This document shows, piece after piece, positions 1 to 64,000 of a stretch of DNA of 64,000 nucleotides (position 1 is the stretch's first letter; each line of letters begins with the position of its first letter). The stretch is from Aequorivita antarctica (GTDB lineage Bacteria; Bacteroidota; Bacteroidia; Flavobacteriales; Flavobacteriaceae). The DNA lies in assembly GCF_007997155.1 (NCBI RefSeq), contig NZ_VORT01000011.1:1-64000 (forward strand), read 5' to 3'. The notes beneath the pieces are model-generated. The model saw nothing but the letters and a program-made list of their open reading frames with translations, searched no databases and was not told the origin of the DNA. Both the position numbers and the translations under genes were made by a program.

Positions 1-1
1 T

Positions 2-91
2 TCATTAAATAAAATGAAACCAACAGAATTTGAAACTTATGTTGATAGCTTAACCAATAAGCATAAACCAAAATATAAGATAAACTATTAA
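2..91 (+). CDS. C-terminal end of an unidentified protein (partial)
   Basis: An open frame enters from the left edge and ends at TAA 89-91, leaving 29 residues that end in KHKPKYKINY. The tail is basic and has no motif I recognise. An internal ATG at 14 is possible, but the frame is open to the edge, so this is most likely the end of a longer gene. It is separated from the next gene by 116 bases without a clear terminator. Function unknown. Confidence 0.4.
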   Translation, partial: SLNKMKPTEFETYVDSLTNKHKPKYKINY

Positions 92-207
92 CCAGAAAAA
101 AGGCAACCTTAATCAGGCAAGCTCAAAGATCAAACCCACAACCGAGAACTCACAACCAACAACCATTTTTTCATTACCTTTCCAAAACAAAACCAAAACA
201 ACACCCA

Positions 208-1854
208 ATGAAAAATTTTTACATTCTTCTTTTAATCCTCTCCACCCAGTTCACCTTCGCTCAAATACGTTTTCAGAATATCCCTGAAGACGCTATATAC
301 CCAGAAAGCATGGCGGTTGAAACCATCACCGCAACCATCGCCTACCAAGGTTATGAAGAAACCCAAGCCTATTTCGGTGAAGGCGAATACGAAATCTTTT
401 TAGACAATCTAGATGGAGTGTTGGACAAACCCATTATCGTCCTCGACGGTTTTGATCCGGGTGATTCTCGCGATATTTCTGGACTTTATGCCAGCTTGAG
501 CTTTGGCGGACAAAACATGGCAGACATTCTTCGCGACGAAGGTTTTGATATCGTCATTCTAAACGCTCCACTTTACACTACGGGAGGAAAAGATATAGAC
601 GGCGGTGGCGATTATATTCAGAGAAACGCTATGGTTTTAATAGCAATGATCCAGAAATTAAACGCAGACAAAGTAGGCAATGAAAAACTCGTTGTTCTCG
701 GCCCAAGTATGGGTGGCCTTATTGCTCGTTACGCCCTTTCATATATGGAAACCAACAGCTTAGATCCAGAAACACGTCTCTACATTTCGTTTGATTCGCC
801 ACACAGGGGAGCAAACATTCCTATCAGCCTTCAATACCTAATAAACTATTTCGCAGTACAAGTGGGAGACGTTACAGCCCAACAAGTTGTTGACCAATTG
901 CTGAATTCTCCAGCCTCCAAAGAAATGCTACTCGATCATTTACTAGGTCATTTATTAGCAGGCTCAGACTTTGAGCAAGACCCAACAAAAGTATTGCCTT
1001 TGGGCGCCCCCGGTTTCAGAAATGAATTTCAAGCCGAGCTAGATGCTTTAGGTTTTCCAAACAATGTTAGAAACGTTACAATGATCAATGGCGCTGGAAA
1101 CGGAACAACTACTGGTAGCCCTGGCATAACGGTTGTTGATACTAACCTTGAGATAGACGCCACTACCGATGTAGATGTAGCGCTAAAATTCACTCCAGCT
1201 GCAAGTCAGACAAACACGGTTACAGATGTTACTGTCAACTTTTTTGGTTTTCCTATTAACACTTATCAAACAACATCCCAGTCATCAAATAGTAGCGATG
1301 GAGTAGATAGTGCTCCAGGAGGAACGGGAAGTATCAGCGATGCTCTTGGCGATGGCGGAGGTAACCAAGTGCTTATAGATTTCATCAATGCTTTGCAACA
1401 GGATTTATATTCTTTTATCCCAACGATGAGTTCTTTGGCTATTGATAATCCAGATTGGTTTGCCACACCCAATTTGGCCGATTCACCTTTTGTAAATTTC
1501 TACATCCCAGACACAAACGAAGACCACGTAACCGTTACGGCGGCAAGCGCCCAGTTTGCTTTAGATGAAATTAGAAACGGAACCATAGGAATCTCTGAAA
1601 ATCAGTTAAACAATCAATTCATCCTTTCCCAGAACCCAGTTTCAAACGACATCAAGATCAAAGTTCCACTCAATACTTCAAACAATAACGTAACCACATC
1701 GGTTTTCAGCATTACAGGACAGAAACTTATGGAACACACCTGGACCGCCCCACAAGGAGAAATTACTTGGAACCACAGTCTGGCGAGCGGAATCTATTTG
1801 TTGAAATTAAACAATGGAGTTTCAACCCAAACCATAAAGATGGTGGTGGAGTAA
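208..1854 (+). CDS. Secreted alpha/beta-hydrolase (lipase/esterase-like) with T9SS sorting domain
   Basis: 548 residues. A signal peptide (about residues 1-19, ending FTFAQ) sends it through Sec. Residues about 75-300 look like an alpha/beta-hydrolase: strand IIVLDGFDPGD, then the nucleophile elbow GPSMGG with Ser167, followed by YISFDSPHRGANIP, which resembles the post-nucleophile region of lipases and PGAP1-like esterases. The last ~80 residues (from about 465, ILSQNP...GIYLLKL...KMVVE) form a type A T9SS C-terminal sorting domain, so the protein is probably moved across the outer membrane and kept at the surface or released. The substrate cannot be told from sequence. The next gene starts 11 bases downstream and may be cotranscribed. 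Confidence 0.8.
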   Translation: MKNFYILLLILSTQFTFAQIRFQNIPEDAIYPESMAVETITATIAYQGYEETQAYFGEGEYEIFLDNLDGVLDKPIIVLDGFDPGDSRDISGLYASLSFGGQNMADILRDEGFDIVILNAPLYTTGGKDIDGGGDYIQRNAMVLIAMIQKLNADKVGNEKLVVLGPSMGGLIARYALSYMETNSLDPETRLYISFDSPHRGANIPISLQYLINYFAVQVGDVTAQQVVDQLLNSPASKEMLLDHLLGHLLAGSDFEQDPTKVLPLGAPGFRNEFQAELDALGFPNNVRNVTMINGAGNGTTTGSPGITVVDTNLEIDATTDVDVALKFTPAASQTNTVTDVTVNFFGFPINTYQTTSQSSNSSDGVDSAPGGTGSISDALGDGGGNQVLIDFINALQQDLYSFIPTMSSLAIDNPDWFATPNLADSPFVNFYIPDTNEDHVTVTAASAQFALDEIRNGTIGISENQLNNQFILSQNPVSNDIKIKVPLNTSNNNVTTSVFSITGQKLMEHTWTAPQGEITWNHSLASGIYLLKLNNGVSTQTIKMVVE

Positions 1855-1865
1855 CATTTTTTAAT

Positions 1866-2549
1866 ATGAAGAAATATGTAATCGCAGGGGCTGTTTGCTT
1901 AACACTTCTTTCGTGCGCTTCTAAGGAAGAAAGCATAATTGCAATAGACGTGCTATTAACACCTTCGGAAGAAATGCGAGCGCAAGCCTTTCAATTAAAT
2001 GAGTTGATAAAGCAGAACAATCCCGAAACCATAAAGCTTGATGAAAACCACGTGCCACATATCACACTTTTGCAGTGTTTCATTAACGAAAGTGATTTAC
2101 CAAAAGTGAAAAAGGCTTTGGAAGGACTTTTTAGCACGATAAAAAACGATTCCTTAAAGGCAGAAAATTTTTTCTATTACAAAGAAAAAGAAAAAAGTTT
2201 CGCGATGATTGCTGTTGAAAAGAATCAGCAATTATTAAAACTTCACGAGAAAACAATTGAATTAGTAAAACCTTTTATTCTGAAGGACGGCTCCGAAGAG
2301 TCCTTCGTAAAAAACCCAGATGGAAGTTCCATCAGTGAGTCCACCATTACTTATGTTCCTGAATTTGTGGAGAAGTATAGCTATGAAAATTTTGATCCAC
2401 ACATCAGTCTTGGGGTTGCACAGAAAACATTATTAGACAGTTTATCACAGCACGTTTTTAAACCAATTGAATTCACAGCTACATCAGTAAGTGTTTATCA
2501 GTTGGGCGATCACGGTACGGCACAAAAATTACTCTGGCAATCGGAATAG
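1866..2549 (+). CDS. Lipoprotein with 2H phosphoesterase (2'-5' RNA ligase-like) fold
   Basis: 227 residues. The ATG at 1866 was chosen because it gives a lipoprotein signal (LTLLSC, lipid Cys17); an in-frame start 99 bases upstream would lie inside the preceding gene and hide the signal. Two His-x-Thr/Ser motifs, H65-I-T67 (VPHITL) and H179-I-S181 (DPHISL), are about 114 residues apart, as in the 2H phosphoesterase superfamily (LigT, cyclic phosphodiesterases). Each follows a V/D-P-H context typical of the family. Family members act on 2',3'-cyclic or 2'-5' phosphodiester bonds. An exported, lipid-anchored version is unusual, since most are cytosolic. The substrate is unknown. It ends at a strong terminator. 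Confidence 0.65.
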   Translation: MKKYVIAGAVCLTLLSCASKEESIIAIDVLLTPSEEMRAQAFQLNELIKQNNPETIKLDENHVPHITLLQCFINESDLPKVKKALEGLFSTIKNDSLKAENFFYYKEKEKSFAMIAVEKNQQLLKLHEKTIELVKPFILKDGSEESFVKNPDGSSISESTITYVPEFVEKYSYENFDPHISLGVAQKTLLDSLSQHVFKPIEFTATSVSVYQLGDHGTAQKLLWQSE

Positions 2550-2557
2550 TCTATAAT

Positions 2558-2587
2558 AAAAAAGCACCTTTCTATAGGTGCTTTTTT
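2558..2587. terminator. Bidirectional intrinsic terminator
   Basis: A 12-base arm AAAAAAGCACCT (2558-2569) pairs with AGGTGCTTTTTT (2576-2587) around a 6-base loop. It has an A-run on the left and a T-run on the right, so it can stop transcription from both convergent sides. Confidence 0.9.
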
Positions 2588-2611
2588 ATTAAGTAAATTC
2601 AATTCGAAAAT

Positions 2612-3238
2612 TTATATTTTCTCCAATGCGGCTTTAATATAAGTTTGACCCTCTAAAATCTCAAAAGTTTTATTCTTAGCAACTTTATCATCCAGAGCAC
2701 CAACTAGTGTTTCAGCAACATCACGCCGTGAAATTTCACCTCGTTTATTAAGTTTTTCATCTAAATTAATTTTCCCTTTACCCTCTTCATTGGTCAAAGA
2801 ACCTGGACGGACTATAGAATATTCAATGCCCAATTGCTTTAAATATTCATCGGCATTGTTTTTAGCTTTAAGATATTCTTTTAATTCTTTCGCTTCTTCG
2901 GGTTTGTCGGCTCCCATAGAGCTAAGCATTACAAATTTTTTCACGCCTTTCTCCTTAGCAGCATCCATTAATTTTTTGGCACCTTCTTGGTCAACTTCCT
3001 TTACTTTTTTTCCTCCTGAGCCTGCGGCAAAGATAACGCGGTCAATATCTTGAGTTGTCATACTTACGTCCTCTTCGAGATCTGCAAGAATGGTTTTTAC
3101 ACCTTCATTCTTAAAATGTGAAGCTTGGTCTTCGTTTCGAACCATTGCAACCGGTTCGTATTTATCAGATTCTTTTAAAATTGAAATTATCTTTTTTCCT
3201 GTGGTGCCATTTGCACCTGCTACTAATACTTTTTCCAT
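2612..3238 (-). CDS. NAD(P)-binding atypical short-chain dehydrogenase (NmrA/YwnB-like)
   Basis: 208 residues from the ATG at 3238; an earlier GTG at 3244 would add two residues. The N-terminus is a Rossmann nucleotide-binding loop, LVAGANGTTGKKI (G-x2-G-x2-G). A conserved SSMGADKPEE stretch and IVRPGSL follow, as in the atypical SDR group of NAD(P)H-binding proteins such as B. subtilis YwnB. The usual Tyr-x3-Lys pair is not evident, so it may bind the cofactor as a sensor or act as a reductase of unknown substrate. No signal peptide; cytosolic. It converges on the preceding lipoprotein gene across a shared terminator. Confidence 0.75.
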   Translation of the reverse strand: MEKVLVAGANGTTGKKIISILKESDKYEPVAMVRNEDQASHFKNEGVKTILADLEEDVSMTTQDIDRVIFAAGSGGKKVKEVDQEGAKKLMDAAKEKGVKKFVMLSSMGADKPEEAKELKEYLKAKNNADEYLKQLGIEYSIVRPGSLTNEEGKGKINLDEKLNKRGEISRRDVAETLVGALDDKVAKNKTFEILEGQTYIKAALEKI

Positions 3239-3466
3239 AGCCACAATATAATGCTAGTTAAGAATGTACTGGACTAATTTCACACTCTTTAACCCTTCAT
3301 GCTCCATGTTTTATAGCTTTATTAACGTTCGCGGATTTATTTCTCGTTTGATTGTGGTGTTGTTTGGGAGTGGGGTTGGAACTATTCTCAACAAAGTTTT
3401 CGAAATACTGTACAAACCTTTTTTTAGGTTTGCTCACAGATTTTTGAATCTTAAAATACTGGCATC

Positions 3467-5071
3467 TTATAAGAGTGATGCAATTAAATTTTTATCGGTA
3501 TTTTCCTCAAAGTCTGCCAATCCGAGCGTATTTAGAAAATCATTGGAAAAAACCTTCGCCATTTCTTTGGATAAAAAACTGCTTCGGTATTCTTTCCAAA
3601 TTTTGACATTATTACCGTACATATTCTCTGCAAGCCCAGAAAATGCCCAATTTGCATTCTTCCCCCAATGCAAAGTAAAGGCGATATTATTTTTTTGAAG
3701 TGTTTCAATAATGAGTTTGCCATATTCCTCAAGACTAATGAGGTTTCCAGATTTATTCCAAAGCACTCCGTCTATCTCAAGCATGCAGGTAATAGGAAAT
3801 TTTGTAAAGGCAAGCGTAGCTTCTGACTGTTTTACAAAACGCATTGCAAAAATGCCTGGAATTGGGCCTTCCCTTTTGGTCATTTCACTAACAACCTCCA
3901 ATGCTTTAACACAATCTTTTACGTCCACTCCCACGGAACACGCAAAGGCAGGGCCTTGATAGGCCGCATCCCAAAAAGTTTCATATAGCGTACCCATAGT
4001 TTCTTCATCTACGTTAGGAAGAATCGTTTTTTCTAGCTTTTTTATAAACCACGGAATACTGGATGGAAAGCTTTCGCTGATTTTTATAAACAGATAAATC
4101 ACGTCGCGATAAATGGATTTCTGTATTTTGGTAAAAGGATCGGGATAGGGTAATTTATACGGTTTTTTATATATTACTTCCACCACATATTTGCTTTCGT
4201 CGGTATATGGATTCATAAAAACTTTGTAATGATAGGGACGCAACGGTTTTCCCGCAGCATCTATTTCGCCTTGTATTTTAAATGATGAATTTTTGAAATC
4301 CATTGTTTTTGCGAGCTCCAAAGCCACGTTCTTATCTATTTTACGCACATATCGTTTTAATAGAAACAGATTTTCAGCTTCAAGCAACACGCCGTGTATA
4401 AAGCCAAACGAGCCTAAACCTACCAAGGCAGCATTAAACAAGCCGTCGTTCCGTATTACTTTTGCATTTAATTTTTGGGCAAAAGCATTGGTAAGTCCGG
4501 GCGTGGTGTGCCGTTCTAAGTATATATTATCTTCTGGTCTTGGTCCAATAATTAAATTAAGCCCTACCACGTAATCCTGCACAGATCCAACGTCGAAAGC
4601 CGAACCATGTACCCCGGTCGAAATACAGCCAACAATGGTTTGGCCATTGCTAGCGCCGGTAGTTTTAAGCGATTTGCCGTGTTCTTCCAGTTTTTGGGAA
4701 ATCTCCTTAATAGTATTTCCGCATTCAAAAAAATATAAATTTTCCGATTCGAATGTAGATTGGGGATGGACGTCTGTCGGGAAAATATTGATGTCCAAAT
4801 TCATCAGATTGTTTTGGTGCACCCTATCTTTTTGATGCGCAATGCTAGACATGGACCAACGCGATCCGTAAGCTCTAAATCCTTCGTTGTTATCGCTACT
4901 ATCTTTCAAGAGCCTTTGTATTTCAAGGGCAGCATCGTTGTAACGATCTATTGTAGAAGGCATGTTTGCTTTTCCTTCAAGGCGCGTTATGTAAAGTTTC
5001 TTTAATGGGAAGGGTCCATTTTTGTGTAAAGTATCCCATTCGGTTTTATTAAAAACAGTAGTTGTGGCCAT
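3467..5071 (-). CDS. FAD-binding oxidoreductase of the sugar-lactone oxidase (ALO/gulonolactone) family
   Basis: 534 residues. Residues ~30-215 are a PCMH-type FAD-binding domain: NTIKEISQKLEEHGKSLKTTG, then QTIVGCISTGVHGSAFDVG and VVGLNLI. The C-terminal half ends with HWGKNANW, the substrate-domain signature of L-gulono/arabinono-lactone and related sugar oxidases. In the place where covalent members have a His, this one has YGSRWSMS, so the FAD is probably not covalently held. No signal peptide. The substrate is uncertain (sugar, lactone or alditol). It starts 4 bases after the stop of the upstream lipoprotein gene (5076-5435), so the two form an operon. Confidence 0.75.
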   Translation of the reverse strand: MATTTVFNKTEWDTLHKNGPFPLKKLYITRLEGKANMPSTIDRYNDAALEIQRLLKDSSDNNEGFRAYGSRWSMSSIAHQKDRVHQNNLMNLDINIFPTDVHPQSTFESENLYFFECGNTIKEISQKLEEHGKSLKTTGASNGQTIVGCISTGVHGSAFDVGSVQDYVVGLNLIIGPRPEDNIYLERHTTPGLTNAFAQKLNAKVIRNDGLFNAALVGLGSFGFIHGVLLEAENLFLLKRYVRKIDKNVALELAKTMDFKNSSFKIQGEIDAAGKPLRPYHYKVFMNPYTDESKYVVEVIYKKPYKLPYPDPFTKIQKSIYRDVIYLFIKISESFPSSIPWFIKKLEKTILPNVDEETMGTLYETFWDAAYQGPAFACSVGVDVKDCVKALEVVSEMTKREGPIPGIFAMRFVKQSEATLAFTKFPITCMLEIDGVLWNKSGNLISLEEYGKLIIETLQKNNIAFTLHWGKNANWAFSGLAENMYGNNVKIWKEYRSSFLSKEMAKVFSNDFLNTLGLADFEENTDKNLIASLL

Positions 5072-5075
5072 AGTA

Positions 5076-5435
5076 TTAATCTTCAGGTTTCATACATACA
5101 TATCTAAGCTTCACTTTGCGTTTTTTGCCAAGAGTAACAAGGTAGAGCAGGCTGCCGCCGAAGGTGTTTTTATATTCAATAGAAAACAATTTTCCGGTTT
5201 CACAGCCTTCTTTTAAAACGCGGAAAGTAATATCGTCTGTAGTGATTCCGGCTTTTATAACCGTATCAAGTTCTACCACCATTTTGTCCCGATACCAATC
5301 GTCTCGCGTCATTTCATCTGGCGGCATTGGAGCTCCTTTGGTACTTACAATACGAACAGAATAACAAGAGGTAAAAAGACAAAAAGAAAAAACGAGTAAT
5401 AGCGCCTTCACTGAAATTTTAAGAAATGGTTCCAT
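5076..5435 (-). CDS. Small lipoprotein of unknown function
   Basis: 119 residues. A hydrophobic N-terminus ends in LFTSC, a lipobox with lipid Cys24, so it is probably anchored in a membrane facing the periplasm. The mature part is short and polar, contains TRDDWYRDKMVVELDTV, and ends in a basic strand-rich stretch (LGKKRKVKLRYV). I recognise no family. It is the first gene of a two-gene unit with the FAD-linked oxidase, separated by 4 bases. Confidence 0.65.
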   Translation of the reverse strand: MEPFLKISVKALLLVFSFCLFTSCYSVRIVSTKGAPMPPDEMTRDDWYRDKMVVELDTVIKAGITTDDITFRVLKEGCETGKLFSIEYKNTFGGSLLYLVTLGKKRKVKLRYVCMKPED

Positions 5436-5604
5436 ATAATAATTATTAAAAAAATTAAAAATGGGGAGGAGAGAGTTTTACTATGCTGAATAATAGCAGT
5501 TTATAAAGTTATGGTTTTTTTCTGAAAGTGTGTAATTTTGTATTCCTTATTTTGAAACAAGACCTTATTGAAACAGCAATTTTAAAATCTTTTGTGAAAT
5601 AAAT

Positions 5605-5632
5605 TTTGCCACTTTAACTCTGCGTATATTTG
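5605..5632 (+). promoter_or_regulatory. Bacteroidota-type promoter before the dienoyl-CoA reductase
   Basis: TTTG (5605-5608) and TATATTTG (5625-5632) fit the -33/-7 pattern TTTG...TAnnTTTG with a 16-base gap. The start codon is 26 bases beyond the -7 box. No Crp/Fnr-type box is found at the spacing seen elsewhere in this window, so this one looks activator-independent. Confidence 0.55.
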
Positions 5633-5657
5633 TAAAACAATATTATTTAGAAAAATA

Positions 5658-6539
5658 ATGGACTACACTGCAAAAATGCTGCGCGATGACGCTTTAAAAG
5701 GAAAAACAATAGTAGTAACTGGTGGCGGAAGCGGCCTAGGCAAGGCAATGACAACCTATTTTTTGGAATTGGGGGCCAATGTAGTTATTACTTCCCGTAA
5801 CATAGAAAAGCTACAAGCTGTAAAGGCAGAACTGGAAGCTGCAACTGGTGGAAAAGTTTTGCCTGTGCAGTGTGATGTGCGAAATTATGATGAAGTTGAA
5901 GCAATGGTAGCAGCTTCTGTTAAGGAATTCGGCACTGTTGATGTTTTGTTGAATAACGCCGCAGGTAATTTTATTTCCCCAACGGAAAGACTTTCTGCAA
6001 ATGCTTTTGATACAATCATTGATATCGTTTTAAAAGGAACAAAAAACTGTACCCTTGCCTTTGGAAAACATTGGATAGACAAAAAGGAAATAAATAAAGT
6101 AGTCTTGAATATTGTTACAACCTATGCCTTTACAGGTTCTGCTTACGTTGTGCCAAGCGCCACAGCAAAAGCTGGCGTGTTAGCGATGACACGTTCTTTG
6201 GCGGTGGAATGGGCCAAATATGGAATGCGTTTTAATGCTATAGCTCCAGGGCCATTCCCAACAAAGGGGGCTTGGGACAGATTGCTACCTGGCGATTTAA
6301 AAGAAAAATTTGATCCAGCTAAAAAAGTGCCAGTTAAACGAGTAGGGGAACACCAAGAATTGGCAAATCTTGCAGCTTATTTAGTTTCAGACTTTTCAGC
6401 ATACATCAACGGCGAAGTAGTAGTAATAGACGGTGGTGAATGGCTTAAAGGAGCTGGGCAAATGAATCTTTTAGAAGAAGTTCCACAACAAATGTGGGAC
6501 ATGCTTGAAGCAATGATTCGCGAAAAAAAGAGTAAATAA
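5658..6539 (+). CDS. 2,4-dienoyl-CoA reductase, SDR family (DECR1-like)
   Basis: 293 residues. It is an SDR with the TGGGSGLG cofactor loop (residues 21-28) and NNAAGNF (99-105). Instead of the usual Y-x3-K it has Y156 and K171 separated by 15 residues (TYAFTG...PSATAKAG). This is the arrangement of mitochondrial/peroxisomal 2,4-dienoyl-CoA reductase (Tyr199/Lys214 in human DECR1). The predicted role is NADPH-dependent reduction of 2,4-dienoyl-CoA in beta-oxidation of unsaturated fatty acids. It appears monocistronic, followed by a repeat-containing gap of 191 bases. Confidence 0.85.
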   Translation: MDYTAKMLRDDALKGKTIVVTGGGSGLGKAMTTYFLELGANVVITSRNIEKLQAVKAELEAATGGKVLPVQCDVRNYDEVEAMVAASVKEFGTVDVLLNNAAGNFISPTERLSANAFDTIIDIVLKGTKNCTLAFGKHWIDKKEINKVVLNIVTTYAFTGSAYVVPSATAKAGVLAMTRSLAVEWAKYGMRFNAIAPGPFPTKGAWDRLLPGDLKEKFDPAKKVPVKRVGEHQELANLAAYLVSDFSAYINGEVVVIDGGEWLKGAGQMNLLEEVPQQMWDMLEAMIREKKSK

Positions 6540-6600
6540 AAACACTTTAAGTTGAAGATTTAGGCAAGAGCAACTCAAGATTAAAATACGTCGTATGAGA

Positions 6601-6653
6601 GTCTAATAGCGAAGCGGTCTAATTTCTAAAAGCACAGCGGTCTAACATCTGTT
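6601..6653. repeat. Short direct repeat, about 23 bases, 2.3 copies
   Basis: Two units starting AGCGAAGCGGTCTAA (6608) and AGCACAGCGGTCTAA (6631), preceded by the tail GTCTAAT (6601-6607). They share GCGGTCTAA and a following TCT. The gap between the dienoyl-CoA reductase and parA holds nothing else I can support. Confidence 0.6.
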
Positions 6654-6730
6654 CACTTCCTGTTAACAAAAATGATTTTCTATCCACATAATTAATTGTA
6701 CTTTTAACTCCTAAAATCTCAAGTAAATTA

Positions 6731-7501
6731 ATGGGTAAAATTATTGCAATTGCAAACCAAAAAGGAGGCGTAGGCAAGACCACGACCTCAGTAAATTTAG
6801 CGGCCTCATTGGGCGTTTTGGAAAAGAAGGTTTTACTTATTGATGCAGATCCACAAGCCAATGCAACTTCAGGGTTGGGAATTGATGTTGAAAGTGTGGA
6901 AATTGGTACATACCAATTACTTGAACATAGCGCTACAGCTAAAGAAGCAATTGTTCCTACAAATTCACCTAATCTAGATTTGATACCCTCACACATAGAT
7001 TTGGTAGCTATCGAGATTGAATTGGTTGATGTGGAGAACCGAGAATATATGCTGAAAAAAGCCATCGAAGGCTTAAAAGCAGATTACGATTATATACTTA
7101 TAGATTGCGCACCATCATTGGGATTATTGACTTTAAACGCATTAACCGCGGCAGATTCAGTATTAATTCCAATTCAGTGTGAATATTTCGCTTTGGAAGG
7201 ACTTGGAAAACTATTGAACACCATAAAGAGCGTTCAGAAAATACACAACGAAAACCTTGATATTGAAGGGCTGTTGCTCACAATGTATGATCAACGTTTA
7301 CGCCTTTCAAACCAAGTGGTAGATGAGGTGAGAAAGCATTTTGATGAAATGGTTTTTGAAACAATCATTCAGCGTAATGTGCGTTTAAGTGAAGCGCCCA
7401 GTTATGGCGAAAGTATTATCAGTTATGATGCAGCTAGCAAAGGAGCCGATAATTATTTAAGTTTGGCGCACGAATTAATTAAGAAAAACGAAAAAGAATA
7501 A
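6731..7501 (+). CDS. parA: Chromosome-partitioning ATPase ParA (Soj)
   Basis: 256 residues. The deviant Walker A motif KGGVGKTT lies at residues 11-18, followed by LLIDADPQANAT and the Walker B region DYILIDCAPSLG. It is a short ParA without an N-terminal DNA-binding extension, as in chromosomal Soj proteins. ParA binds the nucleoid as an ATP dimer and moves ParB-parS complexes. Its stop directly abuts the parB start (no spacing). No parS-like palindrome was recognised nearby by eye. Confidence 0.95.
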   Translation: MGKIIAIANQKGGVGKTTTSVNLAASLGVLEKKVLLIDADPQANATSGLGIDVESVEIGTYQLLEHSATAKEAIVPTNSPNLDLIPSHIDLVAIEIELVDVENREYMLKKAIEGLKADYDYILIDCAPSLGLLTLNALTAADSVLIPIQCEYFALEGLGKLLNTIKSVQKIHNENLDIEGLLLTMYDQRLRLSNQVVDEVRKHFDEMVFETIIQRNVRLSEAPSYGESIISYDAASKGADNYLSLAHELIKKNEKE

Positions 7502-8401
7502 ATGGCGAAAGCGACCAAAAAACAAGCCTTAGGCCGCGGACTTTCAGCATTGTTGAACGACCCTTCTAATGATATAAAATCTGTTGCAGACAAAAATGCT
7601 GACAAGGTTGTTGGCAGCATTGTGGAACTAAATTTGGGCAGTATTGAAGTAAACCCGTTTCAGCCGAGAACCAGTTTTAACGAAGAATCGCTTCGTGAAC
7701 TAGCTTCTTCTATAAAAGAATTAGGCGTAATTCAGCCAATTACGGTTCGTAAATTAGATTTCAACAAATACCAATTGGTAAGTGGGGAACGTCGTTTCCG
7801 CGCTTCAAAATTGGTTGGTTTGGAAACCATTCCAGCCTATATTCGTATAGCAAACGACCAAGAATCTTTGGAAATGGCTTTGGTTGAAAATATCCAAAGA
7901 CAAGATTTAGATCCTATTGAAATTGCACTTTCATACCAACGATTAATTGAAGAAATAAACGTAACCCAAGAAGAACTGAGCGACAGAGTAGGGAAGAACC
8001 GTTCTACCATCGCTAACTACTTGCGTTTGCTGAAGCTGGATCCAATTATCCAAACAGGAATGCGAGATGGTTTCATCAGTATGGGCCACGGGCGAGCACT
8101 TATAAATGTTGATGATTTAAGCAGTCAGCTTGATATTTATGAAAAGATTTTAAGTCAAAACCTTTCCGTTCGCGATACCGAAGCTTTGGTTCGGAATTTT
8201 AAAAGTCCTGACAAAAAAGCGACTCCACAAAAAACGAGCGCACCTCCTTTCGCAAAAAAAGCAAAGAAAGAATTGACAGATCTTTTTGAAACTTCTGTTG
8301 ATGTAAAGGTTTCAAAATCTGGAAAAGGACAACTCGTTGTTCCTTTCAAAAATAAAGAAGACTTTGATCGCATTTTGAAGCTAATCAAAAGTGAAAAATA
8401 A
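7502..8401 (+). CDS. parB: Chromosome-partitioning protein ParB (Spo0J)
   Basis: 299 residues. It contains the ParB/Srx nuclease-like (CTPase) domain with NPFQPRTSF and the C motif SGERRFRASK, then VENIQRQDLDPIE and a helix-turn-helix (RVGKNRSTIANYLRLL). A linker rich in Lys/Ala/Pro leads to the C-terminal dimerisation region. It clamps on DNA at parS and spreads. It is translationally coupled to parA, and its last 11 bases overlap the GTG start of the next gene. Confidence 0.95.
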   Translation: MAKATKKQALGRGLSALLNDPSNDIKSVADKNADKVVGSIVELNLGSIEVNPFQPRTSFNEESLRELASSIKELGVIQPITVRKLDFNKYQLVSGERRFRASKLVGLETIPAYIRIANDQESLEMALVENIQRQDLDPIEIALSYQRLIEEINVTQEELSDRVGKNRSTIANYLRLLKLDPIIQTGMRDGFISMGHGRALINVDDLSSQLDIYEKILSQNLSVRDTEALVRNFKSPDKKATPQKTSAPPFAKKAKKELTDLFETSVDVKVSKSGKGQLVVPFKNKEDFDRILKLIKSEK

Positions 8402-8990
8402 TTTCCTAAATATTTTTTTTTTAATCTTCGCTACATCACTGTTTGCGCAGACTTCTGATTCTTTAATAGTAAAAAAGGAAGAAAGGATAATTGTGGTGAA
8501 CGATTCCATTTTGCCAAAAGAAGAATACAATCCACTAGCTCCCGCAAAAGCTGCTTTTTACTCTGCTGTGGTTCCAGGATTAGGGCAGGTTTACAATAAA
8601 AAATACTGGAAAATACCAATCATTTACGCAGGAATGGCTGCTGGAGTTTACTTTTACAAACAGCAGGATGATGATTACGATCGTTTCCGAAATGCATACA
8701 AAAGAAGACTTGCAGGTTACACAGATGATGAGTTTTACGGCAATGGCACTGAAGCCTTGATTAGCGATGATCGGTTGATAAACGCTCAAAAATCTGCCCA
8801 AAAAAATAAAAGCATCAGCATTATTGTAACAGTAGCCTTCTATTTATTGAATGTAGTAGATGCCAATGTGGACGCGCATTTAAGACAATACGAAGTAAGT
8901 GAAGATCTTTCGCTACAACCCAATTTCGATTATAACCAATTTAATGCGAAGCCACAGTACGGAATGTCGCTGACGTATCGTTTTAAGTAG
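8391..8990 (+). CDS. DUF5683 family exported membrane protein
   Basis: 199 residues. It begins with GTG at 8391, inside the end of parB (11-base overlap), which suggests coupling. A signal peptide ends LFAQ. The body carries APAKAAFYSAVVPGLGQVYNKKYWKIPIIYAGMAAG, the signature of DUF5683: a GLGQ-x-YN-K-xYWK motif plus hydrophobic segments. A further hydrophobic stretch near residue 145 precedes VVDANVDAHL. The family is widespread in Bacteroidota next to parAB and dapB; its function is not established. Confidence 0.85.
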   Translation: MKNNFLNIFFLIFATSLFAQTSDSLIVKKEERIIVVNDSILPKEEYNPLAPAKAAFYSAVVPGLGQVYNKKYWKIPIIYAGMAAGVYFYKQQDDDYDRFRNAYKRRLAGYTDDEFYGNGTEALISDDRLINAQKSAQKNKSISIIVTVAFYLLNVVDANVDAHLRQYEVSEDLSLQPNFDYNQFNAKPQYGMSLTYRFK

Positions 8991-9017
8991 AAAAAAGATA
9001 AGAGAATAAAGATGAAA

Positions 9018-9047
9018 GAGCCAAGAGCCAAGAACCAAGAGGCAAGA
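9018..9047. repeat. Degenerate short tandem repeat (gCCAAGA-like)
   Basis: Four imperfect copies of a 7-8 base unit related to GCCAAGA lie between the DUF5683 gene and dapB. A second low-complexity patch rich in CATTC follows at about 9091-9117. Both look like drift-prone spacer; no gene is seen. Confidence 0.5.
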
Positions 9048-9121
9048 AATAAGACATCACTGTATATTTGGAGGTCTTTCGGTAATCTGTCATTCATCAC
9101 TTGCCATTCGTCATTCAAATT

Positions 9122-9823
9122 ATGAAAATAGCACTTCTAGGTTACGGAAAAATGGGCAAGACGATTGAGAAATTGGCTTTGGAAAAAGGACACTCAATAG
9201 TTTTTAAAAGCACCAGTGAATCTTCCGAGGGAGACTTTGAAGACGCTGAAGTTGCCATAGAATTTTCTTCGCCCGAGGCTGCTGTTAAAAACATTTCAAA
9301 AGCATTAGAAGCTGAAATTCCAATAGTTTCGGGTACTACGGGATGGTTGGGTGAATATTCTGAAATGGTAAACTTATGTGAAAAACGTAACGGAAGTTTT
9401 ATTTATGCGTCCAACTTCAGTATTGGTGTGAACCTTTTTTTTAGTATAAATGAATACGCCGCAAAGCTGATGGCACCTTGGAAAGAATACAATGTTTCAG
9501 TTGAAGAAATCCATCACCTTGAAAAGAAAGATGCACCAAGCGGAACAGCAATTACAATTGCCGAAGGAATTTTGAAACACACTGATAAAAAGGATTGGAA
9601 GCTTAACACTTTCGCCGAAAATATTTTGAACATTACCGCTAAAAGAGAAGAAGATGTAAAAGGGACACATATCGTTTCTTATGATTCTGATATAGATACC
9701 ATTTCATTTAAACACGAAGCACACAGTCGAGAAGGATTTGCTTTGGGAGCTATTTTGGCAGCAGATTGGATACAAAACAGAAAAGGAATCTTTACAATGA
9801 AAGATGTTCTCGGTATTAAATAA
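9122..9823 (+). CDS. dapB: 4-hydroxy-tetrahydrodipicolinate reductase
   Basis: 233 residues from ATG 9122; an upstream in-frame ATG at 9101 would add seven untypical residues before MKIALLGYGKMG. It reduces HTPA to tetrahydrodipicolinate in the lysine/diaminopimelate pathway. N-terminal Rossmann loop GYGKMGKT; SGTTGW in the cofactor region; catalytic EEIHHLEKKDAPSGTA with H131, H132 and K135 matching the His-His-x2-Lys of E. coli DapB. The protein is a little shorter than E. coli DapB, as usual in Bacteroidota. It precedes lepB by 40 bases. Confidence 0.95.
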   Translation: MKIALLGYGKMGKTIEKLALEKGHSIVFKSTSESSEGDFEDAEVAIEFSSPEAAVKNISKALEAEIPIVSGTTGWLGEYSEMVNLCEKRNGSFIYASNFSIGVNLFFSINEYAAKLMAPWKEYNVSVEEIHHLEKKDAPSGTAITIAEGILKHTDKKDWKLNTFAENILNITAKREEDVKGTHIVSYDSDIDTISFKHEAHSREGFALGAILAADWIQNRKGIFTMKDVLGIK

Positions 9824-9863
9824 TAAATTGCAGAAGTTTTAAACTTCAGAAAAACACACAATT

Positions 9864-11423
9864 ATGAGTTGGACAGGATGGTTTATATTTTTTTTGATAG
9901 TTCAGGTAATCCATTTTGCTGGAACGTGGAAGTTGTATCAAGCCGCAGGCAGAAAAGCTTGGGAAGCTGCCGTACCGGTTTACAATTCAGTGGTTTTGAT
10001 GAAAATCATCAACCGTCCGTGGTGGTGGACTATTTTACTTTTTGTACCAATCGTGAATTTAATTATGTTTCCTGTGGTTTGGGTGGAAACCCTTCGCAGT
10101 TTTGGACGCAATTCCACGACAGATACCTTTTTGGGTATTCTGACTTTGGGTCTTTATATTTATTACATTAACTATACCCAAAAACTCACATATATTGAAG
10201 AAAGGAGTCTAAAGCCTCGTACTTCAACCGGAGAATGGGTGAGCTCAATTCTGTTTGCGGTAGTTGCAGCAACCATTGTTCACACTTATATTATGCAGCC
10301 ATTTACTATTCCAACTTCATCTTTGGAAAAGACCTTGTTAGTTGGTGATTTTCTTTTTGTAAGTAAATTTCATTACGGGGCTCGCACTCCGATGACGCCT
10401 ATATCGTTCCCGATGGTGCACGATACAATTCCATTAGTTCATACAAAATCATATCGTACTGAACCTCAAATCCCTTATTTCCGACTTCCTGGTTTTCAGG
10501 ATATAAAACACAATGATATTGTAGTTTTCAACTGGCCTGTGGATACTGTAAATGCGTTTCAGCAATACGGAGATGGGAAATATTATTACAAGCCCATCGA
10601 CAAAAAATCAAATTACGTGAAACGCTGCGTGGCTTTGCCTGGCGATTCTCTAGAAGTACGTGATGGTTATGTTTTCATCAACGGAAAAAAGAACGATTTG
10701 CCAGATCGTGCAAGAATCCAGTTTTCTTATGAAGTGAAAGTAAATGGACAGCTCAACCCTGAAATGCTTTACAATCGCTATGACATTACGGACCGTTATG
10801 GATACGGAAATAATACGTACCGTTTTGCAGCTATATCGGAAGAGTCTTTGAATATGCTCAAAAATAACCCAAATGTGGTTGAAATTACGCGTCTTCACAG
10901 TGAAAAGGGTCAATGGGACCAAGGTATTTTTCCAAACAATCAAAATTATCCTTGGAACAATGATTTCTTCGGGCCATTATACATCCCGAAGCAAGGCGCA
11001 ACAGTTTCCATCACTCCAGAAACATTGCCATTGTACAAACGCGTGATTGAAGTTTACGAAGGAAGTGAATTAGGAATTGACAATAAAATAACCCAATCTG
11101 GAACAGAGGTTTTATTGAACGGAAAAGCAATCACAGATTACACTTTCAAAATGGATTACTATTGGATGATGGGGGATAACCGAAACAATAGTGAGGACGC
11201 TCGTACTTGGGGCTTTGTACCTTTTAATCACGTTGTAGGGAAACCTGTATTCGTATGGATGAGCTGGGACGGTATCAACAAAAAAGTACGCTGGGAACGC
11301 CTTTTCACTACCGTTGGCGGTAGCGGGAAACCAGTTTCTTACTTAATGTATTTTGTGATTGTGGTAATTGGTTGGTTTGCCTTTGATTTTTATAGAAAAA
11401 GAAAAAAAGGAGCTAAAAAGTAA
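9864..11423 (+). CDS. lepB: Signal peptidase I with N-terminal DUF5684-like membrane region
   Basis: 519 residues, much longer than E. coli LepB (324). The first ~110 residues hold three hydrophobic segments (WFIFFLIVQVIHF, WWWTILLFVPIVNLIM, FLGILTLGLYIYYINY), resembling the DUF5684 fold. Then comes a membrane anchor and the catalytic site: IPTSSLEKTL with nucleophile Ser153 in place of the usual P-S-G-S-M, and YVKRCVALPGD with general-base Lys253. A ~170-residue insertion separates box D from box E (MMGDNRNNSEDARTWGF). A C-terminal hydrophobic segment follows. It cleaves signal peptides of exported proteins at the periplasmic face. Confidence 0.93.
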   Translation: MSWTGWFIFFLIVQVIHFAGTWKLYQAAGRKAWEAAVPVYNSVVLMKIINRPWWWTILLFVPIVNLIMFPVVWVETLRSFGRNSTTDTFLGILTLGLYIYYINYTQKLTYIEERSLKPRTSTGEWVSSILFAVVAATIVHTYIMQPFTIPTSSLEKTLLVGDFLFVSKFHYGARTPMTPISFPMVHDTIPLVHTKSYRTEPQIPYFRLPGFQDIKHNDIVVFNWPVDTVNAFQQYGDGKYYYKPIDKKSNYVKRCVALPGDSLEVRDGYVFINGKKNDLPDRARIQFSYEVKVNGQLNPEMLYNRYDITDRYGYGNNTYRFAAISEESLNMLKNNPNVVEITRLHSEKGQWDQGIFPNNQNYPWNNDFFGPLYIPKQGATVSITPETLPLYKRVIEVYEGSELGIDNKITQSGTEVLLNGKAITDYTFKMDYYWMMGDNRNNSEDARTWGFVPFNHVVGKPVFVWMSWDGINKKVRWERLFTTVGGSGKPVSYLMYFVIVVIGWFAFDFYRKRKKGAKK

Positions 11424-11424
11424 T

Positions 11425-11480
11425 ATGTCTGTTCGTGCAGTCGAGAACTTTTAAGGTTACGACTGCACTTAGCTGGACAT
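11425..11480. repeat. Interrupted inverted repeat between convergent genes
   Basis: GTGCAGTCG (11435-11443) pairs with CGACTGCAC (11460-11468). Outside it, ATGTC (11425-11429) pairs with GACAT (11476-11480). The 16-base loop and lack of a T-run make it a poor intrinsic terminator on its own, but it lies between convergent lepB and the sugar dehydrogenase and may end transcripts. Confidence 0.6.
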
Positions 11481-11493
11481 TAAAAATATTTGA

Positions 11494-12618
11494 TTATTGA
11501 GGAATTAATCTAAAAATGCTCTGTCCTTCCACGGCGATATAGATTAATCCATCCAGACCCATTTTCACATTCCGCACACGCCCAATATCCTGTGCAATTT
11601 TTTCGCGATTGGTTACTTTTTCACCATCAAGAGTGAGTAATTCCACATAAGCAAATTTCAGCGAGCCCACCAATAACTTGCCATTCCACTGCGGATATTT
11701 ATTACCGGTTACAAAAGCCATTCCACAAGGCGCAATTGATGGTACCCAGTAATAAATAGGAGGCTCAATACCCGGTTTTGTGGTTTCATCTGTGATTTCC
11801 GTACCGCTGTAATTGACACCGTAGGTTACAATTGGCCAGCCATAATTAGCACCTTTTTTAACGATATTTATTTCATCTCCGCCTTTTGGTCCGTGTTCGT
11901 GCATCCAGATTTTTCCAGTTTCGGGATGTTTTGCCATTCCTTGTGGATTTCGGTTTCCGTATGTATAAATTGCTTTTTTAGCATTTGGTTCGTTGTAAAA
12001 AGGATTGTCTGTTGGAATGCTTCCATCATCGTTCAATCGGTAAATTTTTCCACCATCACGGGTTATATCTTGTGGATTTACTTCCCGCTCTCCACGCTCG
12101 CCAATGGAAAAATAAATAAAACCGTCATTATCAAATTCAATCCGTGAACCAAAGTGCTGCCCGGCCGTGGTGTTGGGTTCAGCTTTATAAAGGGTTTCAA
12201 TATTTGTAAGCGAATTACCTTCCAACTTACACCGCATCAAAGCAGTGTGTCCGCCTTCGCCTAAACCTTCTTCCGAGGCATACGTCATATAAATCCAACC
12301 GTTTTCTTTATAGTTGGGGTGTAATTCAATATCTAACAATCCACCTTGACCGCTATTGTAAACTTTAGGAACGTTTGTTATTTCGATCTTTTCATTGTCT
12401 TTAAAATGGATTAACCTTCCATCTTTTTCGGTAATTAACATACTTCCATCGGGAAGCCAAGTCATTCCCCAAGGGTTTGAAAGGTTTTTTACTACCTCTT
12501 CAATTTTGTAGGATTGCGATTCCGTTTTCAGTGCCACATCGTTTTTCTTTTTTTGCTGGATACAAGACATTGAAAACGTCAAGAAAATGGCGAAAATAAA
12601 TTTTAACTTCATAATCAT
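11494..12618 (-). CDS. PQQ-dependent sugar dehydrogenase-like lipoprotein (Asd/YliI type)
   Basis: 374 residues; two starts two codons apart (12618 and 12612) cannot be separated. A hydrophobic leader ends FSMSC, a plausible lipobox. The mature protein is a six-bladed propeller of the soluble glucose/sorbosone dehydrogenase family: LSNPWGMTWLPDGSMLITEK, GGLLDIELHP, AGQHFGSRI, YTYGNRNPQGMA and EHGPKGGDEIN, which match the PQQ/calcium-site blocks of Asd (YliI). It should oxidise an aldose outside the cytoplasm. The natural sugar is unknown. It stands alone, divergent from the large CHAT protein gene. Confidence 0.85.
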   Translation of the reverse strand: MIMKLKFIFAIFLTFSMSCIQQKKKNDVALKTESQSYKIEEVVKNLSNPWGMTWLPDGSMLITEKDGRLIHFKDNEKIEITNVPKVYNSGQGGLLDIELHPNYKENGWIYMTYASEEGLGEGGHTALMRCKLEGNSLTNIETLYKAEPNTTAGQHFGSRIEFDNDGFIYFSIGERGEREVNPQDITRDGGKIYRLNDDGSIPTDNPFYNEPNAKKAIYTYGNRNPQGMAKHPETGKIWMHEHGPKGGDEINIVKKGANYGWPIVTYGVNYSGTEITDETTKPGIEPPIYYWVPSIAPCGMAFVTGNKYPQWNGKLLVGSLKFAYVELLTLDGEKVTNREKIAQDIGRVRNVKMGLDGLIYIAVEGQSIFRLIPQ

Positions 12619-12950
12619 TTTGTTTTCAAAAAGATACTGAAAATATGCTACAATGATAGAAAGCTTTTAAAAATTTATGATATCAAAAAAAAATCATCAC
12701 GGTATTTAAAAATTGAACGGATATTTTTTTTTCAAATATAAAAAAATATCGTAACTTTTTAAACTCCTCAAAAAAGTTCCCCCTTTTAATTAATAAGCTC
12801 ATAGTCAATAATTTAAAGTTAAATTTAGTAATTTAACCTTACTTTTATTGTTCATTTAAACTATTGAACTCGAGCACTGTATGCTCAAATTCAGTTTTTT
12901 GATAAGAAAGACTAATCTATTTTTTTAAGAATAACCTAATACTCGATACT
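12619..12950. other. AT-rich intergenic region, 332 bases
   Basis: Divergent spacer between the sugar dehydrogenase and the CHAT protein gene, with long A and T runs. No open frame of note. A TATTTTTT tract at 12918-12925 could act as a weak -7 box for the CHAT gene, but no matching -33 element or Crp/Fnr-type box was found. A transcription start for each direction must lie here. Confidence 0.5.
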
Positions 12951-15900
12951 ATGGACCCGATCAAAAAACTTGTAGTTTATGGCAAAAAGGAAACCAGCGA
13001 AGACGGAGCTGTTGTTTATAATTTGCAGGCCAGCAATAGGGATGTTTCCAATCAACATGAAATACAGCTGGAGGCAAATGATAAGTTGCTGGAGCTGGTT
13101 CTTGACGATGGTACGTCTTGGATGTGTGATGCCTCAACCATGCATGAAGTTTTTCCAGAGCTTGATCCGGCCCTAAAGCCTCCTGGCAGCCGCGATATGC
13201 AGCCTGATATTTTTGTAATGCCCGATTCAGTTGAGGCACCTTCAACAGAAAGGGGGATTGTAGGTAAAATTGCGGTAAAACTTTTAAAAGTATTTGCAAA
13301 GAAGGCTATAGGGAAGGGGGTGGCAGAGCTTTCAAAAAAATTGGAAGACAAACACTTGCAAAATGAAATTGACAGTACGGTTATCCCAAAAAACTTTTTG
13401 GCTACAGGTGCGGCCTTGTTCACTGTTGATAAGGACTTTAAATTTGGGGCTTTTGATGGAAAGCCTTCCAACAGTCCATTTTTTCTTTTTATACATGGAA
13501 CAAACTCAGATACATTCGGAGCATTTCAGGATTTAAAGGCTTCCCCTGTTTGGAACACGCTCCACCAAATTTACGGTAAAAACGTACTTGCTTTTCAGCA
13601 CAGAACTCTTACTGAAAGCCCATTGCTAAATGTTGTGAAACTTGCCCAAATGCTACCCGATAATTCTGTGGTGCATATGCTTTCACATTCTAGGGGTGGA
13701 ATTGTGGGTGATATTTTGAACAAATACAGTAATAACAATGATGAAGCTTCAATTGGGTTTACAAGCCAACACATAGCATTGCTTGAAAAAGAAGGCAATA
13801 GGGAAGATGACATTGAAAATATAGAAGCACTCAATAAAATTTTTAAAGATAAAAAGATAACCGTCGCCAAATTTATTAGGGTAGGTTGTCCCGCTGCAGG
13901 AACAAAGCTGGCTTCAAAAAGATTGGACCATATACTGAACGTATTTTTTAATTTGATAACCTTGGTTGGAGGCCCGTTTGGTGATGTTTTAAAAGAACTG
14001 CTTTCCGCAGCCGTTGAGAGCAAGGATGATGTAAATGTACTTCCTGGCTTAGAGGCACAAAGACCAGAATCACCTTTCATCAAAATATTAAATGATCCAT
14101 CGCCGGAAACCGCTATTAGTGGAAAACCTTTGGCTATTATTTCGGGAAACGGAAGGGTAAGCTTTTCTGGGCAAGGACTTTTTGTAATCCTCGGAAAATT
14201 GTTCTACTGGCAGCGTAATGATCTGGTTGTGAATACAGATTCCATGTATTTAGGTGCTAAACGTAAAGACAACATTCAATATTTCTTTGACCAAGGTGCA
14301 GAGGTAAACCATGTAAAGTACTTTGGAAATGATAAAACTAGGGAAGCCATAGACTTAGTGCTTAAAACTGTAGAAGGGGAACTCATTCCAGGATTTAAAT
14401 GTATTGCACAGGATGAAATTCCAGGAAGCGATAGAGCTCTTGTGGAATCTGGCGAATTATATCCTTCTCCATGGCCACCTTCAGGCACAAAACCTATCGT
14501 GGTTATGCTCCCCGGAATAATGGGTTCTAACCTTTCACAGAAAGACAAGGAGATATGGCTACATTATGGGCGTATACTTAGCGGAGGATTGGTAAACCTC
14601 AGTTATTCCAACGTTAACAAAATTGTTGCTGATTCAGTGGTGAAAACGTCGTATTACAAACTTTATAAGTGGTTATCGGCCAAATACGATGTGGTAGTCT
14701 ATCCATTTGATTGGCGTAAGCCGCTCCCTGAATGTGCAAGTGAATTCAATACAAAAATTAAAAGTTTACTTAAGATAGGGCAACCTATAAAAATTATTGG
14801 GCACTCCATGGGCGGACTTTTGGCTCGTGATTTTATTCTTAATCACGATGATACCTGGCAAGATTTAAAGGCCTCTAAGGGCTTTAGAATGCTATTTCTT
14901 GGATCGCCGCTCGGGGGCTCGTTCAGAATTCCTTCGGTTTTGTTCGGGGAGGATGCCATAATCCAGAAGTTGAGCAAATTGGATCTTTTTCACACCAAAG
15001 AAGGCCTGCTTAAAATGTTCTCCCAGCTTCCGGGTATTTTGGCCTTACTACCCTTAACAACTGATCCCAAAAACGATTTCGCAAAAATGGAAACCTGGGA
15101 AAATATGCGAAATTATTTCGGAAAATCGGATTGGCCATTACCGCTTAAATCAGATCTTGACTACTTTAAAAATTACCGCGATAACATATTGAAGAAAAGA
15201 GATGAAATAGATTATTCAAGTATGGTATATATTGCCGGAAAAGATAAAATGACCCCTTGTGGTTATTATCTTGACGAAATTCCCCCGAAAAAACAACTTT
15301 ATTTCCTTTACACCAGTGAAGGAGATCAAAGTGTAACATGGGAATCTGGCATCCCCAAACAGCTTCTTGAAGCTAATGCCGTTTATTATTCTCGAGTAAC
15401 CCACGGCGCTCTGGCCAATGAACCAGATCTTTTTAATGCCATAGAGGAAATACTTTCCACTGGGCAAACCAAATTACTTCGCAATACCAAACCATTATTG
15501 CGCGGGGAAGAAAAAATATTTAGGGCAGAGCCAGATATAGATTTTGATCTTTCTGAAAATGGATTGGAAAAAACTATTTTGGGTCTTGGTGATGAAATAG
15601 AACCTGTTAGCAGCCAAATCCCTGTTACCGTTACAGTTAGCAATGGTGATTTACGATATGCTGAATACCCAATTATTGCCGGACATTTTTTGAATGATGG
15701 CGTGCTTTATGCAGAAAGGGCCATAGACAATTACCTAGACGGTAGCCTAACTTCAAAACACAGATTGGGACTTTATCCCGGTGAAATTGGCACTAATGCC
15801 ATATTTGGCAAAATGAATGAAAGTGACTTTGAAGGCGCAATTATAGTTGGACTCGGTGAACCAGACCAACTTACATCTTTTCAACTTTCAAAATCTATAG

Positions 15901-18434
15901 AACAGGGAGTTTTAAATTATTTGCTGAGCATACGCGGAACAACCATTCCCAAGAAAGGCGTAGGAGTTTCCTCTTTAATTATTGCGACCGGCTATGGTGG
16001 GCTTTCAGTTGAAGGATCCCTTAAAGCCATTATTGATGGGGTAAACCGCGCCAATGATAAAGTAAAAATGTTGTCGGATGGAAGTTACAGAACAGTTCAA
16101 AATATTGAAATTATTGAACTTTACGCCGATAGAGCTCTAAACTGTATGTATGTGCTCAACAAAATAGCCAATAAGGAAAATTCAACCTACAATATCATTA
16201 TAGGCAATAAGCGAATCAAAAACTTATTGGGCATCCAGAAAAGAACTCCATTAGATAATGCAGAGGATTGGTGGAACAGAATAACCATTAAGTACAAAGA
16301 AGCGAACGAGCAAACTGGGGAACCATCAAGTATGGTTTTTGGTTCTTCCACAGGCGATTCCAGAGAAGAAGAGAATGAACTATACAGCAGTACTCCGTTG
16401 ATTGATCTTTTTATCTCGGAAGTTTCTAGTAGTAACCAATGGTCTGCTTGTACTGCAAAAACCCTTTTCGAATTATTGATACCCAATAATTTAAAGGAAA
16501 AGCTTAAGCGAAAAGGAAATATTTCATGGATACTAGATAACAAAACGGCTTCCTATCCTTGGGAATTGCTTCAGGACAATACAACCAATGCCAAACCTCT
16601 CTGTATTAATGCTGGAATGATACGGCAGCTTTCCACCAAAGACTATAGGATCAATATAAAACGCGTGGCAGAAAAAGGGGCGTTGATTATAGCCGATCCT
16701 ATTCTGAATGGTTTTATCTCTCAATTGCCAGGTGCCAAAGAGGAGGGAATGATAGTTAAGGATACCTTGGAAAATGTGGGTTATCCTACCACACAACTCA
16801 TAGGAACGGATGCCGAAAGCATAGTCAAGAATTTTTTCTGCAATGATTATACAATAATACATTTGGCAGGACACGGGGTTTTCAATCCAAAATTTCCAAA
16901 AAAATCAGGAATGGTTATCGGTAAGGATATATTTCTTACTGTATTCGAAATACAGCAGATGCCAGTAGTGCCGGAACTCGTTTTTGTAAACTGCTGTCAC
17001 CTTGGTTATAGCAATGCGGAAGACGAAAAATTTTATCGCGATAGATATAAACTGGCTGCAAACATTGGTACCCAATTGATAAGCATAGGTGTAAAAGCCG
17101 TAATCGCTGCTGGTTGGGCTGTTAATGATGCCGCGGCTTTAGATTTTGCTCATGTTTTTTATAGCTGTATGTTCTCTGGAGATAATTTCGGGGATGCTGT
17201 TAAAAATGCACGAAATTATATTTATGAAAAACACCCGGGCAACAATACTTGGGGCGCCTATCAATGTTATGGGGATCCTTTCTTCAAACTGAAAGGTATA
17301 TCAGTTGGCAAAGGTTCTTGGTCGCCAAGTTATATTGTTCCGCAAGAGGCCGAAATAGATCTGGATAACCTGCTCAACCAATTGCAAATGGCAATAAGTG
17401 CAGATAAAGATCATTTGGCAGAGCTTAATACCATTATGAAGGCGGTGGATAGAGATGTTTTCAGAACTCCACAAATTATAGAGAGAGTGGCCAAAATTTA
17501 CCAGGAATTAGCTATGTATGTTGAAGCCTCTGGAAATTATGAAGAGCTCTTAAAAATGGAGAATGCGGATTTTTCTTTTTCCTGTATGGAAAAATATTGC
17601 AATACAAGGGCCAAGATGTATATCAGGGAAATTTTTGATAATGAAGAAATCACCGCAGCTTCCAAAAAAGAAGCCTACAAAAAAACGGAACGGGTAATAA
17701 GTGATCTTACGGTATTGCTTTTTGCAGGGGAAACAGCCGAACGCCACAATCTTTTGGGAAGCGCCTATAAGCGCTTGGCAATGTTGGCTTCAGATTCCAA
17801 AAAGCGAATCAATGCCTATAAAACTGCAATTTCCCATTATGAGAGGGCCTATAACAATGATTTCAATTCAAACAAAACCTATTCTATTTCAAATTCCATA
17901 GAACTCACTTGCTTATTGGTATTTAGTGAAGCCATGAAACATGGGGGTGAATTTACTATAGATAGGAAAAAATATAAATTGAGAACTATTTCCGAAGCAC
18001 AACAAATACTCAGTGAGCAGCAAAATAAATTAAAAGAAAAATCAGAAGCCGAAGACCTTAACTATTGGGACTTGATTGCCTTTTTAAATATTGATTTATG
18101 CCTTCTCTTAATTATTGAAGATGAAAAAATTGACACTAAATGGGATGAAGTCATTCAAAATTTTAAGAAGATTTGGCAAAAAGCTGGTTCCGAAGCAAAA
18201 AAAGCGGCAGAGTTGGAGCACCTTGAATTTTTAACCCAATCTCTTAATGTAGAGGCCGGTTTAAATGGCGAAGGTTATAAGCAACACAGAGATTTGGAAA
18301 CCCGAATAAGTGAATTGAGAACTGCCTTGAGTGGTGTTAGAAAAAAAATGAAGTCCGAAGCGAACACCAATGCAAAACCCAAAAAGAAAAATACTGAAAC
18401 AATACCGAAATCAAACTCAAAGCCTAAAAAATAG
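12951..18434 (+). CDS. Giant double alpha/beta-hydrolase-CHAT protease protein with helical tail
   Basis: 1,827 residues, no signal peptide or membrane segment, so cytosolic. Domains in order: (1) 1-95, a small strand-rich region; (2) ~175-400, an alpha/beta-hydrolase with FLFIHGTNSDTFG and nucleophile Ser247 in SHSRGG; (3) ~514-835, a second hydrolase of the LCAT/PGAP1 kind with PGIMGSNL, Ser619 in IIGHSMGG and candidate acid/base Asp765 and His818 (RVTHGAL); (4) ~885-1130, an alpha/beta region with AGHFLNDG and LGLYPGEIGTNA that I cannot name; (5) ~1145-1450, a CHAT caspase-like protease with His1308 (HLAGHG) and Cys1349 (FVNCCHLG), then GVKAVIAAGWAVNDAAA; (6) ~1465-1800, TPR-like helices; (7) a Lys-rich tail. 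All catalytic residues appear intact. It is a single-gene unit. A stress- or phage-triggered effector is plausible but unproven. Confidence 0.8.
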   Translation: MDPIKKLVVYGKKETSEDGAVVYNLQASNRDVSNQHEIQLEANDKLLELVLDDGTSWMCDASTMHEVFPELDPALKPPGSRDMQPDIFVMPDSVEAPSTERGIVGKIAVKLLKVFAKKAIGKGVAELSKKLEDKHLQNEIDSTVIPKNFLATGAALFTVDKDFKFGAFDGKPSNSPFFLFIHGTNSDTFGAFQDLKASPVWNTLHQIYGKNVLAFQHRTLTESPLLNVVKLAQMLPDNSVVHMLSHSRGGIVGDILNKYSNNNDEASIGFTSQHIALLEKEGNREDDIENIEALNKIFKDKKITVAKFIRVGCPAAGTKLASKRLDHILNVFFNLITLVGGPFGDVLKELLSAAVESKDDVNVLPGLEAQRPESPFIKILNDPSPETAISGKPLAIISGNGRVSFSGQGLFVILGKLFYWQRNDLVVNTDSMYLGAKRKDNIQYFFDQGAEVNHVKYFGNDKTREAIDLVLKTVEGELIPGFKCIAQDEIPGSDRALVESGELYPSPWPPSGTKPIVVMLPGIMGSNLSQKDKEIWLHYGRILSGGLVNLSYSNVNKIVADSVVKTSYYKLYKWLSAKYDVVVYPFDWRKPLPECASEFNTKIKSLLKIGQPIKIIGHSMGGLLARDFILNHDDTWQDLKASKGFRMLFLGSPLGGSFRIPSVLFGEDAIIQKLSKLDLFHTKEGLLKMFSQLPGILALLPLTTDPKNDFAKMETWENMRNYFGKSDWPLPLKSDLDYFKNYRDNILKKRDEIDYSSMVYIAGKDKMTPCGYYLDEIPPKKQLYFLYTSEGDQSVTWESGIPKQLLEANAVYYSRVTHGALANEPDLFNAIEEILSTGQTKLLRNTKPLLRGEEKIFRAEPDIDFDLSENGLEKTILGLGDEIEPVSSQIPVTVTVSNGDLRYAEYPIIAGHFLNDGVLYAERAIDNYLDGSLTSKHRLGLYPGEIGTNAIFGKMNESDFEGAIIVGLGEPDQLTSFQLSKSIEQGVLNYLLSIRGTTIPKKGVGVSSLIIATGYGGLSVEGSLKAIIDGVNRANDKVKMLSDGSYRTVQNIEIIELYADRALNCMYVLNKIANKENSTYNIIIGNKRIKNLLGIQKRTPLDNAEDWWNRITIKYKEANEQTGEPSSMVFGSSTGDSREEENELYSSTPLIDLFISEVSSSNQWSACTAKTLFELLIPNNLKEKLKRKGNISWILDNKTASYPWELLQDNTTNAKPLCINAGMIRQLSTKDYRINIKRVAEKGALIIADPILNGFISQLPGAKEEGMIVKDTLENVGYPTTQLIGTDAESIVKNFFCNDYTIIHLAGHGVFNPKFPKKSGMVIGKDIFLTVFEIQQMPVVPELVFVNCCHLGYSNAEDEKFYRDRYKLAANIGTQLISIGVKAVIAAGWAVNDAAALDFAHVFYSCMFSGDNFGDAVKNARNYIYEKHPGNNTWGAYQCYGDPFFKLKGISVGKGSWSPSYIVPQEAEIDLDNLLNQLQMAISADKDHLAELNTIMKAVDRDVFRTPQIIERVAKIYQELAMYVEASGNYEELLKMENADFSFSCMEKYCNTRAKMYIREIFDNEEITAASKKEAYKKTERVISDLTVLLFAGETAERHNLLGSAYKRLAMLASDSKKRINAYKTAISHYERAYNNDFNSNKTYSISNSIELTCLLVFSEAMKHGGEFTIDRKKYKLRTISEAQQILSEQQNKLKEKSEAEDLNYWDLIAFLNIDLCLLLIIEDEKIDTKWDEVIQNFKKIWQKAGSEAKKAAELEHLEFLTQSLNVEAGLNGEGYKQHRDLETRISELRTALSGVRKKMKSEANTNAKPKKKNTETIPKSNSKPKK

Positions 18435-18458
18435 GTAGAAAGTACAAGTGTTTAAAAT

Positions 18459-18497
18459 AAAAAACCTTGTTGATATTTAATATCTTCAAGGTTTTTT
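18459..18497 (+). terminator. Intrinsic terminator of the CHAT protein gene
   Basis: AAAAAACCTTG (18459-18469) pairs with CAAGGTTTTTT (18487-18497), with an inner GATAT/ATATC pairing in the loop. The T-run is on the right, 25 bases past the CHAT stop codon. Confidence 0.85.
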
Positions 18498-18563
18498 ATT
18501 TTACTGAGGATAAGCAGTGGCATAATCTTTCCACAAATATTACCTTTATAGAAATTTCTATTT

Positions 18564-19055
18564 ATGGAAGAAAAATTTAAAGCGATTGTCAATGATAACT
18601 TTGAGTTTTCATTGAATTCGAAAGACTTGGAAATGCTCGATGTAATTTCCGATAACAAAAAAGCCAATATTATTTTTAATATCAAATCAGTAGAGGTTGA
18701 AACTCTTGAATCTGATTTTCAAAAAAAAACATATACCTTATCAATAAATGGTAATCGTTATCAAGTTAAAATAGAAAATCAACTTGATGTACTTATTTCC
18801 AAGATGGGCTTATCGCTTGGCAACGCTTCGGTTGAAGACGAAATCCATGCTCCAATGCCTGGTTTAATTTTGGAAGTAAATGTTTCCGAAGGAAATGAGG
18901 TGAAAAAAGGCGATTTTCTCTGTGTTTTAGAAGCAATGAAGATGGAAAACACACTCACCGCCCCTCGTGACGGTGTGGTGAAGTCTGTGAACATTGTAAA
19001 AGGAGAAACGGTCGATAAAGGAAAAATGCTAATTGAATTTCAAAAAAATGATTAA
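18564..19055 (+). CDS. Biotin carboxyl carrier subunit of an acyl-CoA carboxylase
   Basis: 163 residues. The C-terminal ~75 residues are a biotinyl domain with MPGLILEVNV and the attachment motif EAMKMEN (biotinyl Lys126). The N-terminal half is a strand-rich adaptor (SLNGNRY-like segment INGNRYQVKI) as in acyl-CoA carboxylase carriers, not the AccB of fatty-acid synthesis. It passes carboxybiotin from the carboxylase to the transferase encoded downstream. Its stop overlaps the start of the next gene by 8 bases. Confidence 0.88.
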   Translation: MEEKFKAIVNDNFEFSLNSKDLEMLDVISDNKKANIIFNIKSVEVETLESDFQKKTYTLSINGNRYQVKIENQLDVLISKMGLSLGNASVEDEIHAPMPGLILEVNVSEGNEVKKGDFLCVLEAMKMENTLTAPRDGVVKSVNIVKGETVDKGKMLIEFQKND

Positions 19056-20490
19056 AAAAATATTGGTTGCCAATCGTGGCGAAATAGCTTTGCGAGTAAT
19101 GAAAACCGCCCGAAATATGGGCATTAAAACGGTTGCTATTTATTCCGAAGCAGATAGAAATGCCCCACACGTAAAGTTTGCCGATGAAGCAGTTTGCATC
19201 GGGCCGCCACCTTCAAATGAATCGTATTTATTGGGTGATAAAATTATAAAAGTTGCCAAGGAATTAAACGTGGACGCCATCCATCCCGGTTATGGATTTT
19301 TGAGTGAAAATGCCGAATTTGGCGAACACGTTGAAAAAAGCGGAATGATTTTCATCGGTCCAAAATCATACGCCATTCGTGTTATGGGAAGCAAACTTGC
19401 TGCAAAAGACGCTGTTAAAAAATATGATATTCCAATGGTTCCAGGTACTGATGAAGCCATTACAGATGTTGGCGCTGCAAAGAAAATTGCTAAAGAAATT
19501 GGATTTCCAATCCTTATAAAAGCTTCTGCCGGAGGCGGTGGAAAGGGAATGCGCATCGTTGAAAATTCTGAAGAATTTGAAGACCAGATGAAGCGAGCTA
19601 TCAGCGAGGCTGAAAATGCTTTTGGAGATGGATCTGTTTTTATTGAAAAGTTTGTCACTTCACCGCGGCATATTGAAATTCAGGTTTTGGCTGATAATTT
19701 TGGAAATACCGTTTATCTTTTTGAGCGTGAGTGTAGCATCCAGCGACGACACCAAAAAGTAGTGGAAGAAGCGCCTTCTTCAGTTTTAACTCCTGAGTTA
19801 CGTAAACAAATGGGCGAAGCGGCTGTAAAAGTTGCGAAAGCTTGCGATTATGTAGGTGCCGGAACAGTGGAATTCCTTTTGGATGATAAGCACAATTTCT
19901 ACTTTCTTGAAATGAATACACGTCTGCAAGTGGAACATCCCGTTACCGAACTCATTACGGGTCTCGATTTGGTAGAACAGCAAATAAATGTTGCCAATAA
20001 TGAAAAGCTTTCCTTTTCGCAGGAAGATTTGAAAATCAACGGACACGCTTTTGAAGTCCGTGTTTATGCGGAAGACCCATTGAATAATTTTATGCCTAGT
20101 GTTGGTAAATTGGAAGTTTACCAACCGCCGAGCGGAAAAAATATTCGGGTTGATGATGGTTTTACTGAAGGAATGCAAGTGCCAATTCAGTACGACCCCA
20201 TGCTTTCCAAATTAATTACTTACGGAAAGACACGAAATGAAGCGATGCAAACAATGTTGGAAGCCATTTCAGAATACCATATTGAAGGAGTTAGTACAAC
20301 GCTTCCGTTTGGAAAATTTGTTTTTGAGCATGAGGCCTTTCGAAGTGGAAATTTTGACACCAATTTTGTAAAGAAATACTATTCCGAAGAAAAACTAAAA
20401 GCGATAAATGAAGAAGAAGCAAGAATAGCAGCGCTTTTCGCTTTGAAACAATATTTAAAAGATTCAGAAAAACTTCGATTGCCGAAATAA
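19048..20490 (+). CDS. Biotin carboxylase subunit of an acyl-CoA carboxylase
   Basis: 480 residues from ATG 19048, giving the classic start MIKKILVANRGEIALR; an upstream start at 19033 adds five untypical residues. ATP-grasp biotin carboxylase: HPGYGFLSENAEF, glycine-rich ATP loop KASAGGGGKGMR, ERECSIQRRHQKVVEEAPS, and MNTRLQVEHPVTE with the catalytic Arg and Glu. It carboxylates biotin on the carrier using ATP and bicarbonate. It overlaps the carrier gene by 8 bases. With the next gene it forms a three-subunit propionyl- or acetyl-CoA carboxylase. Confidence 0.92.
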   Translation: MIKKILVANRGEIALRVMKTARNMGIKTVAIYSEADRNAPHVKFADEAVCIGPPPSNESYLLGDKIIKVAKELNVDAIHPGYGFLSENAEFGEHVEKSGMIFIGPKSYAIRVMGSKLAAKDAVKKYDIPMVPGTDEAITDVGAAKKIAKEIGFPILIKASAGGGGKGMRIVENSEEFEDQMKRAISEAENAFGDGSVFIEKFVTSPRHIEIQVLADNFGNTVYLFERECSIQRRHQKVVEEAPSSVLTPELRKQMGEAAVKVAKACDYVGAGTVEFLLDDKHNFYFLEMNTRLQVEHPVTELITGLDLVEQQINVANNEKLSFSQEDLKINGHAFEVRVYAEDPLNNFMPSVGKLEVYQPPSGKNIRVDDGFTEGMQVPIQYDPMLSKLITYGKTRNEAMQTMLEAISEYHIEGVSTTLPFGKFVFEHEAFRSGNFDTNFVKKYYSEEKLKAINEEEARIAALFALKQYLKDSEKLRLPK

Positions 20491-20502
20491 AACCTCCGGG
20501 TT

Positions 20503-20545
20503 CTCTGTGCCTCTGTGGTTATTATTTCACCACGGAGGCACAGAG
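20503..20545. repeat. Palindromic intergenic repeat
   Basis: CTCTGTGCCTCTGTGGT (20503-20519) and ACCACGGAGGCACAGAG (20529-20545) are inverted, with one G-T mismatch and a 9-base loop. The sequence CCTCTGTGCCTCTGTGG is a type of dispersed intergenic repeat I have seen in many bacteria. It sits inside the carboxylase operon, where the RNA hairpin could slow or partly stop transcription. Confidence 0.75.
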
Positions 20546-20570
20546 GGCACAAAGAAAAACATAGATTTAT

Positions 20571-22112
20571 ATGATCGACAATAATAAAAAACTGCAAGAA
20601 ATCATTTCCGAAGCAAAAATGGGCGGCGGAGAAAAACGAATTGCAAAACAACACGAAAAGAAAAAACTCACAGCCCGCGAACGTGTAGAATATCTACTTG
20701 ATGAAGGCTCTTTTGAAGAAATGGGTATACTTGTAACCCACAGAACTACCGATTTCGATATGCAAAAAGAGTTGTATTACGGTGACGGTGTAGTGACGGG
20801 CTACGGAACAATTAACGGTCGTTTGGTATATGTTTTCGCACAGGATTTCACGGTTTTTGGCGGTGCACTCTCTGAAACGCACGCTGAGAAAATCTGTAAA
20901 ATTATGGATCATGCCGTGAGCGTTGGCGCGCCAATAATTGGTTTAAATGATTCTGGCGGGGCGCGTATTCAAGAAGGTGTTCGCTCTTTAGGCGGCTATG
21001 CCGATATTTTTTACCGAAATGTGCAGGCTTCGGGCGTTGTTCCTCAGATTTCAGCAATTATGGGGCCCTGCGCTGGTGGGGCAGTATATTCTCCAGCGAT
21101 GACCGATTTCACATTGATGGTGCAGGATAGCAGTTATATGTTTGTTACTGGTCCAAACGTTGTAAAAACTGTTACTAATGAAAACGTTACTTCGGAAGAA
21201 TTGGGAGGCGCACGAACACACGCCACTAAAAGCGGAGTTACGCATTTTACTGCTGCTAATGATATTGTTTGTTTGGAACAGATTAAAACCTTGCTCAGTT
21301 ATCTTCCGCAAAATAACAAATCTATTACCGAAAAATTACCTTTTGAAACAGATGATGAATACCGGGAGGAGTTGGAAACTATTATTCCAGATTCAGCCAA
21401 TAAGCCTTATGACATGCACGAAGTAATCAAAGGAATTATCGATACCGATTCCTTTTTTGAAGTGCATAAAGATTACGCAGACAATATTATAGTTGGTTTT
21501 GCAAGACTTGGAGGAAGAAGCATCGGTATAGTTGCAAATCAACCTATGAGTTTAGCAGGCGTTTTGGATGTGGACAGTTCTAAAAAGGGGGGCCGGTTTA
21601 CGCGTTTCTGCGATTGTTTTAACATTCCGCTATTGGTTTTGGTGGATGTTCCAGGCTTTCTTCCGGGAACTAATCAGGAATGGAATGGAATTATTTTAAA
21701 TGGCGCCAAACTGCTTTACGCTTTAAGCGAAGCAACCGTGCCGCGGGTTACTGTAATTACCAGAAAAGCTTACGGTGGTGCTTATGATGTTATGAATAGC
21801 AAGCACATTGGCGCAGATATGAACTATGCGTGGCCAACTGCTGAAATTGCTGTGATGGGAGCCAAGGGAGCCAGTGAGATTATTTTCAGAAAGGAAATTG
21901 CTGCTGCCGAAAATCCTGAGTTGAAACTCTCGGAAAAAGAAGCTGAATATGCCTCAACTTTTGCCAATCCTTTCAAAGCTGCGCAACGCGGTTTTATTGA
22001 TGAAGTAATTCAGCCTAGGGAAACACGCAGAAAGTTGCTAAAGGCGTTTGCAATGTTGGAAACAAAGGACGTTCCAAGGCCTAACAGAAAACATGGGAAT
22101 ATTCCTTTATAA
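20571..22112 (+). CDS. Acyl-CoA carboxylase carboxyltransferase subunit (PccB-like)
   Basis: 513 residues. Two crotonase-like halves: N-terminal with [34 protein letters not shown] and [13 protein letters not shown], and C-terminal with [28 protein letters not shown] and the ending [11 protein letters not shown] typical of PccB. It moves the carboxyl group from biotin to propionyl-CoA (or acetyl/methylcrotonyl-CoA). The length and the C-terminus favour propionyl-CoA. It is separated from the biotin carboxylase gene by 80 bases that hold the palindromic repeat. Confidence 0.9.
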
Positions 22113-22126
22113 GAATTCGAAAAGGA

Positions 22127-22927
22127 TTAGTTGGAAAACTCTTTAAAAATAATATAGATACCCATTAGCAATACAAACCAACCGAATCCTTTTTTAAGTT
22201 TTTTTCCATCAACAAAAGCATTCAGTCTTATTCCGATAAATATACCGACGATTGAAATTGCAGTAAAAATTAGAAGGAATTTCCAATCAATTTCAAGAGT
22301 TGCGAGATCACCTGTAAAGCCTATTAATGAGTTTACAGCAATGATAAGCAGCGAGGTAGCAACGGCTTTTTTCATTGGTAATTTTGCCAACAAAACTAAG
22401 GCTGGGATAATTAGAAATCCTCCACCGGCACCTACTGCACCAGTAACAAAGCCAAGAAAAATTCCTTGTACAATAATTAGTGGGTAGTTGTACGAAACTT
22501 TTTTTCCAATTTCGGGTTCGGGATTTTTATTAATAATCATTGTGATAGAAGCAGCTAGCATAACAATTGCAAAAAACAGCATTATAGCAATGTCTTTTGT
22601 AAGCGTAAATCCGCCCAATACCAATAGGTTTTCAGGTATTGCAGGAAGGACAAATCTTCTCGTTAAATAGACAGAAATAAAAGCAGGAGTTGCAAAAATG
22701 AAAGCTGTTTTAAAATCGACAAGCTTTTTTTTCATATTGCGAATAGCGCCAACCAGAGCAGATGTTCCCACCACAAATAGCGAATATCCCGTTGCAACAA
22801 TCGGGTTTAAAGAAAAGAGATAAACTAATACGGGAACAGTTAAGATTGAGCCGCCACCGCCTATTAGACCTAGGACCACGCCTACCATAAGTGCTCCTAA
22901 ATAACCAAATATTTCAGTGATTTCCAT
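22127..22927 (-). CDS. TauE/SafE family membrane transporter
   Basis: 266 residues with about eight hydrophobic segments in two repeats, each starting with a Gly-rich turn: GLIGGGGSILTVPVL near the N-terminus and GAVGAGGGFLIIPALVLL in the middle. The second repeat has KKAVATSLLIIAVNSLIGF. These mark the sulfite exporter TauE/SafE family, which moves sulfite, sulfoacetate or other small anions. A sulfur role fits the sulfide-oxidation genes further along, but the substrate is not shown. It converges on the carboxylase gene with only 14 bases between them. Confidence 0.85.
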   Translation of the reverse strand: MEITEIFGYLGALMVGVVLGLIGGGGSILTVPVLVYLFSLNPIVATGYSLFVVGTSALVGAIRNMKKKLVDFKTAFIFATPAFISVYLTRRFVLPAIPENLLVLGGFTLTKDIAIMLFFAIVMLAASITMIINKNPEPEIGKKVSYNYPLIIVQGIFLGFVTGAVGAGGGFLIIPALVLLAKLPMKKAVATSLLIIAVNSLIGFTGDLATLEIDWKFLLIFTAISIVGIFIGIRLNAFVDGKKLKKGFGWFVLLMGIYIIFKEFSN

Positions 22928-23048
22928 TTAAGGATTTAGTTTATTGAAATCTTTACTACAAGGTTAATCATAATTTTAAAAAAGGACGTTTACTTTTAGA
23001 TGAATTTTAAATTTTAGATAAATTGAAAGTACATCAAAAATTTTTCTT

Positions 23049-23091
23049 TGATATTTATCATATAAAATGAAAAATGGGATAAGTATTTTAA
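23049..23091 (+). promoter_or_regulatory. Crp/Fnr-type box and -7 box before the P-type ATPase
   Basis: TGATATTTATCA (23049-23060), close to the FNR consensus, is followed at +35 from its first base by TATTTTAA (23084-23091), a weak TAnnTTTG. The spacing matches the other boxes. The start codon is 33 bases further on. Confidence 0.55.
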
Positions 23092-23124
23092 CAGGCAATT
23101 AATTAATGCTATTATCTTAAATCT

Positions 23125-25620
23125 ATGGCTGTAGAAAATTTTGATATTCAGGGTCTTACGAATTCTGAAGTTTTGGCTTCGCGTGAAAAATTTGGTCAAA
23201 ACATTTTAGAGTCCAAGAAAAAGAATCCTTTTTTTGAAGCAATAAAAGGACTGTTGAAAGAACCAATGGTAATTCTGTTACTGGTTGCGGCGACTTTATA
23301 TTTTTTCACGGGTAATACAGGGGACGGAGTTTTTCTTGCAGCAGCCATTCTTTTGGTAGCTGCAATTTCTCTCTATCAAGATGCTAAAACCCACGATGCA
23401 CTAGATAAGCTTAAGGAACTTTCACAGCCCCATTGTAAGGTAATCCGGAATGGGACAGTTGTTGAAATAAAGAGCCAAGAAGTGGTAGTTGGCGATTTTT
23501 TGATGGTAGAGGAGGGATCCACCATTGTGGCAGATGGTACCATTGTTCATTCCAATGACTTTTCGGTAAATGAATCCATCTTGACTGGAGAATCTTTTTC
23601 AGTAGAAAAAGACGCCTCTTCAGAAGACAACAAAATTTATATGGGTACCCAAGTTGGAGGAGGACTTGCCATAGCTGAAATATTTGCGGTTGGTAATCAA
23701 ACAAAGGTTGGGAAAATTGGTAAAAGCATTGAAGAAATTTCTTCTGAAAAATCTACGCTTGAACTCCAAATAAACAATTTTGTAAAAAAGATGGTAATCG
23801 CGGGAGCGATTATTTTTCTATTGGTTTGGGGAATTAATTATTATAATACGGGCAGCCTTTTAGACAGTCTTTTGAAAGCGCTTACACTTGCAATGAGCGT
23901 TTTGCCAGAGGAGATTCCCGTTGCCTTTACCACGTTTATGGCCATTGGTGCTTGGCGGCTTATGAACTTAGGTGTTATTGTAAAACAAATGAAAACCGTT
24001 GAATCCTTGGGTAGTGCGACTGTGATTTGTGTAGACAAAACAGGTACGATTACAGAGAATAAAATGCGATTGGATAAGATTTATACGTTGGAAACCGATA
24101 AAATCACTTCGGTTGAAGAAACGCTTTCCGAAGTAGAAAAAGAGCTTATAACTACGGCAATGTGGGCCAGCGAACCCATTCCTTTTGATACTATGGAACA
24201 ATCGCTGCACGGGTTTTACGGTTCCTTTGTTAAAAATGACCAAAGACCCAATTTCAAAATGGTGCACGAATATCCATTAGGTGGTAAGCCCCCAATGATG
24301 ACCCACATTTTTGAAAATGCCCAAAGTAATAGAATCATCGCTGCCAAAGGGGCGCCCGAGGCTTTGATAGTAGTTTCAAATTTGAATGATGAGCAAAAGG
24401 AGAGGTTAAAACAGAAAATAACCTTTTTAGCAGAGGAAGGATATCGCGTTTTGGGGGTTGGAATTTCAAATTTTGAAGGAACGGATTGGCCAAAAAAGCA
24501 ACAAGATTTTCCTTTTGAGTTCAAGGGTTTAGTGGCTTTTTATGATCCTCCAAAGGAAAATATTTCAAAAGTATTTCAGGATTTCTATAATGCAGGAATT
24601 GCTGTAAAAATTATTACTGGAGATATTGCTGAAACTACTGCCGCCATTGCAAAAAAAGTAAATTTTCGAGGTTCCGAAGATGTTGTTTCTGGCGATGAGC
24701 TTTTCGGTTTAAACCCTGCGGAACTTGAAAAAATCACTTCAGAAAAAAACATCTTTGCTAGGATGTTTCCCGAAGCAAAACTTAAAATAATCAATGCCCT
24801 CAAGGCACAGGGCCATATTGTGGCAATGACAGGCGATGGCGTTAACGATGGCCCTGCTTTGAAAGCTGCAAATATTGGAATAGCAATGGGGAAGAAGGGA
24901 ACTGAAATAGCAAAGCAATCCGCTTCACTGGTTTTGGTGGATGATGATCTTTCTAAAATGGTAGATGCTGTGGCGATGGGTAGAAAAATCTATTCAAATC
25001 TTAAAAAAGCAATTCAGTATATCATTTCAATTCATATACCCATTATTCTCACGGTTTTTATCCCTTTGGTGTTAGGCTGGGTGTATCCTAATATTTTCAC
25101 ACCTATTCACGTGATCTTGTTAGAATTAATAATGGGGCCAACCTGCTCGATAGTCTATGAAAATGAACCGCTGGAAAAGGATTCCATGCTTCAAAAGCCG
25201 AGACCTTTCTCAAGTACTTTTTTCAATTGGAGCGAACTCTTCACAAGTATAATCCAAGGCTTGGCTATTACTGTTGGTGTGCTCACTGTTTATCAGTTGG
25301 CAGTAAATGATGGTTATAATGAAGCGATAACCAGAACGATGGTCTTTACCGCACTCATAACAGCAAACATTGTTTTAACTTTTGTAAATCGCTCTTTTAT
25401 CTATTCTATTTTCACCACTTTTAAATATAAAAATAAGTTGGTGCCGATTATTATTGGCATCACCATTGGCATCACTTTATCGCTACTTTTTGTGCCGCCC
25501 TTCACTAAATTCTTTGATTTTGAAAGACTTGGGCTAAACCAAATTTTCATTAGCATTGGAATTGGAGTGTTAAGCACATTGTGGTATGAAATCGTGAAGT
25601 GGTGGAAACGTAAAAATTGA
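23125..25620 (+). CDS. Cation-translocating P-type ATPase (P2, calcium-type)
   Basis: 831 residues. Actuator motif LTGES (153-157), M4 motif PEEIP (261-265), phosphorylation site D304 in CVDKTGTIT, KGAPEA in the nucleotide domain and the hinge MTGDGVNDGPALKAANIGIAMG. About ten hydrophobic segments in the usual pattern. No N-terminal metal-binding Cys motif, which argues against a P1B heavy-metal pump. PEEIP resembles bacterial Ca2+ or Mn2+ exporters, but the ion is not certain. It stands alone with a Crp/Fnr-type box. The DosR-controlled CtpF of mycobacteria is a P-ATPase of the same broad kind. Confidence 0.88.
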   Translation: MAVENFDIQGLTNSEVLASREKFGQNILESKKKNPFFEAIKGLLKEPMVILLLVAATLYFFTGNTGDGVFLAAAILLVAAISLYQDAKTHDALDKLKELSQPHCKVIRNGTVVEIKSQEVVVGDFLMVEEGSTIVADGTIVHSNDFSVNESILTGESFSVEKDASSEDNKIYMGTQVGGGLAIAEIFAVGNQTKVGKIGKSIEEISSEKSTLELQINNFVKKMVIAGAIIFLLVWGINYYNTGSLLDSLLKALTLAMSVLPEEIPVAFTTFMAIGAWRLMNLGVIVKQMKTVESLGSATVICVDKTGTITENKMRLDKIYTLETDKITSVEETLSEVEKELITTAMWASEPIPFDTMEQSLHGFYGSFVKNDQRPNFKMVHEYPLGGKPPMMTHIFENAQSNRIIAAKGAPEALIVVSNLNDEQKERLKQKITFLAEEGYRVLGVGISNFEGTDWPKKQQDFPFEFKGLVAFYDPPKENISKVFQDFYNAGIAVKIITGDIAETTAAIAKKVNFRGSEDVVSGDELFGLNPAELEKITSEKNIFARMFPEAKLKIINALKAQGHIVAMTGDGVNDGPALKAANIGIAMGKKGTEIAKQSASLVLVDDDLSKMVDAVAMGRKIYSNLKKAIQYIISIHIPIILTVFIPLVLGWVYPNIFTPIHVILLELIMGPTCSIVYENEPLEKDSMLQKPRPFSSTFFNWSELFTSIIQGLAITVGVLTVYQLAVNDGYNEAITRTMVFTALITANIVLTFVNRSFIYSIFTTFKYKNKLVPIIIGITIGITLSLLFVPPFTKFFDFERLGLNQIFISIGIGVLSTLWYEIVKWWKRKN

Positions 25621-25661
25621 GGCAACGTTTTTTAATAGGTCTCATTTTAAGTTATTCGTGC

Positions 25662-25704
25662 TGATTTTCGTCATAGTGAAGATTATATTTTCAAGTTAGC
25701 TTTG
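25662..25704 (+). promoter_or_regulatory. Crp/Fnr-type box and -7 box before the barrel protein
   Basis: TGATTTTCGTCA (25662-25673), then a perfect -7 box TAGCTTTG at 25697-25704, exactly 35 bases from the first base of the box. The start codon is 29 bases beyond the -7 box. Confidence 0.7.
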
Positions 25705-25732
25705 TATACCACTTAACTCAAATTGAAATATT

Positions 25733-26311
25733 ATGAAGAAGTCTGGTTTTTTGCTTGCTATAGCAATACTATTAGTTTCATTTACTTTGCAAGCACAAGA
25801 AAAATGGTCTGTGGAGTTTAGGCCCGGACTCAATTTTCCTACTAGTGATGTGGGAAATATTGATGCAGAAATTGGGTATGGATTTGAATTAACAGGCGCT
25901 TACAAATTAATGCCTCACTTTTCTGTATACGCGGGCTGGGGGCTGAATCAATTTAAAGGTTCAGATAGTAATTTTAATGAAGATTTTACCTTTGAGGAAA
26001 CGGGTGGTACGTTTGGTTTCGAAATTATTCGTCAAATAGGTACTTCCGCATTTTCTTACTTAGGAAGTGCTGGCGCCATTTATAATCACATTAAATTAGA
26101 CAATAACGCTGGCGATATTTCTGTGGACACCGGTTACGGCTTTGGTTGGCAAGTGGCAGCGGGTGTTAATTATGAGTTTGCTCCAAATCTATCTTTAAAA
26201 CCGATGCTTCGGTACCGATCACTTTCAACGGATGTAGAAATTGAAAATGTTTCAACAGATATAAAACTAAATTATATCTCTTTTGGGATTGGACTAGCTC
26301 TGGATTTTTGA
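25733..26311 (+). CDS. Outer-membrane beta-barrel protein (OmpX/OmpW-like size)
   Basis: 192 residues. Signal peptide ending LQAQ, then alternating strand patterns (WSVEFRPGLNFPTS, GYGFELTGAYKL, FSVYAGWGLNQFKG) and an aromatic C-terminus (YISFGIGLALDF), as expected for an eight-strand barrel of the outer-membrane beta-barrel domain families. The role (small porin, adhesion or envelope stress) cannot be set from sequence. The box upstream puts it in the predicted redox regulon. The next gene follows 59 bases later and may be read through. Confidence 0.8.
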   Translation: MKKSGFLLAIAILLVSFTLQAQEKWSVEFRPGLNFPTSDVGNIDAEIGYGFELTGAYKLMPHFSVYAGWGLNQFKGSDSNFNEDFTFEETGGTFGFEIIRQIGTSAFSYLGSAGAIYNHIKLDNNAGDISVDTGYGFGWQVAAGVNYEFAPNLSLKPMLRYRSLSTDVEIENVSTDIKLNYISFGIGLALDF

Positions 26312-26370
26312 TTCTATAAACTGATTGTAGGTTTCTTTAATATTTTTTGAATTCACAAAAGACTTTTAAA

Positions 26371-27459
26371 ATGAAAATTGCATTTGCTATCCTTCTTTTT
26401 ATTCACGGTCTTATTCATTTGATGGGATTTTTGAAAGCTTTTGGTTTTGCTGAAATTCCACAATTTTCGCAAGATTTTTCAAAACAGCAGGCCCTTTTAT
26501 GGCTGGCAGTTGCTTTGGCTTTTGTATCTGTAGGAGTACTTTTTCTTATAAAAAACAATATTTGGTTTTGGCTTGCTTTAGTGGCTGTACTATTTTCACA
26601 GATATTGATTATTATGAATTGGCATGATGCAAAATTTGGCACCATTGTCAATGTAATTGTTTTGATTGTTGCGATAATAGCAATAGCTAGTTGGAATTTT
26701 GAAAGACAATATAAACAAGATGTATCCGAATCTTTTGGAACGGTAACTTTTTCCGAAGAAATAATTTCTGAAAGGGATATTCAAAATCTTCCCATTCCTG
26801 TTCAGAAGTACTTGAAATATGTCGGAGTATTGGGCAAACCAAAAATAAAAACTGTCAAAGCTATTTTTAAAGGCGAAATGCGCGAAAAGGGTAAGGATTG
26901 GTTTGCTTTCACTTCAGAACAGTACAATTTTTTCGAAAAGCCAACCCGACTGTTTTTTCTAAAAGCAATTTTTAAAGGGTTGCCCACACAAGGGTATCAT
27001 TTTTACAAAGATGGAAAGGCTTCTATGCTGATAAAACTCGTATCGGTTTTTCCAGTCGTGGATATAAATGAACCCGATATGTTCAAAACGGAAACCGTAA
27101 CCTTTTTTAATGATATGTGCCTTTTTGCTCCAGGCGCATTAATTGATAAAAATATTGAATGGCAAACTATTGATGATAAAACGGTAAAAGCAACCTTCAC
27201 CAACCAGAAAACGACTATCTCTGCTATTTTGTATTTTAATGAAAATGATCAACTAACCAATTTTATTTCCGAAGATAGGATGGATGTGAATTCCAATCAA
27301 AAAATTCCGTTTTCTACACCAGTAACCAAATACGGTATTATAAACGGTTATAATTTACCCGTTGCTGCGGATGCTGTTTATCAATTTCCGGACGGTGATT
27401 TTATTTATGGGAAGTTCTTTCTGCTAGATGTTAAGTATACTGTAAAAACGCTGCATTGA
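26371..27459 (+). CDS. DUF6544-like membrane protein
   Basis: 362 residues from ATG 26371; the in-frame TTG at 26347 is less likely. The first ~120 residues hold four hydrophobic segments starting MKIAFAILLFIHGLIHLMGFLK, a HGLIHLxGF pattern common in small membrane proteins. A soluble ~240-residue domain follows (IPVQKYLKYVG, KGEMREKGKDWFAFTSEQYNFF, FFNDMCLFAPGALID), which I match to the DUF6544 family from memory. Function unknown. It is 4 bases from the next gene, so those two are an operon. Confidence 0.65.
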   Translation: MKIAFAILLFIHGLIHLMGFLKAFGFAEIPQFSQDFSKQQALLWLAVALAFVSVGVLFLIKNNIWFWLALVAVLFSQILIIMNWHDAKFGTIVNVIVLIVAIIAIASWNFERQYKQDVSESFGTVTFSEEIISERDIQNLPIPVQKYLKYVGVLGKPKIKTVKAIFKGEMREKGKDWFAFTSEQYNFFEKPTRLFFLKAIFKGLPTQGYHFYKDGKASMLIKLVSVFPVVDINEPDMFKTETVTFFNDMCLFAPGALIDKNIEWQTIDDKTVKATFTNQKTTISAILYFNENDQLTNFISEDRMDVNSNQKIPFSTPVTKYGIINGYNLPVAADAVYQFPDGDFIYGKFFLLDVKYTVKTLH

Positions 27460-27463
27460 AAAA

Positions 27464-27811
27464 ATGATTATTTCAAGGAAAGATAAACTCTTATATATAA
27501 AAATCATCCACACTGTCATTTGGCTTTTTTTCAATGTTGTGATATTCTATCTTTTGTATACGGCGATTGTCAACAAAATAGACAAATGGACATGGATTTG
27601 CATCGGTCTTGTTTTGATGGAAGGCTTGGTACTTATGGCTTTTAAAATGTTTTGTCCGTTAACGGTTATAGCTCGGAAGTACTCAGATTCCACTGCGAAT
27701 AACTTCGATATTTTCCTTCCAAATTGGTTGGCCAAATACAATAAGCTTATTTACACTACTATTTTCTCCATAGCCGTAATTATTGTGGTTTACAGATTGG
27801 TTGTTGATTGA
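27464..27811 (+). CDS. Small membrane protein of unknown function
   Basis: 115 residues with three hydrophobic segments (IIHTVIWLFFNVVIFYLLYTAI, WTWICIGLVLMEGLVLMAF, LIYTTIFSIAVIIVVYRLVV). The loop between the second and third contains FCPLTVIARKYSDST and FLPNWLAKYN. The C-P-L-T-x2-A/E pattern is reminiscent of small DUF2784-like membrane proteins, but I would not assign a family. It starts 4 bases after the DUF6544-like gene. Confidence 0.6.
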   Translation: MIISRKDKLLYIKIIHTVIWLFFNVVIFYLLYTAIVNKIDKWTWICIGLVLMEGLVLMAFKMFCPLTVIARKYSDSTANNFDIFLPNWLAKYNKLIYTTIFSIAVIIVVYRLVVD

Positions 27812-27933
27812 AATTATGGAAAAGCCATTTTAGCCCACTTTTTTTTTGGATGGTTTTTTTCATAATCATTTCAAATAGTTTACGGATTTTTTGGCGAACT
27901 TACAGATGACGATTGCATTATTATCTATATATC

Positions 27934-28911
27934 CTAAAGAGTATCCCGAGTCACTTCTTTTAACTTTATATTCTCAAAACCTGGATAAATATTTTCAAAT
28001 TCAACAGTTTCTCCTTTGTCATTTTTCCCCTGCAATTCGTATTTAAAAACCACTTTAGTTCCTAGTGGCGCGTAATAATACACAATCCATGCATCAGATT
28101 CCCTTAAGCCAATACAGCCATTGGAAGAAGTTTTTTCCAAAGTAGCCAAATTAGTAGTAGGATGAATAAGTTGACCAACACTGCGGCCATTTATTGAAGG
28201 TTCCAACCAGGGAATAGCAGGTAGCCCAGTTAGTTTTCCATCATCCCGATATGTTTTTGTGTATTTATGGTTATTCTGTGGGTTCATAAATAACGGGTTT
28301 TTATTAACTCGGATTATTTCACCTATACCGGGTTTTGTCCTCATATCCACATCGTTTTTGGCCATAGCCAAATATCTTTTACCCACTTTTCCCACTCTTA
28401 CCGGAAACTTATATATTTCTTTTCCATTTTGAATTATTCGAAGCCTAAATTCTGGAATATTGAGTTCTAAAGAAGTGTTGCATAATTGCGTTTGTATTTT
28501 TATGGTTTCAATCGAATCTGGAATAATCAAAACCTGATCTTTTTTTAAAGCTATTAGTGCCTGAGGGTCTTCATTAAAAATCCCCTTATCCATTAAATAA
28601 TAATAATCTGTATGTGCAAGCGTGTCCATAATCCACTTGTTGTTATGTACGATAATATACTCATCAATAAGATAATTGTGGGTTTGGTTATGTTCTGCAA
28701 CTATGCTGTCCATCCATTTAAAGTAGGAACGAATAGGAATATCTTTATTAACTACTATTTCAATAGGAATTGTAGTTATTTCTTGGTCTAAAGTATCTAC
28801 TACTACATCAGTTACGTTATTTATATTCTCTTCTTCTGTGCTATTAACTTGATGTTTATTAACGCAACTTATACAACTGAAAATTATAATTATCAATAAA
28901 ATATTTTTCAT
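27934..28911 (-). CDS. L,D-transpeptidase (YkuD domain) lipoprotein
   Basis: 325 residues. N-terminal leader with FSCISC, probably a lipoprotein (Cys16). A ~130-residue linker region precedes the YkuD catalytic domain: LIHPTTNL with His250 and SSNGCIGLRESD with nucleophile Cys266. The domain makes L,D cross-links in peptidoglycan or attaches proteins to it. A promoter box pair at 29012-29054 on this strand places it in the predicted redox regulon. It is divergent from the mla operon. The 122-base gap downstream has T-rich tracts but no convincing hairpin. Confidence 0.85.
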   Translation of the reverse strand: MKNILLIIIIFSCISCVNKHQVNSTEEENINNVTDVVVDTLDQEITTIPIEIVVNKDIPIRSYFKWMDSIVAEHNQTHNYLIDEYIIVHNNKWIMDTLAHTDYYYLMDKGIFNEDPQALIALKKDQVLIIPDSIETIKIQTQLCNTSLELNIPEFRLRIIQNGKEIYKFPVRVGKVGKRYLAMAKNDVDMRTKPGIGEIIRVNKNPLFMNPQNNHKYTKTYRDDGKLTGLPAIPWLEPSINGRSVGQLIHPTTNLATLEKTSSNGCIGLRESDAWIVYYYAPLGTKVVFKYELQGKNDKGETVEFENIYPGFENIKLKEVTRDTL

Positions 28912-29011
28912 CTATACTATTTTTTAAAGCCTATTTCAGCGCTGTAATTCGGTTCCGTAAAAGATTGAAAATAGAATTATGCGCTATGGAAATGTCTATT
29001 TTAATATGAAT

Positions 29012-29054
29012 CAAACGTAGGAATCTAATTAACAAAATGGTATGACATTGATCA
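29012..29054 (-). promoter_or_regulatory. Crp/Fnr-type box and -7 box before the L,D-transpeptidase
   Basis: TGACATTGATCA at 29043-29054 (near-symmetric) has, on the minus strand, the perfect -7 box TACGTTTG (29019 down to 29012). The distance is the same 35 bases as on the plus strand elsewhere. The start codon lies about 100 bases downstream. Confidence 0.65.
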
Positions 29055-29117
29055 TCTTTACGGGCATTTCTTTTCATAATTAGATTGCTAAGTACATAGC
29101 TAATAAAGCTGATATGC

Positions 29118-29160
29118 TGATTTATGTCATATTAAATGATGCTGGTCAACATTATATTTG
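29118..29160 (+). promoter_or_regulatory. Crp/Fnr-type box and -7 box before the mla operon
   Basis: TGATTTATGTCA (29118-29129), then TATATTTG (29153-29160), again at +35. The predicted transcript begins near 29164, after the ATG codons at 29136/29139. This supports the MlaE start at 29178. Confidence 0.7.
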
Positions 29161-29177
29161 GCCTTTCCTTTTCCTTT

Positions 29178-29954
29178 ATGAATAGTTCAAACACCATATT
29201 AACCCGCACGAAATCATTCTTTGCCGAAATTGGTGATATGACTTTATTCGCCGGACGCTTTTTTAGGGAAGTGTTCAGTCCGCCTTTTGAATTTAAGGAA
29301 CTCCTTCGCCAATGTTACAATATGGGCAACCGTTCTTTGCTATTAGTTGGTGTTACTGGGTTTATTTTGGGGCTCGTGTTTACGCTACAGTCGCGACCCA
29401 CTTTAATGCAATTTGGCGCACAATCTTGGATGGCCTCTATGGTTAGTCTTTCTATTGTTCGTGAAATTGGCCCTGTAGTCATTGCCCTTATCTGTGCTGG
29501 TCGAATTGGTTCAGGAATTGGTGCGGAGCTGGGTTCTATGCGGGTTACGGAACAGATAGATGCCATGGAGGTTTCTGGCACCAATCCTTTTAAATATTTG
29601 GTGGTTACCCGAATTGTGGCTACTACCTTGATGTTGCCTTTGTTGATAATTATGGGTGACGCCATTGCTCTTTTAGGTTCAGCTTTGATAGAAAATTTAA
29701 AAGGCGATGTTTCCTTTTTGCTTTACTTCAACCAAGTTTTTGATGCCTTAAAATTTAGCGATATAATTCCCGCAACAGTAAAATCGGTTTTCTTTGGATT
29801 TGCCATTGGTTTGGTGGGGTGTTACAAGGGCTATTATTGTTCTAAAGGAACTGTTGGCGTGGGAGAGGCATCAAATTCCGCTGTGGTCTATATCTCGATG
29901 CTTTTGTTTGTGATTGATTTTATTGCCGTTTTTGTAACCGATATATTTTTTTAA
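29178..29954 (+). CDS. mlaE: MlaE-type ABC transporter permease
   Basis: 258 residues from ATG 29178; a longer form from 29136 would start upstream of the predicted transcript start and add a second hydrophobic stretch. MlaE/YrbE signatures: VGVTGFILGLVFTLQ, REIGPVVIALICAGRIGSGIGAELGSMRVTEQIDAMEV, and GCYKGYYCSKGTVGVGEASNSAVV. It forms the membrane part of a lipid transporter that keeps the outer membrane asymmetric. It is first in an operon with mlaF (6 bases on) and mlaD. No mlaB or mlaC gene is adjacent, as often in Bacteroidota. Confidence 0.9.
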   Translation: MNSSNTILTRTKSFFAEIGDMTLFAGRFFREVFSPPFEFKELLRQCYNMGNRSLLLVGVTGFILGLVFTLQSRPTLMQFGAQSWMASMVSLSIVREIGPVVIALICAGRIGSGIGAELGSMRVTEQIDAMEVSGTNPFKYLVVTRIVATTLMLPLLIIMGDAIALLGSALIENLKGDVSFLLYFNQVFDALKFSDIIPATVKSVFFGFAIGLVGCYKGYYCSKGTVGVGEASNSAVVYISMLLFVIDFIAVFVTDIFF

Positions 29955-29960
29955 ATAGAA

Positions 29961-30710
29961 ATGAATTCTGAAAAAAATAAACCCGTACTAGAGTTGAAAA
30001 ACTTACATAAAAGTTTTGGCGACAACCATGTGCTGAAAGGTTTCAATCTAAAACTTTTTAAAGGTGAAAACTTGGTAGTGATGGGCAAATCGGGTTCAGG
30101 AAAATCGGTGATGGTAAAATGTTTAGTGGGTTTAATTCAGCCCGACAGCGGTAGTATTACAATAAAGGATGAGGATATTATTAAAATAGGTCATAAGGAA
30201 TTAGACATTCTTCGAACTGAAATTGGTTTTCTTTTTCAGGGCAGTGCTTTATACGATTCTATGACCGTGCGTGAAAATTTGGAATTTCCACTGCGACGCC
30301 ATAAAGATAAAATAGAAAATTTTCAAGGAACCGAAATTTTGGTAAAGGAAGCTTTGGAGAACGTAGGCTTAGCAGACGCAATTGATTTAATGCCAGCCGA
30401 GCTTTCTGGTGGAATGCAACGACGGGTAGCCTTGGCAAGGGCATTAATCTTGAAACCAAAAATCATTATGTATGACGAGCCAACAACGGGTTTAGATCCA
30501 ATTACGGCGAAGGAAATTATCTTATTAATGCGAAATATTCAAAAAAAATATAATACATCCTCCCTAATCATTACCCACGATGTGGACTGTGCGAGAGTAA
30601 TCTCAAATAGAATGATTTTGTTGGTGGATGGAATCAATTATGCCGAAGGAACTTTTGAGGAGCTTTCAAATTCGAAAGACCCGCAAGTACAGGCATTCTT
30701 TAAAAATTAA
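29961..30710 (+). CDS. mlaF: MlaF-type ABC transporter ATP-binding protein
   Basis: 249 residues. Walker A GKSGSGKSV, Q-loop FLFQGSALYDSMTV, signature LSGGMQRRVALARAL, Walker B IIMYDEPTTGLDP and switch His in IITHDV. The Q-loop context FQGSALYDSMTVREN is typical of the Mla subgroup. It powers lipid movement with the MlaE permease. It lies 6 bases after mlaE and 4 bases before mlaD. Confidence 0.93.
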   Translation: MNSEKNKPVLELKNLHKSFGDNHVLKGFNLKLFKGENLVVMGKSGSGKSVMVKCLVGLIQPDSGSITIKDEDIIKIGHKELDILRTEIGFLFQGSALYDSMTVRENLEFPLRRHKDKIENFQGTEILVKEALENVGLADAIDLMPAELSGGMQRRVALARALILKPKIIMYDEPTTGLDPITAKEIILLMRNIQKKYNTSSLIITHDVDCARVISNRMILLVDGINYAEGTFEELSNSKDPQVQAFFKN

Positions 30711-30714
30711 TGTT

Positions 30715-31701
30715 ATGGGAAAATCAACTTCACAAAAAATAAAGGTCGGTATTTTTGTAATAGTGGGAACAATTCTTCTTGTTGCTTCACTTTACTTTAT
30801 TGGAAATAAACAGCATCTGTTCAGTAAGAATATTGAGATTTATGCCAGTTTCGAAAACGTGAACGGTTTAACCTTGGGCAACAACGTACGCTATTCCGGA
30901 ATTAATATTGGTACCGTAAGTAAAATAGAGATGATTGGTGAAGGAAACATTACCATTCAAATGTTGGTGGAAGATAAAACTTCAAAATTCATCAAAAAAG
31001 ACGCCATTGCGTCCATTAGTTCAGATGGGCTGGTTGGAAGTATGGTGGTGAACATCATTCCGGGAAAAGTTGAAAATGCAAAACCCGTTATTTCGGGAGA
31101 TACCATTCAATCTTACAGCAGAATTGGGGCCGACGATATGCTTTCTACCTTAAACACAACCAATGAGAATGCTGCTTTATTGACTGCAGATTTGTTAAAG
31201 ATAACCGATAAAATTCTTGAAGGCAAAGGTACTTTGGGCGCATTGGTGAATGATACATTATTGTCACAGAATATCCAACAGTTTGTGGTAGAACTCAAAA
31301 AAACAGCAACGGGTACTTCTGCAGCCATCTCTAATATCAACGCTATTATTTCAAAAATAAATTATGACGAAAGTGCTGCGGCAGTACTTTTGAGCGATAC
31401 AGTTTCTGCTAATCAAATTAAAAAAGTATTTGCCAATCTAGAAAAATCCAGCAATGACATAAACGAAGTAACTAAAAATTTAGAGGAATATATTCAGGAA
31501 ATAAAATCAGGAAAAGGAACACTGAATTATGTTACACAGAATGAAGTTTTGGTGAAAAATATTGATTCTACAATGATTAATGTAAAAGAAGCTTCGGAAA
31601 AGCTAAACGAAAATATGGAAGCCTTAAAGCACAATTTTCTTTTCCGTGGATATTTTAAAAAACTAGAGCGGCAGGAAAGAAGGGAAGCCAAGGAAAACTG
31701 A
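30715..31701 (+). CDS. mlaD: MlaD/MCE-domain lipid-binding protein
   Basis: 328 residues from ATG 30715; a frame opening at 30628 overlaps mlaF and is rejected. One N-terminal membrane anchor (KVGIFVIVGTILLVASLYFIG), then an MCE domain (IYASFENVNGLTLGNNVRYSGINIGTV), then a long helical C-terminal region that may form a coiled coil (NTTNENAALLTADLLKITDKIL...). It collects lipid in the periplasm for the MlaEF complex. It is longer than E. coli MlaD (183), in line with Bacteroidota homologues. Confidence 0.88.
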   Translation: MGKSTSQKIKVGIFVIVGTILLVASLYFIGNKQHLFSKNIEIYASFENVNGLTLGNNVRYSGINIGTVSKIEMIGEGNITIQMLVEDKTSKFIKKDAIASISSDGLVGSMVVNIIPGKVENAKPVISGDTIQSYSRIGADDMLSTLNTTNENAALLTADLLKITDKILEGKGTLGALVNDTLLSQNIQQFVVELKKTATGTSAAISNINAIISKINYDESAAAVLLSDTVSANQIKKVFANLEKSSNDINEVTKNLEEYIQEIKSGKGTLNYVTQNEVLVKNIDSTMINVKEASEKLNENMEALKHNFLFRGYFKKLERQERREAKEN

Positions 31702-31749
31702 TTTTATTTCGGTATTTTCGTTCTTTCAAAAACTAATTAATATTGTTGT

Positions 31750-32382
31750 ATGCTCAATAGTTTGAAAGAAAATTTTGCCCATATCTTTGAAGAAGCATTG
31801 ATCGATGAAATTTTGGAAGTAGGAACGCTGAAGGAGATAAAGGAAGGTGAAAAACTTATTGAGATTGGCGATTATGTACGTTCTATGCCATTGCTTATTT
31901 CAGGGGCAATAAAGATTTTGAGGGAAGATGATAACGGCGACGAGCTATTGCTCTATTTTTTGGAACGTGGCGACACTTGTGCAATGACATTAACTTGCTG
32001 TTTGGGACAGACCAGAAGTGAAATTCGAGCTATCGCAGAGCTTGATACCACTATAATTATGATCCCCATTCAAAAAATGGAAGAATGGACGGGCAAATAT
32101 AAAAGCTGGCGCAATTTTGTGTTTCAAAGTTACCACGCCCGCTTAACTGAAATGCTCGAAACCATTGATAGCATTGCATTTTATAATATGGATGAGCGCT
32201 TGGTAAAATACCTTCAGAATAAACAAAAGATCACTAATGATTCCATTATTAATTCTACACATCAGGAAATAGCTTATGAACTGCACACTTCGCGAGTGGT
32301 GGTTTCGCGTTTGCTGAAAAAATTGGAATCCCTTGGGAAGATTGAACTTTATAGAAATAGCATCAAGATCATTTCGCTTTAA
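31750..32382 (+). CDS. Crp/Fnr family regulator with NtcA-like recognition helix
   Basis: 210 residues. Cyclic-nucleotide-binding-type beta roll (~20-115) and a winged helix (~148-205). Recognition helix HTSRVVVSRLLKKLE: R182, V183 and R187 align with CRP R180, E181 and R185, so the Glu of CRP/FNR is replaced by Val as in NtcA. NtcA binds GTA-N8-TAC, which matches the GTAAC-N4-GTTAC boxes before the next gene, sulfide:quinone reductase and the TolC operon. Cys77, Cys83 and Cys84 (GDTCAMTLTCCLG) could sense oxidants or sulfur species, but no N-terminal FNR-type Fe-S cluster is present. No Crp/Fnr box was seen upstream of its own start. Confidence 0.85.
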   Translation: MLNSLKENFAHIFEEALIDEILEVGTLKEIKEGEKLIEIGDYVRSMPLLISGAIKILREDDNGDELLLYFLERGDTCAMTLTCCLGQTRSEIRAIAELDTTIIMIPIQKMEEWTGKYKSWRNFVFQSYHARLTEMLETIDSIAFYNMDERLVKYLQNKQKITNDSIINSTHQEIAYELHTSRVVVSRLLKKLESLGKIELYRNSIKIISL

Positions 32383-32418
32383 TTTTTGGGTTAAACTTTC
32401 TATAATTTTGGTTTAATT

Positions 32419-32462
32419 GTAACTTTTGTTACTGCCAAAAAAATCTTCTTAGAGTATCTTTA
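32419..32462 (+). promoter_or_regulatory. GTAAC-N4-GTTAC box and -7 box before the peroxiredoxin operon
   Basis: Perfect palindrome GTAACTTTTGTTAC (32419-32432). TATCTTTA at 32455-32462 fits TAnnTTTG in all but the last base. Box centre to -7 start is 29.5 bases, the same as for the TGAY-type boxes. The start codon is 26 bases on. The nearest regulator gene ends 36 bases upstream of the box. Confidence 0.7.
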
Positions 32463-32488
32463 TACTTTAAATATTAAAGAAAATTTAT

Positions 32489-33148
32489 ATGGAAAATTCA
32501 GAATTAAAAGAAGTTACTGCAATGCCTAGAATTGGCGATATAGCACCAGATTTTACAGCAAAAACTACAAAGGGCGATATTAAACTTTCAGAGTTTGCGA
32601 AAGATAAATGGATCGTTATGTTTTCTCATCCCGCCGATTTTACTCCCGTTTGTACTACGGAGATGAGCGGTTTTGCAATCCGCAAGCCAGAGTTTGATGC
32701 CCTAAATACAGAACTTTTAGGATTGAGTATAGATAGTATTCACGCGCATTTAGGCTGGGTGAATAACGTTCGCGAAAAAACGGGAGTTTATTTTGACTTC
32801 CCCATAATCGCGGATATAGATATGAAAGTGTCCAAACTTTATGGAATGTTACAACCCAATGAAAGTGAAACCGCTGCGGTGCGTGCTGTTTTCTTTATAG
32901 ATCCCGCAAAGAAAATCAGGCTGATAATGTATTATCCTTTGAATGTGGGTAGAAATATGGATGAAATTTTGAGAGCTCTCGATGCTTTACAAACATCAGA
33001 TAAGTTTGGCGTAGCTATGCCCTTGGATTGGAAGAAAGGTGATAAAGTGATCATTCCTCCACCAAAAACATTGGCTGAAATGGAAGTGCGCTTAAATGAT
33101 GATTCTATAGAGAAAGTTGATTTTTATTTGGCGAAAAAATCGCTTTAA
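32489..33148 (+). CDS. 1-Cys peroxiredoxin (Prx6 group)
   Basis: 219 residues. Active site HPADFTPVCTTE with peroxidatic Cys55; it is the only Cys in the protein, so no resolving Cys is encoded and an external thiol must reduce it. The long C-terminal domain (PLNVGRNMDEILRALDALQ, MPLDWKKGDKVIIPPP) is that of the Prx6/AhpC-like 1-Cys group. It removes H2O2, organic peroxides or possibly persulfide. First gene after the GTAAC box, likely cotranscribed with the dihaem lipoprotein 19 bases on. Confidence 0.92.
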   Translation: MENSELKEVTAMPRIGDIAPDFTAKTTKGDIKLSEFAKDKWIVMFSHPADFTPVCTTEMSGFAIRKPEFDALNTELLGLSIDSIHAHLGWVNNVREKTGVYFDFPIIADIDMKVSKLYGMLQPNESETAAVRAVFFIDPAKKIRLIMYYPLNVGRNMDEILRALDALQTSDKFGVAMPLDWKKGDKVIIPPPKTLAEMEVRLNDDSIEKVDFYLAKKSL

Positions 33149-33167
33149 ATTTTAAAAAAGAATACTG

Positions 33168-34190
33168 ATGAAATTATTTGCAATAGCTGTATTGGGAAGC
33201 ATTTTATTTGCTTGCAACACAAATCCCAAAGATTCTTATTCCAGTATTCAAGATGTTTCTGGGGACATGGCTATGGCCACTCCCCAAGAGCATCCGGGAA
33301 AGAAACTAATGGAAAATAATTGTTACGCTTGTCACAATCCAAAAGCTTCAGAAGAAAATATGATTGCCCCACCATTTGTAGCTGTAAAGATGCATTATAT
33401 TTCTGGGGACACTTCTAAGGAAGATTTTATAAAAGAGATGATAGAGTGGTCCAAACAACCTTCCGAAGAAAAATCTAAAATGCCAGGGGCGATTAATAAA
33501 TTTGGATTGATGCCCTACCAATTTTTTCCAGAGGAGACCATTAGTCAAATAGCAGACTATATGTTCGACAACGAAATTGAAGAACCAGTTTGGTTTGGAG
33601 ATCATTATAACAAAATGCAGGGCGACCGCCCCATGATGAAGGGGAAAATGGGTCGTGGAAAAGGCATGGGTATGAATAAAAACCAAGCTAACACAAATAA
33701 ACAACTTTCTGTTGAAGAACGCGGGATGGAAATGGCGCTGACTACCAAGGCTGAACTTGGTAAAAACCTTATAGGGCAAATCCAAAAAAACGGAGTAATA
33801 GCTGCACTTGACTTTTGTAATGTGCAAGCCTTGCCTATAACTGATAGTATGGCTACCGTTTATAAAGCACACATTAAACGGGTTACTGACAAACCTAGGA
33901 ACCCAAAAAATAAGGCTAATGCTGCGGAATTGCAATATCTAGAAAATTTCAAAAAGCAGGTTGCTACGGGTGTTGAGGTGAAGCCTATTACGGTACAAAT
34001 GGGAAATAAAACTGAATTTTATTATCCAATCGTTACCAACTCCATGTGTTTAAAATGTCACGGAAACTCAGAAAAGGAATTAGAAATACCTACCTTGAAT
34101 AAAATAAAGGAGCTTTACCCAACCGACATGGCTACTGGCTATAACGAAAATGAGGTTCGCGGAATTTGGAGTATAGGCTTTGAAAATTAA
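33168..34190 (+). CDS. Dihaem c-type cytochrome lipoprotein with DUF3365-like C-terminus
   Basis: 340 residues. Leader ending LFAC (lipid Cys16), so membrane-anchored in the periplasm. First haem site C52-x-x-C55-H56 (NNCYACHN), in a cytochrome c domain with MPGAINKFGLMPYQFFPEE. A Met/Gly/Lys-rich linker (~150-172) leads to a second domain with IAALDFCNVQALPI, TDKPRNPKNKANAAE and C294-x-x-C297-H298 (MCLKCHG), the DUF3365 pattern. A periplasmic redox or sensing role is likely. It sits 3 bases before the methyltransferase-like gene, in one operon with the peroxiredoxin. Confidence 0.85.
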   Translation: MKLFAIAVLGSILFACNTNPKDSYSSIQDVSGDMAMATPQEHPGKKLMENNCYACHNPKASEENMIAPPFVAVKMHYISGDTSKEDFIKEMIEWSKQPSEEKSKMPGAINKFGLMPYQFFPEETISQIADYMFDNEIEEPVWFGDHYNKMQGDRPMMKGKMGRGKGMGMNKNQANTNKQLSVEERGMEMALTTKAELGKNLIGQIQKNGVIAALDFCNVQALPITDSMATVYKAHIKRVTDKPRNPKNKANAAELQYLENFKKQVATGVEVKPITVQMGNKTEFYYPIVTNSMCLKCHGNSEKELEIPTLNKIKELYPTDMATGYNENEVRGIWSIGFEN

Positions 34191-34193
34191 CCT

Positions 34194-34775
34194 ATGAATA
34201 TTTACGAAACTTTTTGGAATCACAAATACATTAGTGGCGAAACGGGTTGGGATATTGGCTATGTTTCGACGCCAATAAAAGAGTATATTGATCAACTTTC
34301 AGATAAAAATTTGAAAATATTAATTCCTGGGGGAGGTAACTCATATGAAGCGGAATATCTTTTTAAAAATGGATTTGCCAATGTTTTTGTGGTTGATATT
34401 TCCTCCCTTCCATTAAAGAATCTAGCTGAACGAGTACCGTCGTTTCCAAAGGAAAATCTAATGCATTCAGACTTTTTTGAATTAAAAGAAACGTATGATC
34501 TTATTTTAGAACAGACCTTCTTTTGCGCTCTTGATCCAACGCTTCGCGAGGATTATGTAAATAAAATGCACGAACTACTTAAACCTAATGGCAAGCTCTT
34601 AGGTCTACTTTTTAATATTCCATTAAATAATGACAAACCACCTTTTGGTGGAAATAAGGAAGAGTATATTTCACTTTTTGAAGATAAATTCAAAGTTGAG
34701 AAAATGGAAACGGCCTACAATTCAATTCCACAAAGGGAAGGAAACGAGCTATTCTTCAAGGTTAGAAAAAAATAG
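34194..34775 (+). CDS. TPMT-family SAM-dependent (thiol) methyltransferase
   Basis: 193 residues. Start YETFWNHKYISGETGWDIGYVSTPI has the W-D-x-G signature of the thiopurine/thiol methyltransferase family, followed by the SAM loop ILIPGGGNSYEAEYLF and VVDISSLPL. Bacterial relatives methylate sulfide, methanethiol or other thiols. Lying between a redox cytochrome and a persulfide dioxygenase, it may detoxify sulfide by methylation; this is inference. Third gene of the peroxiredoxin operon. Confidence 0.75.
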   Translation: MNIYETFWNHKYISGETGWDIGYVSTPIKEYIDQLSDKNLKILIPGGGNSYEAEYLFKNGFANVFVVDISSLPLKNLAERVPSFPKENLMHSDFFELKETYDLILEQTFFCALDPTLREDYVNKMHELLKPNGKLLGLLFNIPLNNDKPPFGGNKEEYISLFEDKFKVEKMETAYNSIPQREGNELFFKVRKK

Positions 34776-34852
34776 TTTAAATTTTTGTTATAATACTGCT
34801 CTTCATTTTAGAGTCTTAAAAGACTTTTATAAATTGATAAAAAAATATAGAT

Positions 34853-36193
34853 ATGAAAATCAAACAGTTTGAATATAAGCCACTTTCGCATTTTTCATAC
34901 GCCATTATCAGTGATGGAAAAATGGCTTTGGTGGATCCAGAAAGAAACCCAATTCAGTATTATAAGTATGCTGAAGAGAATGACGCAGAGATTGTTGCTG
35001 TTTTTGAAACCCACCCACATGCCGATTTTGTGAGCTCACACTTACAAATTCATGAAGAAACGGGAGCAACACTTTATTGTAGTAAAAAAACGGGAGCTGA
35101 TTATCCACATTCTCCTTTTGACGATGACGATAAGGTAATAATGGGCAATACTATTTTTAGAGCTATAAATACCCCAGGGCACTCTCCAGATAGTATAACG
35201 ATTCTAGCTAATGAGGAAAATAAGACCGCACTTTTTACAGGTGACACTTTATTTGTCGGCGATGTAGGACGACCAGATTTGCGTGAAAATGTAGGTCATA
35301 TGAAGGCGAAACGAGAGGAATTAGCCAAGATGATGTATAATACTATTCAAACGAGGTTCTCTGATCTACCAGATAATGCATATGTATATCCTGCACATGG
35401 AGCGGGATCGCTTTGTGGAAAAGGAATGAGCGATGATGCTTCTTCAAGTACACTTGGCAATGAACGTGTTGGAAACTGGGCTTTTAAAAAACAAACTGAA
35501 GAGCAGTTTGTAAATTACCTGCTGGATTCACAGCCATTTATTCCGCATTATTTTGGATATAATGTTGCTGTTAATAAAAAGGGAGCTAGGAATTTACGCG
35601 CTTCCTTGGGTAAAATTCCTTTTAGATCAAACGTAAATAGTTTTAATAAAGAAGCCTTAGTAGTAGATATTAGGGAGGCAGCTGATTTCAAAAAGAAACA
35701 TCTTCTTGGAAGCATAAATATAATGGCTATTTCCGAAACTTCTAAATTTGAGACTTGGCTAGGTTCCATTGTCCGTCCTGAAGAAGAATTTCACTTGGTG
35801 GTAGATTCCGCTGCGAACATAGAAAATATTCTTAACCGAACAGCTAAAATTGGTTACGAGGCAAACGTTAAAACCATTTTAACTTTAGGCGATGAGGTTT
35901 CTGAAAAATCGACTGGATTTAATCTGGAACACTTTAAAAACAATATTAATGATTATACTATTGTTGATATTCGAAATGAAAGCGAAGTTTCTGAGGGTAA
36001 ATTTTTTGAAAACAACATAGTCATTCCTTTATACCAATTACGGGAGAAAGCAGATCAAGTACCAACAGACAAACCCATTGTGGTGCATTGTGCTGGCGGT
36101 TATCGCAGTGCGGCTGGGGCAAGTATTCTTCAGAAAGAACTACAAATCAAAAACGTTTTTGACCTGAGTGATGATGTAGAACATTTTAAATAA
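34853..36193 (+). CDS. Metallo-beta-lactamase protein with two rhodanese domains (persulfide dioxygenase-like)
   Basis: 446 residues. Residues 1-250: metallo-beta-lactamase fold with H54-P-H56-A-D58...H63 (FETHPHADFVSSH), NTPGHSPDS, FTGDTLFVGDVGRPDL and YPAHGAGSLCG, as in ETHE1-type persulfide dioxygenases. Residues ~265-350: a rhodanese domain without the active Cys (HLVVDSAAN where the Cys loop should be). Residues ~360-446: a second rhodanese with Cys413 in VVHCAGGYRS. It probably oxidises glutathione or protein persulfide to sulfite and handles sulfane sulfur. It follows the methyltransferase by 77 bases; no regulatory box was found in that gap. Confidence 0.88.
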   Translation: MKIKQFEYKPLSHFSYAIISDGKMALVDPERNPIQYYKYAEENDAEIVAVFETHPHADFVSSHLQIHEETGATLYCSKKTGADYPHSPFDDDDKVIMGNTIFRAINTPGHSPDSITILANEENKTALFTGDTLFVGDVGRPDLRENVGHMKAKREELAKMMYNTIQTRFSDLPDNAYVYPAHGAGSLCGKGMSDDASSSTLGNERVGNWAFKKQTEEQFVNYLLDSQPFIPHYFGYNVAVNKKGARNLRASLGKIPFRSNVNSFNKEALVVDIREAADFKKKHLLGSINIMAISETSKFETWLGSIVRPEEEFHLVVDSAANIENILNRTAKIGYEANVKTILTLGDEVSEKSTGFNLEHFKNNINDYTIVDIRNESEVSEGKFFENNIVIPLYQLREKADQVPTDKPIVVHCAGGYRSAAGASILQKELQIKNVFDLSDDVEHFK

Positions 36194-36847
36194 TTACAGT
36201 TTTTGACCAAAGGAAAGATCTCCGGCATCACCTAATCCGGGTATAATATAGCCACTGCTATTTAGTTCGTCATCCACCGCTGCAATCCAAAGATGGGTGT
36301 TTTCCGGAAAAATCTTTTCTATGTATTCAATTCCGGGTTTGGCTCCAATAATTGAAATGATATTAATCTGTTTTGGAGTACCGTGACTATTAAAGGCTTT
36401 TAGTACATTTTCAAGTGTTCTTCCTGTTGCCAGCATTGGATCGGTTAAAACTAAGATTTTGCCTTCAATGGATGGGGATGCCAAATAATTTACAATTACT
36501 TCAAAATCGTCACCGCCATCAGGATGATGTCTATAGGCTGAAATAAAAGCATTTTCGGCAGTATCAAAAAAATTCAGAATACCATTGTGTAGCGGTAATG
36601 CAGCTCTTAAAATGGAACAAACAACCAAATCATTTTCCGGAATAAGCATTTCTTTATTTCCCAAGGGGGTAGGTACGACAACAGTTTTAAAATTTAAAGT
36701 TTTACTCATTTCAAAACTTAGAATTTCCCCAATCCGCTCTACATTTTTTCGGAAGCGCATAGAATCTTTTTGAATTGAAACATCGCGCATTTCTAAAATG
36801 AATTGGTTGAGTACAGAATTTTCTTTACTGAAGTCGTGAAGAATCAT
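36194..36847 (-). CDS. upp: Uracil phosphoribosyltransferase
   Basis: 217 residues. PRPP-binding loop VLTDPMLATGRTL, SILRAALPLHNGI and the C-terminal GYIIPGLGDAGDLSFG are diagnostic. It converts uracil and PRPP to UMP for pyrimidine salvage. Its stop codon directly abuts the stop of the convergent dioxygenase-rhodanese gene. It is divergent from sulfide:quinone reductase with two boxes between them; neither has a proper -7 box on this strand at the expected distance. Confidence 0.95.
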   Translation of the reverse strand: MILHDFSKENSVLNQFILEMRDVSIQKDSMRFRKNVERIGEILSFEMSKTLNFKTVVVPTPLGNKEMLIPENDLVVCSILRAALPLHNGILNFFDTAENAFISAYRHHPDGGDDFEVIVNYLASPSIEGKILVLTDPMLATGRTLENVLKAFNSHGTPKQINIISIIGAKPGIEYIEKIFPENTHLWIAAVDDELNSSGYIIPGLGDAGDLSFGQKL

Positions 36848-36924
36848 GGTTTTGGAGAATTGTCACGAAGTTATAATTTCTTAATGACGAAAGCTAAAAT
36901 TGATCACCTCTTTTTTTCTTGTGT

Positions 36925-36966
36925 GTAACAAAAGTTACTGGACTTCACAATAAAAAATTAGATTTT
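36925..36966 (+). promoter_or_regulatory. GTAAC-N4-GTTAC box upstream of sulfide:quinone reductase
   Basis: Perfect palindrome GTAACAAAAGTTAC (36925-36938). TAGATTTT at 36959 is a possible -7 box but is 2 bases closer than the standard spacing. The reductase start is 120 bases away with a second, better box between, so this site may serve a distal promoter or act from afar. Confidence 0.5.
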
Positions 36967-36994
36967 TGACAGGTCTAATAATCTCACAGCTATA

Positions 36995-37037
36995 TGATTA
37001 ATATCATTTTAGAGCTCATTTATCTGAAGTAATTTAG
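36995..37037 (+). promoter_or_regulatory. Crp/Fnr-type box and -7 box before sulfide:quinone reductase
   Basis: TGATTAATATCA (36995-37006), a perfect TGAT-N4-ATCA, then TAATTTAG (37030-37037) at +35, one base off TAnnTTTG. The start codon is 21 bases beyond. Confidence 0.65.
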
Positions 37038-37057
37038 ACATTTAAAACCTTTAAGAA

Positions 37058-38515
37058 ATGTCAAAAATCGTAATATTAGGAGCGGGAATTTCAGGACACG
37101 TGGCGGCATCGCATCTCCGCAGAAAGTTGGACAAAATTCACGAAGTAGTTGTGGTTTCTCCCAACAGTAATTACCAATGGATTCCCTCCAACATTTGGGT
37201 GGGTGTGGGTAGAATGAAGTCGAAGGACATACTTTTTCCCTTGGCTCCTTTATATAAAAAGAAAGGAATCGGCTTTAAACAGGCCAAAGTGACTTCTTTT
37301 TTTCCCGAAGGCGATAGCGAAACCGAAAAACCTTTTGTGATGGCAGAATATGTTTCCGAAGAAAAAAGAGGCGAAACTGAAAAAATCACTTACGATTATC
37401 TTATAAATGCCACTGGTCCCAAATTAAATTTTGAAGCTACTGAAGGATTAAACCCAGGAACAAACAAAGCTTATTCTGTTTGTACATATACCCACGCAGA
37501 TCACGCATGGCAAGGTTTAAGTGCGCTTATTGAAGAAATGAAGCGAGGAAAGGAAGCTAGAATTGTTATTGGTACAGGTCACGCCAAAGCAACCTGCCAA
37601 GGAGCTGCATTTGAATATATACTGAACGTAGAACAAGAGCTTCGCAGACAAAAGGTTCGCGATAAAGCAAAAATCACTTGGATTTCGAATGAATATCAAT
37701 TGGGTGATTTTGGAATGGACGGAATGTTGCTGAGCTATGGAAGCAACATAATGAAATCTCACGAAATGGTGGAGATGGTTTTTGAGGATAGGGGAATTGA
37801 ATGGATTCTTGGATCAGGAGTGAACAAAATTGAAGATGGGATTGCTCATTATGAAAATTTGGACGGAGAGCACAAAAACATAGAATTTGACTTTGCTATG
37901 TTAATTCCATCTTTCTCCGGACATGGATTTAAGGCTTTCGATAAAAGTAATCAAGACATAACTGAAAAACTTTTCAAAGGTTTTATGCTGGTTGATTCAG
38001 ATTATACACCAAAACCTTATGAAGAATGGACTGTGCAGGATTGGCCAGAAACCTATCAAAACCCAAACTATAAAAATATTTTTGCGCCAGGAATAGCATT
38101 TGCACCACCACACAGCATCTCTAAACCCCGTAAAAGCCCCAATGGAACAGAAATTTTTCCTGCCCCGCCAAGAACGGGAATGCCCTCGGGAATTACAGCC
38201 AAATTGGTTGCCGATAATATAATTGATAGCATCAAACAACAAAAAGAATCTCTTGACCATAAAGGTTCTATGGGTAATATGGGAGCTGCTTGTATTGCAT
38301 CTGCAGGTTTTGGGATGACTAAGGGTAGTGGTATAAGTATCACTACATTTCCTATTGTGCCAGATTATAAAAAATATCCAGACACAATGGGAAGGAAATT
38401 AGGCAAGACTTTCGGAGAAATAGGCCTTGCTGGCCACTGGCTAAAACTTGCACTGCATTATGCTTTTATTTACAAAGCTAAAATGAGACCTTTTTGGTAT
38501 TTAATTCCTGAATAA
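37058..38515 (+). CDS. Sulfide:quinone oxidoreductase-like flavoprotein
   Basis: 485 residues. FAD-binding start KIVILGAGISGHVAASHLRR, then YQWIPSNIWVGVGRM and YDYLINATGPKL, as in FAD-dependent sulfide:quinone reductases. Three Cys are present (142, 180 and 412); pairs of Cys carry the polysulfide in known SQRs, and Cys142 and Cys412 lie in the expected regions. The C-terminus is amphipathic (WLKLALHYAFIYKAK), suited to membrane docking. It should oxidise sulfide to sulfane sulfur and feed electrons to menaquinone, supplying persulfide to the upstream dioxygenase-rhodanese protein. The exact SQR type is not assigned. Confidence 0.82.
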   Translation: MSKIVILGAGISGHVAASHLRRKLDKIHEVVVVSPNSNYQWIPSNIWVGVGRMKSKDILFPLAPLYKKKGIGFKQAKVTSFFPEGDSETEKPFVMAEYVSEEKRGETEKITYDYLINATGPKLNFEATEGLNPGTNKAYSVCTYTHADHAWQGLSALIEEMKRGKEARIVIGTGHAKATCQGAAFEYILNVEQELRRQKVRDKAKITWISNEYQLGDFGMDGMLLSYGSNIMKSHEMVEMVFEDRGIEWILGSGVNKIEDGIAHYENLDGEHKNIEFDFAMLIPSFSGHGFKAFDKSNQDITEKLFKGFMLVDSDYTPKPYEEWTVQDWPETYQNPNYKNIFAPGIAFAPPHSISKPRKSPNGTEIFPAPPRTGMPSGITAKLVADNIIDSIKQQKESLDHKGSMGNMGAACIASAGFGMTKGSGISITTFPIVPDYKKYPDTMGRKLGKTFGEIGLAGHWLKLALHYAFIYKAKMRPFWYLIPE

Positions 38516-38526
38516 AAAATATAATT

Positions 38527-38667
38527 ATGACACGCAGAATATCAAATTTCAAACGATTTGTGATGATGAATCCCATCATCCAATTTTTCAAATTTATTTT
38601 TTTGAGCATTAAAGTATTACTAATTGTAGCCGGAGGACATGGTGGAACCCGAGAAACTGGTTATTAA
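38527..38667 (+). CDS. 46-residue membrane peptide downstream of sulfide:quinone reductase
   Basis: A complete ATG-to-TAA frame of 46 residues. A basic N-terminus (MTRRISNFKRF) precedes one hydrophobic segment (FFKFIFLSIKVLLIVAGG) and a polar end HGGTRETGY. The 11-base gap from the reductase stop and the clear basic-hydrophobic-polar plan suggest a real small membrane protein in the same transcript, perhaps a partner of the flavoprotein. No database check was possible. Confidence 0.6.
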   Translation: MTRRISNFKRFVMMNPIIQFFKFIFLSIKVLLIVAGGHGGTRETGY

Positions 38668-38669
38668 GC

Positions 38670-38712
38670 TGATGCTTGTTGTAGATTAATAGAGTAATAT
38701 TCCATATTTTTG
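38670..38712 (+). promoter_or_regulatory. Degenerate Crp/Fnr-type box with perfect -7 box before the metal-efflux cluster
   Basis: TATTTTTG (38705-38712) is a perfect TAnnTTTG. Exactly 35 bases upstream of its first base begins TGATGCTTGTTG (38670-38681), with one good half-site (TGAT) and a damaged second half. I found it by applying the spacing rule, so it is a weak candidate. Confidence 0.35.
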
Positions 38713-38720
38713 AAAACTAT

Positions 38721-39119
38721 TTGAAAATAATTATCGCCATATCGCTTTCATTCCTCGTTTTTTTTCAAAGCGTTGGGCTTGGCATGACAGATATTTTTCT
38801 GTTTGGACGTTTTGTGGAACACGCAGAATATCATTCTGAAAATTATGGAGATGATTTCTTCACTTTTTTTGAAAAACACTACGGTTCTTTAAAAACGGAA
38901 CATCAAAAAAATCATAAGGAAGAAGATCAGGAGCATGAAGAATTACCTTTTCAGCATATTTCTTGCCACCACGTTTTAACTGATGTTGTATTGGTTCCTT
39001 TTGAAATCCCAATTTTAAAAGCGGAAATAAACACACAAAAATCGCACACATTCCGCTATCAAAATTTATATTCCTCTCTCGAAAAATTCTCCATTTTTCA
39101 ACCACCTAAATTTGTATAA
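38721..39119 (+). CDS. Exported His-rich protein at the head of the CusA-type efflux cluster
   Basis: 132 residues. The start appears to be TTG 38721: no in-frame ATG lies upstream before a stop, and the next Met (residue 22) would remove the signal sequence (IIIAISLSFLVFFQSVGLG). The middle is acidic and His-rich (EKHYGSLKTEHQKNHKEEDQEHEELPFQHISCHHV), with several possible metal ligands. Similar small proteins precede CusA-type genes in flavobacteria, in my recollection. A metal-binding or sensing role is inferred. The gap to the RND gene is 143 bases without a clear promoter. Confidence 0.6.
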   Translation: MKIIIAISLSFLVFFQSVGLGMTDIFLFGRFVEHAEYHSENYGDDFFTFFEKHYGSLKTEHQKNHKEEDQEHEELPFQHISCHHVLTDVVLVPFEIPILKAEINTQKSHTFRYQNLYSSLEKFSIFQPPKFV

Positions 39120-39262
39120 TTAAATAGACCTTTCTTGGAAATAGTTATTTCCAGATTCTTCTAAGGTCGTGATCTGCTGCTTTTTTTAAGCGTTAAAAAT
39201 CAATTTTTATTATTTCTATTTTCAGCAGTTCCTTGTTGAAAAATATAAATTTTAAGTAAGTT

Positions 39263-42200
39263 ATGCTATCAAAAATAATTCAATTCAGTATTAAAAACAA
39301 ACTCATCATTGGGTTGTTCACGCTAGTGCTTATAGGCTTTGGTGTGTTTTCACTTACACAGTTGTCCATTGGTGCCGTGCCCGATGTTACCAACAATCAA
39401 GTGCAGGTAATTACCACTTCGCGCAACCTTTCTACACAGGATATGGAGCAATTCATAACCTATCCAGTAGAGTTGGAAATGGCTAATTTACCAGGTGTTA
39501 AGGAAATTCGTTCCACTTCAAAATTTGGGCTTTCAGTAGTTACCATCGTTTTTGAGGAGAATATGGGAACCTATTTACCGCGACAGCTGATCGCTGAAAA
39601 AATTCAGTCTGCCACCGAGAATATTCCCGAAGGTTTCGGCACTCCACAGATGGGGCCTATAACTACGGGTCTGGGCGAAATCTATCAATATATTCTCGAT
39701 GTAAAACCAGGTTTTGAAGATAAATATTCAACCACGGAGCTTCGTACAATCCAAGATTGGATCGTAAAAAGACAACTCTCTGGAATTCCTGGCGTAGTAG
39801 AGGTAAACACTTGGGGAGGTAAATTAAAGCAATATGAAGTCGCAATAAACACTCACAAGCTCAATGCAATGGGCATCACCGCCCAAGAGATCTTCACTGC
39901 CCTGGAAAAAAACAACAGCGTTTCTGGAGGTGGTTATATTGAAAAGGAAAACCAAGCCTATTTTATTCGTGGCGAAGGTTTGGCTTCTTCGTTGGAAGAT
40001 ATTGGGAATATCGTTGTAAAAAACGAAAATGGCTTTCCTATTTATATTAAGGATATCGCGAAAGTCCAATTTGGAAGTGCCCCTCGTTTTGGTGCAATTA
40101 CTGGTAATGGCGAAGGCGAGAAAATCCTTGGCCAGGTAATGATGCTGAAAGACGGTAACTCAAACCAGGTAATTGAAGATGTAAAAAAACGCGTAGCGAA
40201 TATTGCCGAATCGCTGCCCGAAGGTGTTTATATCAATCCCGTTTTAGACCGTAGCGTTTTGATTGGCAAAACCACTTTCACCATAGCAGAAAACCTAATT
40301 CTCGGAGTGCTGATCGTAATTTTTGTAGTGGTGCTTTTGTTGGGAAATCTCCGCTCGGGTCTTGTTGTTGCCTCGGTGATTCCATTGTCTTTACTTTTCA
40401 CGCTTTCGTTGATGTATATTTTTGGTGTGGATGCCAATTTGATGAGCCTTGGCGCGATTGATTTCGGAATTATTATTGACGGAGCCGTTATTATTGTTGA
40501 GTTTGTAGCATTTCAAATAAGTAAGAACGCTACAAAACTGAATGCACTTTCTTCTGAAGAAAAACAATTGTCAAAGGATAATCTCACTGTAAAAAGTGCC
40601 TCCAAAATGATGAATTCGGCAATTTTTGGGCAATTGATTATTTTGATAGTTTTCATCCCAATTCTGTCGTTAAGTGGGGTAGAGGGCAAAATGTTTAAAC
40701 CTATGGCGCTTACCTTCAGTTTCGCATTGATTGGTGCAATGGTGCTTTGCTTTACTTATGTTCCAGTAGCTGCTTCAATATTTCTAAAACCAACGGAAAC
40801 TTCAAAAAGAAATATTTCCGTGCGCATAATGAATTTTTTGAATCGTTTTTACGAACCAACAATTCGTTGGGCGCTGAATACTAAAAAGTTTGTTTTAGGT
40901 ATTGCAGCATTGATTTTGGTTGCGACCATTTATCTTTTTACCACTATGGGTGGTGAGTTTGTGCCAACGTTGGATGAAGGCGATTTTGTTATCCAACCCG
41001 TGCTGAAAACAGGTACTTCCCTCAGCAATACAATTGATATAACAACCAATATTGAAAAAATTCTGATAGAAAAATTCCCCGAAGTAGATCAGGTGGTAAG
41101 CCGCATTGGTGCTGCTGAAGTTCCTACGGACCCAATGTCTATGGAAGAGAGTGATGTAATAGTTACTCTTAAACCTAAAAGCGAATGGGTTTCAGCGAAT
41201 AGTAAAGACGAGCTTGCCGATAAATTTAAGGAGGCTCTCTCCATTATTCCTGGGATGGAAGTGGAATTTACCCAACCCATCGAAATGCGTTTCAACGAAT
41301 TGATAACGGGAGTAAGAGCAGATATCGCTGTCAAAATTTTTGGGGAAGACCTTGATGTATTGAACAAAAAGGCCAATGAAATAAAAGGTGTAATAGAAAA
41401 TGTGGATGGTGCTGCAGATATAACTATCGAAAAAATAGTGGGACTGCCGCAAATGAACGTGAAATTTGATCGTTCTAAAATTGCCCGCTACGGACTCAAC
41501 ATTGTAGATCTAAACGAAATGATAGCAATGGGTTTTGCTGGCAAATCATTGGGAAGCATTTTTGAAGGCGAAAAACGTTTTGATCTTGTGGTTCGGCTTG
41601 ATGAAAACAACCGTCATGACCTTTCAAACCTCCAAAATCTTTATGTTGATACTCCTTCTGGTGAAAAAGTGCCGTTGCGCGAGCTTGCGGAAATAAAATA
41701 TACGAAAGGCGCTGCAAAAATTTCAAGAGATGATACCAAACGGCGCATTGTTGTGGGTATCAACGTTCGTAACCGCGATTTGCAAAGTGTTGTGGACGAC
41801 GTGCAAAAGTTGATTAACGAAAATATAAAACTTCCTGTTGGCTACACCATTGATTACGGTGGTCAGTTTGAAAATCTCCAAAGCGCGAAAAGCAGATTGT
41901 TAATTGCTGTTCCTGTGGCATTGGTCCTAATTTTCTTCCTGTTGTATTTTGCCTTTAATTCCGTAAAGGAAGCATTGATGATTTATTCTGCAATTCCCTT
42001 AGCGGCTGTGGGTGGTGTATTGTTGTTATGGCTACGCGACATGCCTTTTAGTATCTCGGCAGGCGTTGGTTTTATTGCACTTTTTGGAATCGCAGTATTA
42101 AACGGAATTGTTTTGATAGAACATTTTAAGGAACTCAAAAAAGAAGGTATGAAAGATAAAAAAGAACTCATAGTGCACGGTGCAAAAAATCGACTTCGGG

Positions 42201-43594
42201 CGGTTTTACTTACGGCAGCCGCTGCAGCACTTGGCTTTTTGCCGATGGCTATCTCAACCAATGCTGGTGCTGAGGTTCAAAGACCTTTAGCTACAGTGGT
42301 TATTGGTGGTTTGGTAACAGCTACACTTTTAACCTTAATTGTTTTGCCAGTGCTATTTTCAATTTTTGATTCAGATAAAAAAGTAATAAAGTTGAAACGA
42401 AAAGGAAAAAAATTGCCTACAGCTATAATCATCTTCCTGTTAGGTTTTTCGGGAATGGCGCAGCAAAACCCTAAAACTTTGGAAGGTTTAAAACAAATGG
42501 CTTTGGACAACAATGCAGGATTAAAAGCTTCTTCGCTTCAGGTTGATGAAGCAGATGCCTTAATAGGCAGTGCTTTCAATTTTGATAAAACCACAGTTTT
42601 TTATGAATTTGACGAGAATAATTTGGCGCCAAACAATGAACCGCTCAAGGTTTTTGGAGTACAGCAAGGTTTTCTTTTTCCGACGGTTTATTTCGCTGAA
42701 AAAAGCGTGAACCAGCGCCAATTTGAAATGCAAAGTAGTCAATATGAACTTCAAAAACGCAAAACTGAAGGTTTGGTTGCAGCAGCGTTTTATCAATTTC
42801 AATTTGAGAAAAATAGAGAACGGGTCTTTCAAAGTTTGGACAGCTTGTACCAAAACTTTGCCCACGCCGCCCAACGCCGTTTTGAACTTGGTGAAACTAA
42901 TTATTTAGAAAAAATAACCGCCCGTGCCAAACAGCGTCAGTTAGAAACTGATTATAGGCAGAGCAGGGAAGACGTTCAAATTGCAATGGAACGCTTGAAG
43001 GCGGTCGTTCAATTCAAGGATAGTTTGGTGATTTCTGAGCAACCTTTGGAGAAGTTGCAACTTTCGCTGCCAAGTTTGGAGGAACATCCAGCAATAGATT
43101 ATTATCAAAGGAGAAATGATTTTTTTCTAGCAAAGCAAAGTCTGGAAAAACAACATTTACTTCCAGATATTAGCCTTTCCTATTCTTTGGGAAGCAATTC
43201 AGGCTTGAGCCAAAATTTATATGCTTATCAAATTGGACTTAAAATTCCGTTGTTTTTCAGTGGTAATGCTTCAAAAATAAAAGCCTCGAAAATTGCTGCC
43301 GAAATGAGCCAACAGCAGGCTGAGGATTATAAAATTCATTTGAATTCACGGAAAGTTCAATTGCTCAATGAAGTTTCAAAATATGAAGAAGGACTTCAAT
43401 ATTATGAAAATGAAGGGAAATCACTTTCCGAAGAAATTTTAAAAACCGCAAACATCAGTTTCAAAAATGGGGAAATAGACTTTTTTCAATACATCCAAAG
43501 TCTTGAAAACGCTTACGAAATTGAATTGCAGCATCTAGAAAATCTCAACAATTACAATCAAGCGGTAATCGCAATCAATTATTTAATTCTATAA
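39263..43594 (+). CDS. CusA/CzcA heavy-metal RND transporter fused to a TolC-like outer-membrane factor
   Basis: 1,443 residues. Residues 1-~1045 are a complete RND pump of the heavy-metal efflux class: TM4 proton relay D400...D406...E413 (IDFGIIIDGAVIIVE), matching CzcA D402/D408/E415. From ~1049 a basic-hydrophobic stretch (KKLPTAIIIFLLGFSGMAQQ) looks like a complete signal peptide with an AQ cleavage site. After it comes a TolC-like region (~1067-1443) rich in long helices. A single chain therefore holds the inner-membrane pump and the outer-membrane channel, possibly separated by signal peptidase after synthesis. Cation unknown (Cu, Ag, Zn, Co or Cd). The adaptor follows 10 bases later. 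Confidence 0.88.
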   Translation: MLSKIIQFSIKNKLIIGLFTLVLIGFGVFSLTQLSIGAVPDVTNNQVQVITTSRNLSTQDMEQFITYPVELEMANLPGVKEIRSTSKFGLSVVTIVFEENMGTYLPRQLIAEKIQSATENIPEGFGTPQMGPITTGLGEIYQYILDVKPGFEDKYSTTELRTIQDWIVKRQLSGIPGVVEVNTWGGKLKQYEVAINTHKLNAMGITAQEIFTALEKNNSVSGGGYIEKENQAYFIRGEGLASSLEDIGNIVVKNENGFPIYIKDIAKVQFGSAPRFGAITGNGEGEKILGQVMMLKDGNSNQVIEDVKKRVANIAESLPEGVYINPVLDRSVLIGKTTFTIAENLILGVLIVIFVVVLLLGNLRSGLVVASVIPLSLLFTLSLMYIFGVDANLMSLGAIDFGIIIDGAVIIVEFVAFQISKNATKLNALSSEEKQLSKDNLTVKSASKMMNSAIFGQLIILIVFIPILSLSGVEGKMFKPMALTFSFALIGAMVLCFTYVPVAASIFLKPTETSKRNISVRIMNFLNRFYEPTIRWALNTKKFVLGIAALILVATIYLFTTMGGEFVPTLDEGDFVIQPVLKTGTSLSNTIDITTNIEKILIEKFPEVDQVVSRIGAAEVPTDPMSMEESDVIVTLKPKSEWVSANSKDELADKFKEALSIIPGMEVEFTQPIEMRFNELITGVRADIAVKIFGEDLDVLNKKANEIKGVIENVDGAADITIEKIVGLPQMNVKFDRSKIARYGLNIVDLNEMIAMGFAGKSLGSIFEGEKRFDLVVRLDENNRHDLSNLQNLYVDTPSGEKVPLRELAEIKYTKGAAKISRDDTKRRIVVGINVRNRDLQSVVDDVQKLINENIKLPVGYTIDYGGQFENLQSAKSRLLIAVPVALVLIFFLLYFAFNSVKEALMIYSAIPLAAVGGVLLLWLRDMPFSISAGVGFIALFGIAVLNGIVLIEHFKELKKEGMKDKKELIVHGAKNRLRAVLLTAAAAALGFLPMAISTNAGAEVQRPLATVVIGGLVTATLLTLIVLPVLFSIFDSDKKVIKLKRKGKKLPTAIIIFLLGFSGMAQQNPKTLEGLKQMALDNNAGLKASSLQVDEADALIGSAFNFDKTTVFYEFDENNLAPNNEPLKVFGVQQGFLFPTVYFAEKSVNQRQFEMQSSQYELQKRKTEGLVAAAFYQFQFEKNRERVFQSLDSLYQNFAHAAQRRFELGETNYLEKITARAKQRQLETDYRQSREDVQIAMERLKAVVQFKDSLVISEQPLEKLQLSLPSLEEHPAIDYYQRRNDFFLAKQSLEKQHLLPDISLSYSLGSNSGLSQNLYAYQIGLKIPLFFSGNASKIKASKIAAEMSQQQAEDYKIHLNSRKVQLLNEVSKYEEGLQYYENEGKSLSEEILKTANISFKNGEIDFFQYIQSLENAYEIELQHLENLNNYNQAVIAINYLIL

Positions 43595-43604
43595 AAAATT
43601 CATT

Positions 43605-44768
43605 ATGAAATATATAAAATCAATTTTGTTGCTTCTCATCCTCGCTTTGGTGTCGTGCAACAATTCAAATAAGGAAGAAGCTTCGTCCGAAATTACTTCA
43701 GAAGAAACCAATTCAGGAACAATCCATCTTTCAAAAGCACAGTTTGAAAACGCAAAAATGGAAGTGGGCCAACTCACTGAAAAACCTTTTGCCGAAACAG
43801 TACAAACCAGTGGAGTGATTGATGTGCCACCACAGAGTAGGGCAGTGATAAGCGCTTTTTCTGGAGGTTATATTAAAAACACGCCCTTATTGGTGGGTAA
43901 TAAAGTCTCCAAGGGGCAACGCTTGGTAACCCTTGAAAATCCTGAGTTTATTACAATGCAACAGAATTATTTAGAAACAGCAGAGCAGCTTTCGTATTTG
44001 AAATCGGAATACGATCGCCAGAAAATTATGTTTGATGAAAAAATCACCTCACAGCGAAGTTATCTAAAAGCTGAAAGCGAATATAAATCCAATTTGGCGC
44101 GCTACAACAGCTTGAAGAAAAACCTCGAAATACTGAATATGAATCCTGCTTCTGTAGAGGCCGGAAACATTGTTTCTCAAGTGAATATTTACAGCCCGAT
44201 TGACGGGAATGTAACTCAAGTTTTTGTAAATACAGGCACCTACGTTTCGCCTGCAGATAAGATTATGGAAATTATGAACACGGACCATATTCATTTAGAA
44301 TTGAAAGTGTTTGAAAAGGATTTGCTGCAACTCAAAAAAGAACAGGACATCCTTTTTACGGTACCTGAAGCTTCCAAAGAAACATTTAATGGCGAAGTGC
44401 ATTTGGTTGGAACCTCAATAGATCCAAACTCCAGAATCGCGATGGTTCACGGGCATATTGATGAAAAGGATGAGAACAACTTCACTGCTGGAATGTTTGT
44501 TGAGGCCCAGATTATTACAGGTACTTTAAACCAAATGGCACTTCCTGAAAACGCAGTTGTGGAAATGGAAGGTAAAAATTATGTTTTGCTAATTGAAAAT
44601 GAAGATGCCGAAGGATTTGAATTACGCCCCATAGAAGTAAAAACAATTGCCAATTATAAAGGCTTTACAGCTATTGAAAAAAGCGACCAATTTAAAGCCG
44701 ATAGCAATTTTTTGACTAAAGGTGCTTTTGTATTGTTGAATGAAGAAGGTAGTGGAAACGACCATTAA
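43605..44768 (+). CDS. RND periplasmic adaptor (CusB/CzcB-like) lipoprotein
   Basis: 387 residues. Lipobox LALVSC (lipid Cys18). Barrel-sandwich parts VISAFSGGYIKNTPLLVGNKVSKGQRL and VNIYSPIDGNVTQVFVNTGTYVSPADKIMEI flank a helical hairpin (~115-185). A beta-barrel and membrane-proximal domain follow (VPEASKETFNGEVHLVG, GMFVEAQIITG). It joins the CusA-type pump to the outer-membrane channel. It is 10 bases after the fusion gene, in the same operon. Confidence 0.92.
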   Translation: MKYIKSILLLLILALVSCNNSNKEEASSEITSEETNSGTIHLSKAQFENAKMEVGQLTEKPFAETVQTSGVIDVPPQSRAVISAFSGGYIKNTPLLVGNKVSKGQRLVTLENPEFITMQQNYLETAEQLSYLKSEYDRQKIMFDEKITSQRSYLKAESEYKSNLARYNSLKKNLEILNMNPASVEAGNIVSQVNIYSPIDGNVTQVFVNTGTYVSPADKIMEIMNTDHIHLELKVFEKDLLQLKKEQDILFTVPEASKETFNGEVHLVGTSIDPNSRIAMVHGHIDEKDENNFTAGMFVEAQIITGTLNQMALPENAVVEMEGKNYVLLIENEDAEGFELRPIEVKTIANYKGFTAIEKSDQFKADSNFLTKGAFVLLNEEGSGNDH

Positions 44769-44862
44769 CAGATAATGTCATAAAAGAGTTGCAGCTTCTG
44801 ATTTCCTATCTAATCTCACAAATATTCGTATCTTAAAGGTTCACATTTTAAAAAACTTGATT

Positions 44863-45447
44863 ATGAAAAATTTAATAGTTGTTTTCGTTTTTGCATTTGC
44901 ATTTTCGGCATTTTCACAAAGCAAAATTTTACCCAAGAATATACAAATTAAAACTGCTGTTTTGGCTGCGCCTGAAATGTACCGTGATGGCGCAACCGTT
45001 CTTGGTTATAATTCTGAAGGTAAACTTATCACCTTGCGCGAAGGTACCAACGGAATGGTATGCCTGGCAGATGACCCAAACAAGGAAGGAATAAGCGTAG
45101 CCTGTTACGGAGCCGAATTAGAACCATTTATGGCACGTGGCCGAGAGTTGGCGGCTGAAGGAAAATCCAACGAAGAAAAGCAAGAAGCCCGGAAAAATGA
45201 AATAGATGGAGGAACTTTAAAAATGCCTGCAGAACCCTCAATACTTTATATACTGGCTGGTGAAGAAAAAGACTATAGTGCTGAAACTGGCGAACTGCTA
45301 AAAAGCAAAATACGCTACGTAATCTATAAACCATATATGACTGGTGAAAGCACTGGTTTGCCCACTAAACCACAGGCTCCGGGAATGCCTTGGTTGATGG
45401 AGGCCGGCACACATAGATCCCATATCATGATTACGCCAGCTAATTAA
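44863..45447 (+). CDS. Exported protein of unknown function
   Basis: 194 residues from ATG 44863; an in-frame TTG at 44857 is less likely. Signal peptide ending AFSQ. The mature part has VLAAPEMYRDGATVLGY, MVCLADDPNKEGISVACYGAELEPFM and a C-terminal GMPWLMEAGTHRSHIMI. Two Cys (CLAD... and ACYG) lie close enough to form a disulfide. I recognise no family. It stands 94 bases after the efflux adaptor; a TATCTTAA at 44829 could be its -7 box but has no Crp/Fnr box at the usual place. Confidence 0.65.
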   Translation: MKNLIVVFVFAFAFSAFSQSKILPKNIQIKTAVLAAPEMYRDGATVLGYNSEGKLITLREGTNGMVCLADDPNKEGISVACYGAELEPFMARGRELAAEGKSNEEKQEARKNEIDGGTLKMPAEPSILYILAGEEKDYSAETGELLKSKIRYVIYKPYMTGESTGLPTKPQAPGMPWLMEAGTHRSHIMITPAN

Positions 45448-45489
45448 TAAGCTACATAATTTTAAAAAAAAGAAAAATGTCAAGTTGTA

Positions 45490-45532
45490 TGATATTTGTC
45501 ACATAACCTCCCATTTTTCAATCATACATTTG
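45490..45532 (+). promoter_or_regulatory. Crp/Fnr-type box and -7 box before DUF302/cytochrome b
   Basis: TGATATTTGTCA (45490-45501), then perfect TACATTTG (45525-45532) at +35. The start codon is 38 bases beyond. The same 12-base box sequence recurs before the USP gene at 61215. Confidence 0.72.
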
Positions 45533-45569
45533 TTTAAGAATTTTTAAGTAATTTAAATAAGCTAGAATC

Positions 45570-45959
45570 ATGAGTTACTACATAAGCACAACATTAAAAA
45601 ACACAACTTTTAAAGATGCTATTGAAAAGACAACGGCGGCTTTAAAAGAAGAGGGATTCGGGGTGTTGACCGAAATAGACCTGAAGGCCACTTTAAAAAA
45701 GAAGTTGGACGCAGACTTTTATAATTATACCATTCTCGGTGCCTGCAATCCACAAATGGCGTACCAAGCGTTACAAGCCGAAAACAAAATTGGGACTATG
45801 CTTCCATGCAACGTAATTGTTCAGGAACGCGAACCAGGGGTTATAGAGGTTTCCGCAGTAGATCCAGCAGCTTCAATGATGGCTGTGGAAAATAATTCTT
45901 TGGGAGATATTGCCAAAGATGTTCAAAAGAGGTTAACCAAAGTTATTCAAAGTATTTAG
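45570..45959 (+). CDS. DUF302 family protein
   Basis: 129 residues, no signal peptide. Start YYISTTLKNTTFKDAIEKTTAALKEEGFGVLTEIDLKATLKKKL and the central YTILGACNPQMAYQALQAE...GTMLPCNVIVQE are the DUF302 signature. The fold is known but the function is not; the family often sits beside anaerobic, sulfur or cytochrome genes. It carries its own regulatory box and is followed 32 bases later by a b-type cytochrome gene. Confidence 0.9.
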   Translation: MSYYISTTLKNTTFKDAIEKTTAALKEEGFGVLTEIDLKATLKKKLDADFYNYTILGACNPQMAYQALQAENKIGTMLPCNVIVQEREPGVIEVSAVDPAASMMAVENNSLGDIAKDVQKRLTKVIQSI

Positions 45960-45991
45960 AAACTCATTCATTTAAATTTAAAAAGAGCCTT

Positions 45992-46564
45992 ATGGAAACT
46001 GTAAACTATTCTAAAATCTATAGAATTATCCATTGGGCAATAGCAATTACCTTTCTACTTCTATTATTAACAATTTTTCTGAGATTGACTTGGATGAATA
46101 AAAATAATATGGCGGATATTATACAGGCTTATCTCAATGGTACCGATCAATCGCTATCTAGTGAGCAGCTCATCGTTCTGGCAAAACAGATAAGAAAACC
46201 TATGTGGGACTGGCATATTTATTTAGGTTATGTTTTAACTGGTTTGTTCAGTTTGCGCTTTTTACTTCCCTTATTCGGAACTATGAAATTTCAAAGTCCA
46301 TTACTTAAAAACTTAACCACAAAGCAGAAATTTCAGAAATGGTCGTACATTATTTTTTATGTATGCGTAGTTGTTTCATTGGTTACAGGACTTGTAATAG
46401 TATGGGGACCAAAAAGTTTAAAAGAAGTAATGGAAGAAATTCATATACTGGGTATTTATTATCTAATCGCATTTATCGCCATCCATATTGGAGGAATATT
46501 AATAGCAGAATTTACAAATCAAAAAGGGATTATTTCAAGAATAGTGCGTGGCTCTGATGATTGA
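45992..46564 (+). CDS. b-type cytochrome, cytochrome b561/Ni-hydrogenase-like, four helices
   Basis: 190 residues with four hydrophobic segments. Candidate haem His residues: YRIIHWAIAITF in the first helix, MWDWHIYLGYVL in the second, and EIHILGIYYLIAFIAIHIGGIL around the fourth. This fits the di-haem b561 fold of quinone-linked membrane cytochromes. The electron partner is unknown; the adjacent DUF302 protein and the nearby dihaem cytochrome are candidates. Second gene of the DUF302 unit. Confidence 0.82.
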   Translation: METVNYSKIYRIIHWAIAITFLLLLLTIFLRLTWMNKNNMADIIQAYLNGTDQSLSSEQLIVLAKQIRKPMWDWHIYLGYVLTGLFSLRFLLPLFGTMKFQSPLLKNLTTKQKFQKWSYIIFYVCVVVSLVTGLVIVWGPKSLKEVMEEIHILGIYYLIAFIAIHIGGILIAEFTNQKGIISRIVRGSDD

Positions 46565-46597
46565 TTTATTTAAATGCATAAATATTTTTCAATAAAT

Positions 46598-46609
46598 TGA
46601 CCAAGGTCA
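46598..46609. promoter_or_regulatory. Isolated Crp/Fnr-type box after the cytochrome gene
   Basis: TGACCAAGGTCA, flanked to give near-perfect symmetry (ATTGACC...GGTCATT). At +35 lies TTAGTTGG (46633-46640), only a weak -7 match. No coding gene follows before the terminator at 46674-46698, so it may drive a short RNA or be non-functional. Confidence 0.45.
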
Positions 46610-46673
46610 TTAAGAGTATTTAGGAACGTTTGTTAGTTGGTTTTCTACTAACTGTAAATTTATTTGGTTATAG

Positions 46674-46698
46674 AAAAGCACCTCGAACAGGTGCTTTT
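46674..46698 (+). terminator. Intrinsic terminator after the DUF302/cytochrome unit
   Basis: AAAAGCACCT (46674-46683) pairs with AGGTGCTTTT (46689-46698) around a 5-base loop, followed by two more T. It separates the cytochrome unit from the TolC operon. The stem resembles the one at 2558-2587. Confidence 0.88.
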
Positions 46699-46705
46699 TT
46701 GTTTG

Positions 46706-46749
46706 GTAACATTAGTTACTGACCAAGCTTGTTTTCTGGCGTATGTTTG
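46706..46749 (+). promoter_or_regulatory. GTAAC-N4-GTTAC box and -7 box before the TolC/AcrAB-type operon
   Basis: Perfect palindrome GTAACATTAGTTAC (46706-46719) and perfect -7 box TATGTTTG (46742-46749). Box centre to -7 start is 29.5 bases. The start codon at 46769 is 19 bases beyond. Confidence 0.72.
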
Positions 46750-46768
46750 CATCAAATTTAATATAGCA

Positions 46769-48073
46769 ATGAAGATTAAAAATATAATTACACTAATTGG
46801 CTTGCTGCCCGCGATAGTTTTCGCACAGCAAACCGTCCCCATTTCCAAAGCAGAAGTGCTGGAAAAGGTAGTTCAACAAAATAATAAGCTAAAAATTGGC
46901 GAACAGCAAGTGCTGGCCGCAAAAGGCGATTATAATCAAACTAATGTTGTCTTTCTGCCAAACATTACAGCTTCCCATAGTGGAACTGCGACCACAAATC
47001 CTTTGATGGCTTTTGGTTTTAAACTGAACCAGGAAATAGTTACCCAAGCAGATTTTGATCCGAATAAATTGAACAATCCATCACAGATTCAAATTTTCGC
47101 TACAAAATTTGAGGTTCAGCAACCCATTATAAACGTTGATGGAATTTTTCAGCGGAAAGCTGCGAAAGCAAAATGGCAAGCAACCCAAATGCAGTTGGCT
47201 CGCACGGGCGATTACCTTTCCCTTGAAACTGAAAAGGCGTATATGCAGTTGCAATTGGCTTATAAAAGCGTGGATGTTTTGGAAAACGCTTTAAAAGCAG
47301 CTAATGAAAACTTCCGCTTGGCTAACAATAGTTTCAAACAAGGTTACTTACAGCAAAGTGATGTTTTGGCGGTGCAAGTGCGCGTTACCGAAGTTGAGAA
47401 CCAACTACAATATGCAAAAAGCAATGTGATTAACGCTTCAGAATATCTTGCGGTGCTTATGAATGAAGAGGTTGCTGGTGTTTTAAAACCCACGGATTCC
47501 CTTATGGTTTCTTCGGAATTAAATCCAGTTGAAAACCTTTCCAATTCCAGAGCCGATATTCAAGCGATGGAATTTGTAGCAGATGCATACAAACAAAATT
47601 ACAAAGCAGATAAAATGACTTTTCTGCCAAGATTTAATGCTTATGGAAGCTACGAACTTTATGACGATCAGATTTTTCAAGCAGATGCAAGCGGATATTT
47701 ATTCGGTGCAGCCTTGACGTGGAATCTTTTTGAAGGCTCCAAACGTTTCGGAAAAACCCAAAAAAGCAAAGCAGAATTCAACAAAGCAAACCTCGAATTG
47801 GAGCAATATAAAGCCGATAGCCAATTGGAGCTTAACAAAGCACGACGTATGTTCCAAGACGCTAAAAACAATTTAAAATTAACTGAATTGGCGCTTGAAC
47901 AATCAAAAGAAGCACTCAGAATTCGTACTAACAGATTTGGGGAAGGACTTGAAAGAACTACCGATTTATTGAGTGCTGAAACTCAGTTTTCACAGAAACA
48001 GTTGGAGTATTTCAACACCGTTTTTCAGCATAATTACGCCTTGGCATACCTTCAATTTTTAACAAAAAACTAA
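46769..48073 (+). CDS. TolC family outer-membrane efflux protein
   Basis: 434 residues from ATG 46769, which gives a signal peptide ending IVFAQQ; a longer frame from 46664 would begin within the terminator and is rejected. Long amphipathic helices repeat in two halves (LSLETEKAYMQLQLAYKSVDVLENALKAA, and LELNKARRMFQDAKNNLKLTELALEQSKEAL), with strands such as ASYGSYELYDDQ-like segments between. It forms the exit duct for the following adaptor and pump. First gene of a three-gene (perhaps five-gene) operon with a GTAAC box. Confidence 0.88.
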   Translation: MKIKNIITLIGLLPAIVFAQQTVPISKAEVLEKVVQQNNKLKIGEQQVLAAKGDYNQTNVVFLPNITASHSGTATTNPLMAFGFKLNQEIVTQADFDPNKLNNPSQIQIFATKFEVQQPIINVDGIFQRKAAKAKWQATQMQLARTGDYLSLETEKAYMQLQLAYKSVDVLENALKAANENFRLANNSFKQGYLQQSDVLAVQVRVTEVENQLQYAKSNVINASEYLAVLMNEEVAGVLKPTDSLMVSSELNPVENLSNSRADIQAMEFVADAYKQNYKADKMTFLPRFNAYGSYELYDDQIFQADASGYLFGAALTWNLFEGSKRFGKTQKSKAEFNKANLELEQYKADSQLELNKARRMFQDAKNNLKLTELALEQSKEALRIRTNRFGEGLERTTDLLSAETQFSQKQLEYFNTVFQHNYALAYLQFLTKN

Positions 48074-48081
48074 TATCAGAG

Positions 48082-49161
48082 ATGAGAAAAATATATACAC
48101 TTCTACTATTTTCGGCAGTACTCAGTTTTAACGCTTGTAATAATGCTTCCGAAGAAAAAACCATAGATAAAACCCCTGCAGTTCCTGTAACTGTAAGTTC
48201 TGTAGCTGCAGAAAATAATACTCCATTTTTAACTGCAAGCGGAAAAATAGAAGCTGCGAACAGTGCAACCCTCAGCACACGAATGATGGGCTTTGTGGAC
48301 AAAGTTCTCGTAAACGTTGGTCAAAAAGTTACAAAGGGACAATTATTGGTAAGTATCAATAATTCTGATCTTTCGGCTAAACAAGCGCAGACAAGTGCTG
48401 GAATTACTGAGGCACAAGCTGCTTTCAATAATGCAGAAAAAGATTATCAGCGGTTTCAAAACCTGTTTGCAGATAACAGTGCAAGTCAAAAGGAACTTGA
48501 CGATCAGCGCGCCCGTTATGAAATGGCAAAAGCCAGATTGGAAGGCGCAAAACAGATGAAAAACGAAGTGCAGTCGCAGTTTGCTTATGTAAATCTTCGT
48601 GCCCCTTTTAACGGGGTTGTTACCAATAAATTCATTGAAGCTGGCGATATGGCTAATCCCGGCGCCCCTTTAATTTCAATTGAAGGACCTGGGAATTTTG
48701 AAGTTACCGCTTCAGTTCCTGAAAGTGAAATTTCAAAAATAAAATCCGGATCCGAAGTGCAGGTGATTGTAAAATCTTCAAATAAAATACTTCCCGGAAA
48801 AGTTACCGAAGTGAGCACTTCAGCAAAAAACACGGGTGGACAATATTTGGTAAAAGTAGTTTTAGACAAAACCAACGAGAGCATTCTTTCAGGAATGTAC
48901 GCTACGGTTCAGTTTCCTATTGAAAAGAAAACTGATGTTACGACGGTTTTAGTGCCAGAGGAAGCATTAGTAAAACGTGGACAATTAACTGGAATTTACA
49001 CGGTGAGTCAAAATAATACCGCTCTTCTTCGTTGGTTGCGACTGGGGCGCACTTATGGCGATAATGTAGAAGTACTTTCTGGCTTAAATGCAGATGAAAA
49101 TTATATTATTTCTGCCGATGGAAAACTTTTCAACGGTGCTAAAATAACCATTAAACAATAA
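48082..49161 (+). CDS. RND periplasmic adaptor (MdtA/AcrA-like) lipoprotein
   Basis: 359 residues. Lipobox region LSFNAC (lipid Cys19). Barrel-sandwich halves GKIEAANSATLSTRMMGFVDKVLVNVGQKVTKGQLL and VNLRAPFNGVVTNKFIEAGDMANPGAPLISIEG flank a helical hairpin. The C-terminal domain has GMYATVQFPI and VPEEALVKRGQLTGIYTV. It links the RND pump to the TolC-like protein. It begins 8 bases after tolC and ends 2 bases before the pump gene. Confidence 0.92.
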   Translation: MRKIYTLLLFSAVLSFNACNNASEEKTIDKTPAVPVTVSSVAAENNTPFLTASGKIEAANSATLSTRMMGFVDKVLVNVGQKVTKGQLLVSINNSDLSAKQAQTSAGITEAQAAFNNAEKDYQRFQNLFADNSASQKELDDQRARYEMAKARLEGAKQMKNEVQSQFAYVNLRAPFNGVVTNKFIEAGDMANPGAPLISIEGPGNFEVTASVPESEISKIKSGSEVQVIVKSSNKILPGKVTEVSTSAKNTGGQYLVKVVLDKTNESILSGMYATVQFPIEKKTDVTTVLVPEEALVKRGQLTGIYTVSQNNTALLRWLRLGRTYGDNVEVLSGLNADENYIISADGKLFNGAKITIKQ

Positions 49162-49163
49162 TC

Positions 49164-52100
49164 ATGAAGGACGGATTTGCTGGCAAAATTGCCAAGTTAT
49201 TTATAGGCTCAAAGCTTACGGTGCTTTTAATGATCGTGTTTATGGTCATCGGGGTTTACAGTTCGTTTTTGATACCGCGGGAAGAGGAACCGCAGATTGA
49301 TGTGGCAATGGCCGACATTTTTGTGGGCTACCCGGGCGCATCTCCAACGGAGGTTGAATCTAGGGTTGTGAAACCTTTGGAAAAATTGGTTTCCAATATT
49401 CCTGGTGTGGAGTATGTATATTCCACTTCTTCTGAGGAAGGTGCAATGGTAATTGTACAGTTTTATGTGGGTGAGGATATTGAGCGTTCCTTTGTAAAGC
49501 TTTACAACGAAATGAACAAGCATATGGACCAAATGCCTCCGGGTGTAACCATGCCGCTTGTAAAACCACGTGCCATTGACGATGTGCCAATGTTGGGAGT
49601 GACGCTATGGAGTGAAAGTTATGACGATTTTCAACTAAAACAAATTGCAGACGAACTTACACAGGAAATTGAAAAAGTGGATATGGTTTCCACAACCCAC
49701 AAAATTGGGGGTCGTGATCGTCAATTGCGTGTAATATTGGACAAAGACAAGTTAGCTGCGAGTGGTTTGGACTTTTTAACTGTTGCCGAAATGATAAAGG
49801 CAAATAACCAGCAAATGAGTTCGGGCAGTTTTGATAAAAATGATACGGAGTTCTTGGTTTCAACTGGCAGTTTCCTAAAATCTGCGGCCGATGTTGAAAA
49901 CTTGGTTGTTGGCGTGCAGCAGAATCAACCTATTTATTTGAAGCAGGTGGCCATTATTTTTGATGGGCCAGAGATTCCGAGTAAATATGTTTCCTTTGGT
50001 TTTGGAGGAGCTAGTGAAAAGCTGTCGAAATACGCTTCTGAATATCCAGCTGTAACCATTTCGGTAGCGAAAAGAAAAGGAGCCGACGCAATGAAAATCG
50101 CAGACGTGATTATCGATAAGGTAGATCATTTGCGAAGTAATCTAATTCCGGATGATGTTCACGTAGAAATCACACGAAACTACGGCGAAACAGCGTCCAA
50201 TAAAGTTTCTGAACTGTTGATGCACCTTATAGGCGCTATCATTGCAGTAACGCTAGTTGTAATGCTCGCAATGGGCTGGCGTGGTGGTTTGGTAGTTTTC
50301 CTTTCGGTGCCAATTACCTTTGCGCTGACGCTTTTGAGTTACTATTTACTGGACTATACATTAAACAGAATTACACTTTTCGCCTTGGTTTTCGTAACGG
50401 GAATTGTGGTGGATGACTCCATTATTATTGCGGAAAATATGCACCGGCATTTCAAGATGAAACGCTTGCCGTTTAAGCAAGCCGCTATTTACGCAATAAA
50501 CGAAGTAGGAAACCCAACCATTTTGGCAACTTTTACAGTGATAGCTTCTGTATTGCCAATGGCTTTTGTTTCCGGATTGATGGGGCCTTATATGTCGCCA
50601 ATGCCTATTGGAGCTTCCATTGCAATGATACTTTCGCTATTTGTTGCTTTAACCATAACACCTTATTTGGGTTATATTTTCCTTCGCGAAAAAGAGAAAA
50701 AAGGAAAAGCTCCCAAGCCTGAAAAATCTTTAGAAAGCACTTTCATTTATAGAATTTATTCAAAATTTGAAATGCCTCTAATCGAAAATAAAAAGACTCG
50801 TTGGATATTTCTGGGAACTACAATCGTACTTCTCTTGGGATCAATGATGTTGTTTTTTACAAAATCGGTTGCAGTAAAAATGCTGCCTTTCGACAATAAA
50901 AACGAAATGCAAGTGGTGATCGATATGCCCGAGGGAACTACTCTGGAACGCACTGCAGTGGTTACTCGCGAGATTGGACAATACCTTTCAACACAACCTC
51001 TCGTGGTTAATTATCAAAACTACATAGGTACCTCGGCGCCGATAACTTTCAACGGTTTGGTGCGTCATTACGACCTTCGTGGCGGCAGTAATAATGCCGA
51101 TATACAAGTAAACTTAATTGATAAGGAAGAACGGGACGAACAAAGCCACGATATAGCAAAACTAGTTCGTCCGCATATTCAGGAAATCGGGAAGAAATAC
51201 GGCGCCAACGTTAAAATAGTGGAAGTTCCACCAGGACCGCCTGTACTTTCAACCATTGTAGCTGAAGTTTACGGTCCTAATTATGACCAGCAAATAGCAG
51301 TTGCAAAACAACTTGAGAATATATTAAACGAAACGCCAGATGTTGTAGATGTAGATTGGATGGTGGAAGCGGATCAAACGGAATATGAATTCATCATAGA
51401 CAAAGAGAAAGCAATACGCTATGGCGTTACGCCTCAACAAATCGTTTATACAATGAATATGGCGCTTTCAGATAAGCCTGTAACCAATCTTTATGATGAA
51501 AATGTTGTTGACCAAGTAGGAATATTATTGGCGTTGGACGAAAAGGAAAAGTCTACTATCCAAGATATTTCGCAGTTGAAAATTACTTCCAAGCAAGGCA
51601 ATATGGTTTCGGTGGTCGATTTGGTGAATATTGAGGAAACTACCCGAGCAAAAAGTATTTATAGGAAAAACCAAAAGCGGGTAGTTTATGTTCTGGCTGA
51701 TATGGCCGGAGAACTTGAAAGCCCTGTGTACGCTATTTTGGGAATGACCGATAAGCTGAACAAAATAAAATTGCCAGCTGGTTATAAAATGAATGAATTG
51801 TACTTGGAGCAACCTGAATTTGAAGACGATTTCACAGTGAAATGGGATGGTGAATGGCAGATAACCTTAGAAGTATTTCGCGATTTGGGGATTGCCTTTT
51901 TGGGTGTTATCATCATCATTTATATTTTGATTGTGGGGTGGTTCCAAAACTTTAAAGCACCCGTGGTTATGATGGTTGCTATTCCTTTGTCATTAATTGG
52001 AATTATACTCGGCCATTGGGTTTTAGGTGCTTTTTTCACCGCGACCTCCTTTATTGGGATGATTGCTTTAGCAGGAATTATGGTGCGGAATTCAGTGCTG

Positions 52101-52361
52101 TTGATAGATTTCATAAACCTACGAACAGCGGATGGAATCCCCTTAAAACAAGCCGTAATTGAAGCCGGAGCGGTAAGAACTACGCCAATTTTATTAACTG
52201 CTGGAACGGTTGTGATAGGCGCATTTGTAATACTTTTTGACCCCATTTTTCAAGGGCTCGCCATTTCGCTAATGGGCGGAACTATTGTTTCTACAGTGCT
52301 TACATTACTTGTAGTGCCACTGGTTTATTATATGATTGAACGAAAAAACTTTAAAGAATAA
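49164..52361 (+). CDS. RND efflux transporter permease (AcrB/HAE-type)
   Basis: 1,065 residues, with twelve hydrophobic segments in two repeats and two large periplasmic loops. TM4 carries VTGIVVDDSIIIAENMHRH, whose adjacent Asp pair corresponds to the proton-relay Asp407/408 of AcrB, unlike the spaced D...D...E of the metal pump at 39263. The second half holds LAGIMVRNSVLLIDFINLR. It exports hydrophobic or amphipathic compounds; the natural substrate is not known. Its control by a GTAAC box links it to the nearby NtcA-like regulator rather than to a TetR repressor, none of which is seen. Confidence 0.92.
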   Translation: MKDGFAGKIAKLFIGSKLTVLLMIVFMVIGVYSSFLIPREEEPQIDVAMADIFVGYPGASPTEVESRVVKPLEKLVSNIPGVEYVYSTSSEEGAMVIVQFYVGEDIERSFVKLYNEMNKHMDQMPPGVTMPLVKPRAIDDVPMLGVTLWSESYDDFQLKQIADELTQEIEKVDMVSTTHKIGGRDRQLRVILDKDKLAASGLDFLTVAEMIKANNQQMSSGSFDKNDTEFLVSTGSFLKSAADVENLVVGVQQNQPIYLKQVAIIFDGPEIPSKYVSFGFGGASEKLSKYASEYPAVTISVAKRKGADAMKIADVIIDKVDHLRSNLIPDDVHVEITRNYGETASNKVSELLMHLIGAIIAVTLVVMLAMGWRGGLVVFLSVPITFALTLLSYYLLDYTLNRITLFALVFVTGIVVDDSIIIAENMHRHFKMKRLPFKQAAIYAINEVGNPTILATFTVIASVLPMAFVSGLMGPYMSPMPIGASIAMILSLFVALTITPYLGYIFLREKEKKGKAPKPEKSLESTFIYRIYSKFEMPLIENKKTRWIFLGTTIVLLLGSMMLFFTKSVAVKMLPFDNKNEMQVVIDMPEGTTLERTAVVTREIGQYLSTQPLVVNYQNYIGTSAPITFNGLVRHYDLRGGSNNADIQVNLIDKEERDEQSHDIAKLVRPHIQEIGKKYGANVKIVEVPPGPPVLSTIVAEVYGPNYDQQIAVAKQLENILNETPDVVDVDWMVEADQTEYEFIIDKEKAIRYGVTPQQIVYTMNMALSDKPVTNLYDENVVDQVGILLALDEKEKSTIQDISQLKITSKQGNMVSVVDLVNIEETTRAKSIYRKNQKRVVYVLADMAGELESPVYAILGMTDKLNKIKLPAGYKMNELYLEQPEFEDDFTVKWDGEWQITLEVFRDLGIAFLGVIIIIYILIVGWFQNFKAPVVMMVAIPLSLIGIILGHWVLGAFFTATSFIGMIALAGIMVRNSVLLIDFINLRTADGIPLKQAVIEAGAVRTTPILLTAGTVVIGAFVILFDPIFQGLAISLMGGTIVSTVLTLLVVPLVYYMIERKNFKE

Positions 52362-52365
52362 AGCT

Positions 52366-52671
52366 ATGAAACTATTAATCGTAACCGTTGTAAACGAACA
52401 CCAGAAAGTAGTTCTACAACTTTTCAAGAAGGCAACTATTGAGAGCTATAGTGGCTCTGATATAGAAGGCTTTAAAAATGTACCCTCCGTTATGATGAAT
52501 TCCAGTTGGTTTCCCTCGGAAAAGGGTGGTGCGGAAAGCATTATGTTTTTCTCTTTTACTGAGGATAAAAAAATTGATTCATTTTTCAGTTTAGTGATAC
52601 AATTCAATGAAACTTTGGAAACCAGCAACCCAATTCACGCGGTGGTTGTACCAATAGAACGTAGTATTTAA
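52366..52671 (+). CDS. Small cytosolic protein at the end of the efflux operon, PII-like shape possible
   Basis: 101 residues from ATG 52366; an in-frame opening inside the pump gene (52336) is rejected. It starts KLLIVTVVNEHQKVVLQLFKKATIESYSGSDIEGF and ends FNETLETSNPIHAVVVPIERSI, a beta-alpha-beta plan that recalls PII-like or DUF3240 proteins linked to RND operons. The assignment is tentative. It sits 4 bases after the pump stop and is surely cotranscribed. Confidence 0.65.
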   Translation: MKLLIVTVVNEHQKVVLQLFKKATIESYSGSDIEGFKNVPSVMMNSSWFPSEKGGAESIMFFSFTEDKKIDSFFSLVIQFNETLETSNPIHAVVVPIERSI

Positions 52672-52673
52672 GT

Positions 52674-52702
52674 CCCCTCCCGACATCCCCAAAGGGGAGA
52701 GG
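52674..52702. repeat. Small palindromic intergenic element
   Basis: TCCCC (52686-52690) pairs with GGGGA (52694-52698), and outer CCCCTCC (52674-52680) faces GAGAGG. It lies between the small efflux-operon gene and the DUF2892 gene. Similar C/G-rich patches occur in flavobacterial spacers, from memory. Confidence 0.45.
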
Positions 52703-52747
52703 TTAGTGGAAGACAAATAAAAATTTTAACTTTTAAATTTTAATAGT

Positions 52748-52954
52748 ATGATTAACAGATATATTAGGGCAATTGCCGGAACTTTTATTTTAATAAGTCT
52801 TATTTTGGCTGTTTATGTGAATATTAACTGGCTCTGGTTCACAGCTTTTGTAGGTGCAAATTTGCTTCAATCATCATTTACAAAATGGTGCTTGATGGAA
52901 AAAATTCTAATAAAACTTGGTGTGAAAGACGAAGAGGAAAGCTGTTGTAAATAA
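52748..52954 (+). CDS. DUF2892 family inner-membrane protein (YgaP-type)
   Basis: 68 residues. MINRYIRAIAGTFILISLILAVYVNINWLWFTAFVGANLLQSSFT has two hydrophobic segments with the DUF2892 pattern; the C-terminus carries KWCLMEKILIKLG and ends EESCCK. In E. coli YgaP this domain is fused to a rhodanese; here the rhodanese domains lie elsewhere (34853-36193). The C-terminal Cys pair may take part in sulfur or redox chemistry. The terminator follows 27 bases after its stop. Confidence 0.88.
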   Translation: MINRYIRAIAGTFILISLILAVYVNINWLWFTAFVGANLLQSSFTKWCLMEKILIKLGVKDEEESCCK

Positions 52955-52981
52955 CTAATAGTTCATATTAATTTCACATTT

Positions 52982-53018
52982 AAAAATCCTGCTCCAGGTT
53001 TATTGGAGCAGGATTTTT
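52982..53018 (+). terminator. Strong intrinsic terminator after the DUF2892 gene
   Basis: AAAAATCCTGCTCCA (52982-52996) pairs perfectly with TGGAGCAGGATTTTT (53004-53018) around a 7-base loop, ending in T-rich sequence. Confidence 0.92.
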
Positions 53019-53064
53019 ATTTATTAAAATTTCCGTCAGCAAACTTCAATCATCCTTTATAATA

Positions 53065-53107
53065 TGACATTGGTCATTTCAAAACACGTAAAAAAGGAAT
53101 ATATTTG
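53065..53107 (+). promoter_or_regulatory. Crp/Fnr-type box and -7 box before HPF
   Basis: TGACATTGGTCA (53065-53076), with symmetric flanks (ATGAC...GTCAT), then perfect TATATTTG (53100-53107) at +35. The start codon is 27 bases beyond. Confidence 0.75.
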
Positions 53108-53134
53108 ATAAAATATTAATCAATACATAGCATC

Positions 53135-53434
53135 ATGACTATAAACATCCAATACGTGAAAATGCCTACCAGCGAGGCTATGAATGAATATGTAGAAAAA
53201 AAACTTCAAAAAATTGCTGAAAAATATGAATGGCTCATTAGAGCCGACGTAAGTTTTAAACTAGAAAACAATGTTTACGGCAAAGGCAATATTTGTGAAA
53301 TGGAACTAAGCCTACCAGGGCCCAAAATTTTCGCAACTTCTACGGAAGCAACTTTTGAAGCGGCCGCAAAAGAAACTATTTCCGATTTGGAAAAGCAGCT
53401 AAAAAAACGCAAGGCAAAATTTGCAACACACTAG
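53135..53434 (+). CDS. hpf: Ribosome hibernation factor, short HPF/RaiA type
   Basis: 99 residues. IQYVKMPTSEAMNEYVEKKLQKIAEKYEWLIRADVSFKLE and the basic C-terminus EKQLKKRKAKFATH match the single-domain S30AE/HPF fold. It binds the 30S A/P site and idles ribosomes under energy or oxygen stress. It has its own Crp/Fnr-type box and precedes a USP gene by 101 bases; that gap holds only a small TCCGC-TACG-GCGGA hairpin (53456-53469), so the USP may be read from the same promoter. Confidence 0.92.
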   Translation: MTINIQYVKMPTSEAMNEYVEKKLQKIAEKYEWLIRADVSFKLENNVYGKGNICEMELSLPGPKIFATSTEATFEAAAKETISDLEKQLKKRKAKFATH

Positions 53435-53535
53435 ACCAATCAACTTGAAATGCCCTCCGCTACGGCGGATTATAAACTAACCGAAGATGTAAATTGGGGC
53501 ACTCCATCTTCCTATTTCTCAAATATTATATACAA

Positions 53536-54372
53536 ATGAAAAAAATATTAGTTCCCGTAGATTTTTCCCAACATTCCGATTACGCCCTTGAGGTTGCAGC
53601 TGGCATTGCCAAAAATCAAAATGCCGAAATAATCGCGATACATATGATGGGTCTTAGTGATGCAGTTTTAACACGCGATGAAAGCAAAGAAGTTTTTGAG
53701 GCAATGTTTTATATGAAACTGGCCGAAAAGCGGTTTGCTGAATTCCTTGATAAAGATTATTTGGAAGGAATTAAGGTTACGGATGCTGTTCATAATTATA
53801 AAATTTTTAGTGAATTGAATGATGTGGCTCGTGATTTTGAAGCAGATTTAATTATAATGGGGTCCCACGGAAGTACAGGGTTAAAAGAAGTTTTCGTTGG
53901 AAGTAACACTGAAAAAGTAGTGCGCACTTCCGAAATACCCGTGTTGGTTATTAAACATCGGGCTGAGAACTTCAATCCTCAATTGGGCATATTTGCTTGC
54001 GACTTTCTAGAAAGTTCTGTTGGTCCCTATAAGCGTGCTCAAAAAATGTTTAATGCCTTGGGAATTACCATGCAAATGCTTTATGTGAATCTTGCAGGCG
54101 ATTTTCGAAGCACACGTGAAATTGAAAAACGAATTCTCAACTTTTTGAAACTTTCAGGAGAATCAAATCCTTTGGAAAGTTTGAACAATGTGGTCCAATA
54201 CAACGAATATTCTGTGGAAGCTGGAATTTTCGGTTACAGCCAAGTAAGCAATGCAGATATCATTGCGCTGCCCACTCAAGGTCGCCAAGGTCTGGCACAT
54301 TTTTTCTCTGGAAGTATTGGTGAGGACGTTGTAAACCATTCCGATTTACCTGTATTGACATTTAAAGTATAG
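53536..54372 (+). CDS. Universal stress protein, tandem two-domain
   Basis: 278 residues from ATG 53536; a TTG at 53494 would add an untypical stretch. Domain 1 starts MKKILVPVDFSQHSDYALEVAAGIA and has the ATP motif G-SH-G-x9-GS (GSHGSTGLKEVFVGS). Domain 2 ends IALPTQGRQGLAHFFSGSIGE, where the first Gly is replaced by Pro, so it probably does not bind ATP. No membrane segment. It may share the HPF promoter. A bidirectional terminator follows. Confidence 0.9.
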   Translation: MKKILVPVDFSQHSDYALEVAAGIAKNQNAEIIAIHMMGLSDAVLTRDESKEVFEAMFYMKLAEKRFAEFLDKDYLEGIKVTDAVHNYKIFSELNDVARDFEADLIIMGSHGSTGLKEVFVGSNTEKVVRTSEIPVLVIKHRAENFNPQLGIFACDFLESSVGPYKRAQKMFNALGITMQMLYVNLAGDFRSTREIEKRILNFLKLSGESNPLESLNNVVQYNEYSVEAGIFGYSQVSNADIIALPTQGRQGLAHFFSGSIGEDVVNHSDLPVLTFKV

Positions 54373-54401
54373 TTAATTGCTATCGACATCAATTAACTAC
54401 G

Positions 54402-54436
54402 AAAAGCAGGAATTTCAATTTTGAGTTCCTGCTTTT
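54402..54436. terminator. Bidirectional intrinsic terminator
   Basis: AAAAGCAGGAA (54402-54412) pairs with TTCCTGCTTTT (54426-54436), plus two T. It separates the USP from the convergent deo genes. Confidence 0.88.
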
Positions 54437-54442
54437 TTATTT

Positions 54443-55144
54443 CTAATGCAATGTATTAAGAGCAATCTCAATCATTTTTGAAAAGCTGACTTCGCGTTCG
54501 TCGGCTGAAATACTTTCACCAGTTACCAAAGAATCCGAAATGGTTAAAATAGCCAAAGCTTTCACATTGAATTTTGCCGCGATTGTGTAAAGTCCCGCTG
54601 CTTCCATTTCTACGCAAAGCACACCGAAATTTGCCCAATTTTTATAATTATTGAAATCATCTTCATAAAATTGATCGCTGGAAAGCACATTGCCAGCTTT
54701 TATGGGAATGTTATTTTCCTTTGCATATAGGGCGGCTTTCATAAACAAATCAAAATGTGCAGTAGGTGAGTAGTCGCAGTTTACAAAACGAGTGTTGTTA
54801 ATACCCGAAGTGGAAGAGGCGGCCATTGCAATCACAATATCGCGCAGGTTAATGTCTTTTTGATAGCTTCCCGCAGAACCAACCCGAATTAGGTTTTTAA
54901 CACCATAATCGTTAATAAGTTCGTGGCAATAAATTAATGCGGAAGGGATTCCCATTCCTGTTCCTTGCACTGATATTGGTTTTCCTTGAAAAGTACCCGT
55001 ATAACCCAACATGCCGCGAACGTCGTTGTAGCATTTTGCATCTTCAAGAAAAGTTTCGGCAATCCATTTGGCGCGCATTGGGTCTCCGGGGAGTAAAACC
55101 GATTCTGCGATTTCGCCCGGTTTGGCCTCAATATGTGTGCTCAT
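54443..55144 (-). CDS. deoD: Purine-nucleoside phosphorylase (hexameric, DeoD)
   Basis: 233 residues. STHIEAKPGEIAESVLLPGDPMRAKWIAETFL, GTGMGIPSA, RVGSAGSYQ and CVEMEAAGLYTIAAKF are diagnostic; the last holds the ribose-binding Glu, and SDSLVTGE includes the catalytic Asp region. It splits purine nucleosides to base and ribose-1-phosphate. It overlaps deoC by 17 bases and is the last gene of the minus-strand cluster. Confidence 0.95.
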   Translation of the reverse strand: MSTHIEAKPGEIAESVLLPGDPMRAKWIAETFLEDAKCYNDVRGMLGYTGTFQGKPISVQGTGMGIPSALIYCHELINDYGVKNLIRVGSAGSYQKDINLRDIVIAMAASSTSGINNTRFVNCDYSPTAHFDLFMKAALYAKENNIPIKAGNVLSSDQFYEDDFNNYKNWANFGVLCVEMEAAGLYTIAAKFNVKALAILTISDSLVTGESISADEREVSFSKMIEIALNTLH

Positions 55145-55802
55145 TTGTGTCTTTTTTTGTGGATGTTACAATCTCAATCCCTGAAGAGGTTCCGATTCTA
55201 CTAACTCCCATTTTAATATATTTTTCAGCAGTCGTAGCATCTTTTATTCCGCCGGAAGCTTTTATTTTTAAAGTGTCGCCCACTTCCTCAACCATTATCT
55301 TTACTGAGTGTTCAGTGGCACCGCCTGTCCCAAAACCTGTGGAGGTTTTTACAAAATCGGCTTCGGCGCGCTTGGCTATTTGGCAGGCCATTCTAATTTC
55401 GTCATCGGTTAAATAGCAGATTTCGAGAATTACTTTTAAGGTTCGGCTGCCAATTTCTTTTTTAACGGCAGCAATTTCTTCACCAATAGATTTGTGCAAT
55501 TTTGCTTTCAACAAACCTATGTTCAAGACCATATCAATTTCATCTGCACCGTCTTTTATGCATTGTTTTGCTTCGCAGACTTTGGCGTGGCAACTGCTTG
55601 CGCCCAAAGGAAAACCAACTACAGAAGCAACTTTTACATCGCTGTTTTTTAATTCATTTGCAGCTAAAAAAGTATAGCAGCTGTTTACACAAACTGCATA
55701 AAACTTATATTGCTTTGCTTCATTGCAAAGTTTTACAATTTCTTCAGGTGCAGCGGTGGCTTTTAATAGGGTGTGATCTATAAAGCAGTTCAGCTCCCTC
55801 AA
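55128..55802 (-). CDS. deoC: Deoxyribose-phosphate aldolase
   Basis: 224 residues. FIDHTLLKATA, VVGFPLGA, EIDMVLNIGLL, Schiff-base Lys in DFVKTSTGFG and IKASGGI are diagnostic. It cleaves 2-deoxyribose-5-phosphate to acetaldehyde and glyceraldehyde-3-phosphate. The start is TTG at 55802, overlapping the thioredoxin TGA stop as TTGA, so translation is probably coupled. No ATG gives a normal N-terminus. Confidence 0.95.
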   Translation of the reverse strand: MRELNCFIDHTLLKATAAPEEIVKLCNEAKQYKFYAVCVNSCYTFLAANELKNSDVKVASVVGFPLGASSCHAKVCEAKQCIKDGADEIDMVLNIGLLKAKLHKSIGEEIAAVKKEIGSRTLKVILEICYLTDDEIRMACQIAKRAEADFVKTSTGFGTGGATEHSVKIMVEEVGDTLKIKASGGIKDATTAEKYIKMGVSRIGTSSGIEIVTSTKKDTNEHTY

Positions 55803-56101
55803 TTTTTATGTTGATTTATAATATTAACCAAATCGTTTTTCTGCAAAACCCCGCTTTGTCGCCAAAGTTGCTTTCCGTTTTTGAACAGAATCATTGTAGG
55901 CACACCACGTACTTGAAATTGCGCTGCCAACGGTTGGTTTTTATCAACGTCAATTTTTACAATTTTCACACCATCGCCCAATTCATCTTTTACTTGTTTT
56001 AGTATGGGCGCAAGCATTTTGCATGGTCCGCACCAATCGGCAAAAAAGTCTACCAGTACGGGAGTTTCGGAGTTTATTATTTCGTTGAAGTTGCTTTTCA
56101 T
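55799..56101 (-). CDS. Thioredoxin
   Basis: 100 residues from ATG 56101; a longer frame to 56218 lies inside the preceding gene and is rejected. Active site DFFADWCGPCKMLAP, cis-Pro loop VRGVPTMILFKNG. No signal peptide, so cytosolic. It reduces protein disulfides. It is 11 bases after the DUF3298 gene and coupled to deoC. Confidence 0.93.
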   Translation of the reverse strand: MKSNFNEIINSETPVLVDFFADWCGPCKMLAPILKQVKDELGDGVKIVKIDVDKNQPLAAQFQVRGVPTMILFKNGKQLWRQSGVLQKNDLVNIINQHKN

Positions 56102-56112
56102 AGTAATGGATT

Positions 56113-56982
56113 TTAGCCAATTAGCGGGTTCTTTTTGTATTTTCTTAAAACAGGCATCAACATTTCCAACGGAATTTGGATGGAATAGGTCCCCGTGTAG
56201 GACGGACAGATTACGCAATCGTCAAAATAGAATTCAACCACATCGTCGTTTACCACGAAATTATTTTTGGCGTCGAAGAAATCATCTGCTGAAATAGCCC
56301 AACAGTCGTAATACATTTCACCAGAATTAATTTTCGTTTTTAAAAGTGTATTCAGAATATCGCGTAGCTCTTCCTCGGATCCATTGTTGAAGAAATCTTC
56401 ATAGTTCATAAAAACAGCCCGTTCCAAATCAAAATTTAAACAATCAAAAGTATAGGCAGCGTGTGCTGCGCCGGTGTAATGATTTTCTTTGTAAAAAAGT
56501 ACGCTGATAAGCCTGTTGTTGAGGTTGTAGATTTTATAATCTACCATTCGCTTTTCGTTTTGTTTTGGAATTCCCAAGGAGTCGCACAATCTTTTTTCTT
56601 CTAAAATTTGTTTTTCTACGCCTTTGGCATCTAAATAATACTTACTGATGTATTCGTTGAAATTCTCAAATTGAGGCTTAATTTTTTGGTTGAGGTATGG
56701 ATATTTAAAATCGAGTGTGTACCAATCTCCTTCTTTTAGAAATGATTTTGAGATTAGCAGTTTTTCCATTTCTACTTTTGAATCTTTTTTCTCAAGAAGT
56801 TCCTGACGTTTTATATTGAGGGTTTGTTGCTGTGCATCGAGATTTCTATCGGAAACACGCAAGGAATCTAAAATTTCTTCTTGGTTACTGAGCGGAGCCG
56901 AAGTATCAATTTCCTCCTTTTTGGGATCATTCTTACAGGCGATTAGTGTAAAAAAAATTAAGAATGGCAGAAAAATTTTCAT
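56113..56982 (-). CDS. DUF3298/RsiV-like lipoprotein
   Basis: 289 residues. Leader ending LIAC (lipid Cys16). A charged helical stretch (~30-75; SLRVSDRNLDAQQQTLNIKRQELLEKK) is followed by a domain with DFKYPYLNQKI, YTGAAHAAYTFDCLNFDL and DDFFNNGSEEELRDIL, the DUF3298/DUF4163 pattern shared with the RsiV extracytoplasmic domain. RsiV binds lysozyme in Bacillus, but that role cannot be transferred here. There is no sigma-factor gene nearby. It precedes thioredoxin by 11 bases. Confidence 0.8.
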   Translation of the reverse strand: MKIFLPFLIFFTLIACKNDPKKEEIDTSAPLSNQEEILDSLRVSDRNLDAQQQTLNIKRQELLEKKDSKVEMEKLLISKSFLKEGDWYTLDFKYPYLNQKIKPQFENFNEYISKYYLDAKGVEKQILEEKRLCDSLGIPKQNEKRMVDYKIYNLNNRLISVLFYKENHYTGAAHAAYTFDCLNFDLERAVFMNYEDFFNNGSEEELRDILNTLLKTKINSGEMYYDCWAISADDFFDAKNNFVVNDDVVEFYFDDCVICPSYTGTYSIQIPLEMLMPVLRKYKKNPLIG

Positions 56983-57055
56983 GTTCTTTGGGTTTTAAAT
57001 CATAAAAATAGAGAAAGATTGATAGTGAAAAAAAGGAAAGTTTAATTAAGTTTCA

Positions 57056-57460
57056 TTAATCTTCCAATAGCATTTTCAGTTTTGCAAGCATAATCACTTC
57101 GCTTTTGTTTTTGTCCGCAAAGGAACTAGCTATGGCATTTGCAGTTCTCCATATTAGGTCTTTTCGTTCTTTGGTGAAAAGATTGGGTTGTTCTTTTTTA
57201 TAATCGGCGAAGCTTTCAAAGCAATCCTTTGCGTCAAGTTGTTCATAATCAAACCAATCAAAAACCACTTCTATTTGGTAAGCGGCATCTGTATGGAAGG
57301 GATCTTCGTAATCATCCAGATTTTTCCATTGTTCCGATACAATATTTTTCAAAATATTGTATTCTGCTTTCCGCACAACCTTGTCCGCCGCCGCAATAGC
57401 GTAAAAAAGCTCCCCCATTTTTTGATAAAATAAGAGTTCAGGTTTATTAACGGTTCCCAT
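57056..57460 (-). CDS. TerB-like small cytosolic protein
   Basis: 134 residues. Helical, with FYQKMGELFYAIAAADKVVRKAEYNILKNIV, the A-A-D/x-x-V-x-x-x-E pattern of TerB-like proteins (TerB has an acidic helical fold thought to bind metal). No tellurite-resistance genes are nearby, so it is only a fold match. A promoter box pair on this strand at 57490-57532 places it in the predicted regulon. It is divergent from the sensor kinase. Confidence 0.75.
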   Translation of the reverse strand: MGTVNKPELLFYQKMGELFYAIAAADKVVRKAEYNILKNIVSEQWKNLDDYEDPFHTDAAYQIEVVFDWFDYEQLDAKDCFESFADYKKEQPNLFTKERKDLIWRTANAIASSFADKNKSEVIMLAKLKMLLED

Positions 57461-57489
57461 AATGCTATAATTTTACGTTTCTTAAGGTG

Positions 57490-57532
57490 TAAAACTAACT
57501 CGTTTTCCGGCGAATTTTTATGATATAAATCA
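57490..57532 (-). promoter_or_regulatory. Crp/Fnr-type box between the TerB-like gene and the kinase
   Basis: TGATATAAATCA (57521-57532), a perfect TGAT-N4-ATCA. On the minus strand TAGTTTTA (57497 down to 57490) lies at the exact standard distance, pointing to the TerB-like gene. On the plus strand TACTTTTG (57559-57566) is 3 bases too far, which suggests that if the kinase is controlled here it is by a different arrangement. Confidence 0.6.
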
Positions 57533-57570
57533 GTTCTGAAAAAACTGTTTAAAATTCTTACTTTTGGGGG

Positions 57571-58806
57571 ATGAAGGTTTTTAAGGAAGAAAAAGATAAT
57601 ATTTTCAAAATACTTTCCGAAGCAATTTCGGAAGGCATTATCATTGTTAATGAAAATCAGGAAATTGTAACCTCAAATGATGCTGCTGATAAAATGTTCG
57701 GATATAAACCAGAAGAACTTTTGGGACAAAACCTGAGTATATTAATTCCGAGAGAATATAAAAGCAACCATCACCACCAAGTTGACGAATTTTTGGAAAA
57801 AAGTGACCCGCGTCAAATGGGCCATGGGCGTGATCTTTATGGCCAGCGCAAGGACGACAGCGTATTTCCGGTAGAGGCAGGGCTAAACCCTTTTGAGGTT
57901 TATGGGAGCAAATATGTGATGGCTTTGGTTACGGATATTTCAGTAAGGAAGAATCAGGAACTGGAAATAATTGACCTCAATTTATCCTTGGAACAAAAAA
58001 TTGAAACACGCACCAAAGAACTAAAGCAAACCATCAAAGAACTAAAAGATGAAGTTGCAAAACGAAAGAAAGCGGAGCATAAAATAATGGAATCACTGCG
58101 TAAGGAACGTGAACTCAATGAATTGAAAACAAAATTTCTATCGCTGGTCTCGCATGAGTTTAAAACACCTTTGAGCGGCATTCTCACTTCGGCTACACTT
58201 GCGGGGAAATATACCGAGACGGACCAACAAGACAAACGCGAGAAGCATCTGAAAACCATACAGAACAAAGTAAAATACCTGAATAATATCCTGAATGATT
58301 TTCTTTCAATTGAACGTATGGAATCCGGTAAAACCAACTATAAGTTTGACACATTTCCGCTGAGCAAAGTCGTGAATGAGGTTATTTATAACGCAAACAT
58401 GCTTTTGAAAGACGGCCAGCGCATAAATTATCCACAGAATATAGACGACATTTTCTTAAATTTTGATGAGAAAATCCTTGAGTTATCCCTTACCAATCTT
58501 ATAAACAACGCTGTAAAATATTCGCCAGGGCATACTATTATTGATGTAGTTGTAATACCAAAAAGTGATTCCTTAAGTATAAAAATTATAGATGAAGGAA
58601 TGGGTATTCCACAAAAGGAACAGAAATATATTTTCAACAGATATTTTCGAGCTGAAAATGCACTGCTGGATCAAGGTACGGGCATTGGTCTCAATATAGT
58701 GAAAAGCCATTTGGAAAGTCTTGGCGGTACAATTACCTTTGAAAGTGAAGAAGGCAAGGGCAGCACATTTACAATTTCTTTCCCAACAAAAAACAAAATA
58801 AATTAA
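57571..58806 (+). CDS. Cytosolic PAS sensor histidine kinase with FixL-like PAS
   Basis: 411 residues, no membrane segment. Residues ~10-128: one PAS domain. ILIPREYKSNHHHQ and SDPRQMGHGRDLYGQRKDD align with B. japonicum FixL so that His67 falls on haem ligand His200 and Arg87 on distal Arg220, with the same 20-residue spacing. A coiled coil (~130-180) leads to the kinase core: H195 in SLVSHEFKTPLSG, N-box NLINNAVKYSP, IDEGMGIP and GTGIGLNIVKSHLESLGG. Its likely target is the receiver protein encoded 1 base after its stop. Haem binding is a prediction; some FixL-like PAS domains keep these residues without haem. Confidence 0.82.
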   Translation: MKVFKEEKDNIFKILSEAISEGIIIVNENQEIVTSNDAADKMFGYKPEELLGQNLSILIPREYKSNHHHQVDEFLEKSDPRQMGHGRDLYGQRKDDSVFPVEAGLNPFEVYGSKYVMALVTDISVRKNQELEIIDLNLSLEQKIETRTKELKQTIKELKDEVAKRKKAEHKIMESLRKERELNELKTKFLSLVSHEFKTPLSGILTSATLAGKYTETDQQDKREKHLKTIQNKVKYLNNILNDFLSIERMESGKTNYKFDTFPLSKVVNEVIYNANMLLKDGQRINYPQNIDDIFLNFDEKILELSLTNLINNAVKYSPGHTIIDVVVIPKSDSLSIKIIDEGMGIPQKEQKYIFNRYFRAENALLDQGTGIGLNIVKSHLESLGGTITFESEEGKGSTFTISFPTKNKIN

Positions 58807-58807
58807 G

Positions 58808-59860
58808 ATGAAAACAATACTCCTTATTGAAGACGATACCGCACTAAGAGAGAATACTGCTGAACTGTTGGAACTTTCAGGTTATACCGTTTATACGGCT
58901 CCAAACGGTAGAATTGGCATCGAAAAAGCAAAAAGTGAAAAGCCGAACATCATTATTTGTGATATAATGATGCCCGAGATTGATGGCTACGGCGTGCTTG
59001 AAAACTTGGCTTCTGAAGAAAAAACGAAACATATTCCTTTTATTTTCCTTTCCGCAAAAACGGAACACAAAGAAATACGTAAAGGCATGGATATGGGCGC
59101 AGATGATTATCTTACCAAACCTTTTGAAGAGCACGAACTGCTGAGTGCTGTGGAAAGCCGCTTGGCAAAAGCAAGCATTTTGGCAATGCGCGAAAACAAT
59201 AAAGAGGAGGGGAGTGTTGGAGATGACGAAAACCCCCAAAACCTCAACCAATTGAAAAATTTTTTTTGTGATGAAGGCGAATTAGCCAATTATAAAAAGG
59301 GAGAAACCATTTACCGAAAAGGAGACCACTCCAACAACATGTTTTTAATTTTGAAAGGTGTAGTGAAAACACACACTATGGACGCGAACGCCAAAGAACT
59401 CATTACAGGTCTTTACAAAGCCGATGACTTTTTGGGCTTCACTTCTTTTGACGATAACATTCCTTATAATGAAACCGCCACAACCGTAGAAGAAACAGAA
59501 GTGGTGGGCATTTCAAAAAAGTACGTGAAAGATATTTTGAAAAAAAGCCAAGATGTTTCTTTGGAGTTGATGAATCTTTTAACCGATAATCTTTCCGAAA
59601 TAAAACAGCAATTGGTTAGAATGGCCTACAGTTCTGTTCGGAAAAAGACGGCCAGTACCATTCTTCAGTTTGTGGAGATTATGGACAAAAAACCTGAGGC
59701 GCCTCTTCGAATTTCGCGGAATGATCTTGCTACAACCGCTGGAATTGCTACCGAAAGCCTTATACGAACCCTTTCAGATTTCAAGAAAGATGGCATTATC
59801 GAAATAGAGGGCCGCGACATACGCATTATAGATTTGGAAAGCCTACGAAATATAGACTGA
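58808..59860 (+). CDS. Receiver-Crp/Fnr fusion response regulator
   Basis: 350 residues. Receiver (1-~125) with phospho-acceptor Asp52 (IICDIMMPEIDG) and Lys104 (LTKPF). A linker leads to a cyclic-nucleotide-like beta roll (~150-270; YKKGETIYRKGDHSNNMFLILKGVV) and a winged helix (~275-345). Recognition helix ATESLIRTLSDF puts E316 and R320 on FNR Glu209 and Arg213 (CRP Glu181/Arg185), which read the TGA half-site. It is thus a FixJ receiver joined directly to a FixK-like DNA-binding part. Candidate operators are the TGAY-N4-RTCA boxes of this window. It follows the kinase gene with 1 base between. Confidence 0.85.
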   Translation: MKTILLIEDDTALRENTAELLELSGYTVYTAPNGRIGIEKAKSEKPNIIICDIMMPEIDGYGVLENLASEEKTKHIPFIFLSAKTEHKEIRKGMDMGADDYLTKPFEEHELLSAVESRLAKASILAMRENNKEEGSVGDDENPQNLNQLKNFFCDEGELANYKKGETIYRKGDHSNNMFLILKGVVKTHTMDANAKELITGLYKADDFLGFTSFDDNIPYNETATTVEETEVVGISKKYVKDILKKSQDVSLELMNLLTDNLSEIKQQLVRMAYSSVRKKTASTILQFVEIMDKKPEAPLRISRNDLATTAGIATESLIRTLSDFKKDGIIEIEGRDIRIIDLESLRNID

Positions 59861-59885
59861 TATCCATATTTTTTTTTCTTAAAGC

Positions 59886-59928
59886 TGATTTTTATCATTT
59901 TCTATCCCGACATATACAGATAATTTTG
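59886..59928 (+). promoter_or_regulatory. Crp/Fnr-type box and -7 box before a USP gene
   Basis: TGATTTTTATCA (59886-59897), then perfect TAATTTTG (59921-59928) at +35. The start codon is 19 bases beyond. Confidence 0.72.
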
Positions 59929-59947
59929 CGGGTAAGATTATGATGCT

Positions 59948-60787
59948 ATGAAGAATATATTGATTCCAACGGATTTTTCTGAAGATTCACAAAATGCCAT
60001 TAGGTATGCGTTGGATTATTTTTCCGATGTGGCCGTGAATTTTTATTTCCTTCATGTGTCCCATCAAAATCCTAATTTTAAAGAAGTAGTGCATGAAAAT
60101 TTTTCAGAATTCAGTGCCAAAATGCAGACAATTCAAGGTGCACCTCATTTATTAAAGGAAGAAATAAAGTCTTGCCAACTTCTCTCTAAAAACAAAACGT
60201 ATAGGTTTTTTGCCCTCCAAGAAGAACTAAATCTGGTGGAAGCCATCAGAAAACATGTAGTTGAAAAGGAAATTGATTATATTATAATGGGTACCAAAGG
60301 AACTTCCAAAATAAACAGAAGTGATATGGGAAGCAATACTTGTGATGTAATTACAAAGGTGAAATGTCCCGTACTGGTAATTCCCGAAAATGTGAAGTTT
60401 AATGGAATTAAAAATATAGCTTTTTTAACAGATTATAACTGTATCTATCGCAACAAAGTAATCAGTACCCTTTCAGAAACACTGGACCTCCATCAATCGG
60501 CACTTCGTGTGCTTCATGTAAAATCTCTAAATACGGATATTACCTCATCACAAACAGACAACAAGGGGTTTTTGCATTACTTTTTTAAAGAAAAAAAACA
60601 CAGTTTCCATTTTGTTGAAAGCAAAGATTTGGAAATAGGTATTCAAGATTTTGTAGAAACTTGGGAAATAGGCCTAGTTTCTATCGTTGCCAAAAACTTG
60701 AATTTTATTCAAAGGTTGCTTTTGCGTCCTGCAGTAAAAACCGTTAGCGACACAACCAATGTGCCTTTTTTAGTGCTTCATGAGTAG
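59948..60787 (+). CDS. Universal stress protein, tandem two-domain
   Basis: 279 residues. KNILIPTDFSEDSQNAIRYALDYFSDV at the start; ATP motif GTKGTSKINRSDMGS (G-x2-G-x9-GS) in domain 1. The second domain (from ~150, NIAFLTDYNCIYRNKVISTLSETL) lacks that motif. It has its own Crp/Fnr-type box directly after the response-regulator gene. Next to it on the other strand is the interrupted small membrane gene. Confidence 0.9.
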   Translation: MKNILIPTDFSEDSQNAIRYALDYFSDVAVNFYFLHVSHQNPNFKEVVHENFSEFSAKMQTIQGAPHLLKEEIKSCQLLSKNKTYRFFALQEELNLVEAIRKHVVEKEIDYIIMGTKGTSKINRSDMGSNTCDVITKVKCPVLVIPENVKFNGIKNIAFLTDYNCIYRNKVISTLSETLDLHQSALRVLHVKSLNTDITSSQTDNKGFLHYFFKEKKHSFHFVESKDLEIGIQDFVETWEIGLVSIVAKNLNFIQRLLLRPAVKTVSDTTNVPFLVLHE

Positions 60788-60833
60788 TTTTCAGTGTATT
60801 TGGGCCTAAATAAGTTGGCTGAATTAACAAAAC

Positions 60834-61070
60834 TCAAAATATAAACCACTCTTCTCTTCCAATAGGATAGTCATCATAAAAATCCTCAAAAGTCTTAGTT
60901 GTATTATAATTATTTTTTAAAATCTTGAAGACTGAAAATATCAATGCAGCTTGTCCAAAAATAGTTAGGTAGAATACCCAACTGATAAGAAAGACCATAA
61001 TGGCAAAAATAGCCAATGTAACCAATACAAAAGCGGTTATTACAAGCTAGGTAATAGCAGAGAGGGTCAT
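60834..61070 (-). pseudogene. Small membrane protein gene interrupted by an amber codon
   Basis: From ATG 61070 the frame reads MTLSAIT, then TAG (61049-61047), then continues openly for 70 codons to the stop at 60834. The continuation has a long hydrophobic segment (VTLAIFAIMVFLISWVFYLTIFGQAALIFSVF) and a polar tail (EDFYDDYPIGREEWFIF), so the downstream part is plainly protein-like. Either the gene has a recent nonsense change, the base is a sequencing error, or translation begins after it at a TTG. The family is unknown. The 427-base gap between the two USP genes otherwise holds only the promoter at 61146. Confidence 0.6.
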
Positions 61071-61145
61071 AACTTATTTAGCTTCAATTTACAAAGTAAG
61101 GAGAGTCTTTGTTCTTAAGGATTCCTTAAAAATCAGACTGTTGAT

Positions 61146-61188
61146 TGATATTTGTCATAGTTTATCTGTGTAGCAATAGTTATATTTA
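61146..61188 (+). promoter_or_regulatory. Crp/Fnr-type box and -7 box before the USP cluster
   Basis: TGATATTTGTCA (61146-61157), then TATATTTA (61181-61188) at +35, one base from the TAnnTTTG consensus. The start codon is 26 bases beyond. Confidence 0.7.
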
Positions 61189-61214
61189 CGTAGTTAAATT
61201 TTAAACAGATTGCC

Positions 61215-62060
61215 ATGCGAAAAATATTAATCCCTACCGATTTTTCGGAAAACTCAATGAACGCTATTAAATACGCCACGGAGCTTTTCAAATATAATCG
61301 TGCTGAAATTTATCTTCTCCACGCTTTTGCAGATGAGGTCTATGATGCAAAATCTCGACTGGCAAACGAAATTTTTGATGATCTTCAGAAAAAAACACTA
61401 GCCAAAACAAAAGCGGCTCTGGAAAATTTTCGTGAAAAAATTGTTGACTTTTCGCCAAATCCAAAACATAACATACATACCATTGCAGAATTTGGACTGT
61501 TGGTAGATTCAGTAAACGATTGGGTGGAAAAGGAAAACATTGATGTCGTGGTTATGGGTACTAAAGGCGAAACTGCTGATAAAAAAATAACTTTCGGGAC
61601 CAACACGCTTCAGGTAATCAAATATGTTAAATGCCCAGTACTTGCTATTCCTGTAGTTTTTGGAGATGTACATCCAAAGAATATATTGTTTCCAACGGAT
61701 TATCAATTGCCATACAAACGCCGAGAATTGAAACTAGTAAGTAGTATTGCAAAATGCTTTGTTTCAAAGGTAGATTTTCTATATGTCTCTAAATTTTCAT
61801 CACTTTCATTGCGGCAGCAAGACAATAAAAACTTTTTGGAAGCTTCTTTCTGTGATAATCAAATTAGTTTTAAACAGGAAAATGGTACTGATGTTACCAA
61901 GGCAATCAATACTTTTGTTATAGAAAATCCAATAGATATGCTGATTATGGTGAATACTCGCCATTCTTATTTGGAAAATATATTGTATCAATCAACTATT
62001 GAAAAAATAGGACTGCATATAGATATTCCCTTTTTAGTGCTTCAAAATTTAGCTCGTTAA
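61215..62060 (+). CDS. Universal stress protein, tandem two-domain
   Basis: 281 residues. RKILIPTDFSENSMNAIKYATELFKYN start; ATP motif GTKGETADKKITFGT in domain 1. Domain 2 (from ~150, NILFPTDYQLPYKRRELKLVS) lacks the motif. First of three consecutive USP genes (19 and 25 bases apart), followed by an ATP-cone gene, apparently one transcript from the box upstream. Confidence 0.9.
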   Translation: MRKILIPTDFSENSMNAIKYATELFKYNRAEIYLLHAFADEVYDAKSRLANEIFDDLQKKTLAKTKAALENFREKIVDFSPNPKHNIHTIAEFGLLVDSVNDWVEKENIDVVVMGTKGETADKKITFGTNTLQVIKYVKCPVLAIPVVFGDVHPKNILFPTDYQLPYKRRELKLVSSIAKCFVSKVDFLYVSKFSSLSLRQQDNKNFLEASFCDNQISFKQENGTDVTKAINTFVIENPIDMLIMVNTRHSYLENILYQSTIEKIGLHIDIPFLVLQNLAR

Positions 62061-62079
62061 ATATTTAAAATTATTGAAA

Positions 62080-62928
62080 ATGAAAAAAATCCTTGTTCCC
62101 ACCGATTTCTCGAAAAATGCTTATGCAGCTTTATTTTATGTTACAAAACTTTTTAGTGATGAAGCCTTGCAAATAACCATTCTCCATTCTTTTGGTGAAG
62201 AAGTAAATAAACTTACAAGCCGTGTAGACATTGGCCGTTCCGAAAACATAATTGAAAAACTATACAGACAATCTGAGGAAGACGGTATACGGTTGGTACA
62301 TAAAATTAAATTAGATTCTTCCAAAGTAGCACACAACTTCGAAGTCATTTCCACGCCCGCCACCTTGTCAAAAACCATCAACAAATTAGTTTCAACCGAA
62401 GGAATAGATATAGTAGTGATGGGCAGCAAGGGTCGCACAGGAGCTGAAGAAGTTCTAGTTGGAAGCACTACTGTTAAAATTACCCAAACTCTGGAAGGCT
62501 GTCCGCTCCTTATAGTACCTCGCGAAGTAGATTTCGTAATTCCTACAAATATTGCTTTTGCCTCAGATTATAATGATTTTTACCAGCTTTCAAAGTTGCG
62601 ACCAATTATTCGTTTGGTACGCCAGTATAATTCAACCATTCATTTGGTTCACGTAGGTGCCGAAGGAGAACTGAACTATAAACAACAGCAAAATTTGGAA
62701 CAATATAGAAATGACCTTTCGGAATATGATACCGAGTTTCATTTCATTCCTAAAATGGCGAACATTTCAAAATCACTTCATGACTTTATAGATACAAAAA
62801 GAATGGATCTTTTGGCATTAGTTTACCACAAACATGCATTTTTAAAGAAACTCTTTCGAGAACCGGTTGTGAGCAGGGTAGGTAAACACGCCCACGTTCC
62901 AACATTGGTTATTCCAATAAAAAATTAG
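62080..62928 (+). CDS. Universal stress protein, tandem two-domain
   Basis: 282 residues from ATG 62080; a TTG two codons earlier is less likely. KKILVPTDFSKNAYAALFYVTKLFSDE start; ATP motif GSKGRTGAEEVLVGS. The second domain (NIAFASDYNDFYQLSKLRPII) ends VVSRVGKHAHVPTLVIP without the ATP motif. Middle gene of the three-USP run. Confidence 0.9.
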   Translation: MKKILVPTDFSKNAYAALFYVTKLFSDEALQITILHSFGEEVNKLTSRVDIGRSENIIEKLYRQSEEDGIRLVHKIKLDSSKVAHNFEVISTPATLSKTINKLVSTEGIDIVVMGSKGRTGAEEVLVGSTTVKITQTLEGCPLLIVPREVDFVIPTNIAFASDYNDFYQLSKLRPIIRLVRQYNSTIHLVHVGAEGELNYKQQQNLEQYRNDLSEYDTEFHFIPKMANISKSLHDFIDTKRMDLLALVYHKHAFLKKLFREPVVSRVGKHAHVPTLVIPIKN

Positions 62929-62953
62929 AAACAATAATTTTAAAAAATATAAG

Positions 62954-63805
62954 ATGAAAAAAAGAATATTGATACCCACAGATTTTTCCAAAAACGCATG
63001 GAACGCGCTTAAATATGCAATGGAACTTTACAAAAGGGAAAATTGTGAGTTTTTCATTCTGCACACCTACTACCATTCTGGCTACTCCAAAGACAGCCCC
63101 TTAATTCCTGAACCAACAGAGAAAGCGCAATTTGCTGCTAAGGAAAATGCTGAAAAAAACATGGAAAGGCTTAAAGTACTAATGAGTTTCTATGAAGAAA
63201 ATGATAATCATACATTTCTTTATATAGTTGCATTTGGATCGTTTTTCGATACAATGAATAAAACAGTGGAAATGCATGATATCGAATTGGTAATTATGGG
63301 AACCCAAGGAGAGACAGATAGTAATAATGTAATATTGGGTAGCAATGCTGTAAATGCGATGGAGAAAATAAGAAATTGCCCAGTATTAGCCATTCCACCA
63401 AATGTGTTGTTTAAAGACCCAAATGAGATTGTTTTTCCTACCAGTTTCAGAACGCATTATAAGGAAAAAGAATTAGCGACTTTGGTTGAGATTTCACGTT
63501 GCACTAACTCCCCAATACGGATTCTACACGTTCAAAAAGGCAAAACCCTTAACGAAGCACAACAAAAAAACAAAGTCTTGTTGGAAAGTATTTTGGATCC
63601 GGCATCTTTTACACATCACACACTCTATAATATAGATTTACAAGACGGGGTACGCTGTTTTGTGCAGAGTAGGGAGAGCGAGATGATTGCAATTGTTAAT
63701 AAAAAACATAATTTCTTTGGAAGTATATTTTCAAATCCGATGCTTAAGGAGCTTGGAATGCATACCACCGTACCTTTACTTGCCATGCACGATTTGCGGA
63801 ATTAA
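62954..63805 (+). CDS. Universal stress protein, tandem two-domain
   Basis: 283 residues. KRILIPTDFSKNAWNALKYAMELYKRE start; ATP motif GTQGETDSNNVILGS in domain 1, absent from domain 2 (EIVFPTSFRTHYKEKELATLVEIS). Last of the three-USP run, 5 bases before the ATP-cone gene. Confidence 0.9.
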   Translation: MKKRILIPTDFSKNAWNALKYAMELYKRENCEFFILHTYYHSGYSKDSPLIPEPTEKAQFAAKENAEKNMERLKVLMSFYEENDNHTFLYIVAFGSFFDTMNKTVEMHDIELVIMGTQGETDSNNVILGSNAVNAMEKIRNCPVLAIPPNVLFKDPNEIVFPTSFRTHYKEKELATLVEISRCTNSPIRILHVQKGKTLNEAQQKNKVLLESILDPASFTHHTLYNIDLQDGVRCFVQSRESEMIAIVNKKHNFFGSIFSNPMLKELGMHTTVPLLAMHDLRN

Positions 63806-63810
63806 ACACA

Positions 63811-64000
63811 ATGAAAAACGCTCCTCAGGATATTGAAATAGTAAAACACTCTGGTCAAAAGGTGAATTTTTCAATTGAAAAATTGAAAAGCTCATTGCGT
63901 AAAAGCGGCGCCCAAGAATCACTGGTTAATGAAATTTCCAACCACGTTCGCGATGAGCTTTACCAAGGTATTAGTACTAAGGAAATTTACAATCGTGCCT
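63811..64000 (+). CDS. ATP-cone domain protein (partial, runs off the right edge)
   Basis: 63 residues are visible. IEIVKHSGQKVNFSIEKLKSSLRKSGA is the ATP-cone signature (V-K-H/R-S-G-x3-x-F-x3-K-L), used by NrdR, ribonucleotide reductases and some nuclease-like proteins to sense ATP/dATP. What follows lies outside the window: it may be an anaerobic ribonucleotide reductase or a shorter ATP-cone/nuclease-like protein. It sits 5 bases after the last USP gene, so it is in that transcript. Confidence 0.75.
   Translation, partial: MKNAPQDIEIVKHSGQKVNFSIEKLKSSLRKSGAQESLVNEISNHVRDELYQGISTKEIYNRA

Follow-up and report, generated by a model that had tools for sequence, protein, structure and literature searches.

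A composite promoter element of the form TGAY-N4-RTCA-T, followed by N22 and TAnnTTTR, is predicted to form one functional unit, the operator of an FNR-clade Crp/Fnr activator. It was analyzed in a 64,000-nt stretch of the genome of the marine flavobacterium Aequorivita antarctica (the window), in the full genome of this species, and in related Flavobacteriaceae, where the grammar is present in 221 of 249 genomes and the exact composite has no more than 2 reversed-control matches per genome. We consider it probable that an FNR-clade operator centered at -41.5 is joined here to the Bacteroidota -7 box and is read by a receiver-FNR fusion protein under the control of a FixL/DosP-like kinase.

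Boxes and promoters in the window

Scanning the window yielded 14 TGAY-N4-RTCA matches versus 3.31 expected, a number reached in 0 of 100 shuffles. A sequence-only reading of this DNA had listed 11 of these boxes, each of which was recovered at its coordinate, and its rough figure of one box in 12 kb has the correct order of magnitude (the shuffles give approximately one per 19 kb). The additional boxes lie within genes (9997 and 57804) or between the box at 29118 and its own -7 box (29137). Based on gene calls made for the present analysis, 12 of the 14 boxes are wholly intergenic, in spacer that amounts to 8% of the bases and for which a first-order Markov model predicts 0.26 boxes (maximum of 1000 runs: 3). 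The sites and the two regulatory genes are as follows.

23049..23091, + strand: marginal composite site, box TGATATTTATCA + N23 + TATTTTAA; precedes P-type cation ATPase gene 23125-25620
25662..25704, + strand: composite site; precedes beta-barrel protein gene 25733-26311
29012..29054, - strand: composite site, left-facing; precedes YkuD L,D-transpeptidase gene 27934-28911
29118..29160, + strand: composite site; precedes MlaE/ABC/MlaD operon, with the MlaE start set at 29178
36995..37037, + strand: composite site, -7 box with one mismatch; precedes Pyr_redox_2 oxidoreductase gene 37058-38515
45490..45532, + strand: composite site; precedes genes for DUF302 protein 45570-45959 and cytochrome b561-like protein 45992-46564
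46598..46609, + strand: box TGACCAAGGTCA, offset 35 lacking a convincing -7 box; precedes outer-membrane efflux/RND genes
53065..53107, + strand: composite site; precedes genes for hibernation factor (Ribosomal_S30AE) 53135-53434 and Usp 53494-54372
57490..57532, - strand: composite site TAGTTTTA, left-facing; towards 134-aa gene 57056-57460; on the + strand, facing the kinase gene, this box is followed by TACTTTTG at gap 26
57571..58806, + strand: gene for PAS-HisKA-HATPase sensor kinase
58808..59860, + strand: gene for Response_reg - cNMP_binding - HTH_Crp_2 regulator (receiver-FNR fusion), 350 aa
59886..59928, + strand: composite site; precedes Usp gene 59948-60787
61146..61188, + strand: composite site TATATTTA; precedes Usp gene 61215-62060

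A -7 box had been proposed at an offset of 35 bases from ten of the listed boxes, and such a box is present for 10 of the 11 (marginally for 23049); at box 46598, offset 35 reads TTAGTTGG and no convincing -7 box was found there. The six perfect TAnnTTTG boxes named previously were all recovered at this offset (25697, 29012-29019 on the - strand, 29153, 45525, 53100, and 59921). Boxes 57521 (- strand) and 61146 are paired with TAnnTTTA, and the -7 boxes of 36995 and 23049 are each one mismatch away from TAnnTTTR.

A fixed gap between operator and -7 box

The genome-wide scan that the sequence-only reading had called for indicates that the composite is not equally common by chance. In the 3.84-Mb genome, exact TGAY-N4-RTCA-N23-TAnnTTTG gives 16 matches versus 0 in the reversed control, and 47 versus 3 when up to one mismatch is allowed. 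With the gap left free at 9 to 38, there are 17 matches versus 3 reversed controls, and the gap is 23 in 16 of the 17. Comparison loci were the best 80 of 580, every one of which carries the receiver-FNR fusion. Gap 23 with TAnnTTTG produced 163 matches in 67 of these 80, compared to 0-14 for each of the other gaps from 0 to 59, and five scrambled boxes produced 0 matches at gap 23 in the same best 80 of 580. Among the matches listed for eight other genomes (8 of 60, with G000 left out and G036 covered in part), 63 of 133 have gap 23.

Features that the search pattern did not force emerge from 344 sites. The last base of the -7 box is A in 51% and G in 46%, for a purine in 97%; T directly follows the operator box in 98%, and C immediately precedes it in 53%. 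The motif proposed previously lacks the T after the box. A -7 box ending in A is no worse than one ending in G, so the sites at 57521 and 61146 are not weak ones.

In a study on Flavobacterium psychrophilum, TAnnTTTG is placed at -12 to -5 (PMC9723704). By analogy with this placement, the box center in A. antarctica would fall at -41.5, which is the class II position. The composite sites therefore have the layout of a class II promoter, with an operator predicted at -41.5 and a single fixed distance to the core promoter. The constant gap supports the earlier proposal that operators of the Crp/Fnr type are set at one class II distance from the -7 box of Bacteroidota.

At all 16 exact sites, a reading frame that is open for 60 aa or more begins no further than 100 bases from the expected start. 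Ten of these sites lie beyond the window, and the set belongs to a genome-wide regulon rather than to this one stretch. We put the number of promoters with the composite switch at approximately 25-45, and many of these serve low-oxygen genes. Downstream genes include ccoS-ccoNO, hemN, ric, and those for the hibernation factor and universal stress proteins, and the CcoS, CcoNO, CcoG, HemN, and RIC targets pass NCBIfam cut-offs. This gene content points to a low-oxygen/NO regulon, in keeping with the low-oxygen idea put forward previously. Such targets are typical of genes activated by FNR/Anr/FixK.

The receiver-FNR fusion, its kinase, and a stand-alone relative

The protein encoded at 58808-59860 matches PF00072 (receiver), PF00027, and PF13545 above cut-off, which places it in the Crp/Fnr superfamily, and its receiver residues D9, D10, D52, and K104 are invariant in 30 aligned sequences, as befits a response regulator. 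It is the top HTH_Crp_2 match of the genome and the only match to profile A1 at E <= 1e-20, and its Crp half clusters with stand-alone FNR-like proteins (support 1.00). It is not an Fe-S sensor of the FNR-proper type, since only C51 is kept, within the receiver, and C154 occurs in 15%. Likewise, it is not a FixJ, as its output consists of cNMP_binding and HTH_Crp_2 domains rather than a LuxR/FixJ-type HTH. An AlphaFold model (pLDDT 81.5, pTM 0.52) has CRP/FNR-type proteins as its 50 best Foldseek matches, at a large rmsd of 15-19 A; these matches are no more than expected and carry no weight here. The fusion is the best candidate for the activator that reads the boxes in this genome.

The kinase gene lies directly upstream of the fusion gene in 78 of the best 80 of 580 loci. 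The kinase PAS domain is nearest to heme oxygen sensors, with DosP or FixL accounting for 13 of the 17 PDB sequences matched; LOV-type PAS domains also match, weakly. Its His67 aligns with DosP residue 77 and its Arg87 with DosP residue 97. Of 77 kinases, 72 retain the heme-ligand His and 54 the Arg, which is replaced in the other 23. Protein 57571-58806 thus carries the sequence features of a FixL-type sensor, a FixL/DosP-related PAS domain with a proximal heme His. The kinase would accordingly be predicted to bind heme and to be controlled by O2, although the signal could be NO or redox instead.

A stand-alone FNR-like protein of related genomes has a recognition helix near-identical to that of the fusion. 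Cysteines C4, C7, C53, and C106 are invariant in this protein and missing from the fusion. It aligns with Aliivibrio fischeri FNR across profile positions 3-224, and its gene is divergent from ccoI in relatives.

Sites are present in 202 of 202 genomes that have either regulator. Genomes with the fusion but without the stand-alone protein have sites in 46 of 46 cases (mean 8.7), where the fusion count takes in matches of 39-47% identity, which possibly form a paralogous group, leaves out G002 (receiver-only match), and keeps G194 (residues 1-244 only). Genomes with the stand-alone protein alone have sites in 89 of 89 cases (mean 6.3), at a cut-off of 1e-55 that was chosen after the values were seen. 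The operator is therefore shared, and the fusion is ruled out as its sole reader. The receiver-Crp/Fnr protein that the sequence-only reading named as the reader is still the best candidate in A. antarctica, given the 46 of 46 fusion-only genomes, but it does not own the sites alone.

Among genomes with neither regulator, 28 of 47 have no sites and 19 of 47 have 1-11, and some of the regulator absences may be false because presence was scored on at most 8 or at most 11 candidates per genome (all candidates in 16 genomes only). Three of the site-richest genomes of this group are 73-82% complete; G205 and G138 have 5 sites each without such an excuse.

Alternative readings and a proposed oxygen switch

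That AT-rich spacers produce the boxes through chance or composition is extremely improbable. TAnnTTTG by itself is unenriched in the window (87 observed versus 92 expected), and for a loose variable-gap pattern the reversed controls reach sizeable counts in certain genomes (such as 11+6 in G014), but the scans of the exact composite against reversed controls, both in A. antarctica and across the 249 genomes, rule this reading out. Repressor or dual-function operators, with a factor at -41.5 that blocks or tunes transcription, are very unlikely. A hint of a different, perhaps repressing, geometry comes from the kinase-regulator operon: in the best 80 of 580 loci, 25 of 29 sites with gap 24-26 (TAnnTTTR) are + strand sites that immediately precede the kinase gene. 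However, repressors of the CRP/FNR kind tolerate varied positions, whereas class II activators keep one distance, and one invariant gap at dozens of genes is the hallmark of the latter. The FNR/Anr/FixK-like target genes also argue for activation.

It is unlikely, though less so, that another Crp/Fnr protein reads the sites and that the fusion has different targets. HTH_Crp_2 matches number 6 in this genome, family-wide sites also occur in genomes without the fusion, and the 195-aa protein L141 has a helix, GQRVETVIRAIKQL (E-x3-R), with Glu and Arg where GIATESLIRTLSDF has them. Against this stand the rank of the fusion among HTH_Crp_2 and profile A1 matches, the sister relationship of its Crp half to stand-alone proteins from site-bearing genomes that lack the fusion, and the sites in every fusion-only genome. 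The Crp protein encoded at 31750-32382 has a different helix (TSRVVVSR), of a type also found in site-free genomes such as G073 and G087.

In the activator mechanism that we propose, the PAS domain would serve as a heme oxygen sensor of the FixL/DosP type, and the kinase would phosphorylate the fusion encoded just downstream. The activated fusion would bind the boxes at -41.5, next to the -7 box used by the primary sigma factor, and would raise rather than repress transcription. Low oxygen (or NO) would thereby turn on the high-affinity cbb3 oxidase, O2-independent heme synthesis, Fe-S repair, ribosome hibernation, and stress proteins.

We lean, if only modestly, towards a broader reading that unites a family-wide two-sensor grammar, a sensor swap in the window genome, and a shifted, leaderless regulator operon. 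The TGAYN4RTCAT-N22-TAnnTTTR grammar would be driven either by the cysteine-bearing stand-alone protein or by the phospho-switched fusion, which would have evolved from the same clade. In the Aequorivita-like genome of the window, the stand-alone gene would have been lost while the operators stayed and the fusion took over, such that the sensor of a whole regulon changed and its promoters did not. The kinase-regulator operon would have its own operator approximately two bases out of register (gap 24-26), and its -7 box would lie so near the start codon as to give a leaderless message.

The literature search returned no description of the composite grammar or of a flavobacterial receiver-Crp regulator. 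One of the closest parallels is the FixL-FixJ-FixK oxygen cascade of rhizobia, in which a heme-PAS kinase, a response regulator, and a Crp/Fnr-type protein control cbb3 oxidase targets. The flavobacterial system has comparable elements, with a heme-PAS-like kinase, but its receiver is fused to the Crp/Fnr DNA-binding domains, which removes the transcription step from FixJ to fixK. It also differs in its Bacteroidota-type promoters and in the origin of the Crp half from the local FNR clade. By analogy, it may work like FixL-FixJ-FixK condensed into two proteins. FNR/Anr of Proteobacteria bind TTGAT-N4-ATCAA at class II positions (-41.5), and here the half-site spacing and predicted center are the same and the targets similar (cbb3, hemN, and genes for stress and hibernation). 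In contrast, the core TGAY...RTCA lacks the outer T/A and has asymmetric flanks, TAnnTTTR replaces the -10 element, and the fusion is without the four cysteines of the stand-alone protein. Cur/MalR (BT4338) of Bacteroides is a Crp-family regulator from the same phylum that regulates sugar utilization (PMC8510549); sampled families of the phylum whose zero counts resemble those of Bacteroides lack the composite.

These findings yield an oxygen/NO regulon that can be tested, along with a promoter rule that applies to a large family from sea and soil, and they make visible how a Crp/Fnr activator would be placed on the unusual Bacteroidota promoter. They may also represent a FixL-J-K cascade cut to two proteins and a natural example in which a sensor was replaced while its operators stayed the same.

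A Crp/Fnr-type box at a fixed distance from the -7 element

The sequence-only reading had proposed that boxes of the form TGAY-N4-RTCA lie at a fixed distance from a -7 box (TAnnTTTG) in the window. All of the boxes that it listed are present, and the observation proved stronger than claimed. The window holds 14 box matches, which is more than any of 100 shuffles, and 12 of these lie in spacers even though, by our own gene calls, spacers make up only 8% of the window. TAnnTTTG by itself shows no enrichment across the window (87 observed versus 92 expected). Thus, what stands out is the box together with its spacing from the -7 element, not the -7 element alone.

The genome scan, which the reading had suggested as a check, gave 16 exact composite sites (box, 23 bases, and -7 box) versus 0 in the reversed control scans, and 47 versus 3 when up to one mismatch was allowed. 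With the gap left free between 9 and 38 bases, 16 of 17 matches (3 in reversed controls) have a gap of 23. The sole exception is the box at 57521 read toward the kinase gene, with a gap of 26.

From 580 loci coding for relatives of the window's receiver-Crp/Fnr fusion protein, we took the best 80 and observed the same spacing in them. At gap 23, TAnnTTTG follows 163 of 1028 strand-wise boxes, in 67 loci, whereas each other gap from 0 to 59 gave 0-14 matches and five scrambled boxes gave none at gap 23. We gathered 344 sites without requiring a particular base after the box or at the end of the -7 box. The flanks are asymmetrical: T directly follows the box in 98% of these sites, and the preceding base is most often C (53%) or A (31%). 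The last -7 base is A (51%) or G (46%) and never T. The TAnnTTTR version yields 342 sites in 77 of the 80 loci, versus 0 reversed. Refined to TGAYN4RTCAT-N22-TAnnTTTR, the pattern has 26 exact and 17 one-mismatch sites in the window genome (43 in all; 6 in reversed controls). Most sites there are clustered, in contigs C5 (1-36 kb; loci L145 and L146), C43 (60-68 kb; L147), and C2 (23-79 kb), as would be expected if low-oxygen genes formed islands.

According to an excerpt of a study of Flavobacterium psychrophilum (PMC9723704), TAnnTTTG occupies positions -12 to -5. Given this placement, the box is predicted to span -47 to -36, centered at -41.5.

Distribution of the site and the genes behind it

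The composite site occurs in 169 of 392 genomes of the phylum.

Genomes with the site, by group (tallies made partly by hand)
Flavobacteriaceae: 46 of 46, mean 8.3 sites
Sister family: 7 of 8, mean 4.5
Rest of class: 41 of 51, mean 2.8
Phylum beyond class: 75 of 287

A distant Bacteroidota genus (family f47, genus g364; genomes G508, G541, G613, and G617) carries 25-30 exact composites per genome, more than all but one (26) of 249 Flavobacteriaceae genomes. In two genomes of this genus (loci L166 and L168), an FNR-like protein has several cysteines and the helix GTATETTIR, and its gene is followed by another Crp-like gene.

Each of the 16 exact sites is followed by a reading frame of 60 amino acids or more that begins no further than 100 bases from the expected transcription start. 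Window genes behind sites encode a P-type ATPase, a beta-barrel protein, an L,D-transpeptidase, the Mla operon, a flavin oxidoreductase, DUF302 with cytochrome b561, a Ribosomal_S30AE hibernation factor, and three Usp proteins. Outside the window are CcoS, with CcoNO and CcoG behind it, as well as HemN and a RIC/YtfE Fe-S repair protein, with each of these matches exceeding its NCBIfam cut-off. The CcoP match is below its cut-off, and CcoI was named from gene place and a P-type ATPase match. Other site-bearing genes outside the window encode a cytochrome c and COX1-family pair, which appears to resemble NorCB, a Zn-alcohol dehydrogenase, a phosphofructokinase, an acyl-CoA synthetase of the ADP-forming type, and an acetyl-CoA hydrolase. 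FNR, Anr, and FixK of Proteobacteria control such a gene set, and the site-bearing genes here form the same kind of target set.

Three further observations concern the window. A second Crp/Fnr-type protein (31750-32382, helix TSRVVVSR) is encoded by the last gene of the Mla operon, downstream of the 29118 site, and therefore one Crp gene may be under the control of another. In a 1443-aa protein (39263-43594), an AcrB-type RND pump is fused to a domain of the outer-membrane efflux (OEP) type, and another RND set is found at 46664-52361.

Candidate readers of the site

At least one exact composite is present in 221 of the 249 Flavobacteriaceae genomes (reversed controls, 0-2 per genome). The fusion is found in 113 (114 matches less one receiver-only match). 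Site-rich genomes without it carry a stand-alone FNR-like protein of roughly 225 aa with the helix GTATESAIR, versus GIATESLIR in the fusion.

Regulators and mean sites per genome (presence or absence judged on no more than 8 or 11 candidates in each genome; some genomes are incomplete)
Fusion only: 46 genomes, 8.7
Stand-alone only: 89 genomes, 6.3
Fusion and stand-alone: 67 genomes, 12.7
Neither regulator: 47 genomes, 1.2; 28 with none

No genome with either regulator lacks sites (Fisher p about 1e-24, with kinship between genomes ignored), and among genomes of at least 2.5 Mb each single-regulator class differs from the neither class (p below 3e-6). Sites are still present in 19 of the 47 genomes with neither regulator. 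For nine of the most site-rich genomes assigned no fusion, full scoring supports the lack of a 350-aa fusion. Attribution of the sites to the receiver-Crp/Fnr protein, as originally proposed, therefore holds in part: this protein is the likely reader in the window genome, but the 89 genomes with only the stand-alone protein also have sites, and elsewhere the candidate reader is likely that FNR-like protein.

The kinase-regulator operon and its proposed history

In 78 of the 80 loci, the regulator gene is immediately preceded by the kinase gene. In the window, the two are:
57571-58806, kinase with a PAS domain
58808-59860, receiver-cNMP_binding-HTH_Crp_2 protein

DosP or FixL accounts for 13 of the 17 PDB sequences matching the PAS domain at E up to 0.01. 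In an ungapped alignment with DosP, His67 is opposite residue 77, the heme ligand, and Arg87 is opposite residue 97, the O2 contact. Among 77 kinases with a readable PAS, the His is kept in 72 and the Arg in 54. Some of the kinases encoded ahead of the regulator are longer (500-690 aa; L033, L045, L050, L056, L083, and others); these retain the first heme-type PAS and have an additional, second stretch that is PAS-like. The phosphorylation residues are kept in the receiver of the fusion, and the four cysteines invariant in its stand-alone relative are absent from it. In the window genome, the likely site reader is this fusion acting under a FixL-like kinase.

The predicted promoter of this operon has its own spacing. 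Across the 80 loci (L017-L096), 25 of 29 sites with gaps of 24-26 lie just upstream of the kinase gene on the + strand, about 1.3 kb before the regulator start, and their -7 box abuts the kinase start codon. The divergent gene of the same neighborhood has gap 23 (of 65 counted in 53 loci, 63 are minus-strand sites ahead of the kinase). For the 57521 box of the window, the kinase-ward -7 box is at 57559-57566; transcription would then be predicted to begin at the A of the kinase start codon ATG (57571), giving a leaderless message. This geometry is either a special autoregulatory arrangement or a ground to doubt the kinase promoter.

Genomes G017 and G169 have no fusion match; in both, the stand-alone gene and ccoI are divergently oriented, with a composite site in the ccoI-ccoS interval. 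A site occupies the corresponding position in the window genome, but the stand-alone gene is missing from this neighborhood, and the fusion is that genome's sole profile match at E <= 1e-20. In a tree of 34 sequences, the Crp half of the fusion and the stand-alone clade are sister groups, with support of 1.00 for the joint group (21 of 34 sequences). The simplest history would be that a receiver was added to a protein of the FNR clade and that lineages like that of the window genome then lost the stand-alone copy. From these sequences, we infer that the sites would operate by class II FNR-type activation on Bacteroidota promoters.
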